From assembly GCA_027382625.1 (NCBI GenBank), contig JAJKFJ010022395.1, forward strand, positions 1 through 64,000: a stretch of 64,000 bases of DNA, read 5' to 3'. The translations under genes were made by a program, and so were the position numbers. This DNA is from Tetmemena sp. SeJ-2015 (taxonomy: Eukaryota; Ciliophora; Spirotrichea; Sporadotrichida; Oxytrichidae). The notes below the pieces were generated by a model. The model was not told where the DNA came from, did not search any database, and saw nothing but the letters and a program-made list of their open reading frames with translations. Positions 1-64,000 of the stretch are shown one piece after another (positions within the stretch are counted from its first letter, which is position 1; the number at the start of each line of letters is the position of its first letter).

Positions 1-253
1 TTTTTTTTGTATTAAAAAAATCTAATTATTAAAATACCAGAGTGTCAGCTGACTTCGTAAATCCTTCATTTATTTCAGGGCTATTGTATATTTTTAGGAG
101 CCTTTAAATATTATAACTGAGAATTAAATAAAAAAGAGAATTAAATTATATATTAAATTAAAATGGAATAGATGAGTGACAGTTGAAGTGTGTCCTAATT
201 GAATAATAATTACAGCATTCTATTCAGCATCAAATTCTAAGAACTTTTTATTC

Positions 254-502
254 TTGCAACTTTTGTGTGGGATTGCTCAGTCAAGAGTTATAAGCGACAC
301 AAGTTCATATTTAGATGAGGAGGAATTTACACATCATATCTCGATGCTGAGAGGTGCTGTGAAGATGATCAAAAAAGAAACTCTTATTAATTTTTTATTC
401 TCTATCGAACAAGCAGCAGATCAGGGGCTGAATATACGATTTCAACTGACACGAAGTTGCAACTCTCCATTTATTATTTTAACCAATCATCGATTTAATT
501 AA
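254..502 (+). CDS. possible exon, unknown protein
   Basis: An open stretch of about 82 codons with no Gln-reassigned codons until its end and an ordinary residue mix (acidic start, a hydrophobic patch, a Cys near the end). I recognise no domain. It lies left of the duplicated units, so no paralogue is available to test the frame. It may be an exon of a gene that begins before the window, or a chance frame. Confidence 0.25.
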   Translation: MQLLCGIAQSRVISDTSSYLDEEEFTHHISMLRGAVKMIKKETLINFLFSIEQAADQGLNIRFQLTRSCNSPFIILTNHRFN

Positions 503-654
503 AATTCCTTCTATAATGAAATAATTTAGGAAACTAATTTTTATTAAAAAATTAAATTTTGATATTTTAATGATTTATCAGAAATAAAAATTACATTTTA
601 ATTTCCTTTATAAACCTAATTCACTTCTATCCAAATTAATATTAATAAAATTAA

Positions 655-1181
655 GAGTTAAAATGATTTATTGTAAATCTTCACAGACAGCTAACCATAC
701 AAAACTAAAAACAAAAAAGATAAGAATAATAATTAAAGATAAACAGATAATTTAACCATTGCAATGCAACCCCTGGCAGTTGATTCCTTTTTCTCAAAAT
801 AAGATGAAGAGCCATAAGAAACTCCTTGGAATAGCAATATTTCTTAGCAATTCAATACTCAATCATCTTAGATCTAATCTAACACAAAAATCCAATCATC
901 ATTTTATTATTTTTAATTTCATCAAAAACAAAATCTGCTCTAAGTTAAAAGAGTAGCTTAGAAACCTTAAAGGTAAGAGTCTCAATAAATATTTTTTTTG
1001 AGAATTACTTGACGAAATAGCTCAAAAACATGCATCTAAAGGGCAAAAAGAGTCAACTCCAAAATTCATAGCTTGATTTGGATTCTGCTTTTGCCAAAAA
1101 AACAAAAGACTCTAACTCAATAAGCTTTATAAAAACCAACAACACGCTTAAAACATAAACATCTACTATTCCATTTTGAAA
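655..1181 (-). CDS. fragment of unidentified gene, copy A
   Basis: This block recurs at about 24,660-25,185 and 40,835-41,345. In the minus frame the three copies share a motif of the form LRKRNxL followed about six residues later by a QWL tripeptide. The third copy has a hydrophobic stretch just upstream that would make a membrane segment. UAA/UAG/UGA codons occur within the frame, so openness is weak evidence; the support is conservation between copies. No known family is recognised. Confidence 0.35.
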
Positions 1182-1816
1182 TTATTATACTTTCATCCCC
1201 AATTTTTAAAAACTTTTGAGTTTGCTTCTGTAATGCCTGGACGAACGGAAAAAGCTCTTGTCATCTTTGCTAAAACTTGGTACTTTAAGCGCTCCTTGTG
1301 GGCAGAGTATTGCTAGAAAATTGAAAAAAAAAGGTAATTTAACAGATTAATTAAATTCCAGTGTTTTTTTTCTCCTCTGCTAACCTGACCAGCGTGGTGC
1401 AATAGGTTTTTTCGCGTTGTGGTTATTCCAGCGGATTCATTGCGGGGGTGTTGGAAGGACAAGTCCACTCAGGGATTCTCTCTTGTCCCTAAATGAGAGC
1501 GGTGCGTCACACCGATTTAATGACATCATGGGTTAACACTTTGCGTGAGGGACCGGTCACACTAGTTATGAGCGTGTTTTAGTTGGTGATATAAAAGCCT
1601 ATTTATTATATATATACCCTAGCGGGGAGCTTAATTCTGCTAATCTAATCTAATTAAATTCCACAATTATAGGAACCTTTTCGATAAACATGCCAATTAT
1701 GGATGGTTTTTAAGATACTTCTCTAAAGTTCAGTAAAAAGACTAAAAGAAAGTGGCTACTTACTGTAAAAGCTGGCTTCCTAGCCATTAGTGTAAAATCG
1801 GGAATGAACGGATAAT
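1182..1816. mobile_element. TIR element, about 635 bp, copy A only
   Basis: Aligning unit A with unit B shows this stretch is present only in A: both copies share the sequence ending ATTTTGAAA on the left and resume at TAGCAG on the right. The ends form an imperfect inverted repeat of about 25 bp (1181-1208 against 1794-1820), with TTCAT, CCC and ATTTT matching in order. The interior near 1370-1620 is much richer in G+C than its surroundings and holds two hairpins: a 7-bp stem GGACAAG/CTTGTCC (1457-1463 with 1492-1498) and a 5-bp stem CGGTG/CACCG (1500-1504 with 1510-1514). No coding frame is evident. It looks like a non-autonomous element or an RNA-coding insert. Confidence 0.6.
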
Positions 1817-2815
1817 ATTAGCAGTTTATTATAGTAACACAATTGCAAATATATTAATTGTTAATTTTCCTAAATTGGCATTTTTTATTAGAAATGTTCA
1901 TTATTGCTATAATTTTAGAGAGTTTGGCTAACGTTTATAGACACATCAGAAGTTTTTTGTAATATGCAATAAATTTTATCTTATAGTTTCAGTGAATAAA
2001 GTAAATGCATATTTTTACTTCATGAACGTTTTCTTGAATAAATATTATAATTAAATATTCATGAATAATTATAGAAATTATGTTTATTCTGGATTTAATA
2101 TATCTTTTTTTCAAAATAAATTATTAATTTTATATTTAATCTATAAAAATGCGTTAAATATCTAAATAACCTTCATAAATATTTTTATGATAGATATATT
2201 AACTACAGAATTGTAAAACAAAATTGATACTATTTTTAAGAATGGAAACTTTGCTGTTAAAATGTGATTGACTCAGGTAGATAATTTTTAAGCTAGGAAC
2301 TTTATAGGTTAGGAAGGGTCTTATATTTAATTATTCGGAGAGCCATAAATAATACAAATTAATTAAAAGACGTTCAATATTGGAATTCTATATTGACATT
2401 TCAATATTTAATGATATATCCCATTATATAACTAAAATTTAAAATTAGAAAGAGGAACTAACTCATTCTTCCTTGATGTACATTTATATATTTATCTATA
2501 ATTATCTTCTATTATCCATTAAATTTTAAGCAACTGTAGTTTATAAATTATTTACCATCAAACTTAAAAACAGGGAAATCATTATGAATAATATTTATTG
2601 ACCATTAATTGATAAAATAATTTTATTATCAACTTTAATCAAGCAAAATAAAATACTTAAAACATATATCCAATATATTATAATATGCTTTTTAAAATTG
2701 AAAATTAGCAATAAAATGGATCTACAGGCATTTAATAAAAATAAGAGTTTTTTAATTTTAATAGCTAGATAATTAATTTAGACATTTCATTTCGAAAATT
2801 TTTTATTATAACATT

Positions 2816-3062
2816 GCCAATAAAATGACCAGAGAAATAAATACCCAAAATTTCGCTAGCTTTAAATTCCTTCTCTGCCTGGTTAAATAAACACAATAAT
2901 TTATATTTCTAAATATGAAATATGAAAGCATGAAATATAGAGACCTGTAGCTTCATAGAAGCTTTGAATTGGGAGAAGATCTGATTGCCATTATTTAATT
3001 ATTGCATGAGAAATCTTCCTCGTAAAAATCTAATTAAATAATCTATCATTTCGATGTTGTGT
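2816..3062 (-). CDS. two coding blocks of unidentified minus-strand gene, copy A
   Basis: Two blocks are conserved with unit B (26,335-26,412 and 26,465-26,582). In reading order on the minus strand the first (3062-2945) gives a peptide with HNIE, DYLI and FLRGRFL motifs, and the second (2887-2816) a peptide ending in GIYFSGHFIG. Comparison with B in this frame shows synonymous and conservative changes concentrated at third and first positions, unlike the other frames. A diverged second version of the GHFIG block lies at about 3605-3680. No family is recognised. The blocks are separated by A+T-rich DNA and probably belong to the same gene as the block at 655-1181. Confidence 0.4.
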
Positions 3063-4320
3063 TCATTAGAGTAAATTTAAATTAAGCACTCCTTTGAAAT
3101 ATCTGAATTCATAATTAAGATGCTAAATCATCCAAATGATTCTTAGAGCAGGCTTCGGTAAGAATTTGGCTTATAATTAGTTTATCTCTTGCAATAAAAA
3201 AGCAATGTCCTAAAGCATAGAATAGATATTAAACAGTAGGTAAATTTCTTAATGTTTGCCTAAATATTTTTGTAAATTCATAAAAGGTATGATAACCAAG
3301 AGATCTTTAGTAAACCAGATCTTGATAATCAAACATTTTGAGGACAGGGGTGTCATATAAAATTAGCATTAATTTTCTTGCATACTATAGAAAACTAAAA
3401 ATACTTATTTTAAAGTAATGTCAAAAAATTGGTTTAAATAATTTACCTAAATTCATTATATTCAAAATGGTTCTAAAATTAAAAAAATAGAAATAAAGTG
3501 CATCAATAGGCTTTTAAAAACTATTAAAAAACTAGTTAGTTTTAAATAATTTATTTTAGCTATATTATTAAGTATAGCGTTTTATTCTGAATGTTAATTA
3601 TAAAATATCCAATAAAATGACCAGAGAAATGTGTACCCAGAAATTTAAGAGCATTCAAACTCTGCTCGTCCTAATTAAATATATTAGCTAAATAAAATAG
3701 TTCGCAATACGAAATATAAATGATAAATCTAGGGTTATTAATCACAAAGTCAACTTGGATAGAGAGAAAAGTTCCTGCTTCAATCACTTAATCCTTGATT
3801 TGGGCAACTTTCCCTTAAGAAAATCTATATTTGGTAAATGATTTTTTATTTGTGTTCTTATAAAGGTGTGAGAAATATGATTCTGGTTTCATTGTACATA
3901 TTAAGAAGGTTAAAGTGTTATAGTACTTAAAAAGTTCATATCTTTAACCCTGGAGCAATAGCCTAACGCATCGAATTTTGCGATCGAAAGTTTTATGAGT
4001 GAGGAAGCCATAAAATTTTTCCGACTCGTCATTTGATTAAAGTAAAGTAAAGTAAAAGTAAAATAAAGGGAATAAATATAATAATCAATTTTAAAACCAG
4101 CACTTATTACAGTACTAGTTAGAAAATCGTATTACTATCCTATGTAACGATGGCTTTAGTTTTTATATTTTGTAGGGATACTTTTAACTCAGTGGGCAAC
4201 CACTCTCATTAAATATTACCTACTTTCATTTGATTAAAAAAGTTAATAGTAAAATAGTTTTACATACCAGATAGATTTAATAAATTTTAGCTATAAATTA
4301 AATAAATTTATATTTTGCAG

Positions 4321-7300
4321 GCATTATCTTTTAAAATGGCAAATGGGGGCTGCTTATCTGAGCCATTTCCTAAAGTATATCTTTCTCCATCACCTTATGA
4401 TTTCACAATATCTGCTTCTGTTCAATTAAGCAATGGATATTTTGTGGCAGCTGGTATGACTAACAGCAAGCTATTCCACTCTAGTGTGCAAACAACTGAG
4501 ATGTGGCCTTTTATTCTCCTATTGGAAGACTATTATGCCGATGTTTCAATCGCAAAACAGATCAACACTAATACCTCAAAATATTGTAAGAATGTGAGAA
4601 TTAGTTTTGTTTAATTTAATTCTTTATTAATATACCTGAGAATCTAAAGGAAAATAATTCTTAAATACATGCTCTTCTTGTGCTCTTATCTTTCTTCTTC
4701 TAATTAAAACCTCTTTATTAACGTTAATTTTTAAAAGAATGGCTGCCCCTGACCTCTCCAACTCCATTCAGCAAAAAAAAACGCAGTTTGCTCAACTAGC
4801 ACGGTGAGCTCGGCCCAGCCAGTCTGACCTCCACGACCCCTCCCAGTCAAGCAGCACGCAGCCAGCCCCCGGGGCCCGACCTCAACTCAGTGGCGGCTCA
4901 AACTCCTCACTGACCTTGGGTGGGGTCTGCTCGGAGCTTGCCGAGGGTGAGAGCTAAAGTGGTCGAGGGAGTCGGGGTTCAGCTCCCCGCCCGACTGAGT
5001 TGGGGTCGGCCTCGGTGGCTGGCTGCGTGCTGCTTGACTGAGGGGAGTCGTGGAGGTCAGACTGGCTGGGTCGAGCTCCCGTGCTAGCTTAGCAAACTGC
5101 GTTTTTTTTTGCTGATGGAGTTGGAGAGCGCCCAGGAGAAAGCCATTTTTTTTAAAAATAACTTTAAAATAAAGAGGTTTTAATTAGAAGAAGAAAGATA
5201 AGAGCACAAGAAGAGCAATGTATTTAAGAAAATTTTTTTCCTTTAGATTCTCAGGTATATTTATAATCATGCTAAATTTTAACCTTAAACATGCAATCTA
5301 AAGTTTTATAGGAAGGTTTCTGAAATCTGCCTCATATATCTGGTTTCTCTATCTCATTTAACTGAGCGTTAGGTTTCATAGGTTGCTTGATTATTATTCT
5401 CTAACTTTTTCAAAGGTTCTGATAATTGAAAATAAATGAATTGAAATCGAAGTTAAGAATTTTTTATCAATTAATAAATAATGATTTTTGAAAGCTATTG
5501 GCTTGAGGAGTGGTAAGAACTTCTAGATTTTTATTTAATAATTAAATTTAAATTGGCTTTTTGCAGCTCTGAAAGGCAAAAGGTTGTCACTCTTGGTTGG
5601 GTAGATCTCCACTATGTTAATATGTTCTCTCCAAGAAGGCGTGTTCTTCCTTTGATTGTCCTTGCAAGAAATGATGGGGGGGGGGACAATTCTCAAGGAG
5701 CCCCCAAAAGTATATATCTGAAGTATGAATACTCTGCTTGTTTGCCCTGAAGTCATCAGCAGCTCCAAGCAACCATTTAAAATAATATTTTAAGCATAAA
5801 TCTTCGAAATTGATACCCTTTTGTTAGCTCCTCCTTCTTCACCATTAGGAGTAATTTAAAGTTAAAGCTCAAATAAATAAGTTAAATAAAACTTAAATCA
5901 ACTTATTTTTATAGTTTAATGTGATTATTAGTTTTTGACTGCTCTATGTTGCGGAGTAATCAAAGATATTCAAATCATTAATAGAAATGGAGCCGAAGAT
6001 TAAATTGTGCTCTCTTACTCAGATTCTCAAAATGTCTATTATTGATTTCAAGTTTATTAAACTTTATGAATTACATATTGTTTAAGAATTTTAGTAATCT
6101 TTAATTATTGTAAAAATGCCATTGATTTCGCAAATTTTTTAAATAATGTTCCCAAAAATTGGTAATAAGTTCAATATTTAAGTCATTTGCTTAGGTGAGA
6201 GTTTGATTTAATTTACTTTAGTACACAATAACGAATATAATTACAAGCCACATTAAAAGCAGCATTACCAAAAACTACACAGATAAATTTACTTTCAAGT
6301 TTAGGATAAACCTATCCGAAACTTGAGCATGAATCTTGTGGCACAACTATTGAAGGCACTCAAAATAGTTACCTCCATTTAATGACTTGCGATGAGCCTC
6401 TTCGATAAACTACTGTGAGTTTCTGCTCTAGGTATTGGAAAGCGGAGTTATCATCATTTGAACTTGATAGAAGCTCTGTTTTAGAGTAACTCTCAAGAGG
6501 CATTGGCAGGAGAACTTAGGATAGTCACACTAATGATGGAGCTTGCACTCCCTTCAAATATCATGAAACACTGAAAGGATTGCGTGGTCACATGTCAAGC
6601 TATCCAAAATATCAAACTCCTTGATTAGGTATCAGCCTTTTCATTCTTCTTAAGGATGCAGTGTGGATTTTGTATCAATCCCTCAAATTCACAACTAGAG
6701 CGCCTCGTACTTGAATATGTTTACACGTTCAGCATCCTAAGTAATTTACAAGGACCATACTCTCCTCTCGTTATCTGCTCAGTATCCAAATCTAACTTGG
6801 TATATCATTCTCTCTTAACCCCTTTCTGTATTATTTTTTAAAGGCTAGGCACAAGGAATCCAGGCATGAAGAACTAATTAGACCAACAGCTCCTCGTAGA
6901 GTTATTCAAGAACTGCTGCAATAATCCATTCATACCATTTCCATGTACCATCTCAATCAGCAAGTGCACGAACTCAATAACCGCTTTGATAAATCACAGA
7001 GATAGACTTTCCAGCAAAGAAACAGTGCTTCAAAATTCTGGCAGCAGTCAATCAAGTAAAATGAGCCTTAAGGTGAGAGCTCCGAGGAACTAGCGAGAGG
7101 GTTGTCACGCATCAGCCATTTGCGTTCTTTTCAAATAAAGCCAAAAATGTGATCACCCAAATTGCACAATCATTATCCAGGCATGGGATCTTCAACCCGA
7201 TGAACTCGATTAGCATTTGAGACTTCGAACATGGGATAGTCTACACCTCGTAATAAGATGGAGCAGAAAATGGGTACATCAATCCTCAGTTCATCCACCA

Positions 7301-10300
7301 TGAGTCGCCTTGTGGTGCGTGAATCATCTTTGAAATTATAATGATTATATTTTTAATAATTAAAACTAAATAACTTCACACAGTTTTAATTACACCATTT
7401 GATTATTAAAGAGCTGCATTCCTTATTTCATTTTAATAAATATAACTGCTCTAGCTTTATTATGAATTTTAAAATGGAGAAGACTCACTCTGGCTCGTGA
7501 CTGCAGGTCAGACCTAGTTCATTACTCTTTCAATTTGAGTTTGTTGTCTATCTTTTCTGTGAAAGTTTTGAACCTTCTTGAGTGAATTTCATCATAGATT
7601 TACCTCGTGAGCTCCTCAGTGTCAACATTCTCATCACTCAAATGCTGCTTCTTATTGATGCCCATGTAGTCTTCCTCATAACTAATGAGAGGCGAGTCAA
7701 TCATTTAATCGTCACCGCCAAATAGTTTATGAAAACGCTTCCTTGCCTAAATCACTCCAGCCTATCTACTTGGTGGAAATTACTAATCAGTATCTTCATT
7801 TCTTTGCTGTTATTCTCCTCACGAGTCAGAGTGAGTCTTCTCCATTTTAAAATTCATAATAAAGCTAGAGCAGTTATATTTATTAAAATGAAATAAGGAA
7901 TGCAGCTCTTTAATAATCAAATGGTGTAATTAAAACTGTGTGAAGTTATTTAGTTTTAAATTATTAAAAATATAATCATTATAATTTCAAAGATGATTCA
8001 CGCACCACAAGGCGACTCATGGTGGATGAACTGAGGATTGATGTACCCATTTTCTGCTCCATCTTATTACGAGGTGTAGACTATCCCATGTTCGAAGTCT
8101 CAAATGCTAATCGAGTTCATCGGGTTGAAGATCCCATGCCTGGATAATGATTGTGCAATTTGGGTGATCACATTTTTGGCTTTATTTGAAAAGAACGCAA
8201 ATGGCTGATGCGTGACAACCCTCTCGCTAGTTCCTCGGAGCTCTCACCTTAAGGCTCATTTTACTTGATTGACTGCTGCCAGAATTTTGAAGCACTGTTT
8301 CTTTGCTGGAAAGTCTACCTCTGTGATTTATCAAAGCGGTTATTGAGTTCGTGTACTTGCTGATTGAGATGGTACATGGAAATGGTATGAATGGATTATT
8401 GCAGCAGTTCTTGAATAGCTCTACGAGGAGCTGTTGGTCTAATTAGTTCTTCATGCCTGGATTCCTTGTGCCTAGCCTTTAAAAAATAATACAGAAAGGG
8501 GTTAAGAGAGAATGATATACCAAGTTAGATTTGGATACTGAGCAGATAACGAGAGGAGAGTATGGTCCTTGTAAATTACTTAGGATGCTGAACGTGTAAA
8601 CATATTCAAGTACGAGGCGCTCTAGTTGTGAATTTGAGGGATTGATACAAAATCCACACTGCATCCTTAAGAAGAATGAAAAGGCTGATACCTAATCAAG
8701 GAGTTTGATATTTTGGATAGCTTGACATGTGACCACGCAATCCTTTCAGTGTTTCATGATATTTGAAGGGAGTGCAAGCTCCATCATTAGTGTGACTATC
8801 CTAAGTTCTCCTGCCAATGCCTCTTGAGAGTTACTCTAAAACAGAGCTTCTATCAAGTTCAAATGATGATAACTCCGCTTTCCAATACCTAGAGCAGAAA
8901 CTCACAGTAGTTTATCGAAGAGGCTCATCGCAAGTCATTAAATGGAGGTAACTATTTTGAGTGCCTGCAATAGTTGTGCCACAAGATTCATGCTCAAGTT
9001 TCGGATAGGTTTATCCTAAACTTGAAAGTAAATTTATCTGTGTAGTTTTTGGTAATGCTGCTTTTAATGTGGCTTGTAATTATATTCGTTATTGTGTACT
9101 AAAGTAAATTAAATCAAACTCTCACCTAAGCAAATGACTTAAATATTGAACTTATTACCAATTTTTGGGAACATTATTTAAAAAATTTGCGAAATCAATG
9201 GCATTTTTACAATATTAAATAAATCTTCTAACTTCATCCATGCTTTTTTATTTTACTTCACTTAATTTATAAAGAATTAAACTATGACTAAGGAATTATG
9301 AATAAAATAGTTTCATAAAATTTAAGTAAAAAAAGGAGTTGAAAATAAAATCAAATTTATTTTGTCAATATCTAGTTTATTAGGATATAATAAATAATTG
9401 AATTTTAATTGTATATATTAGATGGTTTTGTTACCCCATTAGTTTTTTCAACTTTAAAATTGAATTTAACTTCCACTCTAGAAATAGTTGAGACTTATAC
9501 TTTTTTTCCATTTATTTTGATTTTTTAAATATTAAATCAGTTTACAAAACATTTGGAGAGAGTTAAGACGTGATTTTTTCACTTAATAAATATGATATAA
9601 AATTGATAATTTTAAATAATTAATATTCTAATTTTAATGATTAGAAATATCTTCTTTTCAATAAATAAAGTAGATTTTTTAAATTAATATAAGAATTTAA
9701 TAAGCAGAGATTCCAATAATTATGTATGAAATAAAAAAAAATATTTGCATACATTAAATCGGATTTTAAAACCTTTTAATCATCACGAAGATGAATTGAT
9801 TTATATTCCTGTTACAGGATTTAAAGTAAGTTTTTGTACTAAATAATATTAATAATGATAAAATAATTTATTGTATTATCATACTAAACAATCTTTTTAA
9901 AAATAAAAATGATTATTTAACAATAGCTTTTATCCATTTTTTAGCATTTAATTTTGATCTTAACCTGCAAGCTTTAAAAGACTTTAAAAAACTCTTTTTG
10001 AGTGGAAATATAAGTTTTATAATGAATATTGAAAATGAGGGGAGCCATAATTTTACTCTGGCAGTGATTCTTTAGCCTCGAGATAAATGATAGCTATTAG
10101 CGAATAGAATGGAGATATTAATTTCATCTCTCTATTCGATATTCCAAGCACCTCTCAATACATTCAAATACAAAAGATAAAATTTGAAAATAGATAAGAA
10201 AGAAAACATTTCTTAAATTAAAACTCTTAATACTTATAAATAAAACATTATATTTATAGAATGAAGTTTTTATACCTAAATACTCGATGAGTATTCTCAA

Positions 10301-13300
10301 GAAATTATGCATTATTATAAATGTTTAATTTATTACATATTGGAATTAACTAAATAATAGAATATCAATATGATTTTTGTTAATGAACGTGCAAATGAAA
10401 AAGAGAAAGCAGCTTTTTAAAAGCCGGATTAACATTTAAGGAGGATTTTTAAGGGAATTGAATTTAAGATTCATTTGCTATTGAGTGGTAAAACTCTTTT
10501 CTGAAATTCTCAATTAGATTTCAAATTAAAATTGTCTAAAAATAATATAAATTAAGCATCTCTGAGTAAATTCTGTCAATCTCTTCGATTCCAAACTTTA
10601 GAAATTATTTATATTATAAAAATATAAACAATGGGAATTCAATTCAGGAATTGAGTCTCACCAAATGGAATAGCTCAATCAAGATTCATACTCTTTAAAA
10701 TTATTTATATTATATGAAATCCAATAGCTTACTTAATATTGACATTTATCAAAATTGGTCAACATTTTTTTAATTGAAGAAGATTATTCAAGAAATTCAA
10801 GTATATTTTATAAAAATTATAATTATTTCCTAACTTTATGATGATTAAAACCGTTTTTAAATAAAAAATACTTCTTGCTTGTATATGATAAAATTAATTT
10901 ATTTTACTTATGAAAAATTTAATTAATTGATTCTATCAAATAAATTTGCTTCTTGGTTTTTCATGGTTACCTTCATCTTCTTATTCCCTCATTGCTGGTG
11001 GTGCATTTCCAACTCAAACTTTGAATACCTAAGGAAATATTTAATTTTAAAACTTTATAAATTAAATTAGTGAAACGTGAAAACTCATTATATTTTAATT
11101 TGCAAAGTTATTTATATGATAACAGCTATAGTAGCAAAATACTGATAACAATTAACTAAAATAGCAACTTATTAAGAAATAAAAATTATCTAAATAAAAC
11201 TCTTTCTTAAGATTAAATTATATCGTAACAACAATGTTCGTTAAAACCTGGAATAATAAACCTGCTTTAATTCACTTTGAGCACTTCTAAATCATTTATT
11301 TTTTAAAATCATAATAAAAATATTCATAATTAATATATTATTGAAAGGGAACACTTACGAAACCACATATTAAGCTGGATTCATAGCCTCTTATAATTAA
11401 TTCAAAAATAAATATATAAGTCTGAATTAAAATTTAAAATCAAACATATATTGACTAATTGTTAATATATTTTATTTTAATATCCTTTGATGCTAGGCCA
11501 CCTATCTATTATAATTTTTTAATAAGTCGAGATTATCTTAGCTCAAATACATTAAACTTAATAAAAAATAAATATATTTTTATAATAAAATTTATTTAAT
11601 CCATAATTATATTTATTATGAAAAATATTTAAGATAAAAATTATTTCTTTCCCTGAAAATATATCTCAAAAATTAATTTTCAAAAGTCCTAAAAATTCGT
11701 CCAAATTTTAGAAAAGTTATTAAGTTTAACACATAAAAAACATTAATGCAAAAAAAATAAAAAATAAAATATTTTGCAACTCAAATCCCTAAATAAAAGT
11801 TATTCCATAAATAATTTTATTGTCCAATATATTCTCACAAATAATTATAATATTTTTGCTTTATTAAACTTTGGAGTCAAACATTTTCATCTGTATCTGA
11901 AACCACTATCGATAGCTATTTTATCTCTAAAATAGTTCTTAACCAGACCTTTTATTCAGAAGATTTATTTGCTTGTACTAGTGGCTAAAATGATCTAAGA
12001 GAGATAATTTGGGTTGGCCAATTTGGGCAGTCATTTTACACTTATAAGGATAAAAAGGCTTATCCTGCTTCCACAATAAATTATATCATTGTAAATATAA
12101 TAAGGATTATTAACAAAAATTTAATGAAGAAAGTTTTTATTTAAAATTGATACTCAATTATAAGATTTAATTAAATCTTTTGTGCCTTCATATATTATTA
12201 AGTTTACACTTAATTTGAGTCATAGTTTGTACTACAATGTCTAGATCAAGATTTAAATTGCCTCAGTTTAGTCTGTGCAGTGGAAAAAATAATTTAAACG
12301 TTAGATTTTGCTAGGATATTTAACCTCTGAGTCATTTTACGAATAGTTTTAAATTTATTGTTGAGTATTTTAAAAAAATATGAAAATTCAAAATTCAAAA
12401 TTAGCTTTTAAGCTTGAGCGAAAGTAATTTTTTGTTGATAGCAATTCTTTTTAGTTCTTAACGATAAGGATATCATATCTCCCTTCAAGTTCTTTTTTAT
12501 ATTGTTGAAAATCTGATTTCTGTTGTCGTTTAGATACATATTAATTTAATTCAAGAATATAAAGAAAAAATATCTGAAAAACTATTCAACTTAATATGTT
12601 GCTTTTTTGAAAACAAATCAATGATCCACAAGTCAACTAATAATTTAAAAATATTTGTCTATATTAGAAAAGTTCTCTATGAAATTTGTTGGTAAATTTA
12701 ATTTAGTATTCAATTAAATTAAAATAGTTATCAATTAAAGTGTATCGAATATAAATAATTATTTTACCATTTCACGAAGCGTAATATTTTGTAATTTTCT
12801 ATTAGAGTAATATTTTAGAGGGATCACCCAGCACAGATTTAGAAGCTATGTTACTTAGCGCTTCATAAAATCTGTCTTCATTTTTGCTACAGAGTATTAT
12901 GTTATACTTACTACTAATATGAAAAAATATTTGGGAGTAGTTAATAATTATTAAAAATTAGTAAATAAGATTTGTCCTATTTAAAAAGTTTGCAGATATT
13001 ATAAAATTCTAAATCATAACATACCTGTTTATCTAATTTTTAACTTTTAACAATAGGGGAGTGCATTGATCTTATTTATGATGATGATACACCTCAAATT
13101 TTTATGCTTGCCTAAGACATTCAAGATCCATTAATACTTCGCTTAGTCATCTTTATTATCAATTTATTATATAAACAAATTATATTTTATAATAAAGATT
13201 AAATTAATTACTCATTTTGCCATTTTCATAAAGTCTTTGGGATTTCTTCTGCTTTTATAATAAAAATATTCGACTTTTTTTATACCAAATTTTAGTATAA

Positions 13301-16300
13301 TAAATTAAACTATATAACTCTAAATGGAACTATTAAGAGTATTTTAAATGATATATGATCAAATTAAAGAATATTAATTTATTTGAAAGAATTTTCTCCC
13401 ATTTTTTTTAATGACTGCATTAATTTCTAAAATAATGTTAAATTAAATCAAATTACAGAATGCAAACATATTGTCTTGAGAATTTTGTTTATATCTCACT
13501 CTTATTAAGCACAAATTATAGATATTAATCAATTTTAATAGATCCTACTTTTTAAAATTTTTCCTTTTTGTTCACTTAATATAAATAAACATAAACATAC
13601 TTTTTGGTAAAATTATCTCCATGTAAAAATAAATTCTAAACATATTTTCTCTTAGTCAATCTTAATTTACCTTTTTTTCTAATCAGATAATAAATTTAGT
13701 TAAATTATAAAAGATCAGAAAATATTTATATTTAATTAAATTTTGGAAGAGTTTTTCAATAAAAGAGACTTCAATAAATATCATATAAATAGTTGTGAAG
13801 GAATCCTCTAGACTTTAATTATTTTTGATAATAAAAATTTTGGATTTTAATTATAATTTATTTAAATATGTTACTTTCATCTTTAGCTTTGATTTCTACT
13901 CATAAAATATATCATTTTGAGCTATCAAGTGATTTCATTAAAACAAAAATTGCTATATTTAAAAGTATTTCAGAGTTTAATACCAACTTAGGTCCATCAT
14001 TTGTGGCCTTAAAACCAATAATTATTACTTCACAGAAGAAAGCATATTCAAAAAATGTAATTAATAAAATTATAAATTTAGCTTTAAAAGCATATACTAT
14101 ACTTTGAGTTATCGAATAAAATAATTATGATTATTCCATTCTAATTAGAAAAAATTAGAATATCTATTTTAATGCAAGAAATGATTACACTCTAAACATT
14201 AAATCATTCAATATAGAAAAATTAATCAGGGGGATGAAAATTTCAGGAGAGTTTTTTAAACTTTCTAAATTTGAAAATGTTTAAGATTCTTTATGCTTCA
14301 AAGGGCAAAAGTAAAATATAATTTTATCTAAACCAACTATTCTCTCTTTATTCTCTTTATTTACTTAATAATATTTGAAATACTTATTTTTAAATAATGG
14401 GAAATTAAATTTAAATGGTTTGATTTAAATTTTGATATTTTATATTTTTAGTAATATTTGTTCTTCAGTTCTTAGTTTTCCTTTTCTGGATGGAATTAAG
14501 ATTATTTTTAAGGTAGCTAGTCTAAATCTTTTATGATATAATATTTTGAATGATTTCAACCGCTGATCTTGAAACTGGATTCGTTGTTACCAGCTACGAC
14601 TTTGTAAACTTGACCTTATCTCAAACTGATGATTCAGTTATTTATTTTAAATAAATTTTAGGGATCATTAATTTTCCTCTTTATTTAATTTTATCTTTAA
14701 TTAATTATTAGAGAAATTGCTAAACCAAACAGTTTTTTAGGTCTCGAAGTATTATTTTATTTTTAAAATTTGCTTCATACATTATATCAGAAATTTTGAA
14801 GAGTCTTTATTTGTAAATAATAATAATAACATTTGTTTTGGTACTTATTTGAATATAAACATAATTTGTATTATTTTAAGAGTATTAAACTATTAAATTG
14901 ATAAACATAAAAAGATATACTTGTAGGATGATATAAAAATAAGCAAATATTTTGTTTTAACTGAACACTTTCTAAGTTTTAAGTAATTATAAGGTTTATA
15001 AGTCTAATTATAAATAAGAAAGTTTCGAGTAAAATAACTCGCCTTAGTTAGTAGTCTTAATTTGATAAAATTTAATTATAATAGTGAATGATGGCTTTTA
15101 TCAATCAAGAAGTTTATTGACTACTCCAACTACTTCAATTGCTACTCAAATTTCCATTGCAAATAGTCAGCGAACTTAAAGGTATGATGAGGTATTCTAT
15201 TTCCGCAATTTTATTCAAACCTTTACTATAAGATGCTTTCCCCTTAAATGAGAGTTCATATGTTAATTAAAATTAAAAGCTTAAATTTTTCTTAAAGATA
15301 GTAAAATATTCCTTTGTGTACTCAGATCCCATTAAGATTTCAAAACTTGGACATCAAAGTGAAATCTTTTTGAAAATATCAATGCAACTTAGGAAAGCTA
15401 ACTTGATTTCATAGTGTATCTAGTTTTTCTTCGATTAAGATAAGTTTTTATTTGAATTATTAAGGTAAGAGAAGGCTTTCTCTTCCATCAAGCTCATCAT
15501 CTCGGATTTAATCAGAACTTAAATTTATTTTATAATTTTTTAAATAATAAATTATTTTAATTCTCCTCCGGCGAATCGGAAAATATATGTTAAGTCTTTA
15601 AGAAATGAAGTAAGAATAATATTTAATAATTTAGAAGACGTATTATCTTTCATAAGTAATTCTTTTATTCAAAATAATCATAAGTTTTTTTCTATTTAAC
15701 AAAATGCCTAAATTATAATTCAGTTGTAATAATCTTTAAACCGATATAAAAATATATGACAGAGAGGAGTATCATCAAAGAGGGCGATTTCGTTATTTAT
15801 TTAACCGTTTGAATGTCCAATATTGCAAAAGTTTATGAAACTTGAATTTGCAAATTTATTTATTTTTTATAATAAAATATTTTTGACTCAAGAAAAATAA
15901 ACTATATTTTAAATAGTTAAAAAAGGATCCCCTAAATAAGATAAGTTAACACTCCTATAGATAGCATATTTACCTATCTAAAATAAATTTGATATTTTTT
16001 AATGACTCTCAAAAAATAACATGAGATATATATATTATGATTTAAATAAATAAATCAAATTAAAAATTAATTTTATAAGGATATTTAAAGTTTCTAATAT
16101 GTGTATATTCTTAAATGATATATTTAAACTATCCTTGTGTTGCTCCATCAAATATTAACTAGCCTATATCTGGAAATTACTGCCCTCATATTGGACTTAT
16201 TACTCCTACTTTTACAGTTGCTGATTTAGGCGGAGATCCCAAAATGCACGATAATAATTGGGGCAAATTTGTAATTATCATTATTATAATACTAAATAAT

Positions 16301-19300
16301 TTAAAATCTTTTCTATTATTTTAAGTGGCAGCTACTATAATTAAAAGCATATATTTTAATAAATAAAAATTTCAATTATAATTACTAATTATAAGTGAGT
16401 GATTAACTTTCTGATGGCGAGGAAATTTCTGTTAATCTTCAAGAATCTTATGATCTTGTGTTTGGTCCCTTGACTTCAAAATGTGGAACTCCATCTATAT
16501 TATCCATGAGCTACACTTCAATTATTATATTATTTTAATTTGAAAATATAAATATTTTGTGTACATTTTATTCTCATTTTAGATAGGCAAGCAACTACAG
16601 AGGGGCTTCCCTCATTCATTACTATTTCATTAATTATATTTTTTAAATTTTTCTTTTATTAAAATTATTTTAGGATTTTATTTTTATTTGATTCTAAAGT
16701 GCAAATTTTTAACATTATTTAGGCTAACAAATCCTTTAAATTAAAACCTATCAAAAAATATAAATATGAAGATTTTAAGAATATGGATGTTGATAAGACT
16801 AAGTTAACCATATAACCCACTCTTAATTAAATATTTATGCAAATATTAATTTCATTCCTTACTTAATTCACTACATTTATTCAAAAAGTTTTTTGTATTA
16901 TTATTTTAGCTTCTAAAATAAAATTTGATTTTATAGCAATTTATTTTCATGAATAAATTTTCTTGTGAGTGATGTAGACACCTATTATCTAAAATAGATT
17001 CGAGACATTTATGGCTTTCAAGAATTTAATTTTATCTTCTTTTGTTTAATTAGAATATTTAAACATGTTCTTATTTAATTAAGTCAAGATATTAGATACA
17101 TGACTGTTAAACCTTTGCAAATAAAACTATAACTTTAATTTTTATTACAGTATTTATCATTATTAATCCCAACTCAGTTGATATTATTTGCATTTATATA
17201 ATGCTTTAATAAATCAAAAAGTACTTAAAAAGTAGGAGTAAGAGGCAGGATACGCTCTATCTCTATCCAAAAATTTAACTTGCAGTAAGGTATTAGCTGA
17301 AGGATATGAAATGAGGTTTTATTTTAAAGTGGCCCTTAATTATATTGCTTAAGATTCTAATTTCCCCCTCTTAAATTTGAAAATATTTTTGAGTTTGAGG
17401 AGGGTGTTTCCACCTCAAAATTGAAGGGGCTGAGAATCAAATCTTAGAGCGGATTCCGATGAAGAACCCTTCCCATTCATGAAGCTCATAGAGGTAAAAG
17501 AAATTAAAATCATGATAGTAAAAGATTCTTTTAACCATTTTATATGTCAAGAGTAGTTTAAAAATACACCACAAACTATTATTTGTTAATAGGGGATCTT
17601 AATTAGTAGAATAATTATATTTATAAATTTAAAATTAATTATTGATGCTTCATCCTCAACCTTTACTTCAACAATAACTACAAATCCAACATAAACCACA
17701 CGACCTAGTTCAACTCCTAAACCCACAACTCAGATTCCTTCAACTACTAAATCTTCTAAAACTTCTTAGCCTAAAACTACAGCACCAATATTAATTGGTC
17801 CTTAGTTCGATCGAAGATTTGAAAATTACACAATGGTTTTTGGATTATTTGGTAGCTACTATTTTGTAATGTATTTAATTTAAATAATTTAGACTGTATA
17901 TTTAATGTTAAATACCTTCCAACAATAATCAATCTTTATGATAGACCCTTCTAAGTTTAAGTGACTTTAATTCATAAAAATATTGAATTATAATTATTTA
18001 AACTTGCTTTACATAATATATTTATAGATTTAATAATAAATATACCTTATTTGTAGATTCAACAAAATTTTGAAAGGCTTGAAATTTAAATATATGCCTT
18101 ATTAGTCTTTTTTTAAATTAAACAAGCTAAGATAGATACATTATTAGTTTTATTATTATAATAGAATATAATTGGTAATAAATTAAAGATAGTTGTACAT
18201 CTCTAGGCTAAATAGTTGCTAAGCCAGTCAATAGTGATCTTTGCAACTTTTGTGCTTAAATAATATAGTAATGAGTTATAAGCAGCAAACGCAAAATAAA
18301 ATAGAAATTGAAGACGATAAATAGTACAATCATATGCTCCAATATATGGTGCCATGACTACGATGTTGAGGAAAATATCCTCATTTTATTAATTACTCTA
18401 TCGAAAAAAAACAACCAACATTAATATTTTAGCTTACCATCGATTAAATTAAACTCTAAAGTATACTATAACTTATAATATTCTTTACTTGACTTTATCA
18501 AAAGCATCAGACTCGCAATTCAAATTTTTATGAAAATATATTACTTAACTTTAAGAATTTATTTATGTTCACTTCTGTTAAATATTATAATTAATTCATA
18601 ACTTACCTACCGAGCTTATATAACTTTGTGTTCTATCCAACTACCGTTGACTAAATAGGGCCTCATCAAGTTGGAGTTTCACTTGTGGACCTTTATGACC
18701 CTGGCAGAAGAACTGACTATACCTTCTATCTGTTTGTGCTTCCTCCTTAGAGTTCTACCTATAACTAAACGGCTATCTCCAACTCCAATCCAATTAAATA
18801 TTATTTAAATATAGATTAATCACGATTAGATTATCTAAAAAATATTTAAGGTTGATTTATAGTGCAAATTTAATGCTTAAACTATAGATTACAAAGCAAT
18901 GATATATTTATACTGCAGAATTAAATAAAAAGCGGATTTTAAAAAATGCAAGAGTAAAAATGGTATTTTATTTAGTGCGAGCAGCTTTCATTGGATGGTT
19001 TTTTTATTCTTTTTAAAGTTAATAACTAAAATATTTTTCATAATATGGAGAGCAGAGGTTGAACTCCTCTGGAGTTGCTACTTTTCTTTTTTATAGAACT
19101 ACCTTTTCTGGTATATTATTTTCTTGACAATTTTTCTGAGGACAAGCATCTTATTTAAAATTAAAAAAATGTTAAATGCTAATATATGAGATGAGAAACC
19201 AGCTCTTCGGATAAAAAAAGAACCATATCCTCTACTATAAACAAGTCAGATACAACAACTCTCATTAAAGCCTGAAACAAGAATGCTTCGTAATCTCTAC

Positions 19301-22300
19301 CTGACAAATAAAAAGAAAATATTCACAACTCATACCTCATCATCAAGTTAACTATGTTAAAATTATCAAAATAATTCTCAAAAAATAGCTAATCTATTAC
19401 TAAATTAAAAGACTGAATTCAAGTTAACAACTATATATTTAAAAAAGTTCTTGAATCTTAAAGCTATCTCTTCAATCAACCAAAAAAGCTGCTCGCTCTA
19501 AATAGAATAATAATCTTGCATTTTGTAAAATCAACTTAATTTTAATAAATGCTACAGTATAATAATTTCATTTATAAATTTCAAATTTATTATGGCAGAG
19601 TGAAAAAGGTTTTATCCCTTCTTTAGTCACTAATCTTATTTTGAAAGAATCTAAATAACAAAGATTTATGATGTAAACCTTTAAGGTTAAAATCTTATTT
19701 TTATATTATATTTTTGATTTAGTCCTAATTCATTCTAATTTATATATTTTTTTTTCTCAGAATTAATCTGACTTTATAGTTAGAGACAAGATTAAAGGGA
19801 ACTCTTGGATATGACTGATTTTCTTAATTTTGAGATTCCAAAATGAGGAAAACATACAGACACGAGAAAATACTCTTATAATTTAGCTGAAGTAATATAA
19901 TCGATGACTTAATTTATTGAGAACTAGGATCGATGAGAAGGCAACTATAAATAACAAAGCAGTGAGGAAAATTTGAAAAAATTAAAAGTTATGAAATTTC
20001 AGAGATGAAGAGAGGGAAATCCTCAATCAAATTCAAGCTAAATATATTCAGTTACATATAGCGCCTAAAATTAAAATAATTTTGTATATTTGGTCTCAAT
20101 CTCTATAATCGCATTTCGAATAAATTTTTTTGTTTTTTAAATTAAAAACCAAATTTTAAAAAATTTTAAACCCTTAAAGGTTATTTTTTAAAGATTATTA
20201 AAACAGTTTTAAAATTTAATAATTCAAATTTTAAAAATTTTTAAAAAAATTTTTTTTATTCTTGTCTTTTTTTTTTTAAAATAAAAATGCTAGAGGAGAA
20301 GGTATTTTAGTTTTTGTAAATCTTATTATTTCAATATATGTTTCAAAGTTAGAGCTAGTACTTAAAATCTTAAATTTTCTATATTTCGCAAATTATATCA
20401 AATACAGTAATTTTAAAAAGCAGAATATTTTTTTTTCCTTTTATTTTATTTTATAAATAATTTTATCGGTATTTGTTATTAATTCATTTTAAGGTAAACT
20501 GTAAAATAAAGTAACAAAGGAAATCTAATTTAGCTCATAAGTTCATCTCCCTTCTTTAATATCTTCTTATAAGCAGGTATCAAAATAAATTAATTTTTAG
20601 TGCATAAATATACTTATTATATTGAATTTGTATTGAGTGCATCTCAAGGGAAGACTTACTTAGGCACATTAAATGATACAGTGATACAATAGATTTATCA
20701 GGTAATTGACTTGAAAATAACAGATGAAACCCTAGAAGAATTTCAAGACATCCTCATTAACAACTTCGCTCTTGCCCTCACTAGCAGATTTATGAAACTC
20801 ATTATTAGAGATGCATACGATCCCAAATTCAAACCTTGGATTTCACGAATTGATCTCTACGGCAGAGTCACTGTTGAATTCGGAAAGGATATATTTTATT
20901 TTATCGCAGTTTATTACTTTAATAACTCTTTAATTTTTAAGTTCCTGCTTCATATAGTGCGCTCAATAATGTTGCTCTTACATTCGCAGTCAAGAAAGTT
21001 TAAAGTAACTCCAGATCTCTAGCTATATCCAATATTTTAAAAATCTGGTAAAAATAAAAATATCAAATATTAATTAATCTTAGAAAAATATTACTAAATT
21101 TTTATGATGAGGCATTTTTTCTGAAAATTAAAGTATTTCTAGCTGCTTCTGGCTCAGAAGACTCAATCAGCATCAATAAATTTACGAATTATAAAGTGTT
21201 TATAATTGACTCTAATTAATTTTAAAATGTTTAATCCAAAAAGGAATTGCTAGTCAAAGCTACTTTTTCTAATTCAGACATAATAAACACTCAATTAATA
21301 CAACATAAATAATTCTTCTCATTTAAAAAACTATAATTTATAAAATGACTATCAACATAGAATCTAAATTAACCTCAATACCACTTTCATATTTTTTATT
21401 GATTATAATTACATCTAAATAATTATAATCAAGGAAAATAAAATAATCAAAAGTTGCCCCATTGAGAAAATGTATTAAGTAACTTCTCAATTTAAATCAG
21501 TATTTTTTAATTAACTTATAGCATACATTATTTACACTTTATATTTATAAGAGAATTTAATATCTCTCTAATCTTTACTATATTAAACTAATATATGAAT
21601 TTGAAATAGTATGGATATAAATACTTAATAGATTAGCCAGAACTATTTAATTTTTGTAGTTTTGTTGAATGATGAATGGATATTTTATGGCAAGTGACAC
21701 TAATCTCCCTGTTTAATATTTATACACTACTCAAAAACTTATTCCTAAATAAGTTTCTAACAGTAAGATTTTAACTTTACAATTTTACAGCTACGATTCC
21801 TGATGATGTCCAATCAACTACAAACTATGTTAAAAATCTCCTTATTATTTTATAGTTACAATTAATACTAGTCATCTATCTATCTTCTTTAAATAACAAA
21901 CCTAACTCAAGCTCTTTTCTAATATAAATCTATTTCAAAGATAATATAATATAAAATATTTATAAATAACTAACGATAACAAGGAATTAAAAATATATCC
22001 AATATAATTTAAAATCAATTTAAAAACTGTGATATCAACAATCTAAAATTAATATTTTTTACACTAGTCTAAACACCCTAATGTAATTTAGAAACAAATT
22101 CTTGTGGGGACTTCTTAATGCTCTGTAGTTTGTGATTCATATGCCTTTGCTAGATATAAACTTCCCCACAAATGCTCAGGAAATATTTTAGAAGTTAATT
22201 GACGTGGTCACTTTCGATTTTTTCCCTTCTCAATAAATTCTTAACACTCTATTCGACTTTGAGGATGAGTAACCATTCAATGACCGATTCAACAATCTTG

Positions 22301-24075
22301 ATATCTTTCAAATTACTCCACCTCTAATTATTTCTTAACTCATGCACGTTATTAATCTTAGTCGGTGCTTTAAAATCTTGGCTCAAATGATTTTTACTTG
22401 GTTGTATTTATTGTGCTTACTCCTATCGCTCTTAAATTTTAAATACTCTTGCAATTAAAGCAATTTAGTTTTTTACTAAAAATTATCAATACCAACAATC
22501 TCAATTAATTCTAAAAGCTCCAATTTTTAAGAATAATTTTTTACAAATTTATCTTGCTAATTTATAAGCAGTCTATTTCTATTTATTTTAACTCTTTATT
22601 TTTATATTTTTTAGAAAATCTTAGTGAAATTATATTCTTTAGTCATCATAATTAATTTAAAATAAGTTACAAGGTGACAGATCATGCATCCTGCGAGTGA
22701 AAGAATTTTTTTATTTCTAAACTAGACTAATCGGTGCTGTCAGTTATTAGTAGTAGTATAAGTATAAGTTAACTGTAAAACTCTCTCGGTAGTATCACCA
22801 CAGAGAGGATAAGTAAATAATAAAGAATGCTTCTAAATAAATACAAAAAAATAATTTATTTAGGACTCACTATAAATATATTCATGTTAAAAGAAGCAAA
22901 CTTATTATACAAAAAAGCTATACATACATTTTTACAACAAGAATATTATAAAAGGCAAATCTATAAAATGGTAATTACGATTTCTGTATCTCAATGTAAA
23001 TCCATTCTTTGATTCATCTAAATCTATATTGGAAACGTCTAAAATAGATTGAATAGCAAGAAGGTAAAAGGAACAATTGGCACTCTCTATGAAGGCATAG
23101 ACATTAGAAAGTATTCTGCTTTGCTTTACATAGGAGTTTTCCAGGAGAGGAAATTCAGACTACCATCCTGGAAAGATGATTTTCTATGGAATCATGGCTC
23201 CCCAAGAAATTAAGTTTGAAATCTTTTCGAGGGAATAAAAATTTTGAAGTCTAAAATCTTCTGCCCAAAGTTAGTATATATATTTAAAAGTTTATTCCTA
23301 GAAAAAATGACGTACTAATTAGGGTCCAAAATTTGGGTGTGGCTATGATTCTCGGAATAACTATTTTTCCAGGTTGGCAGTCTGGGTTCCATGTAGCGGA
23401 GTTTTCTTTGTGCGAAGAATATCACTGGCATCAGTTGCAATATTTTTAGCTGATTTTCCTAGAATCTATCACTTACTCTACCTCGTTGCGCAATAAATCT
23501 GCTATCTTTTCTACATAATTTACAAATTTAAAATAAGTTAATTAAATATTTTATTAAAATAATAAAATTTAAGAATTTTAAGGTCTCATTCCCCTCATGA
23601 TCTCTTTAAATATATATCATATTATTCTAAAAATATAAACTACATTTAGCATTAAAGTTAAAATTTATATAGCGTTCTTTTTCAAATAAAAACTTGCATT
23701 TAATTTTTATCATGAGTGATTTTAATTTCAGTTAAGCCATTTGAAAATAGTCTGATGAATGGAATGGAGATCTTTAAAAATAAAATAACGAGGTGTGCAT
23801 CCTTGTTATCATCTACCACTTTTTCATCTTTCAAAATGACTACATCGATCTATAACTCCAAGAATATTTATATTTTATATGCAGGGTGGTCAGTGATCGT
23901 GGTTCTATTTTTCTTGATTGTTTCAAACCTTTTAATTCTTTTAAGCATGAGCATAATGTAAGCATTTTATAAAATAAACTTTATAGAAAATTATACGAGT
24001 ACCTGAAAAGAGTTGCACTAAGATTCAAACTTTACAGATAAAATGATATTACAAAGTTTCATAGAATCTGTTTAA
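4321..24075 (+). CDS. giant secreted/multi-pass membrane protein, paralogue A (interrupted gene)
   Basis: About 25 coding blocks read in one direction, each with a matching block in paralogue B. Main blocks: 4321-4590, 5941-6052, 10039-10164, 10994-11034, 11345-11560, 11869-12075, 13057-13161, 13870-14045, 14465-14660, 16121-16250, 16399-16520, 16585-16625, 16955-17030, 17643-17967, 18601-18800, 20620-20898, 20940-21030, 21140-21295, 21665-21860, 22097-22440, 23030-23141 plus 23407-23520, and 23728-24075. The N-terminal half is extracellular-like, with GYFV and FGSYY motifs, Cys pairs and the LPSFITIS motif typical of cadherin-like domains in large ciliate surface proteins. A Thr/Ser-rich linker follows, then more beta-type segments, and a C-terminal membrane region with LWGLLNALQF, YEGID and AGWSVIVVLFF motifs. 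I know this architecture from large ciliate-specific membrane proteins of unknown function. Several gaps lack GT-AG ends but carry direct repeats at in-frame junctions. The first exon and signal peptide were not found, and one C-terminal membrane block present in B is missing here, so copy A may be inactive. Confidence 0.65.
4624..5264. repeat. GC-rich palindrome of about 640 bp, copy A only
   Basis: Two arms of about 270 bp (4624-4890 and 4992-5264) are inverted copies of one another with a spacer of about 100 bp. The arms begin with an A+T-rich outer part containing CCTGAGAATCTAAAGG and turn into a markedly G+C-rich core, out of keeping with the rest of the window. The spacer contains GGGGTTCAGCTCCCC, which resembles a tRNA T-arm or pol III B-box, but I could not fold a full tRNA. 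It sits between two coding blocks of paralogue A and has no counterpart at that place in B. A foldback element or a pol III-derived repeat are both possible. Confidence 0.7.
6230..7344 (+). CDS. putative membrane protein in left arm of inverted-repeat element
   Basis: A frame of roughly 370 codons ending at tandem UAA-UGA (7339-7344) with coherent protein character. The N-terminal part has several Cys residues (HESCGTT, LMTCDEP, FCSRYW), then comes a hydrophobic part around the WLGISLFILL motif that could cross a membrane, then a charged Gln-rich tail with a possible short coiled coil (VHELNNRFDKSQRQTF). It needs about a dozen Gln-UAA/UAG and four Trp-UGA codons. No start codon is obvious, and the opposite strand is also open, so the call is tentative. 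The same frame is repeated on the minus strand of the other arm. Confidence 0.35.
7519..7845 (-). CDS. 109-codon acidic protein in element core
   Basis: Starts at the ATG at 7845, just inside the right arm, and runs through the single-copy spacer to UGA at 7519-7521, preceded directly by UAA. The product begins MEKTHSDS, then a UGA read as Trp, then a Gln-rich run, a basic patch (ARKRFHKLFGG) and an acidic stretch with SYEEDYMG and a C-terminal KIDNKLKLKE. The charged, balanced composition makes this the best-supported gene of the element. An A+T-rich stretch of about 130 bp upstream (7846-7975) may hold the promoter. No family is recognised. Confidence 0.55.
7976..9090 (-). CDS. putative membrane protein in right arm of inverted-repeat element
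   Basis: Mirror copy of the frame at 6230-7344, differing at only a few bases. It ends at UGA 7976-7978, preceded by UAA, and about 130 bp separate it from the start of the 109-codon gene, which is transcribed in the same direction. If one arm is the progenitor, this one lies in tandem with the core gene and is the likelier to be expressed as part of a unit. The same uncertainties apply about start and strand. Confidence 0.35.
10165..10993 (+). other. pointer-flanked intervening sequence (CATT), paralogue A
   Basis: The repeat CATT ends the upstream block (10161-10164) and recurs at 10990-10993 in the same codon phase. Joining across one copy gives a continuous peptide through SQYIAGGAFP. 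The ends are not GT-AG. The B copy has a gap at the same place with less clear ends. Confidence 0.55.
11035..11348 (+). other. pointer-flanked intervening sequence (AAGG), paralogue A
   Basis: AAGG lies at 11031-11034 and 11345-11348 in the same codon phase. Joining gives LNTQGNTYETTYQAG, matching LNPQGNYDTTYYPG obtained from paralogue B when the same is done there with a 7-bp repeat. No GT stands at the left end. The gap is 314 bp and A+T-rich. Confidence 0.65.
11399..11516 (+). other. pointer-flanked intervening sequence (TTATAATT), paralogue A
   Basis: The 8-bp repeat TTATAATT lies at 11391-11398 and 11509-11516 in phase. Joining gives FIASYNFLISRDYLS, where the LI-RD-LS residues agree with paralogue B. 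Length is 118 bp. Confidence 0.55.
16121..17190 (+). CDS. paralogue A, cadherin-like extracellular blocks
   Basis: A run of short coding blocks, each matched in B at 33,900-34,975. In order they show NYPCVAPSN and CPHIG (Cys pair), DLGGDPKMHD, the DLVFGPLTSKCGTPS block, LPSFITIS, MDVDKTKLTI, DTYYLKQIRDIYGF, and a strand ending in NPNSVD. The LPSFITIS motif followed by short beta segments is what large ciliate surface proteins with cadherin-like domains show before their Ser/Thr linker. Between blocks lie 40-200 bp of A+T-rich sequence; some of these gaps end in AG but few begin with GT. Confidence 0.6.
17643..17967 (+). CDS. paralogue A, Thr/Ser-rich linker and following beta segment
   Basis: About 50 residues consist largely of Thr, Ser and Pro and would be an O-glycosylated stalk. 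They are followed by QFDRRFENYTMVFGLFGSYY and then YLPTI and RPFQVQV. The paralogue B linker (35,635-35,880) has the same character but different sequence and length, while the flanking motif FGLFGSYY is conserved, as expected for a spacer under loose selection. Confidence 0.65.
17968..18604 (+). other. pointer-flanked intervening sequence (ACTT), paralogue A
   Basis: ACTT at 17964-17967 and 18601-18604 is in the same codon phase. Joining gives QVQVTYLPSLYNF, and paralogue B gives QVQVTYLPGLYNF across a 2-bp AC repeat at 36,018-36,019 and 36,403-36,404. No GT-AG boundary is available. Confidence 0.6.
20899..20939 (+). other. 41-bp pointer-flanked intervening sequence, paralogue A
   Basis: TTTTA occurs at 20894-20898 and 20935-20939 in phase. 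Joining links GKDIF to QVPASYSALNN. Paralogue B has a gap at the same place of the same 41-bp length, with an 11-bp repeat. The GT-AG alternative (33 nt in A, 34 nt in B) leaves both copies out of frame. Confidence 0.55.
21665..24075 (+). CDS. paralogue A, C-terminal multi-pass membrane region
   Basis: Blocks in order: MNGYFMASDTNLPVQ; ATIPDDVQ followed by a hydrophobic stretch; a block at 22097-22440 with LWGLLNALQFVIHMPLLD, INFPTNAQEIF and FFPSQQ; then TIGTLYEGID and YIGVF, interrupted by the 265-bp insert, then FVRRISLASVAIFLADFPRI; and finally MNGMEIF, AGWSVIVVLFFLIVSNL and, after a 29-nt GT-AG intron (23958-23986), LYEYLKRVALRFKLYR. The order and motifs match the conserved membrane C-terminus of large ciliate surface proteins. 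The block LKFGNYTDTVSSLLAV of paralogue B (39,683-39,835) has no counterpart here. Confidence 0.65.
23142..23406 (+). mobile_element. 265-bp insert with 9-bp direct repeat and inverted ends
   Basis: It lies inside a coding block of paralogue A that is uninterrupted in B (compare YIGIFFIRR at about 40,090). The 9-bp sequence GGAGTTTTC stands at 23133-23141 and 23398-23406. Removing one repeat plus the 256 bp between restores YIGVFFVRRISLAS in frame; left in place, 265 bp shifts the frame. Just inside the repeats the ends are an imperfect inverted pair of about 30 bp (23148-23180 against 23361-23390), sharing AGACT and CCTGGAAA in order. It behaves like a MITE that must be removed precisely, which is the usual picture of an internal eliminated sequence derived from a transposon. 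Confidence 0.8.
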
Positions 24076-24079
24076 TATT

Positions 24080-24545
24080 CAATTTAAAATGTGAAATTTT
24101 CAATTTAGAGGTTATAATTTTGAGCCCTCATATTCGCGTTAAACTCTTCTTTTTAAAAGGCTATAGTATCAAATGCCATATATTGACATTAAGCGATGCG
24201 AAACATACCTACAGATTTCCTATCTCTGGTAATAGAATCCTCAATCGCTATCAATCCGCCACACATTAATCTCAGAATTGACAAAGTTGAGGACTATTGG
24301 AGATGGAGCTTTCATTAATTTTTCGTTATTACAATAACTACATCACATTAAAAAATCATTAGCAATATTTTTCAATATCGGGTCTTATTATGGTATTTAT
24401 GAGGATGGTGCGAAACTGCGCCACTAAAATAATGAAATTCAAAACTATATTCACTAATTTAATTATTAAAAAGCCAAAGTGACAGCCAAATTTCAGTTAT
24501 TGCGCCTATTTTTTATTCTTAGGGACCATTAAAAATTATTGACAT
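24080..24545. other. junction between duplication units A and B
   Basis: About 460 bp after the last recognisable codons of paralogue A and before unit B. It is less A+T-rich than its surroundings around 24,120-24,420 and has a long open plus frame, but no similarity to unit B at the corresponding place and no motif I recognise. It may hold the 3' end and untranslated region of gene A. Confidence 0.3.
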
Positions 24546-24659
24546 AATTTAGAAACCAATTTATTAAAAAATTAACTTTCTAAATTTAATTATATCCAGC
24601 GAATAAAATTAATTTCTTTTCCTAATTCTCTTCTAGCCAAATTAATATTAATAAAATTA

Positions 24660-25185
24660 AGAGTTAAAGTGATTTATTGTAAATCTTCACAGACAGCTAA
24701 CCATACAAAACTAATAATAAAAAAGATAAGAATAATAATAAAAGATAAGCAGACAATTCAACCATTGCTATGCACCCCCTGGCAGTTGATTCCTTTTTCT
24801 CAAAATAAGATGAAGAGCCATAAGAAACTCCTTGGAATAGCAATATTTCTTAGCAATTCAATACTCAATCATTAACTAAGTAGACTCTAACTCTCAGCAC
24901 TAAAAATCCACAATCACATCATTTTAATTTCATCAATAACAAAATCTGCTCTAAGTTAAAAGAGTAGCTTAGAAACCTCAAAGATAAGAGTAAAATATTT
25001 TTGTTAGAGAATTACTTGACGAAATAGCTAAATAACATGCATCTCAAGGGCAAAAAAAGTCAACTCCAAAATTCAAAGCTTGATTTGGATTCTGCTTTTG
25101 ACTAAAAAACAAAAGACTCTAACTCAATCAGCTTTATAAAAAATAACAACACACTTAAAACATAAACATCTACTATTCCATTTTG
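24660..25185 (-). CDS. fragment of unidentified gene, copy B
   Basis: Counterpart of 655-1181 with the same LRKRN motif in the minus frame, differing by scattered substitutions and small gaps. The 635-bp TIR element that follows the A copy is absent here, which places the insertion point precisely. Confidence 0.35.
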
Positions 25186-26334
25186 AAATATTTAGCAGTA
25201 CATTATAGTAACAATAGCAAATATATTAATTGTTCAATTACCTGAAATTGGTATTTTTAGATTAGAATCTGATCTAAAGATGTTATATTTAAACTTTTTT
25301 CTATGAATGTGATTAAAAAATGAAAAGACTACAAATATATTGGTTTCCTCCACAAACTTAGCATCTGGTTAATTAGTTTTTAATTTTAGAGAGTTTAGCT
25401 GATTCTATTAAAAATTTATAGCTATAGCATAATTTTATTGTAATATCCAATTAATTTATGTTATAATTTGAGTAAATACCTAGAATAATTTAAAAAAAGT
25501 ATTTATTTCCTTCGTGAATATTTTCCTTCTAACGAATAAATATTATAATTAAATATTCATGTATAATTATAGAAAATAAGAATATTATTTTTTAAGTTTT
25601 CCATTATTCTTTCATCTCTTTTCAAATAAATAACAAAATTCTATGTATAAAAATTAATATATAAATTTTTAATTTCTGATGAGTATGATATATTTATATT
25701 TGGGGAATACTTCTTCCATAGCTAAAGTTTCTAATTTTCTCATTAGCCTTTGCCACAGAATCCATAAGGATATCAAGAATAATTAAAATTAAATATGTAA
25801 TTATCTCCTGATGATATCCATTTAAGGTTGCAGCATCACCAGACTAAAATTTAGGCATTATTTTTTAATTAATATATTTCTTGCTTTTTTAATTTAAAAA
25901 CCTCAAAGTCGACTCCTACAAAAGTATAAAAATATAGATAGATATTAATATTTAATTCGATATCTCATTATATGACTAATATTTAAAATTAGAAAGATGT
26001 CTATCACTATCTTATTCTTCCTTAATAGATAATCTATAGCAATATTTTCCAATAATTTTAAGCAATTGTAGTTTATAAATTATTACCATCACACCGAAAA
26101 AAGGGGAAATCATTGGGAATATATTCACCATTAATTGATAAAATAATTGTATTATCAACTTGAATCAATCAAAATAAAATACTTAAAACATAAATTTAAT
26201 ATATTCTTATATGCTTTTTAAATTTGAAAATTAGCAATAAAATGGATCTACAGGCATTTAATAACAATAAGAGTTTTTTAATTTTAATAGCTAGATTATT
26301 AATTTTTGCGTTTCATTTCGAAAATTTATTATAA

Positions 26335-26582
26335 CATATCCAATAAAATGACCAGAGAAATAAATACCCAAAAATTCACTAGCATTAAATTCCTTCTATG
26401 CCTGATTAAATAAATTAAACTATATCTCTAAATATTAAATTATAAATTTTGAAATATAGAGGCCAGTAACTATAAAGACGCATTCTATTGGGGAGAAGAT
26501 ATGATTGCTATTATTTAATTATTGTATGAGAAATCTTCCTCGTAAAAATATAATGAGATAATCCATCAGTTCAATGTTGTGT
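26335..26582 (-). CDS. two coding blocks of unidentified minus-strand gene, copy B
   Basis: Counterparts of the blocks at 2816-3062. The minus frame gives HNIELMDYLI, FLRGRFL and then FLGIYFSGHFIGYV. Changes relative to copy A preserve these motifs. The large plus-strand gene starts about 390 bp to the right, divergent from this gene, so the region between may hold promoters for both. Confidence 0.4.
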
Positions 26583-26974
26583 CCTTTAGAGTTAAGTTGT
26601 AAGGTGATGGCGGCACATAAATAACTTTTAATCCCTTTTAAATTTTTATTAAATCACCCAATAAAAGGCATTTAATAATGTAGATTAAAATTAGTTTTTC
26701 TCTTGTAATCTTTAGAGATAATCTAATGCATAAAATAAATATTCAACTCGAAGTAAATCTCTTATTTTTTCTTATAGTTTTATACATTTGTAAAAGGTTT
26801 AATAATCTAGAGCTCGTAAGTAAACCAGATCTTGATCATCTAATATTATAGGATTGAGGTGTCATATCAAATTTTAAGATTTATCATAACTAAAAACAAG
26901 ACTAAAATTATGCTATTACGACTAATATGCATTGTAAATTTTGATTTTAATTAAATAAAATAAATATTTTGTAG

Positions 26975-28535
26975 TCACTATCTTTGAAGATGATAAAAGG
27001 AGATTGTTTGTCTCAGCCATTTCCAAAAGTATTTTTATCTACATCACCTTATGATTTCACTATATCTGTTTCAACTCGATTAAGTAATGGATACTTTGTG
27101 GTGGCAGGAATGACTAATAATAAGCTTTTCCACTCAAGTGTGCAGACGACAGAACTGTGGCCTTTCATTCTCAAATTGGAAGATCAGTATGCTGATGTTT
27201 CAATCTCAAAATAGATAAACACTCAAAAACCAATAATATAATAAAAAAGAAGTTTATAATTGATGTTTATATCCCCTCAATCACAAATAACTGAATGCTA
27301 GGTTTCATAGATTGCTGAATTGGCTAAGTTTTCCTTTTATTTCATATCGCTTTTAAGTATTTTGCCAACTTAAAACCAAAAGTCCCCTTGCACTGAACCG
27401 TTGAGCCAATCTGTCTCTATGGGAAGTAGTTTCCTTGCACCATGCTTCCTCAATGTTTTTTCTTTTACAATTTGTTGAAGTCTAAAAACTCTGACTGGTT
27501 CAAAATTTATCATGATGTTTTTCTGTTGAGATTCTAAACCCATAATGAAATTTAAAAATTTTTTTACTTATCACTATATTTTATAAATTAATTAATTTGT
27601 ATGTTAAGAAAAATTTAAAAAATTTTGAATTCTTCAAAAATATCTCCAAAAAGGGGACACCATCAAGAAGAGTATGCTTACAAATCTTTCCCCCACGAAT
27701 ACCTTTTAAAGAAGGAAAGAGAGGTCTTGGTTCGCGAAAACTGACAGTGTTGAAGAAGCGGGGGCAAAAACTTTAATTCGTTCTTCATCTTGCTGGCGTT
27801 CTTATCGATCATGATTCTTAGTAGTTATGGGGGTTTGATTGCTCTCTGTTGTGGAGTAATAAAAGATATTCAAATATTATCTAGAAATGCAGCCGAAGAT
27901 TAAATAGTATTTTCATATACTGATTCTTTAGCTGTCTATTATTGATTTTAAGGTTTTTAAACTTTTAATTTAATTTTTTGATTAAGAAATTAAGTTTTTC
28001 GTAAATTATAACTATTATAGTTAATATTCTAAGCTTATCTTGCTTTTTTATTTCACTTAACTATAATTAAGTCTTTATTTGGATTTATGAATAAAATAGT
28101 TTCATAGTTTAGAAATATCTTCAATAAAATTAAATATAAAAATTAGTCGAAATAGAAAATCACAACTATTTGATCAATATCTAGTTTAGAGGTTATAATG
28201 AATTATTTAATTTTAATTGAATATATAATATGGTTTATTACCCCCTTAATTTTTTTAACTTTAAAAAAAAATTTAATTACCCAGGTTAAAATTATACTTT
28301 TTAAATTTTCTGTTTAATTTTGTAAAATAAAACTATCAGTTTACAAAGCATTTAAAGGGTGTTAAATTTTGTTTATTTTTAGTCATTTAAGGATAAAAAA
28401 GTGAGCATGAAATGAAATATATATTTCTAAATTTAAACAAAAAATTATTTGTCATTATTCGAAATTTAAATAAATATATATTCTCTGATTAAAATAAAAA
28501 TTCTTTTCATCTTCTCTTGTAAAGGTTTAATAAGG

Positions 28536-28585
<50 letters not shown>

Positions 28586-31500
28586 ATATATAATTATATA
28601 AATAATAAATATATAATAAAATAAATATAATAATTATAAAAATTTAGAATTAACTTATGTTAAATAAAGATTTAAAATAATTTAAGCTGTAAAATAAGGA
28701 TGAATCCTATTTTATGCTTGCGAGAGGTTAATAAAAATAATTAACTATCATATAATTTATCTAAATATCAAAATGCTAGATAATTTCATCAATTTTATTT
28801 CTTTTCTTATTATGCTATTTAAGATACAATTTTTGTTCCATTTAATATATTATCATTTTTACTTTTGAATTAACACTAGACTAACACTTTTCATTTTTCA
28901 ACTTTTATTTTCTCATTTGTCTTACAAATCCTATTTAACATTTAAAGATTTATTTTTGTAGAGAAATAACATTTGTAAATTGAATACTAAAAGTATAAGG
29001 GCCATAATTTTACTCTGGCAGTGATTCCTTAATGTCGAGACAAATGATAGCAATAAGTTATTAAAATGGCGCTCTTGATTTCATCTCTCTATTCGATATT
29101 CCAAGCATCTCTCAATACAAATAATTATAAAAGGGGATTATTTTTTAAAAGGATTTAAAACATTTCAGAAATTAAATTCGGTCATAAAATTTTAGTTAAA
29201 TGTTTAATTCCCTTAATGAAAAAATAATAGCGAGATTTTTGTATAAAATAAAATATTCTTCAACTCCATTACATAATCTAAATGAATATTATAAAATATT
29301 TTTGAGAATTTGGTGAGACTTTGTATTTGCTGTGAATTGTGAAATAGTAGAGATGCATGCTTCTATTCACAATAGATATTCTAAATCTAATTATATTTCT
29401 TACAAAAGAAATATAATATAGTAAAAGGGAAAGAAAGAGATTTTAAAACGGACAGATTAAATTTTAACTAGCGTTTTTAAGGGGATAGAATTTTTAAGAT
29501 TTCTACTTTATTTATTAGGTAGAATTCTTACATATAATCCTTAATTAAATTACAATATATAATTGTCATATAATTAAGCACTTCAGAGTAAATTCTATCA
29601 ATTGCTTCAAAGCCAATCAATAAAAATATATGGATTATAAACAATGGAAATGCTATTTAGGAAATGGGTCTCACCAAATGGGATAGTACCATCAAGATTC
29701 ATACTCTTTTAAAATAACAATTAAAATAAACTTAAAAATAAATAGCGGAATATTTTTATAAATTTATATATTTAATACAAATATAATAAACAATACTAAG
29801 CTCAATACATAAGAAAATTAAAAAAATTTATTTTGCACCTTCATTAGTTTTGTTTTAAACTTATAGGAAATATTGAGCCGTATCTTAGTTCTTTTTGATT
29901 TCCAGTATTTTTTAAATTTATTCAATAATGCAGTTTAAAGATAATCTATTCCGCCTTGTTCAATTTCATTCTTCATAAAAGTTTCAGTATTATATCTCTA
30001 ATAGAAGTTTAAGATATTAAAATAATTCATAAAGCCATTTAATTTAGAATAAGATTTTATTACTATAAATATTAATATAAAATATATAATTTAGAGATTA
30101 AAATTACTTACATTCTTTTAATCAAAATCCCAACCCAAAGAAAGATTAGTTTTTTAAAGTATTTTTTTATTGAAATTATATCATTTCTTATTATTAGGAA
30201 AATATTTCACATTTATTCTTTTAAATTACTTTTCTTTTAAAATGAATTTTATTTTTAAAAAATTAAAAGAATATGAAATATTTATGTATTTTGTGTTTTT
30301 ATTAATTCTTTTATAAATTGATTCTCTTAGTTTTTTAGGAAATGCATAATTTTTCTATGCGCTGGTAGCTGGTGGTGCGTTCCCAAAGAAAACTTTGAAT
30401 CCCTAAGGAAAATTTTAATTTTAAACTGATTATTAAATATAAATGAGTAGTTTGAATTAATTTTAATTTATTTAGTTATTTAACAGAAATCTAAATATGA
30501 TCCTTATCTCCTATAAGAATCAGATTTGAATTAGAGATAGCATAGATAGTCAAATTATCTTACTCTAATATACTCTTTTTTTTTCTTCTTTTTTTCTAAC
30601 AAATAATTATCATCGACAATAATAAACTGGATTTTAGTTCGCACAATGCTTTTATAATCAAAGTATTAATTGTAAATCATTAATTATATTTCAGAAAGGA
30701 AATTACGATACCACATATTACCCAGGACTGATAACCTATAATTCAATTTTATCAAAAATAAATAAAATATTACGATATGCATTTATTACTTTAAATTATA
30801 CACTATCATTTTAAAAATAAATTTTCTATATAATCTATAATGTTCAGCCACCTCTCATTGATAAATTTATTTAATAAGACGAGATAATCTTAGCTATAAA
30901 TTTCAAAACTTAATAATATGTTAATACAAAATCTTCTTATAAAAATTACAATTTTCATTAAAAATAGTTTTTATAAACAGATGGATTACTAAAAATGAAA
31001 ATCAAAAACTCCTAAATTTAACATATAGCTATGAGCATTATCACATCTTATTTTTTATATTTATAAACTTAAATTAAGAAATCGAGTGTTATCATTCTCG
31101 CGTCATTATTTTGGTGCCTGATTTTAGAGTTAAAATTAAATTTCTTTCATTAGTTGTTTGCAAATCTCAACTAAGAACTCTCACCAAAATTACAAAAGAT
31201 ATAAAGTTAGATATTAAAATTAATATTATATACTATGGAGTGATAATATTTAAAACTAAAATAGTTGCCCGAAATTAAATTTTTAATGGCTTATTCAGCT
31301 ATCCAATAATTTCTCAGCTATGAAAATATTTTAAAATTAAACTTTGGAGTCGAACATTTTCTTCAATTTCTGGTGCTACTATTGATAACTATTACATCTC
31401 TAAAATATTGCTAACCTAGAACTACTATTTTTCAGACTTATATGCCTGTACTAGTGGCACAAATGCTCAAAGGGAGATAGTTTGGATTGGTTCGTTTGGG

Positions 31501-34500
31501 TCAACTTATGAATCTTATAAGGATAAAAGGATTTATCCTGCTTCCTCAATAAAATATACAATTAGCAAACATAAAATATTTACAATATATTTAGATGACA
31601 GAGGCTAGAAATTAATTGAGAAACAGTTTATTTAATTAGTAATTTTAATATCACCTTTCTTTAGGATTTCAACTCTGAATATTACTTAACTTCAAAATCG
31701 GAAAAGTAAAAATACATAACTGATAGTTAAATATTTTACAATAGGGGAGTGCATTGATCTTATTTATGATTACTAGTCTAAGTTGTTCATGCTAGCTTAA
31801 GATATTTAAGATCCATCAATTCTACGCTTAGTCATCTTTATTTGTCAATTAAATAGGAAAAAATAAATTTTGAATCAATATTTAATAAAATGAAGTTTTT
31901 GAGGCACTTCTTTGTTTCTCGCATTTATGATTTAGTTTTATTTAATTTAATGTTTATAATATTTTAAACATAACTTCATTTCTTTATTTGTATTTGTAAA
32001 GATAATAATCTATTTTTATTTTATCTAAAAGATTAAAACTCTAAAATAATGCCAATTTATTCGTTTTACAGGGCTACTAACCATATTTATCCGAAATATC
32101 TGTTTATCAAAAGTTATGATTAATAAAATATAGATATGAATTCTCTCATTTTATTAAAAAAAACTCCTTTTTGCATTCGAGCTTTAAAAGATTAGTATTT
32201 TTCCTTAACTTTGATAATAAAAAATCATAGGTTAAAGAAATAATAATTAATTTTAATATTACTTTCACCTTTAGCATCGATTACTTCACATAATAAAAAT
32301 TTGTGAGCTATCAGGTGATTTCATCAAAAATCTTATATTTAATTTCAGAGTTTAACACTCTCATAGGTCCTTCAGTTGTAGCTTCAAGACCAACAATTAT
32401 TACTACGCAGTTGAAAGCATATTGCAGCAAACATAATTTATTTTAAATTTCAAAAATATAGACATATAAATATTCCTATAAATTAATAAGCAAAAATTGT
32501 TTTAACTTCTCTCAAATAAAACAGAATAATATTAGCTAAAATAGAGATTATCAAATTTAAGAGAGAAGAAATTATACTATTTAAACACATATGACTCAAA
32601 AATAAATAAAATAGAGGAGAAAATCAAAGGGAAACAAGTATTTCAGTATAAAGCTATCTATATTTAAAAATACTTAATTTTTTCAGACTTAAAGTGCCAA
32701 AGGAAAAATCAAATTAATCTTGATCAACATGCAATACCTCCTTATTTGCTTAAAACTATAATGATAATCTTTATATTAAAATGGTAAAAAATTAACTTAT
32801 TTTTAAGTAAAATTTATTGCGTTATTTAAGTTTTGATATTATAAATTTTTTAGTAATATTTGTTCATAACTTCTTAGTTTTCTTTTACAGGATGGAGCTA
32901 AGATTATTAAGGTAGCTAGTATAAGTCGTTTATGATAAAAATATTTTTAATGATTTCAACCGCTGATCTTGAAACTGGATTTGAAGTTATTAGTTACACT
33001 AGCGTAACTTTCACCTTAACTTAAAGTGATGATACAGTTATTTATTTGCATTAAAATATTAGGGATGATTACTTATCTCGATCTTGCATGAATAAAAATA
33101 AAAATATTTATTATATTAATAAAATGTAAAAGTTCAATCACAAAGGAAAAATTAATTTCTCCAATAGATTAATTATCTAATTTAATTAAACCATCGAAAC
33201 ATTTCAAAGCTTTAATTAATGGAATTATATCTATTTTCTTTTCAACCCAAGAAACTAGATAAGTATTGTATATTTAGCAATACAGTGATAAAAATATTGA
33301 GCTATTTTGAAGCCATTTAATTAAATACAGAAATTAAGGTTAATCAAATATATTTATAATATAAATTTTAAAATTTATACTTTTATTTAAAAGACATCCC
33401 ACAATTTAGATAAGTTGACACTCCTATAGATAGCATATTTGTCTATCCTAAAGTATATATTTTTTAATTCAATTAAATGTCTCAGTTGTAATTTTAGTCA
33501 TTCATCTTTTTAATGATGACCATATTTTTTTAAAAATAATTCTTTAAAATGGGAATAATATAACTCAATCGCAGATGACAAAATATATAATTTCTATATT
33601 CTTTCATCATTAGATATTTTAATTTTTCACAATATCTTTTGAATAAAGATGCTGTGAAACAAAATAAAATACTTATATTTAAAGTTTAACTAAAAAGTCA
33701 AAAGATTGAAGAAATTGGAATATAAATTCTAGCCAGATTTAAATTAATTATATAGCTTAAATGATTAACTCTTATAAATATTTTTTATTAAAAAGTTAAT
33801 GAGTTCAATTTTATCTAAAATAAATTTTTTTCATAATGCTAAATCAGATATATATAATATGCTTAAGGCATTATTTAAAAGACTCTTTTTTTTTAAAAAT
33901 AAATACTTAAACTATCCTTGTGTTGCTCCTGCTAATGTTAACTAGTCTATATCTGGAAATTACTGTCCACATATTGGTCTTTTTTCTCCTACTTTTACTA
34001 CATTCGATTTAGGCGGGGATCCCAAAATGCACGACAATACTTGGGGCTATATTTAATTTTGATCATTTTAGTACTCAATCATTTTAAAATATATTATTAT
34101 TTTAAGGGGCGGCTACTATAATATAAACTAACATTTTAATAAAATTATTTTGAACTTGAAATATAATTATAAGTAAGTGATCTTCTATCTTCAAACGAGG
34201 AGATCATTGTTTATCTTTAAGATTCGTAAGATCTTGTGTTTGGACCTTTGACTTCTAAATGTGGAACTCCTTCTATATTATCAATGAGCTACACCTCAAC
34301 TATAATCATAATTGAAAAAATTAAAATTTGTAAATTTGATTTCTATTATATATAGACGGCACCTATAGATGGACTTCCCTCCTTTATCACTATTTCATAA
34401 TTTAATATTTTTATATATGCTAATTTAAAGCATTATTCCCGCCATTTTGAGAATTCAATTCTATTTGTTAAAGTTATTTTAATTGATTAAATTAAATAAT

Positions 34501-37500
34501 ATCTTCCTTTTAAATTGATCAGAAATTATCTATAAAAATGTTAATTTTGAGAATATGGATGTAGATTAGACTAAGTTAACAATATCGCCTACTCTTAATA
34601 AATATTTTCTCTTAATTTTCTATCCTTCCATAATCATTACATATATTTTCAATTTTTGTATTTTGGTCATTTTCAAAATAAACTTGTTTTAATAAATTTG
34701 ATAAAATGATAGTTTGCATTTAAATTTTCTTGCGAGTGAAATCGATACATACTATCTTAAGTAAGTTAGAGACATATATGGTTTTCAAGATTATTTAATT
34801 TAAATAATTTTTATACCTTTAAAATATAATTTGACAAGAAATACCGTTTCAAATTCTTATTTTATTTTTTATCAAGACATAAGATACATAACAGTTAAAC
34901 TATTGTAAAATAAAAATGAGTTACAAATATTATTTCAGTATTTATCATCTATGATCCCAACTCAGTTGATGATATATTATCATAAATTATTATTGTTATA
35001 TAATTTATTATAAATAATAATTGATTTTTCGAAACAACAAATCAGGCTTGGTGTTATCTGAAAATTTATTACTACTTTCTATAAAAGTTTAGGGATATTA
35101 AATAGAGGGTATGGGATATATTGTCCTCGAACATTGAGGAGCAGTATTCTGAAAAAGGAATATATATCTTAATTTCTTTAGATATGTGAAATTTACGAGG
35201 ATTAGTCCCACCTAAACTAGTACTAGCAAATTTTGATAAAAATTAGGTAAATCTGCGATGCAAAACATAGTGATACAGGCGAATCCCTCTAACAAGAGTT
35301 TGTTTGGCCTTAAAATTTTTTCTCTTAACCAACACGAGATTCCTCACCCCCTTATTTTGTGAATTCAACTAAAGTAATTAAGATCTCATTCTATTTTTTC
35401 TCTCCATAAAACTCTTTCATCTTGTTTTTTATTTTTTATAAATGGATTTCTCAAACTTAAACGTTTAGAGTTAAAGAGACTATAAATGTAATTAGAAAGC
35501 TAGGTTAAGCCTTATTTATTATACATCAATAAGTCTCTTAATCATCTTCAAATTTAGCAAAATGTTTTTATTCTATAAAGGACTCTTTTTAATTATAATA
35601 ATCTGATTCTATTGCTTATCAGATAGAATTATTTTAGTTGCTTCTACTTCAACCATTACTTCAACAACTACTACTTAAACTACTACTATCTCTACGACTA
35701 CTACAATTCCAACCACACAATCTACTGCTAGTCCTATTCTAACAACTCCAGCTCCCTCTACTACTAGAGCATCAAATACTTATTCACCCTCTACAACTAT
35801 TACAGTACAACCGACAACTACAGCGCCATTGTCAATTCCTGCTAATTTGAGGATTTAGTTCAATCGAAGACTTGATAATTTCACTATGGTATTTGGCTTA
35901 TTTGGCAGCTACTATTATAAATGCATTTATAAAAACATAATTTAGATTGTAATTTTAAAATTAAAATACCTTCCATCAATAGTGAGTCCTTATAATAGAC
36001 CATTCTAAGTTTAAGTCACTTTTATTTTAATAAAAATAATAAACTTATAAAATTATTAAATATAATTTACTTAATTTTGTTAGATGATTCATTTAAAGAT
36101 AACCATAATATATTCTAATTCTGAGAGAATAATTTTATTTGAGCATTGAAGTCTCAAATAGAAAATCAAATCGAAAATTAATATAGACGAAGTCTTGCAA
36201 CTCTATTTATTATTTTTGCCAATTAGATATTTTAATTAAATTTTCAACCATTTTAAAATAATTATAATAATATTATTTAATGACTTTAGCAAAAGTATCA
36301 GACTCCCAATTTAAAATTATTAATGAATAATTTACTGTTTAAAATTAATATATTTTATTCATGCATACTTCTTTTAAATTTTATTTATGTTTTAAATTTA
36401 TAACGTACCTGCCTGGCTTGTATAACTTTGTATTCTATCCAACTATTGTTGACTAAATAGGTCCACATGTAGTGGGAGTTTCACTTGTGGATATTTATGA
36501 TCCTGGCAGAAGGACAGACTATACCTTCTTTCTCTTTGTGCTTCCTCCTGATGGTACTACCTATAACTAAACTGCCATCTCCAATACTAATCTTAATTAA
36601 TTTCATTTTAAAAACAATTTTTATAATAATAAATTGCATTATAAATTATAATCCTGATTGGAATTATACAAAGAATGAAGGCAAGTAAGTCAGCTATTTT
36701 TTTGATTTGCTTAATAATGCTCTTGATGTCATAAGTCAAACTCAATAAATACATCTCCTTTAATATAAATATCTATTAAGGATTTTTTTGTTACTTGTGC
36801 TTAAGTTTATTTAATAAGGTAGAAATGGTATGTTTTGATTCGTAATTTTTCTCTCTCAAAATGCTTGGAGCTTAGAAATATATATTTCTTTAAATTTAAA
36901 TTTTAAGAATATTCTTATGCAAATTTTTTGAAATAAAAATATTCTTTTTTATCACAAATAAAATAATGGTTCCTAGTTCATATATAGCTTTTTATCTTGC
37001 TATAAATTAATATTTTTTTAATAATTTTATCATACTCTTTTATATACAAATCCATTGAAATGCAAAACAAACAAAACAAGATATTCTAATTTCGGCTATA
37101 GATATCCTCAGAAGCTTATTTATGAAAACATATAAAAAATAATTATTAAAAGAATATATATTAAAATTATTTGTATTGAGTGCATCTCAAGGGAAGACTT
37201 ACTTGGGCACATTGAATGATACAGTGATTCAATAGATTTACCAGGTAATTGACTTGAAGATAACAGATGAAACCCTAGAAGAATTCCAAGACATCCTCAT
37301 CAACAACTTCGCTCTTGCCCTCACAAGCAGATTTATGAAACTCATTATTCGAGATGCATTCGATCCCAAGTTAGAACCTTGGATTTCGAGAATAGACCTT
37401 TACGGCAGAGTCACTGTTGAATTTGGAAAGGATATTTTATTTTATTTATCGCAGTTTAAAATTCTAAAATGCTCATTTTATTTTAAGTTCCTGCTTCATA

Positions 37501-40500
37501 TAGTGCGCTCAATAATGTTGCTCTTACATTTGCAATCAAGAAAATTTAATCTAACGGTAGATCACTAGCTTTAATCTGTTTAATTTAAAAATAATATAAA
37601 TAAATATACCAAATAGATAAACTAAAGTCATTAGTTTAAACTTTTTGCATTTTCCCATATATAAAATCATTAATTATTAAAGCTGCGTCTGATTCTGAGG
37701 ACTCTATAAAATTTTTTAAAGATATTAAGTTTTTATTTATGATTGAATCTAACTACATTTACCAGAATTTCAAAATAGTTAATTTCCAGAAAAGAAGAAT
37801 GCTAGTCAAGCTTACTTTTTCTAATTCAGGACAAATAAACACTCAAAATGTAAGTTACCAACACTATGAAATATAACTCTCATCTCTATTTAAAACTAAT
37901 TTTTTTTATAGACAAGTGACTATCTAGAGATGAGAATAATCTTACCATAAATATTTACTAAATTTATAAAAGGATTTTCATAGTTAAAAATTATTTAAGG
38001 TAATAAATAAGGTATAAATAAAAGTTTACTTTAGAAATTGATGAGTAATTAGAAGATTTATCACATTTAAATATCTTTTTCTCTTTTTAATTTAATATTT
38101 ATTAAGATAAATATAGGAAATTAAAAATATCTTTAAGAAAATTTAAAAGTAATTTTAATAATCGATAACATAATCTATTTTTAAATTATGCTTTATTCTC
38201 ATCAGATTTATCTTTTCATTAACTTTATATAAATAAAAATAGCGTTAAAAACTAATATATCCAGATTACTATAAGAATAAATATAATAGCCATTTATATT
38301 TACAAAACATAATTATTTGCTGAATGATGAATGGATATTTTATGGCTAGCGACACAAATCTTCCTGTTAAGTATTTGTACACCACTAAAAAGCTTATTCC
38401 TAAATAAGTTGCTAACTGTAAATTATATCCTTCTCAATTTTTTAAAGCTACAATAACTGATGATGTCCAATCAACTACAGACTATCTTAGAAATATCCTT
38501 ATTATTATCAAATTGCAATTAAATCTTTGAAATTCTTCATAAAATAAATCAAAACTTACCAATAAAAATCTTAAGTTAAAGAATAAAGATATTAGTCTTT
38601 TAAAAATATAATTTAATGAAGGCTGCAGCTAAATAAAATGTCATAATTATAAATATATCCAATATAATTATAAATCATTTTAAAAACAGGGATATCAACA
38701 ATCTAAAATTAATATTTTACACTAGTCTAAACACCCTAATGTAATTTAGAAGCATGAAATAAACTTATTAGGGCAACATCACTCCAATTCTTGTGGGGAC
38801 TTCTTAATGCTCTGTAGTTTGTGATTCATATGCCTTTGCTAGATATAAACTTCCCCACAAATGCTCAGGAAATATTTTAGAAGTTAATTGACGTGGTCAC
38901 TTTCGATTTTTTCCCTTCTCAATAAATTCTTAACACTCTATTCGACTTTGAGGATGAGTAACCATTCAATGACCGATTCAACAATCTTGATATCTTTCAA
39001 ATTACTCCACCTCTAATTATTTCTTAACTCATGCACGTTATTAATCTTAGTCGGTGCTTTAAAATCTTGGCTCAAATGATTTTTACTTGGTTGTATTTAT
39101 TGTGCTTACTCCTATCGCTCTTAAATTTTAAATACTCTTGCAATTAAAGCAATCAAATCTAAATCGACCATGTAAACTTTATTTATAGTAATATTTGTTT
39201 AGACTGCAGTATGTTTACTAAAAGCTAGCCGCCTTTCTTTTCTTTAAAAAAATATGATTAACGGTGTGTTACGATTAAAAAAATAATAATTCCTTATTGA
39301 AGGTTACTTGGAAATGCTGCTTACTACACTTGTTAACTTCTACAGTGTAATTCTTTTTATTTTTATTTGGATCGGTTGAACGAAGCAATCAATTCCTTTT
39401 TTCAGTGTGATGAAATAAGATAAATTATATTTATATTTCATCAAATGTAAAAAATAAGTCTCTTATCGTATTTTATAATATCATAAGTCAATTAAATTCA
39501 ACTTGTAATATATCGCTTTTATAACTCTTAATGCTTTAAAAATTTCACCACAATAATTCATAAAATTTACCTATAAAAGTTAAGTAAAAATATAAAATAA
39601 CAGTTTTAATGTAATTTTAGGCTATGTAAAAATCGAGTTTTAAGTATGTTTTAATTTTAAAGGAAGATGGTTGACTTAAGGTTGCCCCCTTTTATATGTC
39701 TATAGTTGAAATTTGGGAATTACACCGATACAGTATCTTCTCTGCTTGCAGTATTTTTTGTTGCTCTCTGTTCCCTGTCTCCAATAGTGGCGCTTTTCCT
39801 TATTCTTATAATCATCGATAATCTAAAGTTAGTGAAACTATTTAAAGTTTCCATATTTTGATTTTATTGCTATAAATAATTTGGTATACATTTTAGTCTA
39901 TCAGTATAAAAATCTGTAAATCTATATATGAATAATAGATTTTGACGAATTAATCTGAATCTAGACTTTAATTTGTTTAATATTAGAGGCTACTCTAACA
40001 AATTGGAGCGCAAAAGTATAAAAGGAATAATAGGCACTCTGTATGAAGGGATAGACACTACAAAGTATTCAGCATAAATTTACATTGGAATATTCTTTAT
40101 CCGCAGATAATCGCTTGCTGCTGTTGCTGTATTTTTTGCCGATTATCCAAGAGTCTATCACTTGTTGTACCTCATTACTCAACAAGTCATCTATCTTTTC
40201 TACATCATTTATTGTAAATTAAATACTCTTATATTAAAAAATGTAGGTATTGTTAAAAAATAAACTGACCCTCATAATCTCTTTGAGAATAAATGTAAAT
40301 AAGTCAATATTTTCCACTATTAAGATCTACTGAAACTTATATTTGCTTCCTTTCTAAATAATTGCTGGATATTAAGCTTAAAATGCAAATAGCATTGTAA
40401 TGAATAAAATATAATTTTAATTGTCAATAAGTATATTAAGTGATTTAAATTTCAGTTAAGCCATTTGAAAGTAGTCTTATGAATGGAATGGAGATCTTTA

Positions 40501-40795
40501 AAAATAAATTAACGAGGTATGCATCCTTGTGATAATCTACCACTTCTTCATCTTTTAAAATGACTACATCGATCTGAAACTCCAAGAATATTTATTTATA
40601 TGCAGGGTGGTCAGTTATCGTGGTTCTATTTTTCTTGATTGGATCAAACTTAATAATACTACTGAGCATGAGCATAATGTAAGTAATTAGTGGATAACAT
40701 TTATAGAAACTTTTATGAATACCTCCAAAGAGTTGTCCTCAGATTTAAACTCTACAGATAGAATGAGATTAAAAACTTCCATAGAATCTAAACAA
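26975..40795 (+). CDS. giant secreted/multi-pass membrane protein, paralogue B (interrupted gene)
   Basis: Coding blocks collinear with paralogue A: 26975-27230, 27841-27953, 29001-29118, 30358-30411, 30703-30900 (two parts), 31342-31545, 31745-31845, 32345-32425, 32865-33060, 33900-34050, 34160-34320, 34360-34400, 34540-34605, 34725-34800, 34938-34975, 35635-36019, 36403-36600, 37165-37444, 37486-37570, 37680-37850, 38320-38520, 38786-39150, 39683-39835, 39985-40215, 40455-40680 and 40708-40795. The architecture is the same: Cys-containing beta domains, LPSFITIS, a Thr-rich stalk, then the membrane region with LWGLLNALQF, LAVFFVALCSLSPIVALFLI, YEGID, a HLLYLITQQ segment and AGWSVIVVLFFLIGSNL. 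This copy keeps every block seen in A plus one more membrane block. It should be anchored at the cell surface by its C-terminal half. Its function is not known to me. The N-terminal signal exon was not found. Confidence 0.65.
27954..29000 (+). other. pointer-flanked intervening sequence (TAAGG), paralogue B
   Basis: TAAGG at 27949-27953 and 28996-29000 in the same codon phase. Joining gives VYY-Trp(UGA)-FQGPQFYSGSDS, so the UGA is in frame and internal. A (TA)n microsatellite lies inside at about 28,537-28,579. Ends are not GT-AG. Confidence 0.6.
28537..28579. repeat. (TA)n microsatellite
   Basis: An uninterrupted TA dinucleotide run of about 43 bp within a non-coding gap of paralogue B. It has no counterpart in unit A. 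Confidence 0.95.
30412..30702 (+). other. pointer-flanked intervening sequence (AAGGAAA), paralogue B
   Basis: The 7-bp repeat AAGGAAA lies at 30405-30411 and 30696-30702 in the same codon phase. Joining gives LNPQGNYDTTYYPG. This gap corresponds to 11035-11348 of copy A, where the shared repeat is AAGG, so the position is conserved while length and repeat differ. Confidence 0.7.
35635..36019 (+). CDS. paralogue B, Thr-rich stalk and beta segment
   Basis: About 75 residues dominated by Thr with Ser and Pro, then NRRLDNFTMVFGLFGSYYYK, then after about 30 nt YLPSIVSPYNRPFQVQV. A mucin-like stalk is the natural reading. The stalk is longer than in A and poorly alignable, while the FGLFGSYY flank is conserved. 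Confidence 0.65.
37165..37570 (+). CDS. paralogue B, conserved extracellular block
   Basis: The block opens with VLSASQGKTYLGTLNDTV, continues through LKITDETLEEFQDILINNF and RFMKLIIRDAFDPK to RIDLYGRVTVEFGKD, and after a 41-bp gap gives FQVPASYSALNNVALTFAIK. It is the best conserved extracellular stretch between the copies, with mostly third-position differences, which fixes the frame on both sides of the gap. Confidence 0.7.
37445..37485 (+). other. 41-bp pointer-flanked intervening sequence, paralogue B
   Basis: The 11-bp repeat ATTTTATTTTA lies at 37434-37444 and 37475-37485 in the same codon phase. Joining one copy links GKDILF to QVPASYS. The same length and place as in copy A despite different repeat sequences. 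Confidence 0.6.
38786..39153. repeat. 368-bp block identical to 22097-22464
   Basis: Base-by-base reading shows no difference between the two copies across this block, which includes the LWGLLNALQF membrane-region coding block and about 30 bp of A+T-rich flank. Neighbouring coding blocks of the two paralogues differ at many sites. Confidence 0.85.
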
Positions 40796-40834
40796 TAAAA
40801 TGTTAAAACTTAAGCATTCAATTTTTATTTATAA

Positions 40835-41350
40835 AAATCTTCACTGACAGTTAACCATACAAAACTAAAAACAAAAAAGCCAAGTAAAATGATAATAAAA
40901 AATAAGCAGCTCTTTTAACCATTGCAATGCAGCCCGTGCAAGTAGATTCCTTTTTCTCAGAACAAGCTGAAGAAGTTTAAGGAAAATCCTTTTAAAACAA
41001 ATTTCTTTTGCAATTAAAATTAAAACAAAATTTAAAAAACTTAACCCAAACATAAAAATCCCAATTAAAACAATTTTTATTTTTAAATTTATCAAAAACA
41101 AAATCTGCTCTAAGTTAAAAGAGTTACTTAGAATCTTTAAAGATAAGAGTCTTAAAAATTATTTTTTTAGAGAATTATTTGACTAGATAGCTAAACAACA
41201 TTCATCTCAAAGGCAAAAAAAGTCATCTCCAAAATTCTTAGCTTGATATGGTTACTGCTTTTCAAAAAAAAGCAAAAGACTTCAACTCAATAAGCTTTTA
41301 AAAAAACAACGCACTTAAAACTTAAACATCAACTATTCCATTTTGAAATA
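40835..41350 (-). CDS. fragment of unidentified gene, third copy
   Basis: Third occurrence of the 655-1181 sequence. Its minus frame contains a strongly hydrophobic stretch (KIVLIGIFMFGLSFLNFVLI) followed by LRKRNLLARAALQWLKELL. Similarity to units A and B stops near 41,350, where the array ends. It may be the truncated edge of a third unit. Confidence 0.4.
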
Positions 41351-42870
41351 AATAAAAGTACATTAAAGCTATTCAAAGCAATCTTCATTAAATTAAAACT
41401 AGTTTAAATTTGCTTTTTCATAATTAAAATATTTTAGAAAGTTTGTTCTATCGTTCACAATATTCTTTTTCAATATTATAATTATAAAGGGAAAACATTT
41501 TTCATTTTAATTTGATTTATTAATAAAGAAAGCTATAGTTTTTGAGGTCTTTGCTTAAACCCTTTCTTTGTGCTTCAATTCCTATTTATTCTTCATTCTA
41601 TTTATTTTAATGAGAATCAGGATGCTTAATTTTAATAGAACAATCTTTTCTTCAAAATATACTATTTATTCAGATAATATAAAATTAATTAAAGCTGCTG
41701 ATGTTTAATAGGAATTCAAAATAGTAATTTCATTTACAAATTGATGGTGAGCAAGTCTTTATTAAAAAAATTTAAATTTTGATTTTTAAATAGATATATG
41801 TATTCAGTATATTTAACAAAAGATTTCATATTAATGAATTTGTATTTTATTTACTTTTAATTAATTATCTTTCTTCCATAAGTAAATGCGAGATAGATGA
41901 TATTCTAATAAAATTGTAGTGCCAATATTATACCCGATAATTTATTTGTCTCAAAATGTCAGCATATCCAAAGTCAAGAAATGATAAGGAACGCAAATCC
42001 ACTATCATGCACAAAACTATTGGACCCACTTCAGAAACAGATTCTTTCAATAATAGGCTTCAACTAAAATCATAAGCTATTAAAAGGAGTTATTTTACTA
42101 CAGATTTTATTTTGAATTAATACAATCATTCTTTTTAATTATTCTTAAAAGAAAATATAGAATTATTACTTATCAGAACAAATAGGTATTAAAATATATG
42201 TAAATCTTCCAAATATTAGTATTATAATTTGTCTTCAACTAAGTTAATAAAAACCACCAGAAAACTGAATATCAAACTTAGCAATAACAAATGCATTCAA
42301 TTTAATTTATTTAAAAATATTTTATGCGTAGGACAGACTAAGGAACCCCGTACAGCTTAAGTTTTAAGTATTTATAACATTTTAGTAAGAAAAAAAGTTT
42401 TTCAAAATATTAAAAGTAATTTCCCAAAATTTTTTTAATAAAATTTTTTAAAAAATTTAAAATTAAATAAATATTTTTTAAATTTTGAGCTTATTTTATG
42501 AATAATCTAAACAAACAGAAATCCTTAAAGAATACTTCTAAACTGTGTCCTCATGATAGCCAAAGCGAACTTAAATTGAATATACACATTCATAGAGACA
42601 AGACTTTATTTTAAAACTCATTTATTATGACTTTAAAATAAAAATCAAATTATTTATATAAAACTCTTATAATCCTTATAATTAAAAAGACTAAACGCCA
42701 ACTAAATAAGTCATTAAAAAAGATCACAATCATACACAAACAACGAATGATAGCATTAATCATAAATAATTTAAATCGCATAATAAACTAATAATATTTT
42801 TTAGTTTTACATTGCTTTTATTTATTTTTTTATAGCTGATTTATTAACAAAATTTTACTTTAATAAAACT
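41351..42870. other. A+T-rich stretch without recognisable gene
   Basis: About 1.5 kb between the end of the duplicated array and the first gene of the right half. Homopolymer-rich sequence, short reading stretches on both strands and no motif or repeat that I can support. Confidence 0.5.
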
Positions 42871-45828
42871 ATTTATTTTGAAAGAATCATCTCATTTTAC
42901 AATAATCAGAAAAGCATAGGACTACTTTAGATAGTTTACAAGGTTTTGGTAAAAATAAACTAAATCATTTTGACCATCATCAACAACAACAACAGCCAAT
43001 GCACTAATAAGTAACGCAAAATGTATTTAACACTTAAAAGCAACCTTAAAATGCCTAGATATCCTCTAGTAAGAATTGTGACTTTTTCTTTTACAAATAT
43101 TTCTCTTATCAGATTCTAAATGAGTAACTTTGAATATAGAGATCTTTAATTTTATTCCGTCCTTTCAATACCTAGTAGAGGAATTTACACAGATCTTCCT
43201 TTAAAGAATTTAAAGAACAAACTCAGCCAAACCCACTTTTGAAAATATTGCATCAGCTGATCACTAAAGTCTTAGTTCGGAGGATTTTATAATATTTCTG
43301 TCTATAATAAACTTAGAGGCAACTCGAGTAAGATTTTTGTGAAATAGTAAACATTATAGAGAGAAATGGAGTTATTCTTGAATTCTTTAAGGACACTGTA
43401 AAGGATAAATTAGTTCTCACAAAATGTGGAAAATGGATCAACTATAAGCTTTTAAGGTATCTTATTGTTTTAAATCAAAATTATTTAGACTTCTTTATGA
43501 TTTTCTCACTTCCTTTCAATAAATTCGTTGAATAAAATTTTAAATTACACAATAGGGAAAAAGGGAATTTAATCCTATATTTATTGGAATTTTTTTTAAT
43601 TTGCTACTTCAAATGACTTGCAAGTTCAAATTACATTTAATATGTAAAAATTAATGAAATCGAAAATTTAAATTAAATTTAATGTTCTACTGAAATTTAA
43701 TGAGATTTTTATCACTTACAATTCCAAATTTAATAAGTTTAGATTTTCATAGATAAATGCTTTTATAGGACCTCTATAAGTTTAATCATTTATATTAGAA
43801 ATAATTTTATAATTAAGTCATTAAGATTCCCCAATATAACTTTTAAAAAACTTTTACACTTAAATATATTTGATAGTTGAATACAAAATTCCTCCATGCG
43901 CTTTAGCGTATAGAATAGCTTTTGATATTTTCCGAGTTATCTCGAGAGATTCCTAACTTCTCTCACCTGCCTCTCTGATTGATTATGTGAACCAGCAGAA
44001 GGATTTGATCCCTCTAAGTTTAGCTTAGTTGTTCTACTTGTTCCGCTTTTGGGACGACGAAGTTAAGAACTATGATGTGAAGCAGTTTGTAAAAAAGTTT
44101 TACTACCAGCTTTCCCAAATCATCCACTCCAACTCACGCTTTATGAAAATCTCTATCTTCCAGGAGACTGCTGCAGATAGTCTCAGATCCTTTAAAACTG
44201 ACAACCTAAGCTCCTACTATAGTTAAAGATACTCTCAACTCACAGCTAATGTTTTCCGCTAAAATAGTGGACAAACTCATGAAAGCAAAAGCACAGAGAG
44301 AATTTAAGTCAAACAGGAGAGTCCACAAATTAAAGAAATCGACTGCTACTCTAAGAAACTACAGTTCCAATTTGAGCAAAGCAGCAGCAGTGATGATGAG
44401 TCAAAGCCTAAGAAACACAAGGAGTAAGAAGCAGCAGAGGAGAGCAAATAAATTGCACTCAATTCAATTCCTTCAGCTGGGTAAAACAAAAGTAGAAATA
44501 AAGATGTGTATGCAACGAAATACCAAACTCAGGGTTCATCACAAGGAGTTAAACAAGTATTCAACAAAACTACGTTTTAGGAAGATAGGTCAAATAACAT
44601 GTAGGATCAAAAATAAAATTAACCTCGGTAACAAAATATCGACGTCGCTAAAGATACTCTAAATTAAATTGATTGTTTTTAATATACATCAGATAATGAA
44701 ACAGTGAAATTAAAAGATGAAAATCGTAAATCAAAGGCTTTCCTATCAGCAGCAAACATTCTTAATAACAATTCAAGGTTAACAGGATAAAATTTCAATA
44801 GTACAACAGCCATTCCTAAAGCAGGTTAAGATGGAGAAAATGAAAAAGCTCTAAATACATTTTCAATGCCTATGCCATAATTAATCTTAAAAAAGCTTGA
44901 CTACTAGGTTTTGAAGAGCAATATCTTAAAAGCAAGAGGATTTTTATTGAGAAAGAGCTAAAAGCATTTGGGAAATGGAACTATTGCTTCTTTTACATTG
45001 ACATTATTGTTAATAAATTTAATTAAAAGTGGTAATGATTAAAATAAAATGTTGTAAAATAATTATACCCTTTATAATTTTGATCATCTTCATTTAATTT
45101 ATCGGAAAAGTAAAATTTAGCACTAAGCTCCACAATTATCTTAGAGATTAAATTGAGATTTTCCAATATAAAGATGAGACATTCTACAAAAATTCTGAAA
45201 GGGTGAAAATATTTTAAATTGTAATGATTAATATAACAATCCTATTTCTTTAAAGGAGAAGTTTTAATGGATAATTTAATTAAGTTATTCAATAAAATCT
45301 CAGCAATAATCTCTTTATAATTATTTTCTCTTTTCAAGAGATGGTCTAAAAGTCTTTGAAATCTTTTCGACCAAAAGAAAAACTTCTAGATAGAGGGGAA
45401 TTCTTAGAAATAATTGAAACAAAGAGATACAAGCTTACAGAAAAGTCTTAAATCTTACTAATCCCTTGCTAAGTATTAGAAAACGCTAATTTAAAACAAG
45501 CCAAAGACAAATTCTTATGCATGAGGTATTCATTTGAAGAAAGAATTTTGAATGAGGTGCTTGACACATTCAAAGATGCTCAGCATTTCGAAAGAGAGCT
45601 TAAATCGAGAGTTTGCAGCTAGGTATACATCAAGATGGCCTTAGATGCATGTGAAATGAGAATTGAAGAGTACCGAAAAATTTAAGCCATGAATGAAGAT
45701 GACAGATTATAACCCTAAAATCATCCTCAATTTTTTAACATAATAATCGTGTTAATAAATGTATCTGATGAGGAAATAATGTAGTAAGCTAATTCAAAAA
45801 GGTAATCGGCTCTTCTATTTATCAGACC
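42870..45828 (+). CDS. large low-complexity protein, unknown
   Basis: Coding blocks on one strand: about 42,870-43,456 (His/Gln-rich start DHHQQQQQPMHQQV, then helical QPNPLLKILHQLITK and ERNGVILEFFKDTVKD); about 43,880-45,000 (DIFRVISRDSQLL, LFYLFRFWDDEVK, QFVKKFYYQLSQII, then a charged Ser/Gln-rich disordered part with EQSSSSDDESKPKKHKE); 45,110-45,215 (LRDQIEIFQYKDETFY); and 45,341-45,828 (RGEFLEIIETKRYKLTEK, YSFEERILNEVLDTFKDAQ, CEMRIEEYRKIQ). The last block ends at a possible donor AAAAG/GTAATC. It uses many UAA/UAG Gln codons. The product looks helical and cytosolic or nuclear. No family is recognised, and whether all blocks form one gene is inferred from order and strand. Confidence 0.5.
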
Positions 45829-45880
45829 ATTTAAAATAAAGAAAATAATTTTAGCTTAGATTTCTCATTCATTGACTTAC

Positions 45881-46090
45881 TGAGATAACGTTATCCACAT
45901 CATTCTCTCTTCTCCAATCAATAAAGTTAGTGAACATGAGCTTTGTCTTATCCATATCGAATTTTCTGGCTCTTAAGAATCTAAGGAGGTAGTAATCATC
46001 ATATTATGGGTGATCAGTGATGTTAGTCTCCTTGATCCAAGCTCTGAAAACTTCGAGAGCTCTCTCCTGATCTTCGCTCATATCTCCCAT
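45881..46090 (-). CDS. SEC14-like protein, N-terminal exon (CRAL-TRIO N domain), split gene
   Basis: A 70-codon exon starting at ATG 46090: MGDMSEDQERALEVFRAW, then YYLLRFLRARKFDMDKTK and WRRENDVDN. LLRFLRARKFD is the hallmark of the CRAL-TRIO N-terminal helical domain of SEC14-type phosphatidylinositol/phosphatidylcholine transfer proteins. It ends in phase 0 at a consensus donor GTAAGT (45880 downwards). No continuation exists on this strand; UGA follows within four codons. The missing lipid-binding half begins in phase 0 after an acceptor at 54,187 on the opposite strand, so the gene is broken by an inversion of about 8 kb. Confidence 0.85.
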
Positions 46091-46387
46091 AAACCTAATA
46101 TTTCAATAGGTGAGGATTGCAAATGCTTGAAAATGAAATTCTAGAAGTATCATGCTTAAAATAAAAATAAAAGTTACCCGGTTGCCTCAGGTTATTTGTG
46201 CTTTTTGCTGAACATTTTTGAAAGTAATACTAGGAATAATTAAATATTTATAATCTACAATTTTTCCACAGTACTATCACACAGGAACTAATAAAAATGA
46301 ATGAGTTTGAGAATAATAATTGAAATAGAAGCTTAGAAGAAATTATTGCTAGTTTCCTCAATCTCTTAGGGTGTCAAGATAGAATGA

Positions 46388-48540
46388 TCAGTCAATATGA
46401 TCGAAATTGGGTCTGAGCCAGGCTCTAACTGTTCTTTGAATCATTATTGCGGCTCTTCTTTGATCTATACGAGGGTGATGATTGGTGTTGCCCATCATAT
46501 TGTTTGAACTAAGTTCAGAGTGCAAGACATTTGTAGCATGCTAAATATCTTGATGTTATCTTTTGATAAGCCAAGCTCTCACACATTTCTGGATCTTTTG
46601 AACTTTTTAAATGTCTAAATATTTTATAAATAAAGTGTATTCTTACCTTCAGACTGAATTCTTAAGAATCTGTGGAGCATGTTGAAACCTGGCTAATTAT
46701 TTCGAACAACATTACCAATCGCTCTTCTGATAGGTACATTTCCATTTAAGTTAATATTATGACTATTACTTGAAGAGTTGCTCTGCAAATTCTGTCTTAA
46801 AATTTGAGTGTTAGGTGAATTCTAATCTATTTAGTTGTCGTTATCTTCAGAAATATGAAGCTTCGCTAGCTTATCTCTTAACTTAGAAGGGAAGTTGATT
46901 GTTTGATTTCTGTCATCCTCAATAGCGCATTTTAAAGTGAAATCTCTTAGCAGCATTTCAAGAATATTATGATGCTAATTGGAGTTTAAAAAAATGTGTC
47001 CTATATAAATGGAAAAGTTAGGATCCTAAGAGCTTATACTCTGAGATTAAGAGTTTTGATTAGGAGTTCTGTTGGACTTTGAATAGATTTATCTGTAAGA
47101 CTTGTATATCTAAAAAAGCTAAGAGCCAATATCATCCTCATTTTGTTCAAAACTCTCCTCGTCCTCATCGTTTGATGATTAGCTTGAATCTGAATCTCCT
47201 ATCTTCTTTTGTCGCTTTTGTTCTTCAATTCTAATTTAAAATTAAAATCTAGTTGGCTATTTATTTTGGTCCTAACTAATGCTAGGTTCATTCCAAAATT
47301 ATGCTCCGAGTCTCATTAGCTTTTTTACTGATTTACCATGAGTCTTTGAAATTGCTATCATCAGAGGAGTCAAATTTGTTCTTTCAGTTTTCAAATTGAT
47401 ATCAACTCCATTTTAATGCAGGATTGGAATTAACTCGTAATAATTCAAGCCCACAACATAGTGTATCAAATTGCCTCCATACTAATCAAACTCATTTAAA
47501 AGCCTTAATCTCTCATCTTCAGGAAGCTCTTTCTTCATTCTTTCTAAAATCTTTTCAATCACTCTTATAATGAACTCCTTATTGAGAGTGTCTAGCATTT
47601 CATTATCAAAATCTTTAAATTGCTCTTCAAGCTGATGATGAAGAGAATGAGCTGTGTAATCTGATGGACTTGGCTAAGAGGCGTTATTATTGAGTCTTTA
47701 TTCAAGGAAAGTTAGTCTATCTACAATCCTGACTTTGAACTCTCTAGAATCCCCTTCAAGCAGAGAATCACTCTGCTAATAAGTCTTGATTCTCTTCTTT
47801 TTAAGAGTCTTGGGCTTTTGCTGCTTGTACTCGAAAAGATTGGTCTAGTTTTAATTCTGCTTCAGTGTGAGTATTTTGCCTTCAAACATCAAATTTAGGT
47901 TTACAAAGCCAGCTTCATGTGGAGGAGCATTGCATTTGAATACCCCAGGTTATATGAACTTAATAGGCACTAGGATATTTCCAAAGCTTAGCTCTAGGTT
48001 TTGCTCAATAAAATCAGGTAAATTTTCAAAAGCTGAATTTGGTTTAACGCAAACCAATAGCTTTGAACCTCCTGTAGTGTAATCCCATTCAGGAGAAAAG
48101 TCGACTATTTCTATATTACCACCAGAGAGAAGTGAGAAGTTTAGTTGATTAGGTTGACTCGGAGGCTAGGAATATGTCTGCTATGGAATACCAATCTACA
48201 AGAGACCTAAAATATATTAAGATCAAAATCTTATAATACTTACCTTAAGATTTTGAGTTATCTAAGTTTTATTGAGCTTGTATATTGGTCTCTAGCTCCT
48301 GGAATTTCCTTTAAAGACCTATGATCTGATTTTATAAGGAGCTAATCTCATCTTAGTTTGAGAAAAAAGACGAGGTCTGATTTAGGATTTCTCCAGGAGT
48401 CATTTAGGTCTCAATAATTTAGTGGTATCTAGGACTAAAAGTATTAAGTAAAAAATATTTTACATAGATGATTAGTCCTCTTTGAAAATAGGCTGTTTGG
48501 AAACTGGAGTATTTGATAAGCTTTCTTACTAATTAGAAAC
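46388..48540 (-). CDS. CAMTA-like TIG/ankyrin/IQ protein
   Basis: From the N-terminus: a Gln-rich coiled coil (SLQNQIIGLQRKFQELET); a TIG/IPT domain with IVDFSPEWDYTTGGSKLLV and PGVFKCNAPPHEAGFVNL, the signature of calmodulin-binding transcription activators; ankyrin-type repeats (GGNLIHYVVGLNYYELIPIL, NLTPLMIAISKTHGKSVKKL); an acidic Ser-rich region; and two IQ motifs at the C-terminus (IQKCVRAWLIKR and IQRTVRAWLRP). It ends at UGA 46388-46390. Three short GT-AG introns restore the frame: 46615-46646 (32 nt), 48207-48243 (37 nt) and 48435-48463 (29 nt). The first safe ATG is at 48403; an upstream exon to about 48,540 may belong. The DNA-binding CG-1 domain that opens canonical members is absent. 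Probable nuclear calmodulin-responsive regulator. Confidence 0.8.
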
Positions 48541-48607
48541 AATAAAGAAAGTAGTATAAATATCAGAAAGTTTAATTAAAAAATAAATAAATAAATTAAG
48601 AGTATCG

Positions 48608-49370
48608 TCATTTCTTTCTGGGCTGAATTCCAAATTAGTGTACTGATGAGGGCTTTCTTTGGTGGTTAAGATTAGTTGGCTTTTTCATCTTAACATCATC
48701 ATCTTCAACATTTCCATCAAATTATTAAATTTGAGTGAAAATCATCCCATTAAATTACCCTATTTTAATTCTCTCCTTCTAATTATTTTAATTTTGTTTG
48801 AAAATATTGTAAATTTATGTTTTAGAATATAAAAAGTTTAAATTTCCCTCTGCATCCTCTTCTTCTTAAGTTATTTAATATGAATTTTGCTTGCTTAGCT
48901 GTAAGTTTTTGTGATACTAATTTTCAAGGATTGTAGAAAATTTCTTTCTTGAAGTCTTATGCTTATTTTCCTCTTGCTTTTGCGGCTGAGTCATAAGTAA
49001 TTACTCAGATTGTTTATTGACAGAAGTTTGAGCATACTTTCCAATAATACCTTTGGCATAGTTAGATATGTCAATTTTTTCATTAATCTGGCGATTAGAT
49101 TCCTTCGCTTCAGTCATCTAAATTATTAAATATACATACTGTCATTACTGACTTTCTTAATTCCTTTGGTGACATGCTATCCATGTGAAAGTTTCCCTAG
49201 GTATTGATCTAGCCATAAGTGTAGTTATTTGGATTGGTTAATAAGATCTAACGAGAGGACTCACTTCCTTGAGTCTCCTATCTTTTCTACTAAAGCTTGG
49301 AGTTTTAGCTTCTCCTACATACCTAATAGATTTTAATTTTCTTCAAAGATAGGAAGTTTCTAGGATTCAT
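48608..49370 (-). CDS. unknown Gln/Lys-rich protein, about 245 aa
   Basis: Starts at ATG 49370 (MNPRNFLSLKKIKI) and ends at UGA 48608-48610 after QFGIQPRKK. A 22-nt GT-AG intron joins KELRKSVMT to MTEAKESNRQINEKID in phase 0. The product is basic and Gln/Asn-rich with KTSRKKFSTILENQYHKN in the middle and looks largely disordered. It sits between the CAMTA-like gene and another small gene, all on the minus strand with short gaps. No domain is recognised. Confidence 0.55.
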
Positions 49371-49622
49371 GCTTTGTGAACAAAAAGTGCAGCACAAATC
49401 GCAAAAGGAGATTTTAGTCGGACTCACCTACTATTTCGAACTAAGGAGATTTTCAATGAATTTGCTCAAAGAAATTTTTGAAAGTAACTTATCTCTCTTT
49501 AGATTAATTTTCTTGTTTATGAAAGGTAACTACGAAGGATCCTCTAAAATTTGAGATTTGAACACTGATGAAGTGTGATCAACCTAAATGAAGAAAAAAT
49601 GGAATGAATAGTAAGTTATAAT

Positions 49623-50183
49623 TCAGATTCTTAAGCACTCAAGTAAGGATTATATAAACATTCCAATATCTTTGATTTATCTTATGACGAAAACTCCCTC
49701 TATGCTCCTTAAAATTTACTATATTTCATTAATCAAGTCATCCTTCATTTCACTCTAGCTATCATATTTTATTGCACAATAAGATATTCTAGATGCTTTG
49801 GCAGATTCTCTGATGTATAATTCCTTAATGTTTACAATGACCCCTTTTCTTGAATAGAATGATAATCAATCTCATCCTTCTTTTTCAAGGTAAAGATCAT
49901 TATATGAGGTTAATGCAAAGCAGCATTTTTTAATAAGTTTTTCTACTCATGAACTTTAATCTGTCATCTATAAATACCTTTATGATATTTTATTTTTTTC
50001 AATGACTCACTATTATTGATCTAACTGGAGGATCCATGAAGATTAGATATTTTTGTTAATCCTTATTGGCTAAATGCACTTGCTCAGGTCATGGAGGCTT
50101 TATAATTTATAGAGATCATGGGACAGATGTTCATAGTGAAAATAAAAATTAAATTTATGAACGCTCCTATGCTGTTCATTCAT
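49623..50183 (-). CDS. unknown protein, 186 aa, with in-frame UGA codons
   Basis: A single uninterrupted frame from ATG 50183 to UGA 49623-49625. The second half has strong protein character (GVIVNIKELYIRESAKAS, YCAIKYDSQSEMKDDLI, SIEGVFVIRQIKDIGMFI). Four UGA codons lie inside it, at sites where Trp fits, for example EKEG-W-D-W-LSFYSRK. If UGA were always stop, this protein would be cut into pieces although the same frame continues cleanly. No family is recognised. Confidence 0.6.
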
Positions 50184-50518
50184 CGATATAAATTTTGAGG
50201 ATTATGAAATCACTGAACCAGTTTGTATCTTTAATAATTTACATACAAATAAGCATCAGTTCACTTTATCAAAGACAGCAGAGATAAGATACAATTAACA
50301 TTTCCATTTGATTAGCTGAGCAATACTATCTGCTTATATAATTATTCATTAAATTTATAAGCTATCTCACTTATATTTTGATATATAATATTGCAATACA
50401 TCATTCTTTATAACTATTACGATTAAATATTCTTTCTCTTTTTTACTCACTCAGTCTCTGTATCAACTTAAAAATAATTTAAACTAACTAACTCACTTTG
50501 CCATGGGTGTTAGGTTTA

Positions 50519-50880
50519 TCATAATGTGGGCTTAGTTGGATTCTCTTTCTTGAAGCAGTCATTGAATTCACTATCTTTGCTTGCATTACTTTCTCCCCAT
50601 TCAAGTCCGTAATCCCCATAAGCTAATCTAAAGCAAGTCTGGCTGATGTAGTAGTTAAAATAAATCTGCAGTATTTATATAAGTTTTAGCACATGACGCC
50701 CATTTCATCATTGAAGTAGCTGCATTTCGTCTTCCTGTATTCTTCTCTAAGGTTCTTAAGTCTCTTATCAGTAGGGGTTTATGGCTTCTTAGAATTTTTC
50801 TTTTTTGCCTCTGCAAATATTCCAAAAAGAAGTAGCAAAGAAAATACTAAGGTTAGCTTAAGAAGTTTCTAAATTTTCAT
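50519..50880 (-). CDS. small secreted protein with signal peptide
   Basis: Starts at ATG 50880 with a textbook signal peptide: basic MKIQKLLKL, hydrophobic TLVFSLLLLFGIF, and a cleavage-like AEA. The mature part is basic, then acidic, with a few Cys (TKCSYF, SQTCFRLAYGDYG, NDCFKKE). A 32-nt GT-AG intron between DEMG and IYFNYY joins in phase 0. It ends at UGA 50519-50521, about 107 residues in all. Likely exported or extracellular; no family is recognised. Confidence 0.65.
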
Positions 50881-51254
50881 TTCTTTATTTAACTTCGAAT
50901 ACACACTCAACATAAACGTCTAAGATGAAATGTAATTCACCATCTTGTGTCAACAAAGATTTTCTAATCTCATTTTTCTGGATATATTTTTGCAGATTAT
51001 TTGTTGTTCTCGTTCAGCCCAAAATTGAATTAAGATTTAATAATCCTACCAAGGACCGACTCCACTCTTTTAATTATTTTCTATAAATTATATTGTATTA
51101 ATATGCAGAGATATTTATAATAAAATATTGTTTAATCAGTAGTCACTTCTATAGTAGAATTTATTTGATTTAGTCCTAGATATTGATTCCATTTGAGTTA
51201 GTCGTGATTACTATATTTCCGCTTTCCTAACTAATTAGCAAAATAAATAATTTT

Positions 51255-54100
51255 ATTGAGAAAAAAAACTAGAGGCTCTGTAGTTATTGATCATTTAAGG
51301 GGTTTGTTGGAAGTGCTGCATCTGAGAAGAATAATCTGAGAAATTATCAAACCCAAACTAATTTTGTTTCCCAAAAGCTGCATTAGAATACAAAATATCT
51401 GGCCTTCCCAGCAACTATCCTCCAGATTTTAGAATTATCTCCTTTACAATTTAAGATTTGTTTTACTTCAAGAACTGTAGAATTTTATTTGCATTTATCA
51501 AACAATTTTTTTTAAAAAAATAATTTAAGAGTAAATAAAATTGAAATATAATTTTCAATGAGCATTTAAAATTAACTTAGACATAGTATCATTAATTCAA
51601 AATTGCTGATAAAAATATATACAATTAAATTAAATGATAGCGAGATTTTAATTAAATATTTGCATTCTTGCTATTAGACTAAAGAGAGTTGTATCTAGTT
51701 TCTGGTGGGGCTTTGTACTCATTCTTTATCACTAAATTAAAAATACTAGTTCAGCAATCTCTTTCCCAAAATATTGAGAATTTTCATTTGAAACTTCCTG
51801 CTAAAATACTGATCCTGATCTTAATTTTCTTTTTGAAAAATTTAAAATCTACTTTTGTTGTAAATTCGAAGAATTAAAGCTATTGCTCCTCTCTTAAAAT
51901 TCTACTTTCTTATGCTATTTTCCTTGTCCTATTTTCATTGAGTTTTATAGATTCTAAACAAGCTGAGACTTAACTTCTATTTTAGCTTTGCTATTACTGG
52001 GCTGTTAAATATGAGAGTCATAAAAATTCAAGGTTCTCTAAACTTAAGCATTCTCACTTTTCGTGATGGAGCCAACTCTTTATTAGCTATTTAAGCTTTG
52101 ATTAGGTAAATCTATTTATCTATTGCCTAGGAAATGTGAGCTCTACTTTAAATCTGATTAATTAATTATGTCCTTTACATTCTGAGGAGTTACTTTCTCA
52201 AAATTCTTTTTCTGACTGAAGTTCCAAAGTGACTTTTATTTAAGCATCTGGCTTTGCTTAATCTTGCTGGTTCCTTTAAATTGAGCGAGCTCATCCTAGC
52301 TCGTATCCTTATTGAATGCACTGTTCTTTAGAGGAGTAGTTGAACTACTTGAATACTTTCTCAGCTCTTGCTAAGTTTGTGGGCGATACTGCAAATAGCT
52401 GCCTTAGTAATTTGTATCTTATTTTTGAAATTAAGAAAAGCTCTTATTTGATCTATTAACTAATTTATTTAATATCTAAGTCTCGGCAGTGCTTAAATCT
52501 TAATTAATGCCAATTTATTTAGTGCAGTCATCTTGCAGAGTCACCTGCAGAGAAGCTTAGTGTTTGTTATTGCTCTTATTTTCAGAGGAGATCTTACTTT
52601 AAATTAAATTAGTTTAATTTAAAACATCACGTTTTAGATAACGAACTGTCCTTCATATGGATTTTCACCAATAATTTCATCCATTAATGAAGACTTATCT
52701 ATTTGTGAAAATATTTAAACCAGTTTTAGCTTCCTTAAGAATCCTGGAAACTTTAGTTATGGTTTAGGTTTAGTTTTGGGTCCTTTTTATTCTACTTTCT
52801 GAGTAATTAGTCATTATCGATTTCATTTTCTTCAATAAACAGAATAGAGTTGTAAAAAGGAGATTTGCCAATAACCTCTAATTCTAGAAGCTAGTATTCC
52901 TAAGCTCTCTTTAAAATATACACTCAATTGATCAACCTTATCTTCACTTTTAGTCTCTTCCTATAATCTATTTGAGGATTTATAAGCTCCATTTGAGTCT
53001 TCTGAACTCTAACTACTGCCATCTTCATAGATGTTATGCCCACTACCGCTACTCCGACTCAATCTATTAACGACATTGTTGCCAGATTCATTAGAGTCTG
53101 AATCTTCCACTCTTCTGATGTAACTATCATCACTCTCTGCCCCTTCAGATTCTTAAATTATTAGAAATGATTTGAGCCTTTGGTTAGTTGGATTTATGTG
53201 GGAGCTTGGGTTTTTCTTTTCTTTGATTTATCATTATTTTTGAGCTCCTTATACTTACTACAGATTTATTTAACTCTTAGCAAAGTTTTTCTATTAGCTT
53301 TGCGGCCCTTTTCCAAGAAGCTTCATAGTTTTCTTTTACTTTTTACTCATTCTACCTATTTCATTATTGCTTATAAGAAAAAAAAGGAGCAATCGAGAAA
53401 AAAAGAAATGAGCATATTTTCTAAATAGGGAAAATCTCTATTGAATATAGAGAGTAGGATTTTCTTTAAAACTATTTTTTAATCATTGTTTTTTAAATTA
53501 ACTCTTGCTTTAAAATCAATTTTGCCATAATATTTTACTTGTCTAGCTATCGTAGAGAACACTCTTCTTCTTTTTCCTATTAGATTTAGATCCTTCGGCC
53601 TTAGGTGAATCTAAAAACTAAAGTGGAAGATCAATATCTTAAGCCTGCTGCTTCATTATGGTCTGAAATAGCTCACCAGTTATTAAATTTATTCCTCTAA
53701 TCTCATTTTGTCTCTCTAAAGCAATCTTAGAAAATATAGATTGCTTCTTTAGCTCATTTACATACTCCATCCCAGATATTCTTACTTTTGATTCTCTGGC
53801 TTTGGACGATTAGGATTTCTATGAAAGCTGAATAGCGAACATCCAGTCTCTTCGAGAAGATTCAGAATCTGTGCCCAGAACTAGCTTGCTTCTCTTTTTT
53901 ACAATTATTAGCACTTGAATAGTTAATTGAGAACATGTATTTGTTATTTATATTCAGCCCAGGCTTGGACTTCATAGTTACTTAACAGTCTGAGAGATCA
54001 ATCTATGTTTCTATATATTTAATAGTAGATCATTATTCTTCCAGAGTCAATGCAAAGCTATAATAATCAACTCATTCTCTCAATCAATCATTCAATAAAC
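51255..54100 (-). CDS. PH-domain protein with long disordered Ser/Gln-rich tail
   Basis: The N-terminal part reads FALTLEEQWSTIKYIET, QIDLSDCQVTMKSKPG, KYMFSINYSSANN and, after a 22-nt intron (53881-53902), LGTDSESSRRDWMFAIQLS. The alternating strands followed by a final helix with RRDWMFAIQL are typical of a pleckstrin-homology fold. The first PH strands were not found, so the start may lie in another exon. The rest is disordered: a charged region with many Ser and Asp, QLLELEVIGKSPFYNSILF after a 28-nt intron (52909-52936), and a Gln/Ser-rich C-terminus near 51,300-51,450. The exact end is uncertain. Probably a membrane- or phosphoinositide-associated scaffold. Confidence 0.6.
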
Positions 54101-54187
54101 TAATCAATCAAAAAGTAGCATGAGTAGGAGTGAATATTATGAAGATTAACACGATTATTCTTGCTGTTAACGCTTGTTTACCTGTAG

Positions 54188-56140
54188 GGATTCAATTTCA
54201 ACGAGATGAGTGATCTACTTGATGTCTACCCTCATAACTACCATCAAATCGATAAGAAAGGCAGACCCATCTATATTGAATGCCAGGGAAAGCTTAAGAT
54301 AGATGAGGTATTCCGTATCACTACCGAAGAGAGACTAGTTAAGCATTACATTCAATCTTACGAAATCTTACTCAAGCTCAGATTCCCATCTTGCTCAGCA
54401 GTTGCAGGCCATAGAATTGAACAAGGACTCACTTTTATAACAGTTACCATGAAGATTCTAGGCAAGAAGGTCTACGCTCTCATTTAGCTAGCTTCTAAGA
54501 TAGGATCAGACTACTACCCCGAGATCATGGGATTAGCTAGAATGCTGTTCACTGGAGTTTGGGCAGTTGTTAAGGGTTTCATTGATGAGAAGACTCGTAA
54601 GAAAATCTAAATTCTAGGAGGAAAGTATCAAAAAGATCTGCTAGAATTAGTCGAAGAAAACAACCTCCCTGACTTCCTTGGAGGAAAGTGCACTTGCAAT
54701 CATTATGGAGGCTGCATGAAGAGTGGATAAAAAACTTGGTAGGATTATGCTTATAAAATTGCTAAGTTGGTATCAGAAGGAAGCAGATTGATGGAGAGGA
54801 AACTAAATCTAATCATTGAGCAAATTGATCGGCTTTAATACAAATAAGCATCTTAAAATAATTAATTTAATATCCTACATTTATTTAATGGATTTTTGGG
54901 TAAGTGACCTTCGTCCTTCAATTTCATCCATGATAATTAATTATCTATTAGTTGTTAAGGTAGTCATTCAAATTTGTTTAATTTACTCCTTGAAGTAAGT
55001 TATTGACCTTATTTTCTTCTCTAATTTTGTCAAGCTTCTCTTATTTATTTTGGAACATTTGATGAAGTCTCTCATGACTTTTGAGCTTTTTCTCCTTTTT
55101 TAAGGGTTTAATATTTTTCTAATCAATAAATATAATAGTAAATTATCACTATAAAGTGGTTACTTTATCTTCTCGTTTTGCACTCTTCTAGATTCGTATA
55201 TCCTATGAGTTTAATTCTGAGAAGCTTGAATTAAAGTTGGAGATTCCTTAAAATTCTTTTCCAACTCATTCAAATCCAAATCATCCAAGCTATCATTATG
55301 ATGAATTGACTTCTGTACACTATGAAGTATCGAAAAACACATACTATAAAATGATAATTCGAGTCTAAGTTGACATCTATGCTCATTTGAAAACTCTGCT
55401 TGCTTTCTTAAAATAAATCGATCTAGTTAACTGGCTTTCTCACATCTTTATATATAAATATATCTCGCTCTGTAAATTTGGGACTCTATCTTAATGAGAG
55501 CTAGCTAATGTTTTCAATGAGAGAATAATTATGTTCAGGATTGTCAAAACCAAAAGCTTGCCCTTATCTATTTTGCATGTTGTGGATTTAATAGTTTCCA
55601 TATCAGTTGCAGCATTAACTTTACTAATTTGCTAAACTTTTGAACCATATTTATACTTATAGCTTGTTTACTGATGAGCTTAAACTTATTTCTAGGGCTA
55701 AATCTTCTGGGACAAAAGCAAAGGTGCCTCATCCTAGAAGTTGAAAAGAATGTGCTAAGGCGTTATGAATTTTTAGTTGAGGACTTGGCCTTGTGAGCGG
55801 TTGTGATTAAACATTATGCTAGCTGTTTGAGGGGATGAAGAATTTTTAGAATGTATTTAGTTTTGAGGCATCTTAAAGTTTGCACCCTAATGAGTGGGTG
55901 AAACTTGCTAAGTAGGAATTTTATGTATCTAATTGGTAACTATTTGAGATTTAGGAGAATTTAACTACTGGGAGGACTAAGCTCTGTATTGAATGTACTG
56001 TTGAATACTCCTATTCTTACCTATGGTATTTCATAAAAGAGGTCTTTGGTCTAGCTTAAATTGAAATGGAATTAACTTCTTATTTATTTTAAACAGGCGA
56101 TGTACTTTTTTTGTTAGAGAGAAGCCTCTGTTTCTTATGA
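54188..56140 (+). CDS. SEC14 lipid-binding domain followed by START-like region
   Basis: Begins after an acceptor ending CTGTAG (54,187) with GFNFNEMSDLLDVYPHNYHQ and continues through DKKGRPIYIE, ITTEERLVKHYIQSYE, AGHRIEQGLT, YYPEIMGLARMLF, VKGFIDEKTRKKIQILG and NLPDFLGGKCTC followed by GGCMKSGQ. This is the CRAL-TRIO lipid-binding domain, closest in motif to plant SEC14-homologue proteins with the GGxCxC and GGCM ends. UAG/UAA are read as Gln at conserved places. After a possible intron (54,900-55,138, GTAAGT to TAG, phase 1 kept) comes a region with YAHLKTLLAFLKQIDLVNW and SLPLSILHVVDLIVSIS, resembling a START lipid-binding fold, and then to UGA 56138-56140. The N-terminal half of the SEC14 domain is at 45,881-46,090 on the other strand. 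Confidence 0.75.
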
Positions 56141-56338
56141 TTCTCTATAGCCTAATCTTAAATAAAATATAAATCCAGGAGAGCAAATTTATTATCATAG
56201 CCAAAAAGATGACTACTTTAAGCTAAGACGGGTTTCTTCTCTGAAACTTAATCTCTTTGATTTTATTGCTAGCTTCTCTAACCTTAGATCTAATCATTAA
56301 ACATTACCATTTTAGATGGCAAGATCTCCTTTTTAATC

Positions 56339-59300
56339 TCAATTAAAATTAAACAATATAATTTAGGATGACTTTATTCCTCCCTAGCTCCCATTAATTT
56401 TATCATTTTATTGAGTTTCATTATTATACTTCAGCAAGACTATTTTCCGAGCAGACATAGCTGCTGAGTTCGGTTAACTTGTATGAACACTCTAAGAATC
56501 CTAGTTGATAGAATCTTTATGTTGAGGCTTCACCAAATAATCCTATGAATTTTAGAGACTACTAGCTCCTCCAGTGATGCCGTTGTTCTTTTTGTTTTTA
56601 TTTGTTCCGAAAGATTTTACCAAAAGCAAGTCACCTCCTTATCCTTTTCCATTGCCTACTTTCTTCTTACTTCTTTAAATTTTTCTTCCTCTATTTCAGA
56701 ATTTCATTAGAAATTGAAGACAACGCATCTTCATCCATTAAGGAATTAGCATCATTAAACCTCCCTGCTCCTTATCCAGCTGTCCCAGACATGAATCCTA
56801 TCTCTTTCATAATAGCCTCTGCTTATTTCTTAGACAATTTTTGAGTTTTCTTTTTTAGGAGTTAAAATCTAAGATTGGGGTTGTTGGGAGTAGTCTTGGC
56901 ATCTCCTTTAAAGTTCAAAGTGATTTCATTTGAATCTCCTAATGGTATAAGATTTTGATGGGAGTCTGATCCATGACTTCTCTTCGATGATGCCCTTGAA
57001 ATGTTTTCAATACTCAACTTATTCTTCCTCTTTTGCTTCAATAGCTCTTTTTTCGGATTAGGTGACCATTTTGAGAAAACTTGTATAGCATGCAGTATTC
57101 TCTCTTCCAGAACCTTCTAGTCGTTAGGATCTAAGTCCTCCCCTTCTGAAGAGTCAGAGCCATTTCCATCTTAGTCCGATCCTTTGCTACCTATACTTTA
57201 GTTGGAGTCATCTTCAAATTCCTCATGGATGATCTCATTTTAAATCATCCCGAGTATCTAGTCAAGACTTCTAATTCTCATTCCAGCAGCTATATGAGCA
57301 CTAGAATAAGCTCTCAAATCAAACTTTGACTTCTTTTACTTATGCTTGAGCAGCCCTTTTATATCACTAGGTCTATTAACTGGAGAGGAAGAGGACCCGT
57401 TCCCCTCTTCATCATCTCCATCAGAGTAGAATCTATCCTCTTCATCGTCGTCTGGAAACTCGTCTAAATCTACAGTCAAAGATTTTCCTTGATCAATCTA
57501 TATGCTTTTTTAAATGACTATGTCCTTCTTCTTTTTAACAAACTCATCTTGAAATTCTTGCTCTTCTTCCTCACTTTCGGACTCATCTATGTCACTTTCA
57601 TCATCTGACTCTTCATCATCCGAATCTTTTTCCTTTTTTATCTCTTCTTTAGCTTTCTATTCATTTGCCTTTTGAGTCTGATCACCTAGTATATCCTTAA
57701 TAGTCTTTCTGTTCCTTTTCTTCTCTTTCATTCTCTCTTTTATTTGTTCCTTAATTCTTCGATCTCTATCCATGATGAGTTCGTATTCTAGTAAACATTC
57801 GGCAACACTTTTCCCAAACTCTATTAAGTCACTTTCTTTGAATTGAACAGTGTTTCTATCTTTAGTGATATAGCCGAAGGAAGAGCATTCAAGAGTAAAA
57901 CAGTTTACGATGTTGAAATTCTTCCCAATGGTTATTCTAGCACAGTTTTCTTTGTATTTTTCAAGACTAAATTTCGAAGAGTGATATCTAAAAAAATCTG
58001 ATCTTTCTGACAAAAGCTTGGGTATAATTCTAATCTTCAAGTAAAATAAATAGTACTTGTCTGTATGCAGAGGGTAGTAAGGGCCAAAGATAAAGATGCT
58101 CTTCTTTTTGGAATGCTAATGGAGATCTATAAAAGCCATAATCTTCTCTTTATCTTCTTTCAGAATGTTGGTAATTTAATCTTTAATTGCTATGGGGACC
58201 GGATTCAGTTTAGGGTCTCTCTCAACACCATTATCCATAAACTACCTATTCATGTCCATTCCTAGTAAAGTAGTTCTAGAATTTCCCACTATAACACCGT
58301 CTGGATTTAGCATAGGAACTATTTTAAACACAAATCTCTTTCTTAATTGATCAGCAACTCTTGACCTAGATATCAAAAATGAAATCAGCCCATGAACGAT
58401 CCATGATGAGGATGTTTCTCCAGGGTGTATTCTTGACTAAATGAAAATTACTTTTCTATCTTTAATCGGAATCTAGACTTCATCAAAATTAGTGATAGTA
58501 AGCAATGGCACATCTACACCTCCAAGTGTTTTACAGAGAACTTGTTCTTGAAGAACTTTGCCTCTTTTCTTAAAAGGCCTTTTAGTATCATCTTGTTCCT
58601 CTTGTGCCTTAGCATTTTCAAAGTTAATCCAATTCTTTTACTCAGAAATTATGCTTTTTATATACTGAGTGCACATAGAGTAAGAATAAGGGATGGTGTA
58701 AGCGAACCAAATCTTGTCGTTATCATGCTCAAATTTGAAATCCCAGCTCAGAGTGTAAAACTTCTTTAGCTTGCCGCCTCCTATTCCAGAGGTTTAATAA
58801 TATCTTATATTGGTGCCTCCTCTCTCCCAACCACAAAAATTAGGCTGGTTTCTTTTCTAAGACCAATAATTAATTTGCATTCCATGATTAAATAGAGCAT
58901 CCTTTTTACTCATGTTTACTATATTAAAGGTGACTGTTCTGTTTCTCTTAGTCTTGCTGACCTCAAAATGAAACCAATTTGTATGGCCTCTAGTGTTAGT
59001 ATCCACCCTCAGAAATAAGTCATAGGCATTTTCACCAGTTTTAACAACCATATCCAGGTTTCCATTCTCAAAGTTAGAGTTGAAATGAATTTCATTCCAT
59101 TCTACGTCCGGGCTCATTCCAGAGAATTCTCTCATATCATCTCTTCTTGGTGCTTCACCATCCATCATCTCTTCAAATATTCCATCGAAGAAAGCTTTCG
59201 CAGTTGAAGTTCCATAAATTTTAGGAAAGTTAAACTCATAAGTAGACTCAGCAGGCTTCACATAATTTCGATGCATTTCAAAGGAGTCTTTAAAACGAGG

Positions 59301-59935
59301 TCCATAATATATTATCTTAAAAGTGTTCGGCTTTCCATTGGAGTTAGAGTAATAAGCTTATTCTTCGTAGTAAGATTAGATGGGATTCTCTAAGAAGTTA
59401 AAATACAGAGGGATAGGGGCAGACTCAAAATCTACTTCAGGTTTCCAACTGAAAGAAAAGTTAAAGTTATATAAGTTACCCAAATTTCATATCAGGACCC
59501 AGGGAATGAGCACCTTCTAAAATAGGAAGAATATCAGGGAGCCTTTGTTTAGTTTAAGGTAGCTTTTCTTCATTTACAACTGACAAATTTTCCTCTGTAA
59601 TATACTATCAAGGAGGTAATAAAAGTACGTTTGGGTTTCTGAGCTTGAGGAATTTAATTGACTGGATCATTTTTGTCCTCTTTCTTCACAACCTTTTATA
59701 AAGAGGCTCTTGAATCTGCGCTGCTATCAATATTTTTAAAAATACTGATCTTTAAAATCTTGTTTTGAGCTTTAAATCTATCACTTTACTTATGTAAAAA
59801 TAATATGTGGTTAATTTTAAGATGAAATAATTATCAAATTCGTTTATTATTTTCCTATTTATTAAAATTGAAATGGAAATATTGTCGAAAATGTCTCCCT
59901 CTTAGTCATCACTTTTATCACTCATTTTTAAAAGT
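56339..59935 (-). CDS. cytosolic zinc carboxypeptidase (CCP/AGBL family)
   Basis: ATG at 59935. The N-terminal CCP beta domain has YGPRFKDSFEMHRNY, HFNSNFENGNLDMVVK, LFLRVDTNTRGHTNWFHFEV and WERGGTNIRYY. The peptidase domain shows the zinc ligands: IHPGE near 58,419-58,430 (His and Glu), the LNPDGV and MDMNRQ substrate-binding motifs, and the third ligand in FIDLHQHSKKKSIFIFG, then TLECSSFG. All hallmark residues are present, so it should remove glutamates or C-terminal tyrosine-type residues from tubulin, acting in cytoplasm and cilia. A 31-nt GT-AG intron (59449-59479) restores frame before WKPEVDFESAP. A long acidic, Ser-rich C-terminal extension follows; a UGA at 56631 may be Trp or the true end, with coherent sequence continuing to UGA at 56339. 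Confidence 0.85.
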
Positions 59936-60121
59936 TGTAATCTAAGATTTTTTCTCTAAATTTAGATTTATTGCTCTTTATTGAAATTGATGTAATTACT
60001 TTTATTTTAAATAAAATAAACTGGAAAACTTATAAAACGAGGAGATCCAAAATTAATATCGTCTATTCAACTATTTAGATCTAATGTATTGCTCATGAAG
60101 CTACTTTATTAATGCAAAATG

Positions 60122-62558
60122 TCATCTAAAAGTTTATTATTTGATAATGAAAACTTTTAGAAATTTTTATTTTTTAAAAGTTTATATTAGTATGATTATA
60201 TCAATTGTTTTAAATTAATCTGCTTTGTTAAAATCTCTGCTAGCCTCTAAATCAAGAGTATTAGTCATCCCTAGAAGCATTTAATCATTTTATTCACTGA
60301 TTATATCTATGTCCCTATGCTTTAAGTTTTCTTAGCCTTTGGAGATTTAGTTATTGCGCTAGTTATCTGTAGAAATATAATCACCCAAGTATTGATAATC
60401 GTCATTAGAGTCATAGTGCTCGTCATTTAAGAACTGAATGTCCCTATCCATTTGTAAATCTCGTTCTTGTTGGTGATTATTCTACTAGTACATTTAAAAA
60501 AGCTTCTAGTTTTAAGTTGGCTTAGTTGACTACTTAAAATTAAAAAATGTAATCTGGTTAGATGAGATTGGTCTTCCTGAATCGAAAATATCAGATCCTT
60601 TTGAGCCAAGCTTAAATTGAAAATCTTGAAGATCAGGATCGTCAAGCAAGTTACTGTCATTTAGTTCTATGCTTGAATCCTATTACCATGGTTTCTTTTA
60701 TTGATTTTATTGATAGTTGAGATAGTTTTGGTCCTAGAACTGATATTCATTTACGTTTTATTATACTTAGTGAGGTTAATTATGGATATGCTAATTAGGA
60801 GGAAGCAAAGACATTTTTGGTTTTTAAAGATTATATTGCCCATTCTTGTCTTACTATTCTGGAATAAAAAGTAAATAAAATTGTTATTGTCAATATTATT
60901 TGAAATGTGATACTATGCTAACTAGTTGTATTGTTGATAGAAAATGATAATATATTGATTTATCAGTGATTGAACGTTTTGATAATTAGGCAATTACTAC
61001 TCCTACTTCTACTATGGATATTGATTTTAATATTACTGTTCCTCATAGTAGTAATTATGAGTGTCGTCATCAGGCTATAACTTAGAAAAGTCAAGTTTTG
61101 GAACTTAAACTTTTTCAATATTTATTGGTTTCAGGTTTTGATCTTTGCCATTTTTATTCGGGTAAGGGAGTAAATTATTCCTTGGGAAATCAGAAACGTA
61201 TTTGCTCTTTTGCTTGTGAGTAGGATTAATTGGAGATGGATTGAAAGAGGTAAAATAAATGAAACAATCTAGGAATTAAACTTATATTATAACTGGCTTC
61301 TACTGATATTTTTAGTAAGTGTCTGTTTTGCGTCCTCCATTGAAACTAGACATCGAGCTAGTGCTAATAGGTGAGAGAGGCATCTAAGCGAAAAATTCAT
61401 TATTGTTATCATAGTGAGTAAGTTCCTCCTCATAGACTATTTCCCTAATATCCTCCATCAAGTTTTCAGGCAGAGAATAGTTTTCTAAAAGAGATTTCAA
61501 GAACTGCTGCTGCCTTTGAACATCTCTCATAAGTTTCTTGATAGTCCTTTCATTCTCTTTGAATGCTTCTTCTCTTTAGAAAGGAGACTATTCTCTTGGA
61601 TTTAAATCCTTTGCCTCCATTTATTTCTTACAGTTGGAGCAATAAACTAGAGCCTAATCTTTCCCTTTAAAGGAATTCTAGGGATTATTAATCTGATTTC
61701 TGGAGCCAAAGAGATTATTTATAGCTTCTTCATTAGAAGATCTACCTAAAAAGAATAATAAATAAACTAAGTATAGTATCTTACTATCTATGCCTTCTTT
61801 TGGAGTTGACTTTGTATTGGTGTCTTTTCTACTTTGAGAGGACCTGTCATCATAATTATGATTACTTGAAACTTAGTACATGTCTCCAGTGCGCGGAGGA
61901 ACCAAGCGGCTTTAAGTTTGTTCTTCCAGTCTAAACAAAAAAATTAGTATTTTATATTGCAAATTACCATCATCATTTTGATTTGATCATTTTCCTGTTT
62001 GAAGTCTTTCAACTTGCATTTATAGTCAAATGTTTTCACTCGATATCACATTATAATTGTATTTAAAAATGCTCATTGATGGTCTTAATGAGTGCCGACT
62101 CTTATGGCGCTTGCTGCTATATTAGACTTTGCAAACTCTCCTTATTGATCTTTAAATTGATGCGCAGATCATCGTTTTCAGATTTAGCAACGAACAGCTA
62201 CCTCTCTAGGTCTTTTACTCTTTAGCTCAGCTCATTAATTTAATTCTATGCGTTCAGAGACTCAGCAATCTTCTCAATTATAATATAGATATAAATAGCT
62301 AATATTCTGCTGCTATTGCAAATCCTGGAGTTATTTTTGCTATAAAGCAGTGAACTATATAGGGATTGAAAACCTTTTCTCCATGTTAACTGTCGATTTC
62401 GCAGTCTGAGTTCCTCCACCTAGGCTTGGTTGCTAAATTTGATGTTGATTTTAGCTCTAAATAACATTAAGACCGCTTGAGGTTGAGGGAATAACTATGG
62501 ACTGCTGCTTCTTTGTCTCAAGGTTTAAATTGCTTATTCTTAAACTCTTGAAATCCAT
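60122..62558 (-). CDS. coiled-coil Gln/Asn-rich protein, unknown
   Basis: ATG at 62558 (MDFKSLRISNLNLETKKQQ). Blocks in order: a Gln-rich N-terminus; a coiled coil (LNAQNQINELSQRVKDLERQ, SENDDLRINLKINKESLQSL); a Ser-rich linker ending in STPKEGI; after a 39-nt GT-AG intron, SRSSNEEAINNLFGSRNQ, a CSNCKKQ Cys pair, QREEAFKENERTIKKLMRD and a YEEELTHYDNNNEFF tail; then NPSPINPTHKQKSKYVSDF and a Gln/Asn-rich acidic C-terminus (SLLPPNQHIHNQ, QMDRDIQFLNDEHYDSNDD). The many Gln are mostly UAA/UAG. The end is set at the first UGA (60122-60124). It may be a centrosome/basal-body or RNA-granule type protein, but no family is recognised. Confidence 0.55.
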
Positions 62559-62758
62559 TACACTTATTTAAATAGATAATTATAGCTCAAATTATAAATA
62601 AATGGCAGTCCTCTCAGTATTTCACTTTTTCTATTTATGAAAACCTTTTGTAATTTAATTAAGAGCACACTAGTCAATAATTCCAATGAGTCGAGATCAG
62701 TTGAGGGTGTGGCTCCTTCTTCGATTGGCAGTATATATCGTAAATTTAGAAATTTAAT

Positions 62759-63590
62759 TCAATTGATTTTAGAAAGTGTCCTCAGAGCTAGATGCGAATT
62801 CCATAATAATTATTATTAAATTCTTGAACAATCCTAATTATATCCTCCTATATAGAAATTTTTTATTTCATCAGACAAGGAAGATATGTATAAGAGCACA
62901 CTATGATATTCTTCTATTAAACTTATTGCCAATATTTTGCGTGCAAATTTCTTTAATATATCTTACTAATTGACTCCAAATTTGTTTGTAAGATGCGGTG
63001 CAGCGAGTAAGCTTTGTGATGCATGCGTTCTTTACTAAGGATTTGCCATCCTTTGCTATCCTCTGCAATCGTAGTTGCTGTAGTAGGGCTCCTAGAGAGT
63101 AGGTTTAGTTGCGAAGTTATCAATTTTCTGTAGCTAGCTCTAGATATTTCTCAAATACCCAATTATTTAATTCTGTCCCTGATTTAGAGAGCCAATGGAT
63201 TCATCCATCATCAAACTGTTTTAGCAATCCTCACCAAAATACTCCTAGAGCTCAAGCATTTCAGACACCACTGCTTATGGCACTTGTTCATTGTCCACAA
63301 ATTTCAAATTTGGGAAAGAGGTTTTGTTTCCATCTGAATTTTTATCAATAAAAAACACTTCATTTCAAAATTAATAGATATGTAATTAAAAAATAAAAAT
63401 AAAATTGTGCTTGCCATTTTATTTTTATATAAAACCAGATCTCATTATAAATTTCTCAATTTGTATTTACACATATGAAATTTGAAAAGTTTAAGTTTTA
63501 AAAAATGAATTACAATATAGTAATATATTGATTGATATGAATGGGTCTTGACATATTAGGGTCTATAGAGCTGACTTGAACATCATCCAT
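62759..63590 (-). CDS. unknown Gln-rich protein
   Basis: The 5' block near 63,460-63,660 contains PSVSNIPSIGQSWIEQETHP and MDDVQVSSIDPNMSRPIHI; the ATG at 63590 is one possible start. After about 180 bp of A+T-rich sequence the main block (63,351-62,759) reads DGNKTSFPNLKFVDNEQVP, VVSEMLELQEYFGEDCQN, QIIGYLRNIQSQLQKID, a Gln/Ala-rich part and a LLYISSLSDEIKNFYIGGY segment before UGA 62759-62761. The plus-strand open frames over the same DNA are shadows. No domain is recognised; the gap between the two blocks may be an intron or an eliminated sequence. Confidence 0.5.
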
Positions 63591-63659
63591 ATTGAAAGGA
63601 TGAGTTTCCTGCTCAATCCAAGACTATCCTATAGAGGGGATGTTCGAAACAGAGGGCGC

Positions 63660-64000
63660 AACAAAATTTATAATTTATTTAAACACTGGTGTCATATATA
63701 CTGCTCAACTAAACACACAATAAGCCATTTATTTGATTTATTTGTCTGATGAAATGGTAGGGCACTTTATCTCAGTCTAATTATCTATTCTGCTCGTATT
63801 TGCTTGAGATTTATCGCTCTATATTCAAAATTATAAAGTTTAATTATCGTAAGTTAATCTTTACAATTTAATTAAGAAAAGTAAAGAACTAAAAGATTTT
63901 ATAAGACAATTATTGTGCAAGAATAAATTTTAGCTCTATGAGCTGAGAGCCAGTTGGTTCTATTCAAAGATGTTGATTTTAAAAATAAGAAGTTATCATA
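63660..64000. other. right end of window, no supported gene
   Basis: A+T-rich sequence with reading stretches on both strands and no motif that I can support. It may include the upstream region of the minus-strand Gln-rich gene to its left. Confidence 0.4.

What the first reader, a model, noticed from the sequence alone, without database searches (positions are those of the whole stretch)
4321..40795. Two paralogous giant genes split by pointer-flanked, non-GT-AG intervening sequences
Seen directly: at many gaps between matched coding blocks the ends share a short direct repeat in the same codon phase, and joining over one repeat copy restores a peptide that agrees between paralogues. Examples: AAGG (A) and AAGGAAA (B) at the LN-QGN junction; TTATAATT; ACTT; CATT; TAAGG; TTTTA and an 11-bp repeat at the GKDI/QVPASYS junction. 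GT-AG ends are absent at these sites, yet genuine GT-AG introns of 22-39 nt exist nearby, including one in the last exons of both genes. Established knowledge: in ciliate germline nuclei, internal eliminated sequences are bounded by such pointers. Inference: this window is germline-like DNA in which the two large genes must be rejoined. Repeats of 2-4 bp are weak alone in A+T-rich DNA; the strength lies in phase agreement across two paralogues.
Basis: partly seen in the sequence, partly recalled or inferred. Interest (0 to 1): 0.9.

Follow-up and report, generated by a model that had tools for sequence, protein, structure and literature searches.

The report
Germline-split ciliate genes, odd intron
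Two neighbouring giant genes of an unnamed spirotrich ciliate are cut up by germline DNA inserts flanked by short repeats, a known ciliate habit, and they also carry a conserved intron with AT-AC ends, a type reported as absent from ciliates.

Summary
The window is spirotrich-type ciliate DNA: TAA/TAG read as Q, C4A4 telomeres, nine contigs starting with exactly 20 bp of telomere. Genes A and B are tandem members of a large family (148 matches to one exon). They are under purifying selection (dN/dS 0.20, 575 codons), so the gaps must be removed. Paralogues lacking individual gaps show what many gaps are: AT-rich inserts of about 10-600 nt flanked by direct repeats of 3-9 bp, frame-restoring when one repeat is kept, and not placeable as GT-AG introns (0 of 21). 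These are internal eliminated sequences (IESs), a known kind. The surprise is one intervening sequence of another class, at A 22301-22347 and B 38990-39036: ATATCTTT...TTAACT...AC, without flanking repeat, in phase 1. Cutting it restores frame in 22 of 22 loci tested. A paralogue lacks it exactly, and another organism's predicted protein appears to read into the same intron. This looks like a U12-type AT-AC intron. Of four minor snRNAs sought, only a U6atac candidate was found.

The parts
4321..24116 (+). gene A: giant, many-piece gene of a large tandem family, hydrophobic C-terminal part
   Evidence: blocks matched to B; dN/dS 0.20 over 575 codons in 12 blocks; family hits. No Pfam family above its cut-off for a composite made from paralogue C4164; A itself was not scanned. 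Ends approximate.
26975..40827 (+). gene B: tandem paralogue of A; contig C4273 is 98.1% identical to 27677-44320, probably the other haplotype
   Evidence: Ends approximate.
11031..11344 (+). A: IES at LN-QGN, repeat AAGG
   Evidence: phase agrees with B; no empty-site paralogue examined
30405..30695 (+). B: IES at LN-QGN, repeat AAGGAAA
   Evidence: no empty-site paralogue examined
20890..20901 (+). A: micro-IES 1 (12 nt) inside GKD-I, repeat TAT
   Evidence: uninterrupted paralogues L050, L051/L052, L064
20908..20939 (+). A: micro-IES 2 (32 nt) at A-VPASYS, repeat AGTT
37433..37446 (+). B: micro-IES 1 (14 nt), repeat TAT
37453..37485 (+). B: micro-IES 2 (33 nt), repeat AGTT
22301..22347 (+). 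A: AT-AC intron of 47 nt (ATATCTTT...TTCTTAACTCATGCAC), phase 1, U12-like
38990..39036 (+). B: the same AT-AC intron
22429..22445 (+). A: 17-nt micro-IES after LTPIA, repeat CTCTT
   Evidence: L026, L030 and L062 read through this site (by eye)
39118..39134 (+). B: 17-nt micro-IES after LTPIA, repeat CTCTT
38741..38771 (+). B: ordinary 31-nt GT-AG intron; lost from A by a 31-nt deletion that keeps frame
   Evidence: GTAA..[CT]AG at this site in 14 of 20 loci
39172..39202 (+). B: 31-nt GT-AG intron
   Evidence: frame on both sides not fully resolved
23133..23397 (+). A only: 265-nt insert with long imperfect terminal inverted repeats and 9-bp direct repeat GGAGTTTTC (second copy 23398-23406); B, L014, L018 and L019 lack it
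   Evidence: joined reading YIGVFFVRRIS matches B YIGIFFIRRQS
6100..9219 (.). 3.1-kb near-perfect palindrome (1.4-kb arms, 99.5% identical) inserted in A, absent from B
4624..5266 (.). 643-bp palindrome in A (83% identical arms)

Best explanation
The window is mainly germline (micronuclear) DNA of a spirotrich ciliate. Genes A and B are transcribed after the germline copy is processed into a somatic chromosome. During that processing each AT-rich insert is cut out together with one copy of its flanking repeat (the pointer), rejoining the coding blocks in frame. After transcription, ordinary GT-AG introns of about 31 nt and one conserved AT-AC intron are spliced out. Shown here: inserts, repeats, frame restoration, empty-site paralogues, purifying selection, a telomere-capped form in the same assembly. 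Inferred: that removal is at the DNA level for these genes, and that the AT-AC intron is removed from RNA, probably by minor-type (U12-like) splicing.
For: Code: intact neighbour gene (M14 carboxypeptidase, 951 aa) uses TAA/TAG as Q. Telomeres: 67 exact C4A4 sites, nine contigs starting at base 1 with exactly CCCCAAAACCCCAAAACCCC (its reversed control is the same word and so says nothing); C334 ends in telomere where C3499 and C4490 run on. Empty sites: 11 inserts with repeats of 9, 7, 7, 6, 6, 6, 5, 5, 5, 4 and 3 bp whose removal joins homologous coding sequence; exact repeat of at least 5 bp in 9 of 24 inserts of 30 nt or more against 1.5% of random pairs; no GT-AG placement in 21 of 21 usable rows (a 22nd, L036 955 nt, is a regex artefact). 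The two micro-IESs at GKDI sum to 43, 44, 45, 46 or 47 nt, all three residues mod 3, in seven loci whose flanking frames are conserved. Selection: dN/dS 0.20. AT-AC intron: 22 of 22 loci in frame (18 distinct plus 4 alleles), read-through 3 of 22; L062 lacks it exactly; the tail DIFKNIKTKQTQEFNSIKL of predicted protein P0121 can encode the same intron in one way only (52 nt, branch spacing 9); U6atac candidate above the Rfam gathering score.
Against: No somatic DNA or RNA for A or B was available; no match lies in an open frame longer than 166 aa, so no obviously joined family member was seen. The 10-kb comparison of C334 with C3499 was only 88-91% identical and gave no clean somatic/germline IES pair. 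Fifteen of the 24 inserts had exact repeats below 5 bp, 13 of them below 3 bp, several probably in introns or flanks. In L014 (300 nt), L058 (813 nt) and L043 (54 nt) the joined reading was not clearly homologous. U12, U4atac, U11 and the U11/U12 25K domain were not found (heuristic, controls silent). The U6atac candidate's 5'-site box (AACUGAGAGA) pairs poorly with ATATCTTT.
Confidence: 0.88

Rival explanations
1. The gaps are unconventional introns removed from RNA at direct repeats, comparable to the non-GT-AG introns of euglenozoans, not DNA eliminations.
For: The data are genome sequence only; no obviously joined copy of these genes was seen. Non-canonical introns are in print for diplonemids (PMC12621601, search listing only).
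Against: Gaps down to 10-14 nt are too short for introns; the organism has spirotrich telomere-ended contigs; pointer-flanked IESs are the rule in spirotrichs (PMC9797194 passages; PMC10901763 section 18).
Confidence: 0.05
2. A and B are decaying pseudogenes riddled with transposon insertions; the repeats are target-site duplications and nothing is removed.
For: The A insert at 23133-23397 has terminal inverted repeats and a 9-bp duplication like a transposon; big palindromes sit in A.
Against: dN/dS 0.20 over 575 codons; gaps at the same position with different lengths mod 3 in seven loci whose flanking frames stay conserved.
Confidence: 0.05
3. The AT-AC sequence is itself an IES and not an intron.
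For: It lies among IESs and is AT-rich; IES-intron interconversion is in print (PMC9797194 passage; PMC1805493 passages).
Against: It has no direct repeat at its ends, but nucleotide-invariant ATATCTTT and a conserved TAACT 8-9 nt before the 3' end, unlike the IESs examined here. P0121 appears to read into it; if P0121 comes from somatic Oxytricha DNA, as I recall from its number, somatic DNA keeps it.
Confidence: 0.12
4. The AT-AC intron is real but is removed by the major spliceosome; no minor spliceosome is present.
For: U12, U4atac, U11 and the 25K domain were not found; Alveolata are reported without minor introns (PMC10639083 passage); the U6atac candidate does not pair well with the 5' site.
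Against: U6atac candidate at 36.3 bits distinct from ten U6 genes at 85.5-102.6 bits; 5' site and branch sequence resemble U12 consensus (recalled).
Confidence: 0.4

Closest known systems
Spirotrich internal eliminated sequences with variable pointers (Oxytricha, Tetmemena, Halteria, Strombidium)
   Same: AT-rich inserts in coding sequence, direct repeats of diverse sequence mostly under 10 bp, one copy kept, positions shared between genes with different pointer sequence (PMC9797194 passages; PMC10901763 section 18)
   Different: Here shown in a giant tandem gene family of another spirotrich, with micro-gaps of 10-17 nt; elimination inferred, not observed
Paramecium and Euplotes vannus IESs
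   Same: Short germline inserts inside exons
   Different: Those are bounded mostly by TA (PMC10901763 section 18); here repeats are longer and varied
U12-type AT-AC introns of the minor spliceosome
   Same: AT-AC ends, ATATCYTT-like start, TTCCTTAAC-like branch 8-9 nt before the 3' end (consensus recalled)
   Different: 5' site has T for the second C in all loci; ciliates and Alveolata are reported to lack such introns (PMC1805493 passage; PMC10639083 passage; PMC9505925 passage)

Membership tests
Spirotrich IES | insert flanked by a direct repeat, one copy kept in the joined product | tested here: met
   exact repeat of at least 5 bp in 9 of 24 inserts of 30 nt or more against 1.5% of random pairs; 11 inserts checked by joined homologous reading
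Spirotrich IES | not placeable as a GT-AG intron | tested here: met
   0 of 21 usable rows (one further row is an artefact)
Spirotrich IES | absent from somatic DNA of the same locus | not testable with these tools
   no somatic copy of A or B seen; one telomere-capped contig compared, no clean pair
Spirotrich IES | organism is a spirotrich with telomere-capped somatic chromosomes | tested here: met
   C4A4 telomeres, 20-bp contig starts, telomere added where germline contigs run on; the 18S search did not complete
U12-type intron | AT-AC (or GT-AG) ends with start RTATCCTT | tested here: inconclusive
   AT-AC in 20 of 22, AT-AA in 2; start ATATCTTT invariant, one base off the recalled consensus
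U12-type intron | branch sequence TTCCTTAAC about 8-15 nt from the 3' end | tested here: met
   [CT]TAAC[TCA] was required by the search, spacing 8-9 nt in all 22; full TCCTTAACT in L023 only
U12-type intron | minor spliceosomal RNAs in the genome | tested here: inconclusive
   U6atac candidate; U12, U4atac, U11 no hit
U12-type intron | removed from RNA | not testable with these tools
   no RNA data; indirect support from P0121

The most novel reading that the evidence does not exclude
Spirotrich ciliates keep U12-type AT-AC introns and at least part of a minor spliceosome (U6atac), contrary to the published view that ciliates and all Alveolata lack them. The intron has stayed at one position through the radiation of a large gene family and is shared with another spirotrich, in genes that also need DNA-level rejoining.
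Probability: 0.5. Interest if true: 0.85.

Novelty: new member of a known kind. Interest (0 to 1): 0.62.

Why it matters
The germline inserts themselves are a known ciliate phenomenon, here in a new species and gene family, with a clean set of paralogous empty sites that can be used to study how IESs come and go. The AT-AC intron matters more: if it is spliced by minor-type machinery, the minor spliceosome was not lost at the base of the alveolates, and annotated ciliate proteins that stop after DIF-like read-through may be wrongly predicted. It also puts three removal systems (IES excision, GT-AG splicing, AT-AC splicing) within a few hundred bases of one gene.

Tried and rejected
The junction readings TTTTA and 11 bp at GKDI were rejected after the comparison of 30 loci. 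An early idea that GKDI/QVPASYS is a GT-AG intron was rejected: removing GT..AAG breaks the frame. An alternative reading of the AT-AC site as coding DIF...LTHARY, or as an IES with pointer TCTT, was rejected because spacing to the next exon varies by one base (8 or 9 nt) between loci. C4273 was checked as a possible somatic copy of B; it is a 98.1% identical copy with the gaps, probably a second germline haplotype. C334 against C3499 gave no clean somatic/germline IES pair. A codon-usage gene finder failed on this family. Scans for further U12-like introns in the window and in 173 kb of non-family loci left, judged by eye, only the A and B sites and the C4273 copy in a coding setting (reversed-pattern control 3 matches). 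The genome-wide pattern search for U12-like introns and the 18S search did not complete. Protein homologues: none at E 0.001 for one query (7994 best-sharing candidates scored), one weak hit, P0121, for the other.

Papers: PMC9505925, PMC9797194, PMC1805493, PMC10639083 and PMC10946202 were seen as passages; PMC10901763 as abstract, outline and section 18; PMC12621601 as listing only. PMC10946202 states that all snRNAs were found in P. cristata and O. trifallax after a search that included the minor ones, without saying which. Searches for minor splicing in ciliates. That P0121 (eukprot:403356052) is an Oxytricha protein predicted from somatic DNA is recalled from its number, not from a call.
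Full report
What the DNA is. The window is the first 64 kb of contig C3117 (166,353 bp) in a 146-Mb, 5213-contig assembly. The intact neighbour gene at 56634-59486 (-), a cytosolic carboxypeptidase, is open for 951 codons with TAA and TAG read as glutamine and TGA as stop. Among the 120 rows shown of its 469 matches the named spirotrichs are Stylonychia (36%), Moneuplotes (36%) and Halteria (35%), so the species is not close to these. The assembly holds 67 exact C4A4 telomere sites; nine contigs begin at base 1 with exactly CCCCAAAACCCCAAAACCCC, which is how I recall hypotrich somatic chromosome ends. Contig C334 ends in telomere at a point where C3499 and C4490, 98% and 96% identical over the last 1.5 kb, run on into other sequence. 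So germline-type and telomere-capped forms are both present, and the window's contig belongs with the long germline type.

The genes. A and B are tandem paralogues; a spacer repeat recurs at 514-1182, 24537-25208 and 40835-41368. One exon of the pair has 148 matches in the genome (20 loci fetched), another 43 (30 loci fetched), many in tandem arrays. No Pfam family reached its cut-off for a composite protein built from paralogue C4164. One database protein, P0121, matches at 47% identity over 19% of the query region. Over 575 codons in 12 blocks A and B differ with pS 0.38 and pN 0.10, dN/dS 0.20; the identical 368-bp tract was not used. Both genes are, or were until recently, functional, so whatever splits them has to be removed.

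Which gaps are what. Comparing family members with and without a gap separates three classes.

Class 1, pointer-flanked inserts. A carries a 265-nt insert with terminal inverted repeats and the 9-bp repeat GGAGTTTTC (23133-23397); B, L014, L018 and L019 lack it, and removal gives YIGVFFVRRIS against YIGIFFIRRQS in B. L028 carries a 134-nt insert with TTGGCTC inside LGSQNFYL; L024 a 194-nt insert with TACTCTT and a 48-nt insert with GAGAT; L025 a 167-nt insert with AGATGC; L042 inserts of 515 nt (GCTTA) and 85 nt (AAGAAT); L043 602 nt (GCTT); L050 38 nt (AATTCA); C4164 392 nt (TGACA); L053 11 nt (GTT). One search listed 66 inserts of 8 nt or more; of the 24 of at least 30 nt (near-identical L019, L044, L059 dropped), 9 have an exact repeat of at least 5 bp against 1.5% of 400 random pairs per case. 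The other 15 have less; several lie in introns or flanks or have imprecise edges. Where an insert had several alignments the longest repeat was kept, a small bias that the control lacks. In 21 usable rows none allows a GT-AG placement (one further row was an artefact of my pattern).

The GKDI/QVPASYS junction. Seven distinct close paralogues (A, B, L038, L039, L040, L041, L046) and one allele (L037) have two micro-gaps there, 10-14 nt and 32-34 nt long, around a short coding island. More distant members (L050, L051/L052, L064, L062) read straight through; L053 has an 11-nt gap only; the remaining loci of the 30 have other gaps at or near the site or do not reach it, and were not resolved. The two lengths sum to 43, 44, 45, 46 or 47 nt, all three residues mod 3, while the flanking frames stay conserved, which is what excision predicts.

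Class 2, ordinary GT-AG introns of about 31 nt. The edge of the LWGLLNALQ exon is one in B (38741-38771); a GTAA..[CT]AG sequence stands at this place in 14 of 20 loci, not in L011 (A), L016, L018, L019, L026 and L027. A has lost it with a 31-nt deletion that happens to keep frame.

Class 3, an AT-AC intron. After the codons RF..L all 20 aligned loci carry GATATCTTT (in L024 displaced by an insert), then A[C/A]|G 46-98 nt later. Cutting ATATCTTT...A[C/A] restores frame into GY..xx(V/I)L..LGS in 22 of 22 loci tested: 18 distinct plus 4 alleles; L041, L054 and L064 could not be tested because the exon lies outside the locus or is unresolved, and most of the 148 matches were not fetched. Ends are AC in 20 and AA in 2; 19 of 22 are 46-53 nt long, 3 are 90 or 98; read-through contains an LGS word in frame in 3 of 22. 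[CT]TAAC[TCA], required by the search, stands 8-9 nt before the 3' end in all. Of 25 third-codon positions before the junction only 1 is invariant in 16 loci, while all nine bases of GATATCTTT are (the motif was the key for that set, but one search had it in 20 of 20). The distant paralogue L062 has no insert and reads ...YNDRFDEL-GYSSSNIIYNLGSNNFY in one frame, the exact junction predicted. There is no direct repeat at the ends. P0121 ends ...NFIDMDIFKNIKTKQTQEFNSIKL: aligned at the same place, the tail can encode GATATCTTT, a [CT]TAAC branch and A[CA]|G in exactly one way, giving a 52-nt phase-1 intron with spacing 9. About 3.5% of random tails after a forced DIF fit (701 of 20000), and DIF at a given place has a chance near 0.0002. 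If P0121 is predicted from somatic Oxytricha DNA, as I recall, the sequence survives DNA processing and is an intron.

Machinery. A U6atac candidate scores 36.3 bits (gathering 33) over the full model at C2058:322072-322174, beside genes with in-frame TAA/TAG; ten U6 genes score 85.5-102.6 bits elsewhere. U12, U4atac, U11 and the U11/U12 25K domain gave no hit; those searches use a loose first look and their controls were silent, so absence is not shown. The candidate's box that should pair with the 5' site does not fit ATATCTTT well. Minor-type splicing is therefore the likeliest reading of the intron's form, not a demonstrated one.

What is known. Pointer-flanked IESs, shared positions with changed pointers, and intron-IES conversion are in print for spirotrichs (PMC9797194 passages; PMC10901763 section 18; PMC1805493 passages). 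[quoted passage not shown] PMC10946202 reports all snRNAs in two hypotrichs without saying whether the minor ones are meant.

Verdict. The AT-AC intron in the same genes is the part a specialist would find surprising.

Noticed in passing
22097-22464 and 38786-39153: A and B are identical over 368 bp while their surroundings are about 80% alike: a sharp gene-conversion tract that contains the exon, the AT-AC intron and a micro-IES.
   Followed up: partly
6100-9219 and 4624-5266: Two palindromic elements in A (arms 1.4 kb at 99.5% identity; 643 bp at 83%); the larger is absent from B, has ends ATTGTAAAAATGCC and no Pfam match in its 242-aa frame.
   Followed up: partly
L065 1501-1603 (C2058:322072-322174): U6atac candidate, full length, ends in a run of T, beside code-6 reading frames.
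   Followed up: partly
G000 contigs C3464, C948, C1352: Several ABC transporter domains in long stop-free frames on contigs up to 366 kb; these look like bacterial contigs in the assembly, not checked further.
   Followed up: no
C3178, C3079, C2879, C2595, C3217, C3448: Contigs with several matches each to the same gene family, probably further tandem arrays and a large set of split paralogues for IES gain and loss studies.
   Followed up: partly
A 22429-22445, B 39118-39134, L014-L020, L022 at the same site: Micro-gap of 17-26 nt after LTPIA in ten loci measured with drifting repeats (CTCTT, TTGCT, AATTGCT); by eye absent from L026, L030 and L062.
   Followed up: partly
L028/L029 within the AT-AC intron: The 98-nt version of the AT-AC intron may hold an IES inside it (repeat CTTT, 53 nt excised, 45 nt left).
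   Followed up: partly
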